A stretch of 64,000 nucleotides of DNA from NCBI RefSeq assembly GCF_032854445.1, contig NC_088306.1, forward strand, positions 27,933,764 through 27,997,763, read 5' to 3'. The stretch is from Liolophura sinensis. Lineage: Eukaryota; Mollusca; Polyplacophora; Chitonida; Chitonidae. The position numbers and the translations under genes were made by a program. Of the stretch, positions 1-64,000 are shown piece after piece. Each line of letters begins with the position of its first letter. Position 1 is the stretch's first letter. The notes beneath the pieces were generated by a model, which searched no databases, was not told where the DNA came from, and was given only the letters and a program-made list of their open reading frames with translations.

Positions 1-222
1 GGTGGCTTTTATGGACCATACTATCAGAATTTATCAGAGTTCTGACGTCACAGAAAATTTATCCAACAATAATCACGATTTTAAATGTTGGAGTAAGTCT
101 TTTTGTTTACGAGTATGAGTAAACTAAAATAAATGTTCTTCCCTGTGGTGAACATCAGGAAAAAAAAGGTGATGTGACGTCAGAGTTCCTAGATACCGTC
201 AGTATGATTCATAAAGCCCACC
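1..222. mobile_element. MITE-like short element with terminal inverted repeats
   Basis: The first about 52 bases and bases 174-222 are imperfect reverse complements of each other. Both arms carry the inner motif gtgacgtcaga and the outer end GGTGG/CCACC, with roughly 70% matching between. The middle of about 120 bases is AT-rich and has no open frame of note. This is the layout of a non-autonomous DNA transposon (MITE). The left end coincides with the window edge, so the element may extend further and no target-site duplication can be judged. It could also be a chance or older palindromic repeat. Confidence 0.45.
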
Positions 223-413
223 ACAGTATTCAAATATTTGAATGCCCTTCAACACTCTTGAAAAATCTAAAAAAAAAATAAATGAAAGTATTTTTACACA
301 TAGTTTCCAGTTGTCCTTATGATAAAATGTTCATATTTTAGCTTTCTTTTACTTTAAATAGTAAGCTGGGTTTATCCCTCTGGAAGGCGGCACTAACTTT
401 ATTCTGCCTATAA

Positions 414-701
414 CCTTAACTCCTCTAACAAATGATAACAGATCTCTAACCTTAACTCCTCTAACAAATGATAACAGATCTCTAACCTTAACTCCTCTAA
501 CAAATGATAACAGATCTCTAACCTTAACATCTCTAACAAATGATAACAGATCTCTAATCTTAACTCCTCTAACAAATGATAACAGATCTCTAACCTTAAC
601 TCCTCTAAAGAATGATAACAGATCTCTAACCTTAACACCTCTAACAAATGATAACAGATCTCTGACCTTAACTCCTCTAACAAATGATAACACATCTCAG
701 T
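414..701. repeat. 36-bp minisatellite, 8 copies
   Basis: Eight head-to-tail copies of a 36-base unit start at 414, 450, 486, 522, 558, 594, 630 and 666. Each begins ccttaactcctctaac and contains aaatgataacagatctct. Copies differ by only a few substitutions. Because 36 is divisible by three, two minus-strand frames stay open across it, but the translation is a simple 12-residue repeat with no gene context, so I read it as non-coding satellite DNA. Confidence 0.9.
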
Positions 702-2694
702 TCAAATGTATACGTCAATACAGCCGCGCTGCCGAGACAACCTTACGAATTCGACTATATTGTCGAACGAAAATAAAACGCACACTACTATGCGATTTTA
801 GAATTTGACAAACGACATCGACTGAACGCGGCCTGTGAAATTGTCTTGTCTTATTATCACTCCACTCGTTGATTTCGATGATTCGATACGACAAATCATA
901 CGCAGCGTTCAAACGATGCGACTTCATCCTTGGGCGGCGGCGTATAGTTGATTAAAGGTAACTCTGGAATATGCATTGCACCAAGTTTAGGAACTGAGTT
1001 TCATTTCAGTTTTTGGGACAAAAAATCAGGCCAAGGTGCGTTGACCGTTTATGGAGACTGTTTAAACATTGGCGCCCCACGGTTAGTATGTAAATGTTTA
1101 TTCGACCACTGGTAATAGCTCCAACACTCAATGAAATTTGATTAAGCAACGGTCTGTGCAAACAGATTGTTTGGACGCCTGCCATGTCTGTATAATAGGT
1201 GAAAATGTGAAATGTGCCTTATCGTTGGGAGACGCTCACACTCCACTCCACATGAGGAGGGGGGAGGCGGCCGTTGGAGAGGTGGGAGGGGAAAGTAGAC
1301 ACTAAAATAACCCTGAGAGTCAAGTTAATATGGATAGATTACTTGACAAGGTTTTGTCACGTCTGCTCACTGGAGATAACAAAACAGTTACTCGTAACGG
1401 AATTTTCTAGGCGAGGTTTATAAATAGTCGTGTTATGAAATATGACGATAGGTCTATTGTTGAACACCTGATCTTGTTACTAATATAAATAAGCGATTTA
1501 TGTATACCGCCAACGCCCAGTATAACACCGACCCTGTTCATACATGCTCAGGTGTGTAATCGGATACAAAGTTATTGTTTTATAATTGTATCCCTGATAA
1601 CAACCTGTACAAGTGGTTATTAAGAACATGGCAACCCGGCATGACTGAAGTGCATGCTTTTATATTAGAGAGTTTACATACGGCACCAAGCAAAGCACCT
1701 TGATACTCACACGGTGCGACTCAAATATCTTTTTTTGTTATAATTAACGTATAGGATGATATAAAATATCTTAACTTGTAGGTCTTGTTTTTCATAAGAA
1801 ATCTAGGTTTAACGAGATTATATCGAAGATTTCGGACAAAAGTCGATCAAGAAAAATCCAATAAAACTATTTTTTAGAATAGTTCAAATGATTTCCTTTC
1901 ACAAAATATAAGTCTTGTCTGCGCGAGTACTACCGTAAAAAAAATTGGTCAAAAAATCGTAAAATTTACAATGCAGGTCTCTTTACAACTTTTTAAAACT
2001 TTAGAATCATTTTAACACCAAAAATAGTATTGGTGCGAATCTGGTAATTTCTGAAACACTGTAATTTGAGACATTCTTGTCATAAAGAGAAACTTGGATT
2101 TGTTTGCTGAATTTAAATATTTTGCCCAAAATTTCCTCTTTAATCTAATGAAAGCAACGAAACCTAAAACCCAAGGGATAAATTGACTGGTTTTTAATGA
2201 AGTCAAGACGTTCAAACTCAATGATTTCACTATACAGTTACATGTTTATCAATTATCCCGATAGGGATATAATTATAGTCATATAAATTGATATAATTAA
2301 TGTGGATTTATTCAAAGTTTATACTTTGAATACTAGTGGTTGAAATCAAAGGGAAACTGAGACACCCTTTTAAATATTTGGGTAAATATAAATAAATAGT
2401 AATAGATGGGTTTTAAATATTTCTTTTAAAATATTTTTAAGGTACGTGATAAAACAAGTTTCGCCAGTTTTCCATATTCTTTGATGCCGGTTACGTTGTA
2501 CTTTCCCGAAACACCCTACTCTGTCATGTTTTTGACTTCAAGAAGGAATAATACATGTAATATTGCTCTGATACTGGCAGGCACGACAGTACTTAACATC
2601 AAACCTCGCACAGTTCCCTTTTTTTTCGAAAAAAAGAAAAAAAACGACAATGATTCACAAACCGTTATAATAGTAGGCCCTACCGCAATATAAT
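702..2694. other. gene-free stretch
   Basis: AT-rich non-coding sequence. Only short chance frames (about 70 codons) are present, with no recognisable domain, RNA gene or repeat beyond homopolymer runs. A purine-rich G-run patch lies near 1,255-1,295. Confidence 0.6.
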
Positions 2695-2696
2695 AA

Positions 2697-2862
2697 ACAA
2701 ACTTGCAGCGTAGAGAGTAAACCAGTGCAGCGACGATAGTGAGACAATTGGCAAGTGGTAATACGTAACCGGTGAAATACGGACTACTGTCAGTTTAAGT
2801 TAGGGTTTATTTCTAACTGTTCATGTAAATGCTTAAGCACTAGCAATTTACACGCCGCTAGT
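2697..2862 (-). repeat. diverged interspersed repeat, inverted copy
   Basis: The reverse complement of this segment matches 8,005-8,165 and 8,385-8,540. The shared order of blocks is GCGTGTAA.TTGCT, AAGCA.TTACATGAACAGTTAGAA, a GTATTTCACC.GTTACGTA block, and a terminal TTTACTCTCTA..GCTG. The three copies show many substitutions and small indels, so the family is old. No coding capacity is visible and I do not recognise the family. Confidence 0.7.
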
Positions 2863-2989
2863 TCCAGAGTTAAGATAGAATTAGGTAAGAAAAAAATTGC
2901 ATTGATTTTAGTGGTAATTTAGTAAACTTCACTGGTCTAGAATTACTCAAGATGGTGTGTTGTCGTCACATTTAAAATAAAAATAACAT

Positions 2990-3236
2990 TTTATGAGGGA
3001 GCATTGTGCCGCAATGACCCAGGAGCCTCTCACCAATACGGTCGCTGTGAGTTCAACTACAGCTCTTGCTGACTTCCTCCCCAGCCATAAGTGGGAAAGT
3101 CTGGCATCAACCTGTGGATACTCGTGGATTTCCCCAGGGCTCTGCCCGGTTATCTTCCGCCATAATGCTGGCCTCCATCGTGTAAATGAAATATTCTTCA
3201 GTACGGCATAAAACACCAATAAAATAAGTAAATAAA
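2990..3236 (+). mobile_element. tRNA-derived SINE-like element
   Basis: The element contains a degenerate B-box-like stretch (gtgagttcaactacagctc), then the body shared by several copies in this window (tttccccagggctctgcc, cataatgctggcc, attcttcagtacggc, acaccaataaaat). It ends in an AAAT-type tail. The same body recurs at 4,738-4,880 and 9,255-9,390. Short open frames on both strands here are incidental. The organisation suggests the broad molluscan/metazoan SINE superfamily; that family assignment is from memory. Confidence 0.7.
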
Positions 3237-4737
3237 TGTATAGTATGCGTTTATTTGACCGGACGTTGCATTTGTGAGACTGTCATATTGTTTCTCCATC
3301 TACCGACAGGGTGATTGTACAGGATATCATGACACGAAAACACCATGACCTGATTTCACACTGGGCGTGAATGCCAATATTCTGACAAACTGATCCGCAG
3401 TGGTGCCGAGAATTCAGTAGTCTGTAACGACTTCACAGAAATGATCTATCCTTTCTGCTGACTGACGTATAATATACATGGAACAGGTGTATACTTGTAC
3501 GCGACGTCTTCGCTGAAATCGATATCTGTGTCCAAAGGTCGAGTTGCACACATCAAGTCGTGGGAATATAAATGTACTCACCGCTAGGCTCATAACCCCT
3601 TAAAGACCCCACCCAGCCACGCCACACCCATGCAGCGTATGTCGTCAATAAACTATGATTATGTTACATATAGGGAGTGTACTGTTTGTTGTAAATTTTC
3701 ATGTCTCTATGTTATTTTCTCTGCTACGCTGAATTGGAAAGCTTTTTAACAATGATAGTGACTATATGCACTGGATGACCATCCAATTTCTACAAGGTGA
3801 CGCTAAGGCGACACCAATTTCATTTCTGTTTTACGGGCGAGCCGAAATTAAAGAACTCCAAAACTGAATTAAAAAAAAACCCTGAAAATCCACCATTTTA
3901 TTTTTGACACGTATCTTGATGGGGTTTTTTAAATGATTTTTTTCTGTTTTTCAAGACTTTCCGATCATGTGAATATGTTAGGAAAAATTGCCAAGGTTGT
4001 CTACATTTTCCCAAACTGAGATTTTTTCAGTTTTTGTCATTATTTTTATTGGCCTGAAAGAAATTATCGTATATTTCAGCCTTATTACTGAAAAACTGTC
4101 AAACAGTTTAAGAAAGGAATTTCAACTTCAGAATTTTACTAGATATTAATTCCATTGACGTATATGAGCGATGTATCATGAGCCTTGATATGCTTCAGTA
4201 ACACTATGGTTCTGTGAAAAACGTCATGTAACGGATGTATACACAGGCCCATTTTAAATTTGCTTTCTTACTGTATTAGCTACATTTTATTCGACCTCAC
4301 AGAATTATTATTAGGGGTAGAGATGATTTTCATGTATCTAACTAACAGCTGCAACGAAAACAGTCATTTTAAAATGTATACAGGTTTTTTCTCTGGTAAA
4401 GCATATATATCGTTTAATAGTTTACTTTGGTATATTCATACGTGCTATATATATCCCCAAATCTCCAGGAGGGTTATTTCTCTTGCTTTTCGAACTTTGG
4501 CATGCATGTATATCCCCAAAGTTGTGTTCCATGAAAGTTACTTCTTTCGTATTTCTAACTTCTGCATATGTCTCCTAAGTTTTCTTCAGTGCAGGAAAAT
4601 CGACTTTTTCGTATGTTTAACACCCTTACATCCCTAGAGTCGTGCTTCAGAAAAATTCTTTATTTTGCATTTTTTCTTTTTAATTTTTCGTCAAGCATTC
4701 ATGCTTATTAGCATCACAACACGGTTATTTTACGAAC
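3237..4737. other. gene-free stretch
   Basis: AT-rich non-coding sequence. A 125-codon plus-strand frame at about 4,260-4,637 has no recognisable domain and a composition of ordinary non-coding DNA, so I do not call it a gene. No RNA gene or obvious repeat seen. Confidence 0.55.
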
Positions 4738-4880
4738 AAATCTGCGGTTGCTTATGGTCGTGGGTTTCCCACAAGCTGTGTCCAGGTTCCTACCACCATA
4801 TAATGCTAGCCGCCTTGCATCGTATAAGTTTATAATATCCTTCATTACGGCGTAGCACACCAATCAAACCAATACATGTT
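4738..4880 (+). mobile_element. SINE-like element, 3' body and tail
   Basis: A diverged copy of the same body as 2,990-3,236 and 9,255-9,390: gtcgtgggtttccc, tgtccaggttcctaccacca, taatgctagccgcc, atccttcattacggcg, acaccaatcaaac. The tRNA-like head is not obvious, so this is probably a 5'-truncated insertion. Confidence 0.65.
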
Positions 4881-5061
4881 GAGGACATTTGGAATCAAAG
4901 CGCGCGATACCTACATTTGTACCTTCCTTGACATTTTCTACGCAATGTACTACGCCTGTTTCATCGATTAAGACAGTCATCCATTTTGGGCACAACCCCG
5001 TCATCCGTCCCAGATGTTTCGAACAGGATCCATCCCATGGTGTTCTTAAATACAGCTTCAT
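4870..5061 (-). other. unrecognised open frame, possible exon or gene relic
   Basis: A 65-codon minus-strand frame reads like ordinary globular protein. It contains PWDGSCSKHLGRMTG, LCPKWMTVLIDETG and HCVENVKEGTN, with four cysteines and balanced charged residues, unlike the Leu/Phe/Ile-rich chance frames around it. Its 3' end runs into the SINE tail at about 4,870. I see no convincing splice sites, promoter or partner exons. I do not recognise the family. It may be a fragment of a transposon or a decayed exon, or chance. Confidence 0.22.
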
Positions 5062-6105
5062 GTTGTTACCTGTTGTTTTGATACCGCGTCACCGACAGAT
5101 GCATCCTGTCACAACAACAGGTAGTCAGCCCAATTCCAACAGCTAACAGGTAGAAGAACAACCCACCTGTTGATTAACGGATCAAAGAAAACACTGTGCT
5201 GACATGCAGGTGACGGATTAGTGAAGGTGATTAAGGAAGTGGATTTTTGTCTCATGGTTGAAAATTGTGTGTGAAGAACAAAAGTGAAGTCAAGTATTTT
5301 TCTGATTGGATGTCTTAATACCAGACTCGCGCGACAGACAGAGGTCAATGTCTTAGAGGTAGTGATTGGGTGGGGCTAATACACAGAGTAGATCACGGCA
5401 GACGGCAGGTAGTGTAACCTGGGATTAAAGTCTATGTTAATCTATGTTAGACTTTATTGAGATTCAATGTGTCGGCATTTTATTGATTACCGTATATAAC
5501 AATGATTCAAAATGAAATCTTCGTTTCTTGGAATTACACTACTTCGATAAGTATGTGAAACCTATCAATTGAAGTATAAGATAAAAGGAAGATGTAGGTC
5601 AAGCGATTTGTCTAACCAACTCATCTGATTCGACCAACCGAATAAACTTAGGACAAAGCTTATTTGACACGCTTTGCATAATTCGATAAATCGGATCGTA
5701 TGGACGTGACATATTTTTCAAAATTTTTTAATTCCATGTTATTCGAATTCGATGACTCGCTATACAACAGATTGAGTCATGCGAATACGGCTACAGATGA
5801 ACTCGTGAATTATAAAACATCTTCATTTTCAATTGCCTCTTATGTTGAGGGAAGCCAGACATGATTATATGTTGTTTGCTCTCATTTTATCTCCAAAAAC
5901 GTGTGGTAGTGTATGTAAGCATTACATTCAGTTGATCGTTTGAAGGTTATTTGCATAATAACATTCAGATCCATGTTTACTCTAATGGGTTATGACATGC
6001 AATAAGTTTGGGCCGCTTGGCTTTAAAGGAAAAAAGACTGAATCTTAAAACAAGGGCATATCCTTAGTAGCTGTGACAACGATGTCGTTTTTTATTCAGT
6101 TCTTT
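5062..6105. other. gene-free stretch
   Basis: AT-rich non-coding sequence with only short unconvincing frames. A small near-palindrome built on aaagtcta / tagacttt sits at about 5,425-5,455. Nothing else is recognisable. Confidence 0.55.
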
Positions 6106-6106
6106 G

Positions 6107-6250
6107 TCAAGTGGATGATTCATGTTGAACTTTCCTGTTCATAACGAAAAGCCAGTACTTCAACTCACAGCGACCAAATTGGTGAGGGGCTCCTGATTCA
6201 GCGCGCAACTCCAGCACGTTAACCAGTGAGCCACGTGGGCCCTGATCTCT
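6107..6250 (-). mobile_element. SINE head fragment (tRNA-like), minus strand
   Basis: Read on the minus strand, this has an A-box-like stretch (cgtggctcactggttaacg) followed by gaggagcccctcaccaa-type sequence and tcgctgtgagttgaa. That is the same head seen in the plus-strand element at 2,990 (gagcctctcaccaatacg, tcgctgtgagttcaac). The 3' body and tail are absent or too diverged to see. Confidence 0.5.
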
Positions 6251-6828
6251 ACTGCGCGCCATCTTGCTGGAAGCCAGTGGTCCTCCAAGAACGGTTGGAC
6301 TACTCAAAGGTCACGAGCCTCGCCGACCAATCATTGTCACGTATTCCCTTAAGAATAAGGAGAGCAGTGGAATCTTCAAACTCTACAAAAGCGGATTTTC
6401 CCGGCGCAGTGTCCTGACCGTTGGAGAGCAATTACCGTAATCACATGATCAAGACCCGCTCGCCGTTTGACTATAACAGAATGAAATAACACTTGATTTA
6501 AAAAGTAAGGACAAGTTTTACACCTTTTATATAATTTACCATGCAGAAGAACGAATATTTGCACAGAAGACAAGAAAAATATGATTAAAAAGGGGTCGGA
6601 AGGCATCTACCTTACAGAAGAACGCAGCCATACGAACATTGGGCCTTCTATAACCACCAATACACTTAGTTTGCAATATATACGAAATCAATGCATCGAA
6701 ACACTATAATACAAAGCCTTTGTTTTATACAGTGTGAGAAAATATAAGATCCAACAATGCGAGACAATTAATACACAATCCTACAGTGCAGGTGACAAGT
6801 GAGTAAAGAGGGAGGGTGCCTCATTTTC

Positions 6829-6957
6829 CCGGGGGTTGGGGAGGGCGAGGGAGGGATGTTGGGTAGGTATGCTGATGTTTGGCAGTGTGATTGTAGGGTT
6901 TTCTTTCAACATATTCCTAACCCCCCCCCCCCACCCCACCCTTCCACACCGCCACCT
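6829..6957. other. G-rich and C-rich tracts (G-quadruplex potential)
   Basis: At 6,829-6,857 there are five closely spaced runs of three or more G (ggggg, gggg, ggg, ggg, ggg), fitting the four-run G-quadruplex pattern on the plus strand. About 65 bases downstream, near 6,921-6,942, lies a long C tract with the same potential on the minus strand. No gene is attached to it. The short translated frames with Pro/Gly runs are artefacts of these tracts. Confidence 0.5.
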
Positions 6958-7848
6958 CCCACTGTGCAATACCCCTATATCAAAATCAAATTTTACTCAC
7001 GGAAGCCACTCCTGTGGCTAGAAGCATTGCTCCAGACACCAGTAGCTTTATTTTCACTTAGAAACTAATTTTCGGTTAATACTCAGTCCGTTAACAGCTT
7101 GGCTGATGTCACTTAAATTATAATGGCAAAATGCTCAGGAATTTCAAGACGAGCAGTAACGATATTGAAGCAGCAACTACGACTGATATTCGAGCGGAGT
7201 TCGTTATATTCCCATGCACTTATATTATATATAGCAGGGCGATAAAACATTATAATATTTAATGTGTATGACCATAAGAAAAGACCAGTTATGTTTCATA
7301 AGTATAAAATATGCTGTAAGTTTGTACGCATCTGTATTATACAAATTGTGCGTAGTTCTACCTTTTCTATAAACAAATTAAGAAATACCTTTACAGGTGC
7401 AAAGAAGGTGTGGCAATATTTGCCCTCGGGATATGCGTCTGGAAAACACGACATATGAATCATGCTTACTGACACGTAAAACTAATCATGCTTATCTTAT
7501 TTGTGTCAACAGACGGGATGGGGTAGGGGAGGGGTTCCCCGGTTCTTTTTACCGGGGGACCTTAACTTGCTAGCCGAACTTTTCGCTTTGACATGATATG
7601 AGGCCATTATGTAATAGCCGTGTAACATTTGTTACTGGCGTATAAAGACAGAAGTTACAGCTCTAATCATCAGTCACGTACACGCACAGTACATATATGC
7701 TCCAATGAATAGAGCGTTGACAAAATGTTATTCCACAAAAAAGGGCGTGACTAAAGCGCAGTATGGGGATAATCCTTCAATCTCTTTGCTGTAGTTCTTT
7801 TTTGTGTAGTATTCCAGCATAAACCAGCATTTCGGTGCTGCCAGACTG
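6958..7848. other. gene-free stretch
   Basis: Non-coding; no domain-bearing frame, RNA gene or clear repeat recognised. Confidence 0.5.
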
Positions 7849-7849
7849 G

Positions 7850-8170
7850 TGGACCCTCGAGGGCTGGTCACGTTGCATTGCTCTCATGTGATTCTATATA
7901 AAATGCGATAACAAAACAGCATTTCGACTACTTCTGCACTAGTTTAATATATTGCAATTGAGATGACTGCCTTTTTTTTACCTAACTTTACCTAACATGG
8001 TGCTAGGGGGCGTGTAATTTGCTGATATTTAAGCACTTACATGAACAGTTAGAATGAAACCCTGACTGAGGTAGATTGGCAAGAGGCCGTATTTCACCGG
8101 TTACGTGTGACCATTTGACAACTATCGCACTGTCTTCCCCGCTCTTCGTTTACTCTCTATGCTGTATGTC
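7850..8170 (+). repeat. direct repeat, copy 1 of a diverged pair
   Basis: This segment aligns with about 8,228-8,545 at an offset of about 372-378 bases. Both copies have a ctggtc..ttgcattg start, a tataaaatg/tattaaatg block, an acagcattt/cccagcatttt block, gcgtgtaa.ttgct, acatgaacagttagaa and gtatttcacc.gttacg. The right half is also found inverted at 2,697-2,862. Non-coding, unrecognised family. Confidence 0.65.
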
Positions 8171-8227
8171 TTTACTTTTATTGTATTCCTTTATAAACTG
8201 GGATTCTGCTGGTTGACTAAAAACATA

Positions 8228-8545
8228 TCCGAGGTCTGGTCCTTTTGCATTGTTCAAATGTTATTGTATATTAAATGTGATGACAACCCAGCATTTTGAG
8301 TAATTCTAGCCCAATGGCGTCTAATAAATGCAGTTTTCACCACTGCATTTTTTGTATCTTATTCTGCTTAATCCATGGTTTAAAGGGGCGTGTAAGTTGC
8401 TGCTGTTCAAGCATTTACATGAACAGTTAGAAGAAACCCTTACAAAGGTAAATTGACAAGAGAGCGTATTTCACCTGTTACGTATGACCATTTTCTGTCA
8501 CACTGTCGTCGCTGCTTAGGTTTTACTCTCTATATGCTGTAGGCC
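8228..8545 (+). repeat. direct repeat, copy 2 of a diverged pair
   Basis: Second copy of the unit at 7,850-8,170, in the same orientation. Divergence is substantial and indels are present, so the duplication is old or the two copies inserted independently next to each other. Confidence 0.65.
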
Positions 8546-9140
8546 TTTATATCAGCACTATTCACTATTATAAGGAGGCTAATACCAACCGCAGTAAACG
8601 TCCGTATTACGTATTATCAACAGATAACTGGTAACTGGAAAACAGGTTGTTTTCTATTTTTAGCCCCTGTCGGTTGGAAGCGTCAACAGGGTGCGAGGCC
8701 AAACTCGTTCGACTGGAACCCCCAAAGGCTCCCTGGACAGCGGTCAGTCATTGGCCGGAATACTAGTTGACCATTGGCTGGCTTTGGGTCAGTCTTGAAC
8801 TGTTAGGCGGGACAGCCACCCACACACAAGTCTTCCCAACCCCACAGAAGGTGTGGTTAAGTGACAACCTCTTGGATCATTACCTAGTTTGTCATCCATG
8901 TGAAGAGAACCTCGGATTCTTGTTCTTCAGATATCATCGTTTGATCAATCTTTTTGTGTGTTTTGGATTCACGAAGGAGTACACCTATTTTGAGATGTAG
9001 ACGTCGTATGGATTGCACATCAACTCGATCTTACTGGCGATCCAATATGACTGCACTAGAGGATTCTAGTTTACAAGACATTTACTGAATTACACAGTCT
9101 TTATCGCGTTATCTTGTGGAATACGTAAGGTTTTACAAAG

Positions 9141-9170
9141 ATGTCTTGGAGAACGAGGTTCCACGATAAG
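9141..9170 (+). CDS. candidate first coding exon of the giant mucin gene (tentative)
   Basis: An ATG with A at -3 opens a 10-codon frame, MSWRTRFHDK, that runs directly into a good donor (aag|gtatgt) in phase 0. The first strongly supported coding exon downstream begins at a good acceptor at 15,179, also in phase 0, and lacks an obvious start of its own. Joining the two would give a short basic N-terminus ahead of the Tyr-rich cytoplasmic tail. The intron would be 6.0 kb. This is a compatibility argument only: any short ATG-plus-donor could pass it, and no promoter is visible. RNA evidence would decide it. Confidence 0.27.
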
Positions 9171-9254
9171 GTATGTTCAAACATTTGTAAGTGTTTTTCA
9201 TTTCATTTGCAAAATATATAAATATCTCGACAAACATATGCATGTAGTCTTGCA

Positions 9255-9390
9255 ACAACCTGCGTGTGGTCGTGGGTTTCCATCGGGCTCTACCCGGTTC
9301 TCTCTCACCATAATGCTGGTCGCCGTCGTATAAGCGAAATATTCATGAGAACGGCGTAAAACTCCAATCAAATAAATATATAAATGTAAA
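9255..9390 (+). mobile_element. SINE-like element, 3' body and tail
   Basis: Clear copy of the shared SINE body: gtggtcgtgggtttcc, ctctacccggttctctc, accataatgctggtcgcc, gtcgtataagcgaaatatt, gagaacggcgtaaaac, then tccaatcaaataaatata. The least decayed copy in the window. Confidence 0.75.
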
Positions 9391-10452
9391 ATGCTTATTT
9401 ACAGTACTCTTTACATACACATTCCAAAATTCAAAACCAGACTCTGTAATCACCTTGTCTGAGATATGAACATGTGGCTCTGTCTTCTCAAATTTGATTT
9501 CTGAGAAATTCTACACGTGCTGATAAATGTAAATGAATACCCTAGATCTGTTTAGTTACGGAGATCATTTATAATCCCCTTTACTCATGTTCCTTGGTAA
9601 ATTTCACAATTAATCCATTTTTTTCTTATCAAAATCGTATGCATATTCTGAAGTTGCGATTTATTCATTTGCTACCGATAATACAAATATCCCAGACAAT
9701 CTAAATCTGGAGAACACACAGATCCCCGTTTGGAATGCGGAGGTATGTTTAGAACGTCTTGGCCTTAGGGGAAAGTGTGCGGATGGAGTCACGGTTTATT
9801 GACCACTTAGGTCAATATTACGTAATTCTTTGAACAGGTGAGAAAGGCTCCTACAGGTGTGTCTTTTGAAAATCTCGTACAACCTTACAACAGACATACG
9901 TGAGAATTAAGTCGGGTACCTTTCTTTTGCAAACGCACGTGTAATCTGCTTGTGTACTTTTACGTCCGACAGTTTGCACAACGGGGCTGGTGCTTTGAGT
10001 GGAATTCCTGAAACAAGAGAAGCTCCCCCCACTCCTCTCCACTATCGTGGAAATGGGCACGATGTATGCTAATTAAACATGTCAAACACACAGAAGCATG
10101 TGCTGCCTTTACCGTCAGGTCAAAACCTGATACACAATTCACAGACAGTGTGCTGAACGGACGCATTCTGCCATGTTTGTCAACTTCGTGCACAGAATCA
10201 GAAAATTCAGCGACTATTTTGTTCTTATTTGCATATAAAACGGCCAAGGACTCAGGGATCAATATTTGGACATAATAAAAAGTTAACAAACATCATCAAA
10301 AACACACACGCAGAAAACATCAAAGACATTGCGGGAACTACTTCTTTTAGTTCATTATTGCTTAAATTACATCTTGAAACGCGTTAGTCACTCACAAAAT
10401 ATTATGCAGTATATAGTTTCGATGTAGGCAGAATAATTTTAAGAATCGTAAG
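9391..10452. other. gene-free stretch
   Basis: Non-coding. Overlapping short frames occur on both strands at about 9,850-10,290 (up to 109 codons), but none has a recognisable domain or good splice boundaries. Confidence 0.5.
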
Positions 10453-10455
10453 TTG

Positions 10456-10965
10456 GTTGATAATGATTATGGTGGTAATGCTGATTATGATGGTAATATT
10501 GATTATGATGGTAATGTTGATTATGATGGTAATGTTGACTATGGTGGTAATGCTGATTATGATGGTAATGTTGACTATGGTGGTAATGCTGATTATGATG
10601 GTAATGCTGATTATGATGGTAATGTTGACTATGGTGGCAATGCTGATTATGATGGTAATATTGATTATGATGGTAATGTTGACTATGGTGGTAATATTGA
10701 TTATGATGGTACTGTTGACTATGGTGGTAATGCTGATTATGATGGTAATATTGATTATGATGGTAATGTTGACTATGGTGGTAATATTGATTATGATGGT
10801 ACTGTTGACTATGGTGGTAATGTTGATTATGATGGCAATATTGATTATGATGGTAATGTTGACTATGGTGGTAATATTGATTATGATGGTACTGTTGACT
10901 ATGGTGGTAATGTTGACTATGATGGTAATGCTGATTATTATGGTAATGCTGATTATCTGTTCGAT
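10456..10965. repeat. 18-bp minisatellite with 36-bp higher-order pattern
   Basis: About 28 head-to-tail copies of an 18-base unit (type: ggtaatgttgattatgat). Two main variants (gattatgatggtaat.. and gactatggtggtaat..) often alternate. Because the unit is a multiple of three, two plus-strand frames stay open, one reading as an acidic G-N-[VAI]-D-Y-[DG] hexapeptide repeat and one as a Met/Val/Leu repeat. There is no ATG, splice pairing or conserved flank supporting translation, so I call it satellite DNA. Confidence 0.88.
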
Positions 10966-11829
10966 TGTAAGTGAAATTGAATCTGAATAAATGTATTATG
11001 GTAAGTCTGTTGATAATTAATAATTGTATGAATTACATAGGTTTGTTGATAAATAATTATCGTTTGCTATATTGACTCCTCCATATCTACAAAGATTTGA
11101 TCTTGATTGCAACATTATTCAGCTAGATTCAAAACATGATTCATCCAGCTTGAAAAATTCTTTACACATGTGGACTAATCATTCATCCATATCGATGCAT
11201 TGATCATGGACATAGACAAATTATTCTTCTGTAGCGTCCATGCTATGAGTGTCACGACACAGCCGTGTTATTAACGCTTGGGTGTTTATTTCATCCAAAA
11301 TTGAAATATGGGCATCAATACCTGATCCATCAAAATTATTACTACTTTGTCGGAGATATAGTCAATGTATTAACACACTGTCCAACATATGCCAGATTTT
11401 GCCACCCGTAAGACACAAATGAACTGGATGAATATCATAGGAATCATTTCTTAGTCTCAGTAGAGATCACGTTGACCCGACTGTTTGCGCTTCCACAAGT
11501 TTGCACTTGTCCGTGACTCTCGCCATTCAGTAAGGCTCGGTTCCTATCCCCAGTGCAATTAAGACCAGTCCAGTAAGCCACAGTTAACAATGGTGGCTTT
11601 ATTGAGGACCTCAGAAACCACATAACCCTCCCCATTCTCTGACAGCTAAGGAAACATACTCGCCGACATTCTGCCGCGAAGACACACACTTGAGTTCTGA
11701 AGTTAATTCAAGCAGTCTTCGAGGAAGTTACTTTGAAAATAAGGGACTGATCCTGAAGTGTACATTGCATAACATTACCACCGCGGCTAAGACCGTGTAA
11801 CGTTCTTGTTTATTCCTCACGTATCCATG

Positions 11830-11955
11830 ATATACATGTAGAGCGGTAGGTCGGACCGAGTAAGTTTGTGTAAAGGTTAAAGTCATGGAGAAATCAGACA
11901 TGGTTCACATTCGCTGTAGTTTTGTCGGGGGCTCGAATCCCCTAGGTGTTAATGA
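11830..11955 (+). mobile_element. possible SINE head fragment
   Basis: Contains a B-box-like stretch (gggggctcgaatcccct) about 65 bases after an A-box-like stretch (gtagagcggtaggtcgg). This spacing and order suggest a decayed tRNA-derived SINE head. No cloverleaf can be folded with confidence and no 3' body follows. Confidence 0.35.
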
Positions 11956-12433
11956 GGGATATAACTAGCGATCTCTTAATTACTTTTTTTTAAAATATCC
12001 ATGCATCAATACGAAACTTTTATTAGAGTTATAGCATATCTTTTGTTGAAAATGCCTTATGCATGTTATAAAAGATATACTTCTTGTCAAGGCACCCCTT
12101 TTCAATACTGTATAACTGACGGTCGTCTTTCTCATTTTTGCTGGAAATGTACTATGCGTGCTATAGTGGACATTTTTTCAATACACATTTTATATAAAAT
12201 GTAAAAGTTTATTTTGACACGATTCATCAGAATGCGTTAAATTACTGTTTTATGAAAAATTGGTGACTCTTGTCTTCCATCCCACTGCATTTCTCAGAGT
12301 ACAGTTTTATGTCGTCATTTAAAAGACCGGGGCCACCAAGGAATGCCGGTTCACCCTATTAAATACTTCACTTTTTCACGTGGCTGGGTTTGACTGTTTA
12401 TCTAGCTTAAGTCACATGGGAGTGGTCTCCTAT

Positions 12434-12470
12434 GGGTGTGTGTGTGTGAGGGGGTTGGGGGTGGGGGGGG
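12434..12470 (+). other. GT repeat followed by G-quadruplex-type tract
   Basis: A short (gt)n run followed by ggggg, ggggg and a run of eight G separated by 1-2 bases. With the upstream ggg this fits a four-run quadruplex pattern. Non-coding context. Confidence 0.5.
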
Positions 12471-15178
12471 TGCAGAAGGATTGTATTCCGGTTATATTCA
12501 AGCGTCTTGCAAACAAGTTGTCCGACCTTTAGATAGTCAATTACTAAATGCCTGCTGGACAGTGTATTTTAGAAGTAAATAAATGTTAAAGAAAACAATA
12601 CTTTTGGAGCTGAAATTGACATTTTCTCAGTGGAATGCCTCATTGTCTTCCTGACGAACTCAGAACACTTTCCCATGGTCAGCAGAGCTCTCAGAATCCG
12701 GCAAATTGTCTAACGTAATCATGAGCGACATTTTTGATTATTGTACATCAACAGCAACCCAAAAAAGGGTGTGGTCCCGATGTTTGCCGTTGGTCAAAAT
12801 GTTGCCAAATCCTGAAATCATTACCCAGAATGCACCTTCAAGCGTTCCGGTACGTAATTCACCCTACCGATGCGTATCGAATAGTCAGATTCTGTTCAAA
12901 ACAACCCCAACATGAATTCATGACCCATTGTGGGTAGGAACCTCCCTTAAGGGCACAATTAGACCTATCTAATGACCCTCGACGCCATTCACCGTGCTCA
13001 GTTTGCATACGCTACTGACCCATCCCCACTGGGAGATTATTTTTAGGGGCTGAAAAGCCTTTCACCGTACCGTCTCTGAACTGGAGACGTAGACTTGTCG
13101 CAACCCAAATTAATATGGCCTACATCAAGTAGATTCCATAAATTCCTGTTCCCGGACAGGAACAGTATTGGCGAGGGTTGGACAGGCGGTTTCATTACAT
13201 GGTGGTTTCTCACATGGTGGTTTCTCACTGTGACTGAGAGCTAGACTGACGCAATCGACATACTTAAGCATGCAAATAAGAAGTTTTTACCTAAGACTAT
13301 CATGTCTTTTTGTTTAGTTGCTGCAGGAAAATTGGTATTCAATTATATTCTAACCTACTTGTATACATGCATGTCATCTGAAATAGGCTTGTCGCCGTTG
13401 TCACATGAAGCTTGCTTTTCCCAGTACGTGGACATTATCTAAAATTGATATCACCTCCTTTACACTTTACGTATCCTCCTCTGTGTGGCGTGTAACTAAA
13501 CCACACCTTTTTCCACCTGTAGAACAATGTTGAAGAGAACCCAACGAAGCTTTAAACAACTTTGGAGTGATTTTAACTCAGTTTATTCACATGTATATTG
13601 CTATTATCCCGTAATTTGACGACCGTCCAAAAAAAATCTTCCAAGTTCCGTCCCAATTCACGAATATTTGGAGATTGTTTTTATTACACATTTTATCTAT
13701 TTTCCTTTTTTATATTACATTGACCGTGCAACCTAGCAAATGAAAATGATAACGTACCAGTTTTGCAAGAGGGAAAAATGACAAAGCCATGTGGAAAAAA
13801 AAAACATTTCAGATTCATAACCAAGTCGAACTGCCATCAGAAAGAAGATTAGTTCTCTTTTTGAGAAAATAAATCACACAGGGCGGTACTATGCGATGAT
13901 AGATTTATCAATTGTTCAGGTATGTCTTTTCAAGTACACGTAGGTGGGCTAGCTTGATTCTCTTGAACGCAAAAGATAACGGCCATCTTGAATCCCGAGG
14001 TGGAGAGTAATATAGGTTTTAAAGAATGGGTGAAAGGGCAGAGGGCGAAATGTTGTCCGTTCGTTGGTGATCTGCTGGTATTCCACAGGTTGCCATTGTT
14101 GAAAGCACAATGGCCGACAACATTAAGCAAACGACCGCTGGACAATTGTCACTGAACAGAACATAAAAAAGCCTGAGACCCTAACACGAAACTTTTCTAT
14201 ATAAACACATTGAAATGCTAGAATGCAAATTTTCATAGAGGCCACATTCTTGCGATTCAAAGTAAAGACAAGGGCCAAAAAATGCGGGGGATTGATTCGA
14301 GGCGATACAGTGGTGTCTGTCAACTGAACGAACAATGCATGACCCCAGCTTGTCCGGTTATTCACTCGAGCAGCACAATAGTCAGTTAGTCCGACACTTC
14401 CCTTCATTTCGTCTCAGCTTGCTGTCCCTTTTATGGCGTGCAGAGATCACATGGAAGAAAAATCTAACAATACACGACACACAGTAATCTGAAATGTACC
14501 GTTACAATAAGATAATATAGACCTAATATTCTACCATATATAGGATAATACTGTGATTTAAATATAATTATCGGCTGCTGAAGTATGTATATATACCGGT
14601 TGTTGAAGAATGTTTATATACGGGTTGTTTCTCACGGAGATTATTCTCCACACGAATGACCAATATAATTACCGTCAGATTTATGTTATTTTGTCCATGC
14701 ATGCCCCCCCCCCCTGTAAATATTAATGTTCGTTAAGCTGAGTTATACAAATAAACCACTAACGTGTCGGACCAACAATAAATGATTTGGGTATTCCATT
14801 CAAGATTTTGGGTGATAAATCGCATTCTCTTTGTAATACAGTCAAGTGAAAGTCAACTATTAAAGGAACCAATGCATGTTTTGTGTTCACTGGTTTTGTT
14901 GTATCGTCATATTTGTTATCATTAACTAAGGAAGCCTTACTAATTAAGAAATGAGATACAATTTTCGAATGTAGCAAACCTGAAAATAAGTTTCGTGAAA
15001 GTGAGCCGAGGTTATATTATATACATGGGTCTTGTCCCTTTCTCTGATGGGTTCGCCTGCTAAGTGTTACGTAGCCATTTTCTGCCTTAACATTGCCATT
15101 TCAGTTATGAAGGAGTGTCGTATGGCGTGTCGGCCATTTCTGCGAGTTGCTGCTTTAGTTATGCATTCTTTCCCACAG

Positions 15179-15566
15179 TGGCCTTACTTGTCCCAGATCT
15201 ACGCCAGTAATCCGTTTGGGAATCCAGAATGGGACGATTTCCGACAGTCGAACACCAGCCTGGGAAGTCAGAAAGACTTTATGACGTCATTCCGTCAGGT
15301 GGGTGGCGACAGCGAACAGACCTACGGGGCTTACAGATTCTACATGCACGATGAATACAAAGGAGGAGGAGGAGAAGGAGGAGGAGTACAATATCGACAT
15401 CCGGGCTATTTCGTGGAGGAAGAAACCGCCAGCTACACTACACACGAAAAGGAATCCTCCCAGTCGTCACGGGTGAAAGTCTTCCTGTGGAGAAATATTC
15501 TTGGTGCTTTTGTCTTACTATCCATTCTTGTTGCCATAGCTACTGTCATCATTTTAGCCATTTTCT
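15179..15566 (+). CDS. mucin exon A: cytoplasmic tail and transmembrane helix
   Basis: The acceptor ttctttcccacag|tgg opens this exon in phase 0 and ct|gtaagt closes it in phase 1. The same frame is open upstream to an ATG at 15,047, so an unspliced start there is possible, but that extension (YVAIFCLNIAISVMK...) does not look coding. The 129 encoded residues contain about nine Tyr in the first 95, an NPF motif (ASNPFGNPEW, an EH-domain-type endocytic signal), and a Gly/Glu run from a purine tract at 15,361-15,390. Then comes the basic SRVKVFLWRN and a hydrophobic helix (exon residues about 107-130, ILGAFVLLSILVAIATVII...). Basic residues follow the helix in the next exon. The helix placed immediately before SEA1 implies a membrane-anchored, type II protein. 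No kinase or enzyme domain is present. Confidence 0.7.
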
Positions 15567-16124
15567 GTAAGTATTTCTTTTTAGTCCCATCAGGTACTAA
15601 AGTAAGAAAAATATTACTTATCATATTATTTACGAATGTTGAATTCCACTGTACCCAGTATTCACTAAACGCTTACTCGCTGGGACTGTTAGGCCCGTGG
15701 CCAATGGCGCCACGTTCAAATCCAGCTCTTGCTGTTCCGGCTCCGGTATTACGTCAGGGAGCTTGTTAAGTACCAATATCTAAGAACTGTGGCCTCCTCC
15801 ACTTACCCAGGTTTCCTCCGCTCATTTCTCTGACCGTCGTCATACAAGTGAGAAGTATTTGAGAACTGCGTTAAATACAAGTCAATAAGTCCATTTTGTA
15901 GCTTTTACATAACATCTCAACACACGCCATATGGTTTTACGAATGTAAAAACTCCCAGGCAATCAATATCCAGTAACCAATATAACATATCGTATAAGAC
16001 TACTACTAAAGGTTGTAAGCTCACTGTTTTCAATGCCCCACAAATCATTCTATATCACATTCGAATATAAATAATCCCATGATAACGAATGCACTTTGTC
16101 TACTAATCACTCTTTTCGTTTCAG
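15567..16124. other. intron with SINE-like insertion
   Basis: GT..AG intron between the membrane-helix exon and the 30-nt exon. It holds the SINE-like element at 15,682-15,893; otherwise AT-rich. Confidence 0.7.
15682..15893 (+). mobile_element. tRNA-derived SINE-like element in intron
   Basis: Has an A-box-like stretch (ggcccgtggccaatggc), a good B box (cgttcaaatccagctc), the body block gctgttccggctccggtat / acgtcagggagc shared with 19,196-19,412, then ggtttcctccgctca, gtcgtcatacaagtgag and a degraded tail. The open frame running from the upstream exon through this element is read-through into the intron, not coding. Confidence 0.7.
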
Positions 16125-16154
16125 TAACACGAAGGTCGTCAAATCTAGAAACAA
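16125..16154 (+). CDS. mucin exon B: 30-nt micro-exon (juxtamembrane linker)
   Basis: Acceptor ttttcgtttcag|taac and donor acaa|gtaagt bound a 30-base exon. Entering in phase 1 and leaving in phase 1, it adds ten codons. The junction codon reads Leu and the rest is TRRSSNLET, a basic/polar linker just outside the membrane helix. The fit to both neighbours' phases and the strong splice sites support it despite its small size. Skipping it would also keep the frame (30 = 10 codons), so it could be an alternatively used exon. Confidence 0.65.
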
Positions 16155-16596
16155 GTAAGTCATGACTGCGTGAAAACGCCACCTTATAGGACAACGTTTA
16201 TTTAGTGGTAAATTCAAAAAATGCTCAGTTAGACGAATTTGGCCCGTTAAACAAAGAGCAAACCAGTTTAAAAGTTGGAGAAAATTGGAACTGGAATTGA
16301 AATAGGCATAATGGACTTACACTATAGCTTTTAACGTCATAATTAGTACTCTGGCAAAGTTAAAACAATTTCCACTGTTATCTGTTAATACAACAAGGAA
16401 GTCGTCTGGTAAACGTTGGCCGAAGAGCGCTCGCTGGCTCACGTGGTCAATGTTGAGCGGCGTGACTCTCAGAACCTTGACCAAGGAGGTCGCGGATTCG
16501 AGTCCATATTTCACCGCTTCAGATGCCGTTTTAAGTCGATTTTAACCAAACGTATAGTCGTGTACAAGTGCTTGTTTGCTCTTTGTTCTTCCCCAG
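16155..16596. other. intron with SINE head
   Basis: GT..AG intron; contains the tRNA-like head at 16,405-16,520. The rest has no recognisable feature. Confidence 0.65.
16405..16520 (+). mobile_element. SINE head fragment in intron
   Basis: A-box-like cgctggctcacgtggtcaa followed at tRNA-like distance by a B box (cggattcgagtccat). The 3' body and tail are not visible, so this is a fragment or a different subfamily. It is unlikely to be a functional tRNA because no acceptor stem can be closed. Confidence 0.5.
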
Positions 16597-16706
16597 GATC
16601 ATTTTACACAAGCTTTCGAGTTCTCAACGAGAACTACATTCCATCGCATTACGCCAATACAAACAGCTCCGAGTTTACAGCCAAAGCTAGTCAGTTATGC
16701 GGAGCG
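16597..16706 (+). CDS. mucin exon C: SEA domain 1, part a
   Basis: Acceptor cttccccag|gatc, donor gcg|gtaagt; 110 nt, phase 1 to 0. It encodes the start of an SEA domain: FYTSFRVLNENYIPSHYANT then NSSEFTAKASQLCGA. The pattern (F-x-V-x-N-x-x-[YF]...S-x-E-[FY]...) matches the first strand and first helix of SEA domains and aligns with the 107-nt exons at 19,433 and 24,929, one codon longer. A cysteine near the end (LCGA) is conserved in all three copies. SEA domains are extracellular, often self-cleaving modules next to mucin regions. Confidence 0.82.
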
Positions 16707-16918
16707 GTAAGTATAACTTTCAGTTATCTTCATAAACATCGCACCGACGACTTTATTTCAGTACATGGTATTGTATGTTGACACCGAATGAACATAGGTA
16801 TGTGTGACTTTGTTGCCATGCACAAAAACATGGCAGTAAAGACTTTATCACATCACATGATATTGCATAGAGATATTGCAGAAGTGAATCTAAATGAATA
16901 TATATTCGACATTTCCAG

Positions 16919-16986
16919 ATAGATAACATGTACCAGTCATCCTCCGAGGCAGCCCTATATGGCGGATGCACGATAGTCCATATAAG
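16919..16986 (+). CDS. mucin exon D: SEA domain 1, part b
   Basis: Acceptor catttccag|atag, donor ataag|gtaagt; 68 nt, phase 0 to 2. It encodes IDNMYQSSSEAALYGGCTIV then HI and a split codon. It aligns residue for residue with MDAIYRNSSQAETYIGCIV (19,926) and MDQIYKKSSLKDDYIRCTV (25,191). The cysteine in GGCTIV is conserved in all three. This is the second helix and following strand of the SEA fold. The intron falls exactly before the cleavage motif. Confidence 0.82.
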
Positions 16987-17357
16987 GTAAGTACGAACTT
17001 AAATGTGTTTCTGAAATATCGCAGGGTCTTTTTACCTTTGCAATAATAACAGATTACAAAAAGAGTCACTGACAGATCTTTCAGTCCTTGAAATCTAAAC
17101 CTCGAGAATGGTTATGCCTGCCTTTCAATCGTTAGGTCACCGATTGATCAGCGACACTCGTGTGGCCGTTAACGCAGACAACTTGTCTTCCACCGAAATG
17201 ACATGCACGTCTACCGTCACACATGTGAAAGTTCGCAAGTAACTTGTAAAACACCGGTGGTTTAATTCTAAAGCTCCGATTTTCTCCCCGCATAATACTA
17301 ATCGCAATGTTATGTCAAACAACAACCAAATAAATAAATTACATTTTTTCTTTTCAG
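16987..17357. other. intron
   Basis: GT..AG intron between the SEA1 part b exon and the mucin 1 exon; nothing recognisable inside. Confidence 0.65.
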
Positions 17358-19057
17358 CAATGGGAGCATTATTGTACATGCAGAAATAAAGACTGTGGGC
17401 AGGCCACAATGGACTAATGACTCAGCTCTGAACGCATTAACACGTTTGGAAGGTGTATTTTCCAATTTTGTAGAAAACAACGACTATCTGAAAGAATTCC
17501 AGTTAGACAGAAATTACACCATTGTGTTTGAAACGAATCAGACTCCGTTCACAACAACTACGGTGCCTGTTACTTTGAGGAGCACGACATCTCCGCCCGA
17601 GAAATCCACGACCACAACATCCAGGCAAAGTGTAACCACGAAACCGACAACCACAGATAAAGAAACCACTAATAGTGCTGGAACCACTTCTACAACCTCG
17701 AACACTACAACCACAGATAGGGAAACCCCCACTAGTTCAACTGCTCGAACCACTTCTACAACCCCCAACCCTACAATCACAGATAAAGAAACCCCTACTA
17801 GTTCAACTGCTCGAACCACTTCAACAACCCCCAAACCTACAACCACGGATAAGGAAACCACTACTAGTTCAACTGCTCGAACCACTTCTACAACCTCCAA
17901 CCCTACAACCACAGATAAGGAAACCACCACTAGTTCAACTGCTCGAACCGAGTCTACCACCCCAAACCCTATAATCACGGATAAGGAAACCACTACTAGT
18001 TCAACTGCTCGAACCACTTCTACAACGCCCAAACCTACAACCACGGATAAGGAAACCACTACTAGTTCAACTGCTCGAACCACTTCTACAACCCCCAACC
18101 CTACAACCACAGATAAGGAAACCACTACTAGTTCAACTGCTCAAACCACCTCTACAACTTCTAACCCTACAACCACAAATCGGGAAACCAGTGCTAGTTC
18201 AACTGCTCGAAGCACTTATACGACGGCGTCTGTTGCTACAACAGCACAAATTAAAACGACGGCCCAACTGACCAACGGAACGTCATCAACACAGCCAATA
18301 ACGTCCACATCACGCCCAGTGACGTCAACGTCACAGCCAGTGGCGTCATCCACCCAGCTGAAGACGATGACGTCTGTATCAAGATCATCGACTGTCAAAC
18401 CGGCTATTTCCACGCCTCAACTGGCTACATCGACGTTTTTCACACAAGACGCAAGCTCTTCCACGGCTAGGAGCCCGCCATCAACATTGTTTAGTCTTCT
18501 AACGAGTGACCATAGCACGACGGCTGTCCATCAAATTACTTCAACGCCGGCCCAAAGTACATCCACGCAAGCCCGTGTAACTACAACTTTTCCAAGTACG
18601 TTATCTCTTACAAGAACGACAGCGACTCAAATTACAACCAGACCTCCTCAAAGTACAACCACCACTGTTCAAAGTACTAGTCCTGCTAAAAGTACAACCA
18701 CCCCTGCTCAAAGTACAACCACCTCTGTCCAAAGCACAACCACGACTGTTCAGAGCACAACCCACCCTGCTCAAGGAACAACTACCACTGTTCAAGAGAT
18801 ATCGGTGCCTGATAAAAGAACACCAACAACAAGACCGAGTACAGCAGAGAGCATTACAAGCCTACCGTCAACCACAGTGAGCACGACGTCAGCAAGTGAC
18901 TTGATTACGACACAGCAAAGTGTTTCCACCACCCACTCGGCATCAACTGAGGCAAGGACGCCGTCAACCCCATCGACCTCCACATTAGTCGGAACGCAAG
19001 CCTTTACCAGCCCTGATAGTACCGTTGCCTACACAACAGAGCCAGTTGTGCAAACCG
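17358..19057 (+). CDS. mucin exon E: SEA domain 1 end plus mucin domain 1
   Basis: Acceptor cttttcag|caat, donor ccg|gtaaat; 1,700 nt, phase 2 to 1. The first codons complete SEA1: S|NGSIIVHAEIKT, where G-S-I-I-V fits the SEA self-cleavage motif (G|S followed by hydrophobics), and on to FQLDRNYTIVFET at the end of the domain. From about 17,540 the protein is Ser/Thr/Pro-rich with no cysteine seen. It holds about eight 22-residue repeats (66 bp; type TTTDKETTTSSTARTTSTTP, 17,655-18,205) and later a short run of 7-residue STTTPAQ-like units (18,655-18,797). It would be heavily O-glycosylated. Open frame past 19,057 is intron read-through. Confidence 0.85.
17655..18205 (+). repeat. 66-bp coding tandem repeat in mucin domain 1
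   Basis: About eight copies of a 66-base unit (22 residues), with the block gataaggaaaccac recurring every 66 bases. Units share CTAGTTCAACTGCTCGAACC. The long minus-strand frame here (VVSLSVVVGLGVVE-type) is a mirror of the repeat and not a gene. Confidence 0.88.
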
Positions 19058-19432
19058 GTAAATATCTTCCATTTCGTGTAAAAGGTTTAATTGTGTTTTA
19101 TTTTACAAAGCACATGTTCTACGGTTGTGACATTTGTGAGTTATAGTTTCTGTGCATCAACCATGATTAAATTGCTAGAATTCCGCATCTACATTTATCT
19201 GGCCGATGGCTAATGAGATCACGTCCTCGAATCCAACTCTTGCTGTTTTGATTGCGGTATTCAGTCAGAAGGCTTTTTAAGCACCTAAGAATGGTCAGTG
19301 GCTTCCAGTCAGAAACCTGACCGCCGTTGCACAAGTGAAAAATTCTTCAGTGTGTCGTCAAACACCAATCAATCGTTCAATAAATAAATGAATCAATCAA
19401 TAAATAAAATAAATGGTTTATCTTGTTTATAG
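19058..19432. other. intron with SINE-like insertion
   Basis: GT..AG intron separating mucin domain 1 from SEA domain 2; most of it is the SINE-like element at 19,196-19,412. Confidence 0.7.
19196..19412 (+). mobile_element. tRNA-derived SINE-like element in intron
   Basis: A-box-like tggccgatggctaatgag, B-box-like cctcgaatccaactctt, the same body block as the copy at 15,682 (cttgctgtttt..cggtattcagtcag, tttttaagcacc), then cgccgttgcacaagtgaaaa, tcaaacaccaatcaatc and an AAAT-type tail ending about 20 bases before the acceptor at 19,433. The tail may therefore sit inside the splice-acceptor neighbourhood. Confidence 0.72.
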
Positions 19433-19539
19433 GTCAGTTCTCTGGTGTCGTTCGAGTTGTCAACAGAACATTTACAGAAGATCTCCTCGACAAAAACAGC
19501 ACTGAATACGTTGTCATTGCAAATGACTTCTGTTCTACG
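19433..19539 (+). CDS. mucin exon F: SEA domain 2, part a
   Basis: Acceptor gtttatag|gtca, donor acg|gtaacc; 107 nt, phase 1 to 0. It encodes GQFSGVVRVVNRTFTEDLL then DKNSTEYVVIANDFCST. It aligns with DIFDGTIRAVNRTFTEGFQ in SEA3: both share VNRTFTE, which contains an N-R-T glycosylation sequon, and the FC near the end. This is strand 1 and helix 1 of an SEA domain. Confidence 0.85.
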
Positions 19540-19925
19540 GTAACCACACATAATTTATTTATATCTATTGTTTTCCCGTTATATTGTACTTTTTGTGCTA
19601 TTTAACAAGTGTTATATACCCATTGTCCCCCTGGCCATAAAGAGTTAGTTGTAATAATTTCCAGTGGCTGAAATAAGCTCATGCTCATAGCGAGGTGCAA
19701 TGGTTTTCTCTACTGATTCTCCACAACACGTAAAAGACGAAAAAGATATATAAAAAAACCCCTTCACTTGCCCATATTAAGACTCAGATTATATCACAGA
19801 TATGCATCTCTTGTTATAACTATGCGATAAAGAGACGACCTTTAGCCAGGCAAAACTGAACTTTTCATCAAAAATACCTCCACAACATTCTGTCACTGAT
19901 GTTTCCACTGTCTTTGTTTTTGCAG
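19540..19925. other. intron
   Basis: GT..AG intron inside SEA domain 2; ends in a strong pyrimidine tract (ctttgtttttgcag). Nothing else recognised. Confidence 0.65.
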
Positions 19926-19993
19926 ATGGATGCGATATATCGCAATTCCAGCCAGGCGGAAACTTACATCGGATGCATAGTCCTAGGCATCAG
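19926..19993 (+). CDS. mucin exon G: SEA domain 2, part b
   Basis: Acceptor gtttttgcag|atgg, donor atcag|gtaagt; 68 nt, phase 0 to 2. It encodes MDAIYRNSSQAETYIGCIVL then GI and a split Arg codon. Length, phase and the Tyr/Ser/Cys pattern are identical to the exons at 16,919 and 25,191. Confidence 0.86.
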
Positions 19994-20377
19994 GTAAGTT
20001 CTTCGTTTTAAGAAAGATATGATGTATCGCCATTTAGTAGTTTCCATAATCAATGGGATCCATTTCTTTGCATTTACGTCCACATCGTTTCAGTTTATTC
20101 AGTTTATTCAGTTCTTCTATAGTCGCCTCCTGTTTACCATACTGCAGGCTGAGGCGTAAAAAACGTTTATTTTTCAAAATTTTGCCGTTCTTATGAATTA
20201 TTACTTAAGAGTCTTCTACAGTACAGTCTAATTCATGTGTGTTAAATATGGTACAATTTACATTTCAGCTCAATTTAATCTAGTGCAATAAACTCCACCG
20301 TCCTTCTTAGGTCTTTTACGAATGCTTGCTGGCGCTATCGCGAGAAGGTACACTATTGTTTCTGTTGTGTCTTTCAG
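19994..20377. other. intron
   Basis: GT..AG intron just before the SEA2 cleavage motif. Contains a small direct repeat (cagtttattcagtttattcag) near 20,091-20,112 and is otherwise unremarkable. Confidence 0.65.
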
Positions 20378-23300
20378 GAACGGGAGCATTGTAATCGACT
20401 TCAAGCTTTTCTTTCGGGAAAATGTTACCGCTAAGAAAACTGTTCCAACAGAAACAGAGGTCAAAGAAGTTATCTTGGACAACGTGTACAAAGCGGAAGG
20501 CGTTCCCTTCATAGGCCAATTCCAGTTAGACGAAAACACAACTGTCGTCATAGAACTTACTGTAGAGACCACTATAATGTCAGACGTCACTACATTGGGC
20601 ATGACGTCACCGAGCTACTCCGAAACAACTGTTAACATTGATGGGGCCTCGTCAAGCCGTAGTGTGCCTTCCATCGCACCTTATTCGACGCTGCCTTCTA
20701 CAATACAACAATACCTCACAAGTACAGCTGGCACTACCACAAGTACAGATGCCACCTCCCTAAAAAGTAAAGAGGGCACTACTGTGGGTAGTTCAACAAC
20801 AACCACGGAGGCCACTACCATGGGAATTTTATCAACAAACACGGAGGGCACTACTGAGCGAATTTCATCAGCAAGCACGCAGGGCACTACCATCACAAGT
20901 TCATCAGCAAGTACGGAGGGCACTACCGTGGAAAGTGCAACAGCAAGCACGGAGAGCTCTACCATGCGAATTTCATCAACAAGCACTGACGGCATTACTG
21001 TGGAAAGTTTAGTAACAAGCACGGAGGGAACTACTATTGGAATTTCATCAACAAGCACGAAGGGCACTACTGGGCGAATTTCATCAACAAGCAAAGAGAG
21101 CTCTACCATCACAAGTTCATCAGCAAGTACGGAGGGCACTACCGTGGAAAGTTCATCAACAAGCACGGACGGCACTGCCATGAGAATTTTATCAACAAGC
21201 ACGGAAGGACTTACCATGGGAATTTCATCAACAACCACAGAGGGCACTACCGTGGAAAGTTCAACAGCAAGTAGGGAGGGCTCTACCATTGGAATTTCAT
21301 CAACAAGAACTAAGCGCATTTCTGTGGAAAGTTCAATAACAAGCACGGAGGGCACTACCGTTGGAATTTCATCAACGAGCACGGAGGGCATTACAGGGCG
21401 AATTTCATCAACAAGCAAAGAGAGCTCTACCATCACAAGTTCATCAGCAAATACGGAGAGCACTACCGTGGAAAGTTCAACAGCAAGCACAATGGGCACT
21501 ACCATGGGAATTTCATCAACAAGGACGGATGGCACTACCGTGGAAAGTTCGACAGCAAGCACGGAGGGCACTAACCTGCAAAGTTCATCAACAAGCATGA
21601 AGAGCGCTACCATTGGAGTTTCATCAACAAGCACGGAGGGTACTACTATTGAAAGTTCAACAATAAGGTTGGAGGGCACTACTGTGGAAAGTTCATCAGT
21701 AAACACGGAGAGCACTACCATGGGAATTTCATCAGCGAGCAGACAGGGCACTGCCGTGGACATATTATCAAGCACGGAGGGGACTACCGTGGAAAGTTCA
21801 TCAACAAGCACAGTTGGCACTACCATGCAAAGTTACTCGGCAAGTACAGATGACAATTCCACAGGAAGCCTCTCTACAAACACAGACGTCACTACAATAG
21901 AAAGGCTATCTACAAGAAAAGTTAGCATTACCACAAGAAGCCTCCCTACAAGATCAGATGGCACTACCTTGGAAGGATCATCGTCAATAGCTGTTGGTAC
22001 AACTACAGGAATCCTCTCAACAAGCACAGACGGCACTACGAGGGAAAAGCCATTTACAAGAGCAACTGGCACTTCCACAGGAAGCCCGTCTTCAAGCACA
22101 GGCGGAACTACATTGGAGCGGTCATCGACAATATCTTTTGGTACAACCACAGGAAGCCCCTCTTCAAGCTCAGACAAAACTACATTGGAGGGGTCATCGA
22201 CAATATCTGCTGGTACAACCACAGGAAGCCCCTCTTCAAGCTCAGACAAAACTACATTGGAGGGGTCATCGACAATATCTGCTGGTACAACCACAGGAAG
22301 CCCCTCTTCAACCTCAGACAAAACTACATTGGAGGGGTCATCGACAATATCTGTCGGTACAACCACAGGAAGCCCCTCTTCAAGCTCAGACAAAACTACA
22401 TTGGAGGGGTCATCGACAATATCTGTCGGTACAACCACAGGAAGCCCCTCTTCAAGCTCAGACAAAACTACATTGGAGGGGTCATCGACAATATCTGCTG
22501 GTACAACCACAGGAAGCCCCTCTTCAAGCTCAGACAAAACTACATTGGAGGGGTCATCGACAATATCTGTTGGTACAACCACAGGAAGCCCCTCTTCAAG
22601 CTCAGACAAAACTACATTGGAGGGGTCATCGACAATATCTGCTGGTACAACCACAGGAAGCCCCTATTCAAGCTCAGACAAAACTACATTGGAGGGGTCA
22701 TCGACAATATCTGCTGTTGGCTCTACCACAGAAAGTCTCTCTACAAAAAAAGATGGCACTGTCATGGAAGGGTCATCAACGTTAACCGTTGGCACTACAA
22801 CAGACAGTTACTCTACAAGCACAGATGGCACTACCATGGAAAGTTCCTCGACAGGCAATTACGCTCTTAGCACTGAAGTCACTTCTCCAATTATAGTAGA
22901 GACTACCCCAGAGAGACTGATGACCACTGCACAAGATGTCACCACAAAGGCTTCCCCACAAGTACAACGGCACCCACTATTTTCTCCTCAGTGGAAAATG
23001 CAAGTAATGGTACAAGTGCTAGTACACCTTTTATGGTCACTCCCAGAGTCGACATTACCATCTCGACTACAGTTGCTAGCACTTCGTCTAGTGCAGAGAA
23101 TACCCCGTTGAGTACACAAGGTAGTTCGACTTCTTTTGCAAAAGTGAGCCCAGAGATCACCACCGCCAAGTCAACAAGCGATGGTAGTACATTACATAGC
23201 TCAGTGGCCACAACTGACAGTACCGTTTCAGACGCAATTGGCACTGCATCGGGCAGAACACAAAGAACTGCAGATAATTCAACGATACAAAGTACCAAGC

Positions 23301-24599
23301 CAACTACAGAGGAGACTACAACCGTCAGCGCTGGTTCAAGTACAGATGGCATCACGGTTTCAAATACCTACGATCTTTCGATGGAGAGTACAACAAGTGC
23401 GTCTTCAATTAGAGAAGATGGCAGCACGGCACAGTATATGTACACTCCTACGTCAGAAACCGCTTCAAGTGTAACTGATACTTTGCTAAACACTAGTGCT
23501 GCCAACGCAGTTACAAGTACAAAGGGAATTACATTTAACATGGACACTAGTGACACAGCTCCGACACTGGGAAGCTATTCGACAAGCACTGTTCCAACTT
23601 CACAATCAACGACGATGATCGGCAAAACGGAAACGAAAACCTCTACAGTTGCTAGTTTCAGTTCTACCAACGGCACCTTTGAATCGACGACCTCAACCAC
23701 GTATGGTTTTATTACCACGGGAACCGACGAAGTGGCAACTACACCGACTGAAAGCGTAACTTTCAGTAGTGCCACAAGCAAAATGCCAACTCGTACTGAA
23801 ACAGGAAAAACTGCCACAGGTGAAGTTGTATCATCTAGCAGTGGCACCAGCCAAGCGGCAACCATAACAGCAGAAAGGAAAACCAGTGTAACAATTTCGT
23901 CCACGAAAGAGCTGGCATCCAGCACAGGCACCGTCAAAAGTATGACAACATCTTCTCAATTTATTCCAACCGGAATGAGGACCACAACAGTTCACTCCCC
24001 TGTAGGGAGTTCCACGCTTATTGGAGGCTTCTACACGACAGGGACTGATACCACCCTCAGTGGCTCTTTCCTGACCGACAGTGGGACGACATTTGTCCAA
24101 ACCACCGAACTGACCAGCACTGTTCCATCGTCAAGTTCTGTGACTGGTACACTCTCAACAAAGAGAAGCCCGGCCGAAGAAAGCAGTAGCACCAATAGTG
24201 CTTCGAGCACGTTATCTATCGATCAGGAGTCAAGCACAGTATATACCAAAACTGATTATTACACCTCGTCACCTAAAACTATTGACACGTATACTTTTTC
24301 AACTGAAGAAGCTTCGCCAGTTTCATCGTCAGACCTGAGTAGCACCATTTCGGGCTCCGTCGATGACGTTTCGACCCCATTCAGTGCAAGAACTGATACC
24401 ACTTTCACCAGTCAGGGAAGGGATACAACATCCAGTGTCTTCCTCAGCACAGTTTCTACGTCTCCAACAGTCAGCATAGATTTGACCGGTGATACTACAA
24501 CCGACACAGTTTCTTCATCCACTTTCGTTATGGAAAAGTCATCTGATGCTACGGCGGGATACACACACTTGCCTGTAACGTCACCCTCGCAAGACACAG
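20378..24599 (+). CDS. mucin exon H: SEA domain 2 end plus mucin domain 2 (one-base frame break)
   Basis: Acceptor tgtctttcag|gaac, donor acacag|gtatgt; 4,222 nt. It starts in the SEA frame with R|NGSIVIDFKLFFRE (G-S-I-V-I cleavage-type motif) and reaches FQLDENTTVVIEL. After this comes a Ser/Thr-rich mucin region: 12-residue units of the STEGTTVESSST type (about 20,750-21,850), nine or so 24-residue units TTLEGSSTISAGTTTGSPSS.. (22,080-22,720), then non-periodic Ser/Thr sequence. The entry frame runs to about 22,957. From there only the -1 frame stays Ser/Thr-rich (STTAPTIFSSVENASNGTSA) and it leaves in the phase the next SEA exon needs. So one base is missing (most simply in the CCCC run at 22,954-22,957), or the allele or assembly is broken here. 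No plausible intron explains it. Confidence 0.8.
20750..21850 (+). repeat. 36-bp coding tandem repeat in mucin domain 2
   Basis: Roughly 30 imperfect 36-base units encoding 12 residues, consensus-like STEGTTVESSST / STEGTTMGISST. Units are much more diverged than in mucin domains 3 and 4. Minus-strand frame (VVPSVLVDE-type) is a shadow. Confidence 0.8.
22080..22720 (+). repeat. 72-bp coding tandem repeat in mucin domain 2
   Basis: About nine nearly identical 72-base units (24 residues, two 12-residue halves), for example with caatatct recurring at 22,201 and 22,273. Between-unit differences are a handful of bases (Ala/Val at one position, Ser/Thr at another), so this block expanded or was homogenised recently. 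Confidence 0.9.
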
Positions 24600-24928
24600 G
24601 TATGTCTTTTTTAAAACATTTTCCTAGTGTGTTTTCTGTTGAATATCGACCATTTATCACAAAGACGAATGTTGGAACACATTTTTTTCGCATTTCCTAA
24701 ATTTAACATCAGCATGTGATCACGTTATTTTTTTTATTTTAAAAGAATTCTTAGTCTTTGTCACACGTGTCATCAGCCTCTGTCGATCAGTTGTTTTCTT
24801 AGCATGCTAACAGTACACACTGTATCCTCTTCATTTTTCCTTTTCTTGCTGCTTTCTATCGAAAGGGCACATTTCCACGATTTTCGCACGCTTTGTCTTG
24901 CACATTTTCTGTTGCTTATTTATTACAG
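24600..24928. other. intron
   Basis: GT..AG intron between mucin domain 2 and SEA domain 3; nothing recognisable inside. Confidence 0.65.
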
Positions 24929-25035
24929 ACATCTTCGACGGCACTATCCGAGCGGTAAACAGAACGTTTACGGAAGGCTTTCAAAATCAAAGCAGCGTGG
25001 AATTTAAACAGGTGGCATCTGAATTTTGTGAAAAG
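24929..25035 (+). CDS. mucin exon I: SEA domain 3, part a
   Basis: Acceptor tatttattacag|acat, donor aaaag|gtaaaa; 107 nt, phase 1 to 0. It encodes (G)DIFDGTIRAVNRTFTEGFQ then NQSSVEFKQVASEFCEK. Same length, phases, VNRTFTE block and FC position as the SEA2 exon at 19,433. Confidence 0.86.
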
Positions 25036-25190
25036 GTAAAAGGATGCAGCACGCAAAATATCTACATTTCATGTGCATCAGTCTTATCATATATCACCTA
25101 AATTCCCGCTCTTCAGAACGTAGATGATCAAACTTTCAAATGTCATAACTCTTCATATTCCTTACATGCTTGCTATTTCTCTCCTTCCAG

Positions 25191-25258
25191 ATGGATCAAA
25201 TTTACAAGAAATCCTCACTGAAAGATGATTATATACGATGTACAGTCATATCTATAAG
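25191..25258 (+). CDS. mucin exon J: SEA domain 3, part b
   Basis: Acceptor tctccttccag|atgg, donor ataag|gtaaca; 68 nt, phase 0 to 2. It encodes MDQIYKKSSLKDDYIRCTV then ISI and a split Arg codon. Third copy of the 68-nt SEA exon, with the conserved cysteine in IRCTV. Confidence 0.86.
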
Positions 25259-25475
25259 GTAACAGCAGCTTCTTCTAAATATTATGCGACCAGTTAGCTT
25301 GGTTGGTGGCTTTCCACAGTAAATGATAAAGTGAATGGGATTATACTAGCAGTTGCAATCCATTTTCAGCCCTGGACAAATAAATTCAAAAGCTAATATT
25401 TTTATAATCTTCTACTATGTAGTCGTCGCTTATATATTCAAATCGAATCTTAAATCCGTTTAACTTCATTTGCAG

Positions 25476-28400
25476 GAATGGAAGTCTAATTATCGACTTT
25501 GAACTCGAGTTCCGTCAGCCACAAACAACAATAGGACCGGTAGCTAGAGAGCAGCAGGTCAAAACTGTCATTTTGAATAACATAAAAAAAGTAGAGACTA
25601 CAAACTTTCTGGGATCGTTCCAGTTGGATCTTTCCGTTCAACCGATCAGAATTATCCTCAAAACGACCACTACCACCACTGGGCAAACGGAGTATATGAC
25701 ACCCGAAATCACCTCCAGCCCATTGTCCACAAAAGTGTTTCAAACCAAAATACCTGTTCAGTCCACAAAACTGATGGACACCACCTACCTTGGTCGGTCC
25801 ACATCAGTTATACATACCACCACACCGGGAGAATCTGCTACAGTGCTGGAAACAACAACACCTGGCCAGTCTACAACAGTAATGGATAACACCACACCTG
25901 GCCAGTCTACAACAGTAATGGACACTATCAAACATGGTGAGTCTACAACAGTGATTAAAACAAGCACGCCTGTCCAGTCAACAACAAGAATGCTTACCAA
26001 TACACCTGGCCAGTCTTCAACAATGATGGATTCCAGCACGCCAGAACAATCTACTGCATTTATTGATATTACCACACCTGGCCTGTCTACAACAGTGATG
26101 TATCCAACTCCACCTGGTCAGTCTACCACAGTTATGGATATCACCACACCTGGGCAGTCTACAACAGAAATGGATACCACCAAATATGGCAAGTCTACAA
26201 CAGTGATGAAAACAAGCACACCTGTCCAGTCGACAACAAGAATGGATACCAATACAACTGGCCAGCCTACAACAGTGATGGATATCACCACACCTGGACA
26301 ATCTACAGCATTTGCTGATACTACCACACCTAGCCAGTCTACAACAGTGAAGGACACCACCACACCTGACCAGTCTACAACAATAATGGATGCCACCACA
26401 CCTGGCCAGTCTACAACAGTAATGGACACCACCACACCTAATCAGTCTACAATATTAATGGACACCACCACACCTGGTCAGTCTACAACAGTAATAGACA
26501 CCACCACACCTGGTCAGTCTACAAAAATGATGGACACCACCACACCTGGACAGTCTACAACAGTGATGCAGACCACCACACCTGGCCAGTCTACAAAAGT
26601 GATGGAGATAACCACAATTGGCCGGTTAACAACAGTGATGGATACCACCACAACTGGCCAGTCTACAACAGTGATGGATTCAAGCACACCTGGTCAGTTT
26701 ACAACTCTAGTGGATAATGCCACACCTGGCCAGTCTACAACAGTGATGGATACCACCACTCCTGGCCAGTCTACAAGAGTAATGGATACCACCACACCTG
26801 GCCAGTCTACAACAGTGATGGAGACCTCCACACCTGGCCAGTCTACAACAGTGATGGATACCACCACACCTGGCCAGTCTACAACAGTAATGGATACCAC
26901 CACACCTGGCCAGTCTACTACAGTGATGGATACCACCACCCATGGCCAGTCCACAAGAGTGATGGAGACCTCTACAATTGGCCATTCTCCAACAGTGATG
27001 GATACCAACACACCTGGCCAGTCTACAAGAGTAATGGAGAGCACCACACCTGGCCAGCCTATAACAGTGATGGATACCACCACCCATGGCCAGTCTACAA
27101 CGGTGATGGATACCACCACTCCAGACCAGTCTACAACAGTGATGGATACCACCACCCATGGCCAGTCTACAACAGTGATGGATACCACCACACCTGGCCA
27201 GTCTACAACAGTGATGGATACCACCACCCATGGCCAGTCTACAACAGTGATGGATACCACCACACCCGACCAGTCTCCAATAGTGATGGATACCACCACA
27301 CCTGGCCAGTCTACAACAGTGATGGATACCACCAAACCTGGCCAGTCTACAGGAGTGATGGAGACCACCACACCTGGCCAGTTTACAACAGTGATGGATA
27401 CCACTACACCTTTTCAGTCTACAACAGTGATGGAGAACACCACACCTGGCCAGTCTACAACAGTGATGGATACCACCACACCTGGCCAGTCTACAACAGT
27501 GATGGATTCCACCACACCTGGCCAGTCTACAAGAGTGATGGATACCACCACACTTGGCCAGTCTACAAGAGTAATGGAGACCACCACACCTGGCCAGTCT
27601 ACAACAGTGATGGATACCACCACACGTGGCCAGTCTACAACAGTGATGGATACCACCACACCTGGCAAGTCTGCAACAGTGATGGATACCATCACACCTG
27701 GACAGTCTACAAGAGTAATGGATACCACCACACCTGGCCAGTCTACAACAGTCATGGACACCACCACACCTGGCCAGTCTACAACAGTGATGGATACCAC
27801 CACACCTGGCCAGTCTACAACAGTGATGGATACCACCACCCATGGCCAGTCTACAACAGTGATGGATACCAGCACACCCGACCAGTCTACAATAGTGATG
27901 GATACCACCGCACCTGGCCAGTCTACAACAGTGATGGATACCACCACACCTGGCCAGTCTACAACAGTAATGGATACCACCACACCTGCCCAGTCTAAAA
28001 CAGTGATGGATACCATAACACCTGGCCAGTCTACAAGAGTAATGGAAAGAGCCACACCTGGCCAGTCTACAAGAGTGATGGATACCACCACCCATGGCCA
28101 GTCTACAACAGTGATGGATTCCACCACACCTGGCCAGTCTACAAGGGTAATGGAGACCTCCACACCTAACCAATCTACAACAGTAATGGATACCACCACA
28201 CCTGGCCAGTCCACAACAGTGATGGATTCCACCACACCTGGCCAGTCTACAACAGTGATGGATTCCACCACACCTGGCCAGTCTACAAGGGTAATAGAGA
28301 CCTCCACACCTGGCAAATCTACAACAGTGATGGACACCACCACACCTGGGCAGTATACAACACTGATGGATACCACCACACCTGGCCAATCTACAACAGT

Positions 28401-31400
28401 AATGGATATCACCACACCTGGCCAGTCTACAACAGTGATGGATACCACCACACCTGGTCAGTCTACAACAGTAATGGAGACCTCCACACATGGCCAATTT
28501 ACAACAGTGATGGATACCACCACACGTGGCCAGTCTACAGGAGTGATGGATACAACCACACCTGGCAAGCCTGCAACAGTGATGGATACCATCACACCTG
28601 GACAGTCTACAAGAGTAATGGAGACCACCACACCTGGCCAGTCTACAACATTGATGGATACCACCACACCTGGCCAGTCTACAACAGTCATGGACACCAC
28701 CACACCTGGCCAGTCTACAACAGTGATGGATACCACCACACCTGGCCAGTCTACAACAGTGATGGATACCACCACCCATGGCCAGTCTACAACAGTGATG
28801 GATACCAGCACACCCGACCAGTCTACAATAGTGATGGATACCACCGCACCTGGCCAGTCTACAACAGTGATGGATACCACCACACCTGGCCAGTCTACAA
28901 CAGTAATGGATACCACCACACCTGCCCAGTCTAAAACAGTGATGGATACCATAACACCTGGCCAGTCTACAAGAGTAATGGAAAGAGCCACACCTGGCCA
29001 GTCTACAAGAGTGATGGATACCACCACCCATGGCCAGTCTACAACAGTGATGGATTCCACCACACCTGGCCAGTCTACAAGGGTAATGGAGACCTCCACA
29101 CCTAACCAATCTACAACAGTAATGGATACCACCACACCTGGCCAGTCCACAACAGTGATGGATTCCACCACACCTGGCCAGTCTACAACAGTGATGGATT
29201 CCACCACACCTGGCCAGTCTACAAGGGTAATGGAGACCTCCACACCTGGCAAATCTACAACAGTGATGGACAAAACCACACCTGGGCAGTATACAACACT
29301 GATGGATACCACCACACCTGGCCAATCTACAACAGTAATGGATATCACCACACCTGGCCAGTCTACAACAGTGATGGATACCACCACATCTGCAGAGTCT
29401 ACAACAGTGATGGATACCACCACACATGGCCAGTCTACAACAGTGATAGAGACCACCACCCATGGCCAGTCTACAACAGTGATGGATACAACCACACTTG
29501 GCCAGTCTACAACAGTGATGGATATCACCACACCTGGCCAGTCTACAACAGTGATAGATACCACCACACCTGGCCAGTCTGCAAGAGTTATGGAGACCTC
29601 CACACCTGGCCAGTCTACTACAGTGATGGCTACCACCACACCTGGCCAGTCTACAACACTTGTGGATACCACCACACCTGGCCAGTCTACAACAGTGATG
29701 GATACAACCACACCTGCCCAGTCTACAACAGTGATGGATACCACCACACCTGGCCAGTCTACAAGAGTAATGGAGAGCACCACACCTGGCCAGTCTACAA
29801 CAGTGATGGATACCACCACCCATGGCCAGTTTACAACAGTAATAGAGACCTCCACAACTGACCAATCTACAACAGTGATGGATACCACCACACCTGGTCA
29901 GTCTACAACAGTGATGGATACCACCACACCTGGCCAGTCTACAACAGGGAAGGATATCACCACACCTGGCCAATCTACAACAGTGATGGATACCACTACA
30001 CCTGGCCAGTCTACAACAGTGATGGATACCACCACCCATGGCCAGTCTACAACAGTGATGGATACCACCACACCTGGCCAGTCTACAACAGTGATGGATA
30101 CCACCACACCTGGCCAGTCTACAACAGTGATGGATACCACCACACCTGGCCAGTCTGCAAGAGTGATGGAGACCTCTACACCTGGACAGTCTACAACAGT
30201 GATGGATACCACCACCCATGGCCAGTCTACAACAGTGATGAATACCACCACCCATGGCCAGTCTACAACAGTGATGGATACCACCACACCTGGCCAGTCT
30301 ACAACAGTGATGGATACTACCACACCTGGCCAGTCTACAACAGGGATGGAGACCTCCACACCTGGCCAGTTTACAAGAGTAATGGAGAGCACCACACCTG
30401 GTCAGTCTACAACAGTGATGGATACCACCACACCTGCCCAGTCTACAACAGTGATGGATACCACCACACCTGGCCAGTCTACAACAGTGATGGATACAAC
30501 ACCCGACCAGTCTACAACAGTGATGGAGACCACAACACCTGGACAGTCTACAAGAGTAATGGAGACCACCACACCTGGCCAGTCTACAACAGTGATGGAT
30601 ACCACCACACCTGGCCAGTCTACAACATTGATGGATACCATTACACCTGGCCAGTCTACAACAGTGATGGAGACCACCACACCTGGCCAGTCTACAACAG
30701 TGATGGATACCACAACCCATAGCCAGTCTACAACAGTGATGGATACCACCACCCATAGCCAGTCTACAACAGTGATGGAAAGCACCACCCATAGCCAGTC
30801 TACAACAGTGATGGATACCACCAGACCTGGCCAGTCTACAACAGTGATGGATACCACCACCCATGGCCAGTCTACAACAGTGATGGATACCACCACACCT
30901 GGCCAGTCTACAACAGTGATGGATACCACCACCCATGGCCAGTCTACAACAGCGATGGACACCACCACACCTGGCCAGTCTACAACAGTGATGGAGACCT
31001 CCACACCTGGCCAGTCTACAAGAGTAATGGAGAGCACCACACCTGGCCAGTCTACAACAGTGATGGATACCATCACACCTGGCAGGTCTACAACAGTGAT
31101 GGATACCACCACAGCTGGCCAGTCTACAACAGTGATGGATACCACCACACCTGGCCAGTCTAATAGGTTAATGGAGAGCACCACACCTGGCCAGTCTACA
31201 ACAGTAATGGAGACCTCCACACCTAAGCAGTCTACTACAGTGATGGCTACCACCACACCTGGCCAATCTACAACACTTGTGGATAAAACCACCCATGGCC
31301 AGTCTACAACAGTGATGGATACCACCACACCTGGCCAGTCTACAAGAGTGATGGAGACCTCCACACCTGGCCAGTCTACAAGAGTGATGGAGAACACCAC

Positions 31401-34400
31401 AACTGGTCAGTCTACAACAGTGATAAATACCACCACACCTGGCCAGTCCACAACAGTGATGGATACCACCACACCCGACCAGTCTACAATAGTGATGGAT
31501 ACCACCACACCTGGCCAGTCTACAACAGTGATGGATACCACCACACCTGGCCAGTCTACAACAGTAATGGATACCACCACACCTGCCCAGTCTAAAACAG
31601 TGCTGGATAACATAACACCTGGCCAGTCTACAAGAGTAATGGAAAGAACCACACCTGGCCAGTCTAAAAGAGTGATGGATACCACCACCCATGGCCAGTC
31701 TACAACAGTGATAGAGACCTCCACACCTAACAAATCTACAACAGTGATAGATACCACCACACCTGGCCAGTCCACAACAGCGATGGATTCCACCACACCT
31801 GGCCAGTCTACAGGAGTAATGGAGACCTCCACACCTGGCAAATCTACAACAGTGATGAACACCACCACACCTGGGCATTCTACAACACCGATGGATACCA
31901 CCACACCTGGCCAATCTACAACAGTAATGGATTCCACAACACCTGGCCAGTCTACAACAGTGATGGATACCACCACACCTGGTCAGTCTGCAACAGTGAT
32001 GGATACCATCACACCTGGACAGTCTACAAGAGTAATGGAGACCACCACACCTGGCCAGTCTACAACATTGATGGATACCACCACACCTGGCCAGTATACA
32101 ACAGTGATGGATACCACCACACCTGGCCAATCTACAACAGTGATGGATACCACCACCCATGGCCAGTCTACAACAGTGATGGATACCACCACACCCGACC
32201 AGTCTACAATAGTGATGGATACCACCACACCTGGCCAGTCTATAACAGTGATGGATACCTCCACACCTGGCCAGTCTACAACAGTAATGGATACCACAAC
32301 ACCTGCCCAGTCTACAACAGTGATAGATACCACAACACCTGGCCAGTCTACAACAGTGATGGATTCCACCACACCTAGCCAGTCTACAAGGGTAATGGAG
32401 ACCTCCACACCTGGCCAATCTACAACAGTGATGCACACCACCACACTTGGCCAGTCTACAACAGAGATGGAGAACAGCACACCTGGACAGTCTACAAGAG
32501 TAATGGAGAGTACCACACCTGGCCAGTCTACAACAGTGATGGATACACCCACACTTGGCCAGTCTACAACAGTGATGGATACAACCACACCTGGCCAGTC
32601 TACAACAGTGATAGAGAACACCACCCATGGCCAGTCTACAGCAGTGATGGATACAACCACACTTGGCCAGTCTACAACAGTGATGGATATCACCACACCT
32701 GGCCAGTCTATAACAGTGATGGATACCACCACACCTGGCCAGTCTGCAAGATTGATGGAGACCTCCACACCTGGCCAGTCTACAACAGTGATGGATACCA
32801 CCACACCTGGACAGTCTAATAGGTTAATTGAGAGCACCACACCTGCCCAGTCTACAACAGTAATGGAGACCTCCAAACCTAAGCAGTCTACTACAGTGAT
32901 GGCTACCACCACACCTGGCCAGTCTACAACACTTGTGGATACCACCACACCTGGCCAGTCTACAACAGTGATGGATACAACCACACCTGGCCAGTCTACA
33001 ACAGTGATGGATACCACAACACTTGGCCAGTCTACAAAAGTGATGGAGACCTCCACACCTGGCCAGTCTACAAGAGTGATGGAGAACACCACAACTGGTC
33101 AGTCTACAACAGTGATAAATACCACCACACCTGGCCAGTCCACAACAGTGATGGATACCACCACACCCGACCAGTCTACAATAGTGATGGATACCACCAC
33201 ACCTGGCCAGTCTACAACAGTGATGGATACCACCACACCTGGCCAGTCTACAACAGTAATGGATACCACCACACCTGCCCAGTCTAAAACAGTGCTGGAT
33301 ACCATAACACCTGGCCAGTCTACAAGAGTAATGGAAAGAACCACACCTGGCCAGTCTAAAAGAGTGATGGATACCACCACCCATGGCCAGTCTACAACAG
33401 TGATAGAGACCTCCACACCTAACAAATCTACAACAGTGATAGATACCACCACACCTGGCCAGTCCACAACAGCGATGGATTCCACCACACCTGGCCAGTC
33501 TACAGGAGTAATGGAGACCTCCACACCTGGCAAATCTACAACAGTGATGGACACCACCACACCTGGGCATTCTACAACACTGATGGATACCACCACACCT
33601 GGCCAATCTACAACAGTGATGGATTCCACAACACTTGGCCAGTCTACAACAGTGATGGATACCACCACACCTGGTCAGTCTGCAACAGTGATGGATACCA
33701 TCACACCTGGACAGTCTACAAGAGTAATGGAGACCACCACACCTGGCCAGTCTACAACATTGATGGATACCACCACACCTGGCCAGTATACAACAGTGAT
33801 GGATACCACCACACCTGGCCAATCTACAACAGTGATGGATACAACCACCCATGGCCAGTCTACAACAGTGATGGATACCACCACACCCGACCAGTCTACA
33901 ATAGTGATAGATACCACCACACCTGGCCAGTCTATAACAGTGATGGATACCTCCACACCTGGCCAGTCTACAACAGTAATGGATACCACAACACCTGCCC
34001 AGTCTACAACAGTGATAGATACCACAACACCTGGCCAGTCTACAACAGTGATGGATTCCACCACACCTAGCCAGTCTACAAGGGTAATGGAGACCTCCAC
34101 ACCTGGCCAATCTACAACAGTGATGCACACCACCACACTTGGCCAGTCTACAACAGAGATGGAGAACAGCACACCTGGACAGTCTACAAGAGTAATGGAG
34201 AGTACCACACCTGGCCAGTCTACAACAGTGATGGATACACCCACACTTGGCCAGTCTACAACAGTGATGGAGGGCACCACCCATGGCCAGTCTACAACAG
34301 TGATGGATACAACCACACCTGGCCAGTCTACAACAGTGATAGAGAACACCACCCATGGCCAGTCTACAGCAGTGATGGATACAACCACACTTGGCCAGTC

Positions 34401-37400
34401 TACAACAGTGATGGATATCACCACACCTGGCCAGTCTATAACAGTGATGGATACCACCACACCTGGCCAGTCTGCAAGATTGATGGAGACCTCCACACCT
34501 GGCCAGTCTACAACAGTGATGGATACCACCACACCTGGACAGTCTAATAGGTTAATTGAGAGCACCACACCTGCCCAGTCTACAACAGTAATGGAGACCT
34601 CCACACCTAAGCAGTCTACTACAGTGATGGCTACCACCACACCTGGCCAGTCTACAACACTTGTGGATACCACCACACCTGGCCAGTCTACAACAGTGAT
34701 GGATACAACCACACCTGGCCAGTCTACAACAGTGATGGATACCACAACACCTGGCCAGTCTACAAGAGTAATGGAGAGCACCACACCTGGCCAGTCTACA
34801 AGAGTGATGAATACCACCACCCATGGCCATTCTACAACAGTGATAGAGACCTCCACACCTGACCAATCTACAACAGTGATGGATACCACCACACCTGGTC
34901 AGTCTACAACAGTGATGGATACCACCACACCTGGCCAGTCTACAACAGTGAAGGATACCACCACACCTGGCCAATCTACAACAGTGATGGATACCACCAC
35001 ACCTGGCCAGTCTTCAACAGTGATGGATACGACCACACCTGGCCAGTCTACAACAGTGATGGACACCTCCACACCTGGCCAATCTACAACAGTGATGGAC
35101 ACCACCACACCTGGCCAGTCTACAACAGTGATGGAGAACACCACACCTGGACAGTCTACAAAAGTAATGGAGAGTACCACACATGGCCAGTCTACAACAG
35201 TAATGGATACAACCACATTTAGCCAGTTTACAACAGTGATGGATACCACCACCCATGGCCAGTCTACAACAGTGATGGATACCACCACACCTGGCCAGTC
35301 TACAACAGTGATGGATACTACCACACCTGGCCAGTCTACAACAGTGATGGATACCACCACACATGGCCAGTCTGCAAGAGTGATGGAGACCTCAACACCT
35401 GGACAGTCTACAACAGTGATGGATACCACCACACCTGGCCAGTCTACAACAGTGATGGATACCACCACACCTGGCCAGTCTAATAGGTTAATGGAGAGCA
35501 CCACACCTGGCCAGTCTACAACAGTAATGGAGTCCTCCACACCTAAGCAGTCTACTACAGTGATGGATACCACCACACCTGGCCAATCTACAACACTTGT
35601 GGATACCACCTCACCTGGCCAGTCTACAACAGTGATAGAGACCACCACCCATGGCCAGTCTACAACAGTGATGGATACCAACAAACTTGGCCAGTCCACA
35701 ACAGTGATGGATACCACCACAACTGGCCAGTCTACAACAGTGATGGATATCACCACCCATGGCCAGTCTACAACAGTGATGGATACCACCACACCTGGCC
35801 ATTCTACAACAGTGATGGATACCACCACCCATGGCCAGTCTACAACAGTGATGGAAAGCACCACACTTGGCCAGTCTACAACAGTGATGGATACCACCAC
35901 ACCTGGCCAGTCTACAACAGTGATGGAGACCTCCACACCTGGCCAGTCTACAAGAGTAATGGAGAGCACCACACCTGGTCAGTCTACAACAGTGATGGAT
36001 ACCACCACACCTGGTCAGTCTACAACAGTGATGGATACCACCACACCTGGCCAGTCTACAACAGTGATGGATACCACAACACCTGGAGAGTCTACACGAG
36101 TAATGGAGACCACCACACCTGGCCAGTCTACAACAGTGATGGATACCACCACACCTGGCCAGTCTACAACAGTGATGGAGACAACCACACCTGGCCAGTC
36201 TACAACAGTGATGGATACCACAACCCATAGCCAGTCTACAACAGTGATGGATACCACCACCCATAGCCTATCTACAACAGCGATGGATACAACCACCCAT
36301 AGCCAGTCTACAATAGTGATGGATACCACCACACCTGGCCAGTCTACAACAGTAATGGAGACCTCCACACCTGGCCAGTCTACAACACTTGTGGATACAA
36401 CCACACCTGGCCAGTCTACAACAGTGATGGATACCACCACCCATGGCCAGTCTACAACAGTGATGGATACCACCAGAGCTGGCCAGTCTACAACAGTGAT
36501 GGATACCACCACACCTGGCCAGTCTACAACAGTGATGGAGACCTCCACACCTGGCCAGTCTACAAGAGTAATGGAGAACACCACATCTGGTCAGTCTACA
36601 ACAGTGATAAATACCACCACACCTGGCCAGTCTACAACAGTGATGGATACCACCACACCTGGCCAGTCTGCAAGAGAGATGGAGACCTCCACACCTGGCC
36701 AGTCTTCAACAGTGATGGATACCACCACACCTGGCCAGTCTAATAGGTTAATGGAGAGCACCACAACTGGCCAGTCTACAACAGTAATGGAGACCTCCAC
36801 ACCTAAGCAGTCTACTACAGTGATGGCTACCACCACAGCTGGCCTGTCTACAACACTTGTGGATACCTCCACACCTGGCCAGTCTACAAGAGTGCTGGAT
36901 ACCACCACCCATGGCCAGTCTACAACAGTGATGGATACCAACACACTTGGACAGTCCACAACACTGATGGATACCACCACAACTGGCCAGTCTACAACAG
37001 TGATGGATACCACTACCCGTGGCCAGTCTACAACAGTGATGGACATCACCACACCTGGCCAGTCTACAACAGTGATGGAGACCTCCACACCTGGCCAGTC
37101 TACAAGGGTAATGGAGAGCACCACACCTGGTCAGTCTACAACAGTGATGGATACCATCACACCTGGCCAGTCTACAACAGTGAGGGATACCACCACACCT
37201 GGCCAGTCTACAACAGTGGTGGATACCACCACACCTGGCCAGTCTACAACAGTGATGGATACCACCACACCTGGCCAGTCTACAACAGTGATGGATACCA
37301 CCACACCTGGCCAGTCTACAACAGTGATGAAGACCTCCACACCTGGCCAGTCTACAAGAGTAATGGAGAGCACCACACCTGCTCAGTCTACAACAGTGAT

Positions 37401-40400
37401 GGATACCACCACAGTGATGGATACCACCACACCTGGCCTGTCTACAACAGTGATGGATACCACAACACCTGACCAGTCTACAACAGTGATGGATACCACC
37501 AGAGCTGGACAGTCTACAAGAGTAATGGAGACCACCACACCTGGTCAGTCTACAAGAGTGATGGATACTACCACACCTGGCCAGTCTACAACATTGATGG
37601 ATACCATTACACCTGGCCAGTCTACAACAGTGATGGACACCACCACACCTGGCCAGTCTACAACAGTGATGGATACCACCACACCTGGCCAGTCTACAAC
37701 AGTGATGGATACCACCACTCATGGCCAGTCTACAACAGTGATGGATACCACCACACCTGGCCAGTCTACAACAGTGATGGATACCACCACACCTGGCCAG
37801 TCTACAACAGTGATGGATACCACCACACCTGGCCAGTCTAAAACAGTGATGGATACCACCACCCATGGCCAGTCTACAACAGTGATGGATAAAACCACAC
37901 TTGGCCAATCTACAACAGTAAAGGATATCACCACACCTGGGCAGTCTACAACAGTGATGGATACCACCACACCTGGACAGTCTACAACAGTAATGGATAC
38001 CACCACACCTGCCCAGTCTAAAACAGTGCTAGATACCATAACACCTGGCCAGTCTACAAGAGTAATGGAAAGAACCACACCTGGCCAGTCTAAAAGAGTG
38101 ATGGATACCACCACCCAAGGCCAGTCTACAACAGTGATAGAGACCTCCACACCTAACCAATCTACAACAGTGATAGATACCACCACACCTGGCCAGTCCA
38201 CAACAGTGATGGATTCCACCACACCTGGCCAGTCTACACGAGTAATGGAGACCTCCACACCTGGCAAATCTACAACAGTGATGGACACCACCACACCTGG
38301 GCAGTCTACAGGAGTGATGGATACAACCACACTTGACAAGTCTGCAACAGTGATGGATACCATCACACCTGGACAGTCTACAAGAGTAATGGAGACCACC
38401 ACACCTGGCCAGTCTACAACATTGATGGATACCACCACACCTGGCCAGTATACAACAGTGATGGATACCACCACACCTGGCCAATCTACAACAGTGATGG
38501 ATACCACCACCCATGGCCAGTCTACAACAGTGATGGATACCACCACACCCGACCAGTCTACAATAGTGATGGATACCACCACACCTGGCCAGTCTACAAC
38601 AGTGATGGATACCTCCACACCTGGCCAGTCTACAACAGTAATGGATACCACAACACCTGCCCAGTCTACAACAGTGATAGATACCACAACACCTGGCCAG
38701 TCTACAACAGTGATGGATTCCACCACACCTAGCCAGTCTACAAGGGTAATGGAGACCTCCACACCTGGTCAATCTACAACAGTAATGCACACCACCACAC
38801 CTGGCCAGTCTAAAACAGAGATGGAGAACACCACACCTGGACAGTCTACAAGAGTAATGGAGAGTACCACACCTGGCCAGTCTACAACAGTGATGGATAC
38901 ACCCACACCTGGCCAGTCTACAACAGTGATGGAGAGCACCACCCATGGCCAGTCTACAACAGTGATGGATACCACCACACCTGGCCAGTCTACAACAGTG
39001 ATAGAGAACACCACCCATGGCCAGTCTACAGCAGTGATGGATACAACCACACTTGGCCAGTCTACAACAGTGATGGATATCACCACACCTGGCCAGTCTA
39101 TAACAGTGATGGATACCACCACACCTGGCCAGTCTGCAAGATTGATGGAGACCTCCACACCTGGCCAGTCTACAACAGTGATGGATACCACCACACCTGG
39201 ACAGTCTAATAGGTTAATTGAGAGCACCACACCTGCCCAGTCTACAACAGTAATGGAGACCTCCACACCTAAGCAGTCTACTACAGTGATGGCTACCACC
39301 ACACCTGGCCAGTCTACAACACTTGTGGATACCACCACACCTGGCCAGTCTACAACAGTGATGGATACCTCCACACCTGGCCAGTCTACAACAGTAATGG
39401 ATACCACAACACCTGCCCAGTCTACAACAGTGATAGATACCACAACACCTGGCCAGTCTACAACAGTGATGGATTCCACCACACCTAGCCAGTCTACAAG
39501 GGTAATGGAGACCTCCACACCTGGTCAATCTACAACAGTGATGCACACCACCACACCTGGCCAGTCTACAACAGTGATGGATACCACCACACCTGGCCAG
39601 TCTGCAAGAGTAATGGAGACCACCACACCTGGCCAGTCTACAACATTGATGGATACCACCACACCTGGCCAGTATACAACAGTGATGGATACCACCACAC
39701 CTGGCCAATCTACAACAGTGATGGATACCACCACCCATGGCCAGTCTACAACAGTGATGGATACCACCACACCCGACCAGTCTACAATAGTGATGGATAC
39801 CACCACACCTGGCCAGTCTACAACAGTGATGGATACCTCCACACCTGGCCAGTCTACAACAGTAATGGATACCACAACACCTGCCCAGTCTACAACAGTG
39901 ATAGATACCACAACACCTGGCCAGTCTACAACAGTGATGGATTCCACCACACCTAGCCAGTCTACAAGGGTAATGGAGACCTCCACACCTGGTCAATCTA
40001 CAACTGTGATGCACACCACCACACCTGGCCAGTCTACAACAGTGATGGATACCACCACACCTGGCCAGTCTGCAAGAGTGATGGAGACCTCCACACCCGG
40101 CCAGTCTACAACAGTAATGGAAAGCACCACACCTGGCCAGTCTACAACAGTGATGGATACCACCACACCTGGCCAGTCTACAACAGTGATGGAGACCTCC
40201 ACACCTGGCCAGTCTACAAGAGTAATGGAGAGCACCACACCTGGTCAGTCTACAACAGTGATGGATACCACCACACCTGGCCAGTCTACAACAGTGATGG
40301 AGACCACCACACCTGGCCAGTCTACAACAGTGATGGATACCACAACCCATAGCCAGTCTACAACAGTGATGGATACCACCACCCATAGCCAGTCTACAAC

Positions 40401-43400
40401 AGTGATGGATACCACCACCCATAGCCAGTCTACAACAGTGATGGATACCACCACACCTGGCCAGTCTACAACAGTAATGGAGACCTCCACACCTGGCCAG
40501 TCTACAACACTTGTGGATACCACCACACCTGGCCAGTCTACAACAGTGATGGATACCACCACCCATGGCCAGTCTACAACAGTGATGGATACCTCCACAC
40601 CTGGCCAGTCTACAACAGTGATGGATACCACCACACCTGGCCAGTCTACAACAGTGATGGAGACCTCCACACCTGGCCAGTCTACAAGAGTAATGGAGAA
40701 CACCACACCTGGTCAGTCTACAACAGTGATAAATACCACCACACCTGGCCAGTCTACAACAGTGATGGATACCACCACACCTGGCCAGTCTGCAAGAGAG
40801 ATGGAGACCTCCACACCTGGCCAGTCTTCAAAAGTGATGGATACCACCACACCTGGACAGTCTAATAGGTTAATGGAGAGCACCACACCTGGCCAGTCTA
40901 CAACAGTAATGGAGACCTCCACACCTAAGCAGTCTACTACAGTGATGGCTACCACCACACCTGGCCTGTCTACAACACTTGTGGATACCCCCACACCTGG
41001 CCAGTCTACAAGAGTGATCGATACCACCACCCATGGCCAGTCTACAACAGTGATGGATACCAAAACACTTGGCCAGTCCACAACACTGATGGATACCACC
41101 ACAACTGGCCAGTCTACAACAGTGATGGATACCACTACCCATGGCCAGTCTACAACAGTGATGGACACCACCACACCTGGCCAGTCTACAACAGTGATGG
41201 AGACCTCCACACCTGGCCAGTCTACAAGGGTAATGGAGAGCACCACACCTGGTCAGTCTACAACAGTGATGGATACCATCACACCTGGCCAGTCTACAAC
41301 AGTGATGGATACCACCACACCTGGCCAGTCTAAAACAGTGGTGGATACCACCACACCTGGCCAGTCTACAACAGTGATGGATACCACCACACCTGGACAG
41401 TCTACAACAGTGATGGATACCACCACACCTGGCCAGTCTACAACAGTGATGGAGACCTCCACACCTGGCCAGTCTACAAGAGTAATGGAGAGCACCACAC
41501 CTGGTCAGTCTACAACAGTGATGGATACCACCACACCTGGCCAGTCTACAACAGTGATGGATACCACCAAACCTGGCCCGTCTACAACAGTGATGGATAC
41601 CACAACACCTGACCAGTCTACAACAGTGATGAATACCACCAGAGCTGGACACTCTCCAAGAGTAATGGAGACCACCACACCTGGCCAGTCTACAAGAGTG
41701 ATGGATACCACCACACCTGGCCAGTCTACAACATTGATGGATACCATTACACCTGGCCAGTCTACAACAGTGATGGACACCACCACACCTGGCCAATCTA
41801 CAACAGTGATGGATACCACCACACCTGGCCAGTCTACAACAGTGATGGATACCACCACCCATGGCCAGCCTACAACAGTGATGGATACCACCACACCTGG
41901 CCAGTCTACAACAGTGATGGATACCACCACACCTGGCCAGTCTACAACAGTGATGGATACCACCACACCTGGCCAGTCTAAAACAGTGATGGATACCACC
42001 ACCCATGGCCAGTCTACAACAGTGATGGATAAAACCACACTTGGCCAATCTACAACAGTAAAGGATATCACCACACCTGGCCAGTCTACAACAGTGATGG
42101 ATACCACCACACCTGGCCAGTCTAATAGGTTAATGGAGAGCACCACACCTGGCCAGTCTACAACAGTAATGGAGACCTCCACACCTAAGCAGTCTACTAC
42201 AGTGATGGCTACCACCACACCTGCCCAGTCTACAACACTTGTGGAGACCACCACACCTGGCGAGTCTACAACAGTGATGGATACAACCACACCTGCCCAG
42301 TCTACTACAGTGATGGGTTCCACCACACTTGGCCAGTCTACAAGAGTAATGGAGAGCACCACACCTGGCCAGTCTACAAGAGTGATGGATACCACCACCC
42401 ATGGCCAGTCTACAACAGTGATAGAGACCTCCACACCTGGCCAGTCTACAACAGTGATGGATACCACCACACCTGGCCAGTCTACAACAGTGATGGATTC
42501 CACCACACCTGGCCAGTCTACAACAGTAATGGAGACCTCCACACCTGGCCAATCTACAACAGTGATGGACACCACCACACCTGGCCAGTCTACAACAGTG
42601 ATGGATACCACCACACCTGGCCAATCTACAACAGTGATGGATACCACCACACCTGGCCAGTCTACAACAGTGATGGATACCACCACACCTGGTCAGTCTA
42701 CAACAGTAATGGAGACTTCCACACCTGGCCAATCTACAACAGTGATGGACACCACCACACCTGGCCAGTCTACAACAGTGATGGACACCACCACACCTGG
42801 TCAGTCTACAACAGTAATGGAGACCTCCACACCTGGCCAGTCTACAACAGTGGTGGACACCTCCACACCTGGCCAATCTACAACAGTGATGGACACCACC
42901 ACACCTGTCCAGTCTAAAACAGTGATGGAGAACACCACACCTGGACAGTCTACAAGAGTAATGGAGAGTACCACACCCGGCCAGTCTACAACAGTAATGG
43001 ATACAACCACACTTGGCCAGTCTACAACAGTGATGGATACCACCACACCTGGCCAGTCTACAACAGTGATGGATACCACGACACCTGGCCAGTCTACAAC
43101 AGTGATGGATACCGCCACACTTGGCCAGTCTACAACAGTGATGGATACCACCACCCATGGCCAGTCTACAACAGTGATGGATACAACCACACTTGGCCAG
43201 TCTACAACAGTGAAGGATACCACCACACCTGGCCTGTCTACAACAGTGATGGATACCACCACACCTGGCCAGTCTGCAAGAGTCATGGAGACCTCCACAC
43301 CTGGCCAGTCTACAACAGTGATGGATACCACCACACCTGGCCAGTCTAATAGGTTAATGGAGAGCACCACACCTGGCCAGTCTACAACAGTAATGGAGAC

Positions 43401-46400
43401 CTCCACACCTGGCCAGTCTACAAGAGTAATGGAGAGCACCACACCTGGCCAGTCTACAACAGTAATGGAGACCTCCACACCTAAGCAGTCTACTACAGTG
43501 ATGGCTACCACCACACCTGCCCAGTCTACAACACTTGTGGAGACCACCACACCTGGCGAGTCTACAACAGTGATGGACACCACCACACCTGCCCAGTCTA
43601 CTACAGTGATGGATTCCACCACACCTGGCCAGTCTACAAGAGTAATGGAGACCTCCATACCTGGCCAATCTACAACAGTGATGGACACCACCACACCTGG
43701 CCAGTCTACAACAGTGATGGATACCACCACACCTGGCCAATCTACAACAGTGATGGATACCACCACACCTGGCCAGTCTACAACAGTGATGGATACCACC
43801 ACACCTGGTCAGTCTACAACATTGATGGATACCACCACACTTGGCCAGTCTACAACAGTGATGGACACCACCACACCTGGCCAGTCTACAACAGTGATGG
43901 ATACCACCACACCTGCCCAGTCTACAACAGTGATGGACACCTCCACACCTGGCAAATCTACAACAGTGATGGACACCACCACACCTGGCCAGTCTAAAAC
44001 AGTGATGGAGAACACCACACCTGGACAGTCTACAAGAGTAATGGAGAGTACCACACCCGGCCAGTCTACAACAGTAATGGATACAACCACACTTGGCCAG
44101 TCTACAACAGTGATGGATACCACCACACCTGGCCAGTCTAAAACAGTGATAGATACCACGACACCTGGCCAGTCTACAACAGTGATGGATACCGCCACAC
44201 TTGGCCAGTCTACAACAGTGATGGATACCACCACCCATGGCCAGTCTACAACAGTGATGGATACAACCACACTTGGCCAGTCTACAACAGTGAAGGATAC
44301 CACCACACCTGGCCTGTCTACAACAGTGATGGATACCACCACACCTGGCCAGTCTGCAAGAGTGATGGAGACCTCCACACCTGGCCAGTCTACAACAGTG
44401 ATGGATACCACCACACCTGGCCAGTCTAATAGGTTAATGGAGAGCACCACACCTGGCCAGTCTACAACAGTAATGGAGACCTCCACACCTAAGCAGTCTA
44501 CTACAGTGATGGCTACCATCACACCTGGCCAGTCTACAACAGTTGTGGATACCACCACACCTGGCCAGTCAACAACAGTGATGGATACCACCACCCATGG
44601 CCAGTCTACAACAGTGATGGATACCAATACACTTGGCCAGTCCACAACAGTGATGGATACCACCACAACTGGCCAGTCTACAACAGTGATGGATACCACC
44701 ACAACTGGCCAGTCTACAACAGTGATGGATACCACCACACCTGGCCAGTCTACAATAGTGATGGATACCACCACCCATGGCCAGTCTACAACAGTGATGG
44801 ATACCACCACACCTGGCCAGTCTACAACAGTGATGGATACCACCACACCTGGCCAGTCTACAACAGTGATGGAGACCTCCACACCTGGCCAGTCTACAAG
44901 AGTAATGGAGAGCACCACACCTGGTCAGTCTACAACAGTGATGGATACCACCACACCTGGCCAGTCTACAACAGTGATGGATACCACCACACCTGGCCCG
45001 TCTACAACAGTGATGGATACCACAACACCCGACCAGTCTACAACAGTGATGGATACCACCACACCTGGACAGTCTACAAGAGTAATGGAGACCACCACAC
45101 CTGGCCAGTCTACAAGAGTGATGGAGAGCACCACACCTGGCCAGTCTACAACAGTGATGGATACCACCACCCATGGCCAGTCTACAAGAGTAATGGAGAG
45201 CACCACTCCTGGCCAGTCTACAAGAGTGATGGATACCACCACACCTGGCCAGTCTACAGTAGTAATTGAGAGCACCACACCTGGCCTGTCTACAACAGTG
45301 ATGGATACCACCACACCTGGCCAGTCTACAACAGTGATGGATACCACCACACCTGGCCAGTCTACTACAGTGATGGATACCACCACACCGGGCCAGTCTA
45401 CTACAGTGATGGATACCACCACACCTGGCCAGTCTACAACTGTGATGGATACCACCACCCATGGCCAGTCTACAACAGTGATGGATACAACCACACTTGG
45501 CCAGTCTACAACAGTGATGGATACCACCACCCATGGCCAGTCTACAACAGTGATGGAGAGCACCACACCTGGCCAGTCTACAACAGTGATGGATACCACC
45601 ACACCTGGCCAGTCTACAACAGTGATGGAGACCTCCACACCTGGCCAGTCTACAAGTGTAATGGAGAGCACCACACCTGGTCAGTCTACAACGGTGATGG
45701 ATACATCCACACTTGGCCAGTCTACAACAGTGATGGATACCACCACGCCTGGCCAGTCTACAAGAGTAATGGGCACCACCACACCTGGCCAGTCTAAAAC
45801 AGTAATGGAAACCTCTACACCTGGCCAGTCTACAACAGTTATGGATACCACCACACCTGCCCAGTCTAAAACAGTGATGGAGACGACCACACCTAGCCAG
45901 TTTACAACAGTAATGCAGACCTCTACACCTGGCCAGTCTACAACAGTGATGGATACCACCACACCTGGCCAGTCTACAAGAGTAGTGGAGAGCACGACAC
46001 CTGGCCAGTCTACAACAGTGATGGATACCACCACCCATGGGCAGTCTACAACAGTAATGGAGACCTCCTCACATGGACAGTCTACAACAGTGATAGACAC
46101 AACCACTCCTGGCCAGCCTACAACAGTGGTGGACACCACCACACCTAGCCAGCCTTCAACAGTGATAGATACCACCACACCTGGCCAGTCTACAACAGTG
46201 ATGGATACCTCCACCCATGGCCAGTCTACAAGAGTAATGGATACCACTACACCTGGCCAGTCTACAACAGTGATGGAGAGCACCACACCTGGCCAGTCTA
46301 CAACAGTGATAGACACAACCACTCCTGGCCAGCCTACAACAGTGGTGGACACCACCACACCTGGCCAGCCTACAACAGTGATAGATACCACCACACCTGG

Positions 46401-46819
46401 CCAGTCTACAACAGTGATGGATACCTCCACCCATGGCCAGTCTACAAGAGTAATGGAGACCTCCACACCTGGCCAGTCTACAACCGTGATGGATGCCACC
46501 ACACCTGGCCAGTCTACATCAGTGATGGATACCTCCACCCATGGCCAGTCTACAACAGTAATGGAGACCTCCACACCTGGCCAGTCTACAACAGTGATAG
46601 ATACAACCATACCTGGCCAGTCTACAACAGTGATAGATACAATCACATCTGGACAGTCTACAACAGTGATGGATACCACCACACCTGGCCAATCTACTAT
46701 TGCGATGGATTCTTCAACGCGTGGACAGTCTACACCTTTATCGGGCACAACTTTTACTTCGTTGTCTTATACAGTGGATATGTCTACTACTTCTCAGTCG
46801 TTGGAAACATCAACTGGAG
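25476..46819 (+). CDS. mucin exon K: SEA domain 3 end plus giant mucin domain 3
   Basis: Acceptor cttcatttgcag|gaat, donor ggag|gttagt; 21,344 nt, phase 2 to 1, open throughout (about 7,115 codons). It begins R|NGSLIIDFELEFRQ (G-S-L-I-I, SEA cleavage-type), passes VILNNIKKVE and FLGSFQLD, and by about 25,750 enters a tandem array of 12-residue units, consensus VMDTTTPGQSTT. There are about 580 copies, ending near 46,740 with a short unique tail (TPLSGTTFTSLSYTVDMS). About half the residues are Ser/Thr. Each unit also has one Met, one Asp, one Gln and one Pro (His where CCT became CAT), and I see no Cys. The exon is as large as the giant exon of human MUC16. That no frame is lost over about 580 units argues for translation. 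Confidence 0.88.
25756..46740 (+). repeat. 36-bp coding array 1 (about 580 units)
   Basis: Head-to-tail 36-base units. Typical codons are acc acc aca cct ggc cag (TTTPGQ) and tct aca aca gtg atg gat (STTVMD). Exceptions keep the frame: an extra 18-base half unit at 37,411-37,428 and a 33-base unit near 30,489-30,520. Variant units recur as higher-order blocks. A diagnostic unit reading SNRL (tctaataggtta) occurs ten times, with its taat at 31,161, 32,817, 34,545, 35,481, 36,741, 39,207, 40,863, 42,123, 43,347 and 44,427. The long minus-strand frames (VVSITVVDWPG and HHCCRLARCGG types) are shadows. Confidence 0.95.
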
Positions 46820-47903
46820 GTTAGTTTATTTATGTATCGCTTTCTTGCTCTGCATGGTGGTTATGGCAGGTTTGCATGGTGCATGGTAGCTTTACTATAA
46901 ACTGTGGGTGTATTATGTTATGCTGTATTGGGATTGTAACGTGCGCAAATAGAGCTGTAGCGACAGTCTGATTGGTGAATCTTTGTATGGAGATTTTAGA
47001 TCACTCAAATTGCTTTTGTTTGTGATGTTGTGATATTTGATATTAGATGATCGAAAACTTATGTTACAAAAAATTTAGCGCTATTTATTTGTTTTTTAAT
47101 TTTGTACGAATAATTTTATTAGAGATTTATCTAATTTTTTTTATAATTTGTCGCTTTTCTTATAATCTTGTTTTGGTAAATATAACATGACCTATAAATC
47201 GCAGGCGATTTTGTAAATATTTTTATGCCAAATTTTGCATTATACTTTAATATGTAAATTAAAATGTCCCAAGCAAAAAAACATATAGCATATGTATATT
47301 TATGTGTCTCTGTTTGTGAATATGGTTTTTAAAAATATCTTGAAAATTTCGTAAATATGCAAAAGATTATTTGTGTTGTCTTGTGTTGTTTAAGGGTTGT
47401 GTCATGTTTTTTATCACGTGCTATTAATAAGAGAGGGAAAGAGACTTAAAATTAGTTTTCTCACCTGAGGAGTGAAAATCGTGAAATCGTACATTTTGCT
47501 TTGTGTCCGATTATTTCGAACAAAGCCAATTACTGGTCATGTCACTTAGCTGTTATTAATACTTAATTAACTCAGTAGGCGGATGATAAAACCATGTCCT
47601 CAGGTGGGTGAGATCCAAACAGTATTAAACTTTACTGCGGACTTTCCTGAATTAACAGCAGTTAAACTTACAAAATATCGCAAGCATATTTGATCTTTGT
47701 AAATCCTACCGATACATTTTGTGTTTTTTTTTCTGTGCAGTTCTTTCCCTTTTATCTAAGACTTACACATTTTCTCGGAGTAGTCAATTTTTTGTCTTAC
47801 CACGGCTGGTCCGTCAATCTTTATGCCTATATATGTATAAATGTAAATATGTCATTTTATGATGAATATGTCCTGAAAATATATGTAATCTAATCTAAAC
47901 CAC

Positions 47904-47906
<3 letters not shown>

Positions 47907-47974
<68 letters not shown>

Positions 47975-47986
47975 ATATATATATAT
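47907..47986. repeat. (AT)n microsatellite
   Basis: About 80 bases of nearly pure AT dinucleotide with one C interruption near 47,973. Confidence 0.97.
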
Positions 47987-48464
47987 TTGTAAAGTAGACG
48001 AAAATTTAAAAGCCAAAGCTTCTTACTTTATTTACTTTTTCTGGGTATAACCAAGAGCCATATTTAAAAAAATGCGTTCTGCAGGAATATGCAATGTACT
48101 GAAGAACTGTCACGAAGGTAAAGACAATTTTGTAAAACTCTATAAATGGCATGTTATATATTAGACTGATGAAGCGTAAGTTCAAGTGATTATTCGTGCG
48201 CATGCCCACTTTATAATGAATAAATCATTTCAGCTTTTAGAAAGTGTTAAGACATTTTTCTCTTCGTTGTTCATGGTTAACACTGTGTGATACCTGTATC
48301 AAGGCCATGTATACAAATTAACGCGTTATACAGTGTATCTATATAAGGTAGATTTTACACTTACATTCTCCTGCTGTCACAGCTTGGTGCTTGGTGCTTT
48401 CTTTTTTGGCCGTTTGCGTAGTGAAACGTTTGTTCTGGGCCATTATAATACACAAATCTGCGTG

Positions 48465-48585
48465 ACGGAAAGTTCGTCGGTAACATGCCGAAAGTCAGGG
48501 GTTTACGGTGGCCACTGCGGTTTCCTCCTCGTATAAGTGAAAATCTGTTGAGTTTTATGTTAAGCAGCAATAAATAAATATCAAG
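48465..48585 (+). mobile_element. SINE-like fragment in intron
   Basis: Contains gtggccactgcggtttcctcc, cgtataagtgaaaatctgt, gagttttatgttaagcagc and an aataaataaata tail. This matches the 3' body and tail of the other copies in diverged form. No clear head. Confidence 0.55.
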
Positions 48586-48849
48586 TAAACAAAGTTATGA
48601 ATGTCTCAGAAATTACTATGAAATGTTTCGGACCAAGAAAGAAAGGCTTCAAAGAAGGCACAAATGTTGAGAATGACATTGCTACAGTTCCGTGAAAACT
48701 CGCGATACTAGGTGTTCTGTTATAGGCCTTGGCCCATAAGTGAGCAGCTAAATGTATCCAAATACCACATCATCCACCTGACCTGAGTGAATTCCGCGAG
48801 TAGCTATTCGATCCTTGAGATGCCTTCAATGAATTTCGGATATAGCCTA

Positions 48850-48990
48850 AACACAAGCTCACTCGCGTATGGAGTTCGAGTTCGAATCCAACTTTGGTTG
48901 GATTGGCTATGGCTTTAAGTCAGCAGGTGTGTCGGAAACCTGAGGAACGACGGTGGTTTACTACCGTTTTATTCCATCCATAAAAACTGA
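48850..48990 (+). mobile_element. SINE-like fragment in intron
   Basis: B-box-like gagttcgagttcgaatccaa followed by a ggctttaagtcagcagg / gtcggaaacctgagg block related to the copies at 15,682 and 19,196 (tattcagtcag, agtcagaaacctgacc). The tail is not obvious, so probably truncated or decayed. Confidence 0.5.
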
Positions 48991-49932
48991 TCACCGTTAT
49001 ATGTTACTTCAAACTGAACAACTGAAAAAAACGCATCCTTATCTCGTATGGGAGAAAGATGAGACAGTCTTAATATCAGAGCTGACAGCGGGGAACCATG
49101 AGGTGACGGTAAAATGTTAAACTCGAATGAAGTAATGAGGTGTGGATGGAAAACCCTGCATCAGCTTTTTGACAACCGGTACGGGTAGTTTTTAATTTTG
49201 TACCATTACTTGCTAATGTCCTGCACGGTATTACATCTGGTGAGTAGGCTTTGTGTTGTTTTGGTGTGACTGAGAATTCATTGTTTCTTTTACGAATATG
49301 GTTTCATTAACTTGAATGTGACAGTGTGTAAGTTGTTGTTTTGTAATTTTACGTTCTAACCTACATTTGCTGTCGTCTGCACATTTCGGTTATCTCGCTT
49401 GTTGAATTCTTCGGGTCTCTATCGAATTAATATTTTCTCAACTGAATGTGGATGTTCCCCGCTTTTCTGCATAGTTTACATTTCGTCTTTATTCTTTTGC
49501 GTCCAAAACTAACCCAACTGCATATTGGTTACAGCATGCATTAGTTCAACAGAAGCTTTTTCAATCTAAAAACTGTCCGGATATTAATCAACATAAAAGT
49601 TGTATTCATTTTTACAACATATTAAGGCGAACAAAGAGATACCCGCCGCCAAAATGGGAGAAAATGGTAATACATGTCGTCATGGATATTGCAGCTAACT
49701 CTCCATTTTAACTAATGTTTTCTAATCAAGATTGTGCAAATCTTCTTGTAACTCTTCATAGGTCCATTGTTTTGAAAAAAAAAATAAAAAAACAAACAAA
49801 AACATCCTTTGTCTAAGTGTAACGCATAGATAAGAATCAAAGAAATGTCAGGAGAATATCAAACTCCAAAAGCTGTCAACACAATACATTTATGATTAAA
49901 AGTCTTGTATTTTTCAAATACCAACAAAACAG

Positions 49933-52900
49933 GTACAGATTTAAACCCGACGCTTCCTATGGATACCACACAAGTCGATGAGTTTTCAACTCTGATGAGT
50001 ACCACACCAGCCGATGAGTCTTCAACTGTGATGAGTTCCACATCAGCCCATGAGTTTTCAACTGTGATGAGTACCACACCAGCCGATGAGTCTTCAACTG
50101 TGATGAGTTCCACACCCACCCATGAGTCTTCAACTGTGATGAGTTCCACACCAGCCCATGAGTCTTCAACTGTGATGAGTTCCACACCAGCGTATGAGTC
50201 TTCAACTGTCATGAGTACCACGCCAGCCGATAAGTCTTCAACTGTGATGAGTACCACGCCAGCAGATGAGTCTTCAACTGTGATGAGTACCACGCCAGCC
50301 GATGAGTCTTCAACTGTCATGAGTACCACGCCAGCCGATGAGTCTTCAACTGTCATGAGTACCACACCAGCCTATGAGTCTTCAACTATGATGAAAACGA
50401 AAACAGTTGAGAGATCTACAACACTCAAGGATACCACATCAGACCAGTCCACAACAGTTGTGGATACTACAACAGGTGACCATACCACAACAGTGGTGGA
50501 TACTACAACAGGTGACCAGACGACATCAGTGGTGGATAAAACAACCCGTGAAAAAACCACAACTGTGATGGATACCACAACAGGTAACCAGACCGCAACG
50601 GTGGTGGATACTACTACATCTAGGACAACACCTGACCACTCTACCACCGGAATAGATACCACAAGACCTAAACAATCGACAGTAGTGATGGATACTACAA
50701 CAACTGACGAGTCTACAACTGTGTTGGATAAGATAACATCCTATCAGTATACATCTGTAATGGATACCACAGCACCTGATCAGTCTACCACAATGATAAA
50801 TACCACAAAAGCTGGTCAGTCTACCACAATGATAGATACCACAAAATCTGGTCAGTCTACCACAGTAATGGATCCCACAACAGCCGATCAGTCTACCACA
50901 GTGATAGATACCACAACAGCTGATCAGTCTACCACAGTAATAGATACCACAACACCGGACCACCCTTCCACAGTGATGGATACCACAACAGCTGGTCAGT
51001 CTACCACAGTGATAGATACCACAACAGCTGGTCAGTCTACCACAGAGACGGATACTACAACACCTGAGCAGTCTAACACAGGGATAGATACCACAACACC
51101 TGACCAGTCTACCACCGTAAGAGATACCACAACAGCTGGTCAGTCTACCACAGAAAAAGATACCGCAACACCTGATAAGTCTACCATACTAATGGATATC
51201 ACAACACCTGATCAGTCTACCAGAGTGATAGATACCACAACATCTGACCACCCTACCAGAGTCATAGATACCACAACAGCTGGTAAGTCTACCACAGTGA
51301 TACATGCCACGACAGCTGACCACACTACCACAGTGATCGATACCACAACAGCTGACCAGTCTACCACAGTTATGGATACTACAACACCTCACCAGTCTAC
51401 CACAGTAATGCATACCACAACACCTAAGCAGACTACCACAGTAATAGATACCACAACACCTGACAAGTCTCCCACAGTAATAGACACCACAAGAGCTGAG
51501 CAGTCTACCAGAGTGACAGATACCACAATGCCAAATCAGTCTACCACAGTGACAGATACCACAATACCGAACCAGTCTACCACAGTGCCAGACACCACAA
51601 TACTAAACCAGTCTACAACAGTGCCGGAAACCACAACACCTGACCAGTCTACCACAGTAATAGATACCACAACACCTGACAAGTCTCCCACAGTAAAAGA
51701 CACCACAACAGCTGAGCAGTCTACCACAGTGACAGATACCACAATACCAAATCAGTCTACCACAGTGACAGATACCACAATACCGAACCAGTCTACCACA
51801 GTGCCAGACACCACAATACTAAACCAGTCTACAACAGTGCCGGAAACCGCAACACCTGACCAGTCTACCACAGTGATGGATACCACAACACCTGGTCAGT
51901 CTACCACAGTGATGGATACCACAACACCTGAACAGTCTACCACAGTGATGGATACCACAACACCTGGTCAGTCTACCACAGTGATGGATACCACAACAGC
52001 TGATCAGTCTACCACAGTGATGGATACCACAACACCGCACCAGTCTACCACAGTGATGGATACCACAACACCTGGTCAGTCCACCACAGTGATCGATACC
52101 ACAACAGCTGATCAGTCTACCACAGTGATGAATACCACAACACCTGGTCAGTCTACCACAGTGATGGATACCACAACAACTGGTAAGTCTACCACAGTGA
52201 TCGATACCACAGCAGCTGGTCCGTCTACCACAGTGATTGATACCACAACACCTGCTCAGTCCACCACAGTGAAAGATACCAAAACACCTGAAAAGTCTAC
52301 CACAGTGATCGATACCACCACAACTGGCCAGTCTACCACAGTGATAGATACCACAACAGCTGACCAGTCTACCACAGTGATGGATACCATAACAGATGGC
52401 CAGTCTACCACAATGATGGATACCACAATACTTGACCAGTCTACCACAATGTTGGATACCACAAAACCTCACCAGTCTACCACAGTAATGGAAACAACAA
52501 CACCTCAACAGTCTACCACAGTGATGGATACTACAACAGCTGGTCAGTCTACCACAGTCATAGTTACCACCACTGCTGGTCAGTCTACCACAGTCTTAGA
52601 TACCACTGCAACTGACCAGTCTACCACAGTGATCGATACCACAACACCTGGTCAGTCTACCACAGCGATAGATACCACAACACCTGAACAGTCTACCACA
52701 GTGATCGATACCACCACAGCTGGCCAGTCTACCACAGTCTTAGATACCAAAGCAGCTGACCAGTCTAACACAGTGATGGAAAGCACAACAACTGAACAGT
52801 TTACCACAGTAATAGATACCACAACAGCTGGCCAGTCTACCACAGTCATGGGTGCCACGACACCTAAAAAGTCTACCACGGTGATGTATACCTCAACACC

Positions 52901-55900
52901 TGACCAGTCTAACACAGTGATCGATACCACCACAGCTGGTCAGTCAACCACACTGTTGGATACCACAACAGCTGACCAGTCTTCCACAACACCTCAACAG
53001 TCTACCACAGTGATGGATACTACAACAGCTGGTCAGTCTACCACAGTCATACATACCACCACAGCTGCTCAGTCTACCACAGTCTTAGACACAACAGCAA
53101 CTGACCAGTCTACCACAGTAATGCACAGCACAACACCTGAACAGTCTACCACAGTGATGGATACCACAACAGCTGGTCAGTCCACCATAGTCATAGATGG
53201 CACGACAGCTGACCAGTCTGCCACAGTAATGGATACCACAACTGCTGACCAGTCTACCACAGTCATACGTACCACAACATTTGGCCAGTCTCCAACACTG
53301 ATAGATACCACAACAGCTGACCAGTCTACCACAGTGATCGATACCACCACAGCTGGTCAGTCAACCACACTGTTGGATACCACAACAGCTGACCAGTCTA
53401 ACACAGTAATGGATACCACAACACCTGACAAGTCTACCACAGTCATATATACCATAACAGTTGGCCAGTCTACCACAGTGATAGACACTACAAAAGCTGA
53501 CAAGTCTACAACAGTGATGGATACCACAACGGCTGACCAGTCTACCACAGTGATGGATACCACAACAACTGCCCATTCTACCACAGTATTCGATACCACC
53601 ACAGCTGGTCAGTCTACCACACTGCTGGATAGCACAATAGCCGACAAGTCCACCACAGTGATGGATACCACAACACCTGCCCAGTCTACCACAGTAATCG
53701 ATACCACCACAGCTGGTCAGTCAACCACACTGATGGTTACCACAACAGCTGACCAGTCTTCCACAGTGATGGATACCACAACACCTGACCAGTCTACCAC
53801 AGTGATATATACCTCAACACCTGACCAGTCTACCACAGTTATCGATACCACCACAGCTGGTCAGTCAACCACACAGTTGGATACCACAACACCTCACCAG
53901 TCTACCACAGTAATGCATACCACAACACCTCACCAGTCCACCACAGTGATGGATACTACAACAACTGCTCAGTCCACCACAGTCAAAGATACCAGCACAG
54001 CTGGTCAGTCTACCAAAGTCTTAGATACCACAGCAGCTGACCAGTCTACCACAGTGATGCATAGTGTAACACCTAAACAGTCTACCACAGAGATGGATAC
54101 CACAACAGCTGGTCAGTCTACCACAGTGATGGATACCACAACAGCTGGTCAGTCTACCACAGTCATGAATGCCACGACAGCTGACCAGACTACCACAGTG
54201 ATGTATATCGCAACACCTGACCAGTCTACCACAGTGATCGATACCAACACAGCTGGTCAGTCAACCACACTGTTGGATACCACAACACCTGAACAGTCTA
54301 CCACAGTGATGGATACCATAACACCTTACCAGTCTACCACAGTGATCGATACCAACACAGCTGGTCAGTCAACCACACTGTTGGATACCACAACACCTGA
54401 ACAGTCTACCACAGTGATGGATACCACAACACCTTACCAGTCTACCACAGTGATCGATACCACCACAGCTGGTCAGTCTGCCACACTGTTGGATACCACA
54501 ACAGCTGACCAGTCTAAGACAGTGATGGATACCACCACAGCTGACCAGTCTACCACAGTGATAGATACAACAACACCTGCCAAGATTACCACAATCATGG
54601 ATGCCACGACAGCTGACCAGTCTACCACAGTGATGTATACCTCAACACCTGACCAGTCTACCACAGTGATGTATACCTCAACACCTGACCAGTCTACCAC
54701 AGTGATCGATACCACCACAGCTGGTCAGTCAACCACACAGTTGGATACCACAACACCTCACCAGTCTACCACAGTGATGGATACCACAACACCTCATGAG
54801 TCTACCACAGTGATGGATACTACAACAGCTGGTCAGTCTACCACAGTGATGGATACTACAAGAGCTGCTCAGTCTACCACAGTCATAGATACCACCACAG
54901 CTGATCAGTCAACCACACTGTTGGATACCAAAACACCTTACCAGTCTACCACAGTAATGGATACCACAACACCTCACCAGTCAACCACACTGTTGGATAC
55001 CACAACAGCTGACCAGTCTACCACAGTGATGGATACCACAAAACCTGACCAATCTACAACAGTGATGTATACCTCAACACCTGACCAGTCTACCACAGTG
55101 ATCGATACCACCACAGCTGGTCAGTCAACCACACTGTTGAATACCACAACAGCTGACCAGTCTACCACAGTCATAGATACCACAACACGTGGCCAATCTT
55201 CCACAGTAATACATACCACATCAGCTGACCAGTCTACAACAGTGATGGATACCACAACACCTGACAAGTCTACCACAGTGATAGATACCACAACAGTTGG
55301 CCAGTCTACCACAGTGATCGATACCAACACAGCTGGTCAGTCAACCACACTGTTGGATACCACAATACCTGAACAGTCTACCACAGTGATGGATACCACA
55401 ACACCTTACCAGTCTACCACAGTGATCGATACCACCACAGCTGGTGAGTCTGCCACACTGTTGGATACCACAACAGCTGACCAGTCTAAGACAGTGATGG
55501 ATACCACCACAGCTGACCAGTCTACCACAGTAATAGATACAACAACACCTGCCAAGATTACCACAATCATGGATGCCACGACAGCTGACCAGTCTACCAC
55601 AGTGATGTATACCTCAACACCTGACCAGTCTACCACAGTGATGTATACCTCAACACCTGACCAGTCTACCACAGTGATCGATACCACCACAGCTGGTCAG
55701 TCAACCACACAGTTGGATACCACAACACCTCACCAGTCTACCACAGTGATGGATACCACAACACCTCATGAGTCTACCACAGTGATGGATACTACAACAG
55801 CTGGTCAGTCTACCACAGTGATGGATACTACAAGAACTGCTCAGTCTACCACAGTCATAGATACCACCACAGCTGATCAGTCAACCACAGTGTTGGATAC

Positions 55901-58900
55901 CACAACACCTTACCAGTCTACCACAGAAATGGATACCACAACACCTCACCAGTCAACCACACTGTTGGATACCACTACAGCTGACCAGTCTACCACAGTG
56001 ATGGATACCACAAAACCTGACCAGTCTACCACAGTGATGTATACCTCAACACCTGACCAGTCCACCACAGTGATCGATACCAACACAGCTGATCAGTCAA
56101 CCACACTGTTGAATACCACAACAGCTGACCAGTCTACCACAGTCATAGATACCACAACAGGTGGCCAATCTACCACAGTGATAGATACCACATCAGCTGA
56201 CCAGTCTAACACAGTGATGGATACCACAACAGCTGACCAGTCTACCACAGTGATAGATACCACAACAGTTGGCCAGTCTACCACAGTGATAGATACCACA
56301 ACAGCTGGCCAGTCCACCACAGTGAAGGATACCACAACAGCTGACCAGTCTACCACAGTGATGGATACCACAACACCTGTCCAGTCTACCAAATTGATGG
56401 ATACAACAACAGCTGACCAGTCTACCACAGTGATTGATACCACATTACCTGACCAGTCTACCACAGTGATGGATACTACAACAGTTGGTCAGTCTACCAC
56501 ACTCTTGGATACTATAACAGCTGACCAGTCTACCACAGTCATAGATACAACAACAGTTGGCCAGTCTACCACAGTGATAGATACCACAACAGCTGGCCAG
56601 TCTACCACAGTGAAGAATACCACAACAGCTGACCAGTCTACCACAGTGATGGATACCACAACACCTGCCCAGTCTACCACAGTGATGGATACCACAACAG
56701 CTGACCAGTCTACCACAGTGATCGATACCACAATACCTGTCCAGTCTACCACAGTGATGGATACCACCACAGCTGGTCAGTCAACCACACTGTTGGATAC
56801 CACAACAGCTGATCAATCTATCACAGTGATGGATACCACAATACCTGACCAGTCTACAAAGGTCATAGATAGCAAAACACCTGACCAGTCTACTACAGTG
56901 ATGTATACCTCAACACCTGACCAGTCTACCACAGCAATCGATACCACCACAGCTGGTCAGTCAACCACACTGTTGGATAATACAACAGCTGACCAGTCAA
57001 CCACATTGAAGGATACCACAACACCGCACCAGTCTACCACAGTGATGGATACTACAAAAGCTGCTCAGTCTACAACAGTCATAGATACCACAACAGCTGG
57101 TCAGTCAACCACACTGTTGGATACCACAACAGCTGACCAGTCTACCACAGTGATGGTTACCACAAGTCTTTACCAGTCTACCACAGTCATAGATACCATA
57201 ACAGGTGGCCAATCTACCACAGTGATAGATACCACATCAGCTGACCAGTCTACCACAGTGATGGATACCACAACAGCTGACCAGTCTACCACAGTGATGG
57301 AGACCACAACACCTTTCCAGTCTACCACAGTGATGGATACTACAACAGTTGGTCAGTCTACCACACTGTTGGATACCACAACAGCTGACCAGTCAACCAC
57401 AGTGATGGATACCACAACACCTGACAAGTCTACCACAGTCATAGATACCACAACAGTTGGCCAGTCTACCACAGTGTTAGATACCACAACAGCTGGCCAG
57501 TCCACCACAGTGAAGGATACCACAACAGCTGACCAGTCTACCACAGTGACGGATACCACAACACCTGTCCGGTCTACCAAATTGATGGATACAACAACAG
57601 CTGACCAGTCTACTACAGTGACCGATACCACAATACCTGACCAGTCTACCACAGTGATGGATACCACCACAGCTGGTCAGTCAACCACACTGTTGGATAC
57701 CACAACAGCTGACCAGTCTACCACAGTGATTAATACCACAATACCTGAACAGTCTACTAAAGTCATAGATAACACAACACCTGACCAGTCTACCACAGTA
57801 ATGGATACCACAACACCTCACCAGTCAACCACAGTTACCATTACCACCACAGCTGGTCAGTCAACCACACTGTTGGATACCACAACACCTCACCAGTCTA
57901 CCACAATGATGGATACCACAATACCTGACCAGTCTACCAAAGTCATAGATAGCACAACACCTGACCAGTCTAGCACAGTGATGGATACCACAACACCTGA
58001 CCAGTCTACCACAGTGATGTATACCTCAACACCTGACCAGTCTACCACAGTGATCGATACTACCACAGCTGGTCAGTCAACCACACTGTTGGATACCACA
58101 ACAGCTGACCAGTCTACCACAGTCATAGATACCATAACAGGTGGCCAATCTACCACAGTGATAGATACCACATCAGCTGACCAGTCTACAACAGTGACCG
58201 ATACCACAACAGCTGACCAGTCTACCACAGTGATGGAGACCACAACACCTGCCCAGTCTACCACAGTGATATATACTACAACAATTGGTCAGTCTACCAC
58301 CCTGTTGGATACCACAACAGCTGACCAGTCTACCACAGTGATGGATACCACAACACCTGACCAGTCTACCACAGTCATAGATACCACAACAGTTGGCCAG
58401 TCTACCACAGTGATAGATACCACAACAGCTGGCCAGTCTACCACAGTGAAGGATACCACAACAGCTGACCAGTCTACCACAGTAATGGATACCACAATAC
58501 CTGACCAGTCTACTAAAGTCATAGATAGCACAACACCTGACCAGTCTACTACAGTGATGTATACGTCAACACCTGACCAGTCTACCACAGTGAGCGATAT
58601 CACCACAGCTGGTCAGTCAACCACACTGTTGGATACCACAACAGCTGACCAGTCTACCACAGTGAAGGATACCACAACACCTCACAAGTCTACCACAGCT
58701 ATGGATACTACAAGAGCTGCTCAGTCTACCACAGTCATAGATAACACCACAGCTGATCAGTCAACCACACTGTTGGATACCACAACACCTTACCAGTCTA
58801 CCACAGTAATGGATACCACAACACCTCACCAGTCAACCACACTGTTGGATACCACAACAGCTGACCAGTCTACCACAGTGATGGATACCACAATACCTGA

Positions 58901-61900
58901 CCAGTCTCCCAAAGTCATAGATAGCACAACACCTGACCAGTCTACCACAGTGATGGAGACCACAACACCTGACCAGTCTACCACAGTGATCGATAGCACA
59001 ACACCTGACCAGTCTACCACAGTGATGAATACCTTAACACCCTACGAGTCTACCACAGTGATGGATACCACAACACCTGACCAGTCTACCACAGTCATAG
59101 ATACCACATCTTCCACAAAGATAGATACCACAACAGCCGACCACTCTACCACAGAGATGAATACCACAACAGTTGGCCAGTACACCACAGTGATGGAGAC
59201 CACAACACCTGCCCAGTCTACCACAGTGATGTATACCACAACAGCTGACCAGTCTACCACAGTCATAGATACCACAACAGTTGGCCAGTCTACCACAGTG
59301 ATAGATACCACAACAGCTGGCCAGTCTACCACAGTGAAGGATACCACAACAGCTGACCAGTCTACCACAGTGATGGATACCACAATACCTGACCAGTCTA
59401 CCACAGTGATGGATACCACCACAGCTGGTCAGTCAACCACACTGTTGGATACCACAACAGCTGACAAGTCTACCACAGTGATGGATACCACAATAACTGA
59501 CCAGTCTACTAAAGTCATAGATAGCACAACACCTGACCAGTCTACCACAGTAATGGATACCACAATACCTCACCAGTCTACCACAGTGACCGATACCACA
59601 ACAGCTGACCAGTCTACCACAGTGATGGATACCACAACACCTGACCAGTCTACCACAGTGATGGAGACCACAACACCTGCCCAGTTTACCACAGTGATGG
59701 ATACCACAACATTGGGTCAGTCTACCACACTGTTGGATACCACAACATCTGCCCAGTTTACCACAGTGATGGATACTACAACATTGGGTCAGTCTACCAC
59801 ACTGTTGGATACCACAACAGCCGACCAGTCTACTACAGTGATGGATACCACAACAGTTGGCCACTCTCCCACAGTGATAGATACCACAACAGCTGACCAG
59901 TCTACCACAGTGATGGATACCACAATACCTGACCAGTCTACTAAAGTCATAGATAGCACAACACCTGACCAGTCTACCACAGTAATGGATACCACAACAC
60001 CTGACCAATCTACCACAGTAATGGATACCACAACACCTGAACAGTCTACCACAGTGATGTATACCTCAACACCTGACCAGTCTACCACAGTGATCGATAC
60101 CACCACAGCTGGTCAGTCAACCACACTGTTGGATACCACAACAGCTGACCAATCTACCACAGTGATGGATACCACAACAATTGGCCAGTCTACCACAGTG
60201 TTAGATACCACAACTGCTGACCAGTCTACCACAGTGATGGATACCACAACAGCTGACCAGTCTACCACAGTAATGGATACCGCAATACCTGACCAGTCTA
60301 CCACAGTGATGGATACCAAAACACCTGCTCGGTCTACCACAGTGACCGATACCACCACAGCTGGTCAGTCAACCACACTGTTGGATATCACAACAGCTGA
60401 CCAGTCTACCACAGTGATGGATACCACAACACCTGACCAGTCTACCACAGTTATGGATACCACAACACCTGACCAGTCTACCACAGTTATGGATACCACA
60501 ACACCTGACCAGTCTACCACAGTGATGGATACCACAACACCTGACCAGTCTACCACAGTGATGGATACGACAACACCTCACCAGTCTACCACAGTGATGG
60601 ATACCACAACACCTGACCAGTCTACCACAGTGATGGATACCACAACACCTCACCAGTCTACCACAGTGATGGATACCACAACACCTGACCAGTCTACCAC
60701 AGTTATGGATACCACAACACCTGACCAGTCTACCACACTGATGGATACCACAACAGCTGACCAGTCTACCACAGTGATGGATACCACAACACCTGACCAG
60801 TCTACCACAGTGATGGATACCACAACACCTGACCAGTCTACCACAGTGATGGATACCACAACACCTGACCAGTCTACCACAGTGATGGATACCACAACAC
60901 CTGACCAGTCTACCACAGTGATGGATACCACAACACCTGACCAGTCTACCACAGTGATGGATACCACAACACCTGACCAGTCTACCACAGTGATGGATAC
61001 CACAACACCTGACCAGTCTACCACAGTGATGGAGACCACAACAGTTGACCAGTCTACCACAGTGATGGATACCACAACACCTGACCAGTCTACCACAGTG
61101 ATGGATACCACAACACCTGACCAGTCTACCACAGAGATGGATACCACAACACCTGACCAGTCTACCACAGTGATGGATACCACAACACCTGACCAGTCTA
61201 CCACAGTGATCGATACCACCACAGCTGGTCAGTTAACCACACTGTTGGATACCACAACAGCTGACCAATCTACCACAGTGATGGATACCACAACAGTTGG
61301 CCAGTCTACCACAGTGTTAGATACCACAACTGCTGACCAGTCTACCACAGTGATGGATACCACAACAGCTGACCAGTCTACCACAGTAATGGATACCACA
61401 ATACCTGACCAGTCTACCACAGTGATGGATACCAAAACACCTGCTTGGTCTACCACAGTGACAGATACCACCACAGCTGGTCAGTCAACCACATTGTTGG
61501 ATATCACAACAGCTGACCAGTCTACCACAGTGATGGATACCACAACACCTGACCAGTCTACCACAGTTATGGATACCACAACACCTGACCAGTCTACCAC
61601 AGTTATGGATACCACAACACCTGACCAGTCTACCACAGTGATGGATACCAAAACACCTGCTCGGTCTACCACAGTGACCGATACCACCACAGCTGGTCAG
61701 TCAACCACACTGTTGGATATCACAACAGCTGACCAGTCTACCACAGTGATGGATACCACAACACCTGACCAGTCTACCACAGTTATGGATACCACAACAG
61801 CTGACCAGTCTACCACAGTTATGGATACCACAACACCTGACCAGTCTACCACAGTGATGGATACCACAACACCTGACCAGTCTACCACAGTGATGGATAC

Positions 61901-64000
61901 CACAACACCTCACCAGTCTACCACAGTGATGGATACCACAACACCTGACCAGTCTACCACAGTGATGGATACCACAACACCTGACCAGTTTACCACAGTG
62001 ATGGATACCACAACACCTGACCAGTCTACCACAGTTATGGATACCACAACACCTGACCAGTCTACCACACTGATGGATACCACAACACCTGACCAGTCTA
62101 CCACAGTGATGGATACCACAACACCTGACCAGTCTACCACAGTGATGGATACCACAACACCTGACCAGTCTACCACAGTGATGGATACCACAACACCTGA
62201 CCAGTCTACCACAGTGATGGATACCACAACACCTTACCAGTCTACCACAGAGATGGATACCACAACACCTGACCAGTCTACCACAGTGATGGATATCACA
62301 ACAGCTGACCAGTCTACCACAGTGATGGATACCACAACACCTCACCAGTCTACCACAGTGATGGATACCACAACACCTGACCAGTCTACCACAGTGATGG
62401 ATACCACAACACCTGACCAGTCTACCACAGTAATGGATACCACAACACCTGAACAGTCTACCACAGTGATGTATACCTCAACACCTGACCAGTCTACCAC
62501 AGTGATTGATACCACCACAGCTGGTCAGTCAACCACACTGTTGGATACCACAACAGCTGACCAATCTACCACAGTGATGGATACCACAACAGTTGGCCAG
62601 TCTACCACAGTGTTAGATACCACAACTGCTGACCAGTCTACCACAGTGATGGAAATCACAACAGCTGACCAGTCTACCACAGTAATGGATACCACAATAC
62701 CTGACCAGTCTACCACAGTGATGGATACCAAAACACCTGCTCGGTCTACCACAGTGACCGATACCACCACAGCTGGTCAGTCAACCACACTGTTGGATAT
62801 CACAACAGCTGACCAGTCTACCACAGTGATGGATACCACAACACCTGACCAGTCTACCACAGTTATGGATACCACAACACCTGACCAGTCTACCACAGTT
62901 ATGGATACCACAACACCTGACCAGTCTACCACAGTAATGGATACCACAACACCTGACCAGTCTACCACAGTGATGGATACCACAACACCTGACCAGTCTA
63001 CAACAGTGATGGATACCACAACACCTGACCAGTCTACCACAGTGATGGATACCACAAAACCTGACCAGTCTACCACAGTGATGGATACCACAACACCTGA
63101 CCAGTCTACCACAGTGATGGATACCACAACACCTGACCAGTCTACCACAGTGATGGATACCACAACACCTGACCAGTCTACCACAGTGATGGATACCACA
63201 ACACCTGACCAGTCTACCACAGTGATGGATACCACAACAGTTGACCAGTCTACCACAGTGATGGATACCACAACAGCTGACCAGTTTACCACAGTGATGG
63301 ATACCACAACACCTGACCAGTCTACCACAGTGATGGATACCACAACACCTGACCAGTCTACCACAGTGATGGATACCACAACACCTGACCAGTCTACCAC
63401 AGTGATGGATACCACAACACCTGACCAGTCTACCACAGTTATGGATACCACAACACCTGACCAGTCTACCACACTGATGTATGCCACAACACCTGACCAG
63501 TCTACCACAGTAATGGATACCACAACACCTGAACAGTCTACCACAGTGATGTATACCTCAACACCTGACCAGTCTACCACAGTGATCGATACCACCACAG
63601 CTGGTCAGTCAACCACACTGTTGGATACCACAACAGCTGACCAATCTACCACAGTGATGGATACCACAACAGTTGGCCAGTCTACCACAGTGTTAGATAC
63701 CACAACTGCTGACCAGTCTACCACAGTGATGGAAATCACAACAGCTGACCAGTCTACCACAGTAATGGATACCACAATACCTGACCAGTCTACCACAGTG
63801 ATGGATACCAAAACACCTGCTCGGTCTACCACAGTGACCATACCACAACAACTGACCAGTCTACCACAGTGATAGATACCACAACACCTGACCAGTCTAC
63901 CACAGTGATGTATACCTCAACACCTGACCAGTCTACCACAGTGATCGATACCACCACAGCTGGTCAGTCAACCACACTGTTGGATACCACAACACCTGAC
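49933..64000 (+). CDS. mucin exon L: giant mucin domain 4 (partial, runs off the window)
   Basis: Acceptor caacaaaacag|gtac, phase 1 entry giving G-TDLNPTLPMDTT. It continues as Ser/Thr-rich sequence with no SEA domain at its start. The first block (49,985-50,390) has about eleven 12-residue units ADESSTVMSTTP. A mixed block follows to about 50,760, then an array of 12-residue units VMDTTTPDQSTT / VIDTTTAGQSTT to the window end. The frame is open for 4,655 codons until a one-base loss after 63,839 (copies elsewhere read gtgaccgatacc; here gtgaccatacc) causes a stop at about 63,870. The repeat resumes one frame over to position 64,000. No cysteine seen. The 3' end, and any C-terminal domain, lies beyond the window. 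Confidence 0.82.
49985..50390 (+). repeat. 36-bp coding repeat, ADESSTVMSTTP subtype
   Basis: About eleven units of a 36-base repeat typified by gccgatgagtcttcaactgt. Same 12-residue period as the following array but a different sequence (Ala-Asp-Glu in place of Thr-Pro-Asp). The block is confined to the 5' edge of the exon. Confidence 0.9.
50760..64000 (+). repeat. 36-bp coding array 2 (about 370 units, continues past the edge)
   Basis: Head-to-tail 36-base units with typical codons acc aca aca cct gac cag (TTTPDQ) and tct acc aca gtg atg gat (STTVMD). The 50.8-60.3 kb part mixes many variant units. 60.4-63.5 kb contains long runs of nearly identical VMDTTTPDQSTT. Higher-order duplications include a 972-bp block (caagatta at 54,581 and 55,553) and 1,080-bp blocks (acacctgctcgg at 61,653, 62,733 and 63,813). 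Minus-strand frames (VVSITVVDWSG, CCGIHHCGRLV types) are shadows. Confidence 0.95.

Follow-up and report, generated by a model that had tools for sequence, protein, structure and literature searches.

The textbook membrane mucin is a type I protein, in which a SEA domain lies beside a C-terminal helix. Within this class, MUC16 combines many SEA domains with giant size, for which the usual figures are 14,500 to 22,000 residues. Gel-forming mucins carry von Willebrand D and cysteine-knot domains. Type II transmembrane serine proteases are built with a cytoplasmic tail, one N-terminal helix, and a membrane-adjoining SEA domain. A type II anchor is also present in the transmembrane isoform of agrin, a protein with SEA and mucin-like parts that additionally carries follistatin, EGF, and laminin G domains. 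Some SEA domains cleave themselves, and a passage in PMC9478142 gives the motif as GSxxV, where x is V or I. Matriptase is a type II protease for which PMC5567652 describes a cut at Gly149-Ser150, after which the two SEA halves stay together and hold the ectodomain non-covalently.

In this report, we describe a locus of the chiton Liolophura japonica that probably encodes a giant SEA mucin anchored by its N terminus (type II), with a tail, a helix, three SEA domains, and mucin blocks as parts of a single gene. The modules are known, their order is opposite to that of canonical membrane mucins, and the size is extreme; the gene is both real and unusual. Among the titles and abstract openings listed in a literature search, there is no N-anchored SEA mucin, and among the matches listed in a phrase search, 'type II mucin' is the only wording for a type II (transmembrane) mucin that occurs. 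The word 'mucin' has no occurrence in the main text of two chiton papers, PMC12005716 (eLife) and PMC11068029 (the L. japonica genome).

As in the type II transmembrane serine proteases (matriptase, the TMPRSS11/HAT family, and enteropeptidase), an N-terminal tail and helix are followed by a SEA stem, subject to a splice caveat where the helix joins SEA1. However, these proteins carry a protease domain, whereas huge mucin blocks extend up to the TGA here, and neither of the trypsin motifs GDS[GA]GP and [ST]AAHC is present in the six frames of 224 kb, a search that an intron-split motif would escape. Transmembrane agrin resembles the locus in having a type II anchor together with SEA and mucin-like parts, and further carries its follistatin/EGF/laminin G set. 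The locus resembles MUC1, MUC3/12/17, and MUC16 in that its SEA domains contain a G-S cut site and its Ser/Thr-rich repeats are very long. In those mucins, the SEA domain and helix are C-terminal, as described in excerpts of PMC9080433, whereas here they come first.

Exon structure and extent of the gene

The window is the whole 64,000-nt stretch that was analysed (C12:27,933,764-27,997,763), and searches of the genome covered 609 Mb in 632 contigs. The mitochondrial genes, named from their translations, form two blocks, with ND1-ND6-CYTB-ND4L-ND4-ND5 on one strand and ATP6, COX2, COX1, ND2, ND3, and COX3 on the opposite strand, which is a chiton arrangement. The exons (Table 1) specify the order tail, helix, SEA1, mucin, SEA2, mucin, SEA3, and three giant Thr/Ser-rich mucin blocks, beyond which no domain was recognised. 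This agrees with the initial annotation, which had proposed a tail and helix exon from 15,179, three SEA domains, and giant mucin exons, which are open at 25,476-46,819 and from 49,933 onward. The domain borders are exon joins in phase 1 with splice signals, provided that one corrects for the shift of frame near 22,951. The exon chain had also been taken as continuous. Its exons are real, but the frame is broken as assembled by shifts near 22,951 and 63,835, and because of these and further changes at 88.7-89.6 kb, no unbroken frame joins all parts.

The exons sum to 73,009 nt, or 24,336 codons, when giant exon 3 is treated as one exon despite the frame changes there. Of this sum, 42,277 nt lie inside the window, matching an earlier count of ~42.3 kb. 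The accompanying estimate of more than 14,000 residues is, if anything, an understatement, given about 24,300 codons with the exons outside the window. If all exons are joined in one transcript, as we infer, a product of ~24,300 codons would surpass the usual MUC16 figures, and at ~24,000 aa by the genome model it appears to be among the largest mucins known. The gene runs past the window end to a TGA at 99,835, and an AATAAA is present at 100,214, after the last repeats. A good donor-like sequence, GG|gtgagt (score 4.46), overlaps this TGA, and therefore further exons could follow. Scans of the window for Rfam families and tRNAs gave no matches.

Table 1. Exons and candidate exons of the putative giant SEA mucin, in window coordinates; positions beyond 64,000 lie downstream of the window.
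Feature	Position	Strand	Remarks
Cytoplasmic tail and single membrane helix (FVLLSILVAIATVIILAIF)	15179..15593	+	phase 0 in, phase 1 out
Candidate 30-nt micro-exon that would allow donor 15,566 in frame	16125..16154	+	sole candidate meeting thresholds, no other support
SEA1, first exon (110 nt)	16597..16706	+	part of spliced SEA1, 40.5 bits
SEA1, middle exon (68 nt)	16919..16986	+	
SEA1, last part with NGSIIV (fits GSxxV self-cleavage motif), and mucin domain 1	17358..19057	+	
SEA2, first exon (107 nt)	19433..19539	+	part of spliced SEA2, 58.2 bits
SEA2, middle exon (68 nt)	19926..19993	+	
SEA2, last part (NGSIVI), and mucin domain 2	20378..24599	+	one-base frame change near 22,951, within a CCCC run
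SEA3, first exon (107 nt)	24929..25035	+	part of spliced SEA3, 70.0 bits
SEA3, middle exon (68 nt)	25191..25258	+	
SEA3, last part (NGSLII), and giant mucin exon 1	25476..46819	+	7,114 codons; 580 12-residue units (QSTTVMDTTTPG); 0 stops
Giant mucin exon 2 (QSTTVMDTTTPD units)	49933..64000 in window, real end 64,601	+	frame change near 63,835; weak acceptor (-2.9)
Giant mucin exon 3	69,704-99,834, outside window	+	ends at TGA 99,835

Coding constraint in the mucin exons

The mucin exons are coding. Over eight mucin blocks, Ser and Thr account for 10,559 of 23,538 residues (44.9%) and Pro for 2-8% by block, which qualifies the blocks as mucin repeats. Cys is absent from giant exons 1 and 2 and occurs four times and twice in two parts of giant exon 3. 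The open frame of giant exon 1 contrasts with the other two forward frames, which contain 601 and 91 stops.

Comparison of the repeat units with one another reveals the same constraint at the level of single changes. Expected numbers of non-synonymous and stop changes were derived from the synonymous rates between units. Giant exon 1, which was tested for stops over its whole length, exhibits 459 synonymous and 858 non-synonymous changes and no stop changes, compared with 1,170 non-synonymous changes and ~23 stops expected, although its units are not independent (289 of the 580 are exact duplicates). For the 370 units of giant exon 2, which was tested for stops as a whole up to its frame change, the counts are 277 synonymous, 678 non-synonymous, and zero stop changes, with 821 non-synonymous changes and 10 stops expected. 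The two blocks of giant exon 3 yielded 711 synonymous and 1,571 non-synonymous changes (expected 1,926, with 39 stops) and 365 synonymous and 858 non-synonymous changes (expected 989, with 20 stops), again without any stop change, which is partly by choice because these blocks were selected as open frames (88,675-89,568 omitted). For a short fifth block of 17 units, no stops are expected. In the four main blocks, residue change is thus mildly restrained, at 0.73-0.87 of expectation, and openness is strict. For each of the two long arrays of giant exon 1, Tandem Repeats Finder (TRF) gives an indel rate of 0%. The whole-codon spacing of the units is not evidence in itself, since the units were placed in codon steps alone and the spacing follows by construction.

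SEA domains

Each SEA domain is split over three exons of closely similar design (Table 1), the last of which is fused to mucin sequence. When spliced, all three domains exceed the curated cut-off of Pfam PF01390 (26.4 bits) and belong to this family; single unspliced exon pieces stayed under the cut-off. The three domains have 24 invariant columns in common, two Cys among them. The last part of each opens with NGS and then continues into mucin. At this site, the GSIIV of SEA1 corresponds to the strict self-cleavage motif, and GSIVI in SEA2 and GSLII in SEA3 are looser fits. A tblastn search with the three domains found no SEA after SEA3 in the 224 kb of window and flanks.

When compared with solved chains, SEA2 alone gave one match, 1ivz, at an E value of 0.74. 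A profile of the three SEA domains yielded 2e7v, a transmembrane protease, as the best match (3.1e-5), a further likeness to the type II proteases, and then 1ivz (0.0046), which we take to be a SEA domain of MUC16 and which would add a likeness to that mucin. Further chains were TMPRSS11D (0.073), ADGRF1 (0.15), TMPRSS11A (0.39), and TMPRSS6 (0.54), such that transmembrane proteases make up four of the six chains up to E 10. Because 2e7v is the one clearly significant match, kinship to the SEA domains of type II proteases is a lead, one in keeping with the topology.

Membrane helix and its junction to SEA1

The helix reaches a hydropathy (KD19) of 3.15, whereas eight other blocks remain at or below 1.06, and the maxima are 1.47 for the spliced SEA parts and 0.42 for three pieces inside 88.7-89.5 kb. 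High hydropathy is not proof alone, since a value of 3.0 is also attained by 13 of 375 open frames that are 100-300 aa long. The initial annotation had named a second helix or anchor with an upstream signal peptide as a finding that would speak against its topology, and by hydropathy no other strong helix occurs in the coding blocks. The canonical layout of a SEA domain followed by a C-terminal helix is therefore not seen: the helix precedes SEA1, and up to the TGA there is no second one of comparable strength. The N-terminal tether stands to the extent that the only strong helix lies ahead of every SEA and mucin domain; the exact junction from helix to SEA1 is less secure, and type II topology is what this arrangement suggests.

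A long tail ahead of a long helix indicates a signal anchor rather than a cleaved signal peptide, and the tail of >100 residues found here, before so long a helix, points to the former. No signal peptide is seen in the identified exons, in which the long tail precedes the helix. The charges around the helix, +2 before and +1 after, differ in the right direction but weakly, and the charge rule thus weakly favours a type II topology.

A direct junction from the exon end at 15,566, as previously assigned, to SEA1 is rejected. This donor also leaves in phase 1, but when spliced straight to 16,597 it creates a stop in frame (T|GA), and therefore either donor 15,593 or the candidate micro-exon is needed to keep the frame. 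Donor 15,593 (CAG|gtacta) joined to SEA1 reads ...LAIFCKYFFLVPSG-SFYTSFRV, in frame. It is weak, with a score of -0.35, compared with 1.35 for donor 15,566 and 0.75 to 8.72 for the ten SEA/mucin donors tested. This weakness and the stop created by the 15,566 join are points against the N-anchored model. Another donor at 15,601 (AAA|gtaaga, score 3.69) was rejected because its phase is wrong for SEA1. It is tempting to speculate that the choice between donors 15,566 and 15,593 serves as an off-switch.

An upstream neighbour of similar design

On the same strand, 42.7 kb upstream, lies a helix exon of a neighbouring gene that starts WPHLTTLYNASPF, resembling WPYLSQIYASNPF of the giant mucin (WP-L---Y---PF). 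Its four exons measure 364, 107, 68, and, up to where the open frame closes, 883 nt. With phases 1, 0, and 2 at the three joins, they splice into one open frame of 474 residues, which includes a tail, a helix, a SEA-like domain, and a Ser/Thr/Pro-rich stalk. As in the giant mucin, the tail exon is entered in phase 0 and left in phase 1, and the 107- and 68-nt SEA exons follow. The charges around the neighbour's helix (+5 before, -2 after) are a clear fit to the charge rule. Its helix exon is without any Met, and the start codon must consequently lie further upstream, which supports the exon border at 15,179. For the same reason, the start codon of the giant mucin should reside in an exon upstream of this position.

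The SEA-like domain of the neighbour has no Pfam SEA match and reads LVQDMVVN where the NGS motif would be; its match to the three-SEA profile is weak (probability 24.8, E 7.9e-4). Compared by tblastn, the two tail exons show no significant similarity (E 0.63-0.94). A common origin of the two genes would rest on the exon lengths, the phases, the two Cys, and the exon start. With its short arrangement of tail, helix, SEA, and stalk, the neighbour looks like the starting form of the giant mucin.

Frame changes and alternative explanations

The change near 22,951 affects one base in the SEA2 mucin exon, and around 63,835, where giant exon 2 nears its end, one unit lacks a base. In giant exon 3, the frame switches several times between 88,674 and 89,569. 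These changes are a point against the model, as the first one, if real and fixed, would truncate the protein within mucin domain 2. We read them as assembly faults or young alleles because the downstream frames are kept. The segment at 89.2-92.7 kb copies that at 78.6-82.1 kb (3.5 kb) with 99-100% identity per 300-base window, and the position of the late cluster at the edge of this copy points to assembly trouble and makes the length of giant exon 3 the least certain. The arrays of giant exons 1 and 2 are more trustworthy, since their longest exact self-matches (578 and 303 nt, for words occurring 2 to 5 times) are short relative to read length.

A reading in which the gene and its topology are the same but the allele is broken seems unlikely. 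Here, the one-base changes near 22,951 and 63,835 and the several at 88.7-89.6 kb would be real, the protein would end early in mucin domain 2 or giant exon 2, and the giant arrays would either have ceased to code only recently or belong to one allele of a mucin that is polymorphic. The HiFi reads used for the assembly are usually accurate, which favours real changes. However, 21 kb stay open past the first change and thousands of codons past the others, where 23, 10, 39, and 20 stops would be expected by block. Moreover, the section of PMC11068029 on the Liolophura japonica assembly gives HiFi data of 14X coverage with a mean read of 8,347 bp and 1.24% heterozygosity, and the late cluster adjoins a copy that is ~99% alike or more. 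It is quite doubtful that the locus encodes a canonical type I SEA mucin. In that case, the helix exon would be part of a different transcript, the signal peptide would be encoded elsewhere, and further exons would supply a C-terminal helix. Membrane mucins are described as so built (excerpts of PMC9080433), the donor overlapping the TGA at 99,835 is a fair one, and the splice from 15,566 to SEA1 yields a stop. Nevertheless, the open frame preceding SEA1 has no in-frame Met, the fetched flanks are without a SEA after SEA3, the AATAAA lies past the last repeats, and the neighbour joins a helix to a SEA-like domain in frame.

The existence of two or more genes appears highly improbable. One would comprise the N-terminal SEA part and close in mucin, and the later giant exons would form mucin genes of their own. 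In favour of this reading are the introns of 3.1 and 5.1 kb between the giant exons and the weak acceptor of giant exon 2 (-2.9), which also counts against the model of a single N-anchored gene. But giant exons 1 and 2 share the end CTGGAG|gttagt and giant exons 2 and 3 share the start AAAACAG|GTACA, as expected of one exon duplicated within one gene, and neither giant exon 2 nor giant exon 3 has an open frame that starts with a Met ahead of the mucin sequence.

Proposed mechanism and significance

Under the preferred reading of a single, N-anchored gene, the tyrosine-rich tail would remain cytoplasmic and the protein would be kept in the membrane by one signal-anchor helix that is not cleaved. 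Outside the cell, SEA1, mucin, SEA2, mucin, SEA3, and the three giant mucin blocks would most likely form a tethered brush. Self-cleavage of the SEA domains at G|S is probable in the secretory pathway, with the halves remaining joined non-covalently. The SEA domains might then act as couplings at which the outer brush separates, at SEA3, SEA2, or SEA1, and such stepwise tearing under shear could spare the membrane from damage. On balance, we favour this picture of a reversed membrane mucin, in which an anchor like that of type II proteases would hold a brush of ~24,000 residues with a free, domain-less outer end and three serial SEA couplings for shedding in steps.

If this is true, tethered mucins of giant size have more than one origin and can grow from either end, and the locus represents a second route, independent of the first, to a brush that extends several micrometres from the cell surface, as estimated from 0.2-0.25 nm per residue. 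A type II topology would also imply that SEA coupling, rather than topology, is what selection keeps. Chitons inhabit wave-swept rock and move on mucus, which makes a shear-sheddable brush of the foot or gill a natural idea. Automatic gene models may have split genes of such size, given that the mean coding length in the genome annotation is 447 aa according to the relevant section of PMC11068029.

Related sequences in the genome

When searched against the whole genome, SEA3 gave five matches, all of them exons of this gene, and the only match of the tail exon was itself. A protein search for relatives returned none of 1,205 candidates at E 1e-3 and none of 80 at E 1, a null result that is no proof of absence because the search covers only proteins of ~485-1,543 residues. 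The Pfam SEA model had no matches in the whole genome at E 0.001 and 12 up to E 10, none above the cut-off. Four sub-cut-off matches at 7.03-7.05 Mb on contig C2, together with Thr-rich open frames of 577 and 820 aa, mark a second multi-SEA mucin-like locus.

Sequence features within and around the giant mucin gene

The third giant mucin exon (giant exon 3) of the candidate SEA-mucin gene contains two stretches of 3.5 kb that are 99-100% identical to each other. The cluster of frame changes in this exon (88.7-89.6 kb) coincides with an edge of the second stretch, a pattern that fits misassembly or a young duplication, as either would produce it.

Features in the gene, its surroundings and the same assembly (window positions below 0 or above 64,000 are flanking sequence)
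Feature	Window position	Contig position	Remark
Near-identical 3.5-kb stretches, giant exon 3	78,600-82,060; 89,190-92,660		
Neighbour gene (tail, helix, SEA-like domain, stalk)	-27,568 to -21,634	C12:27,906,195-27,912,129	same strand as giant mucin gene
Two tandem arrays, 36-nt family, outside giant mucin gene	10,464-10,956; 411-698		
Additional multi-SEA mucin-like locus		C2:7,034,763-7,050,181	
tRNA-derived SINE-like stretches, introns of giant mucin gene	about 15,690-15,850; 16,330-16,530; 19,210-19,340		by eye

After splicing, the upstream neighbour is a single open frame encoding a tail, a helix, a SEA-like domain and a Ser/Thr/Pro stalk. Its SEA-like domain lacks the self-cleavage motif. 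At the multi-SEA locus on another contig (C2), the repeats are rich in Asn and Thr, and the open frames are 577 and 820 aa long.

One of the two 36-nt-family arrays is open as DYDGNVDYGGNA repeats inside a frame of 185 codons. The intronic SINE-like stretches carry, as judged by eye, a B-box-like GTTCAAATCC or GATTCGAGTCC.

Elsewhere in the assembly, a mitochondrial observation concerns contigs C99 and C632. Of eight COX1 matches, seven fall on contig C99 at intervals of about 15.5 kb: mitochondrial copies in concatenated form, likely an assembly product.
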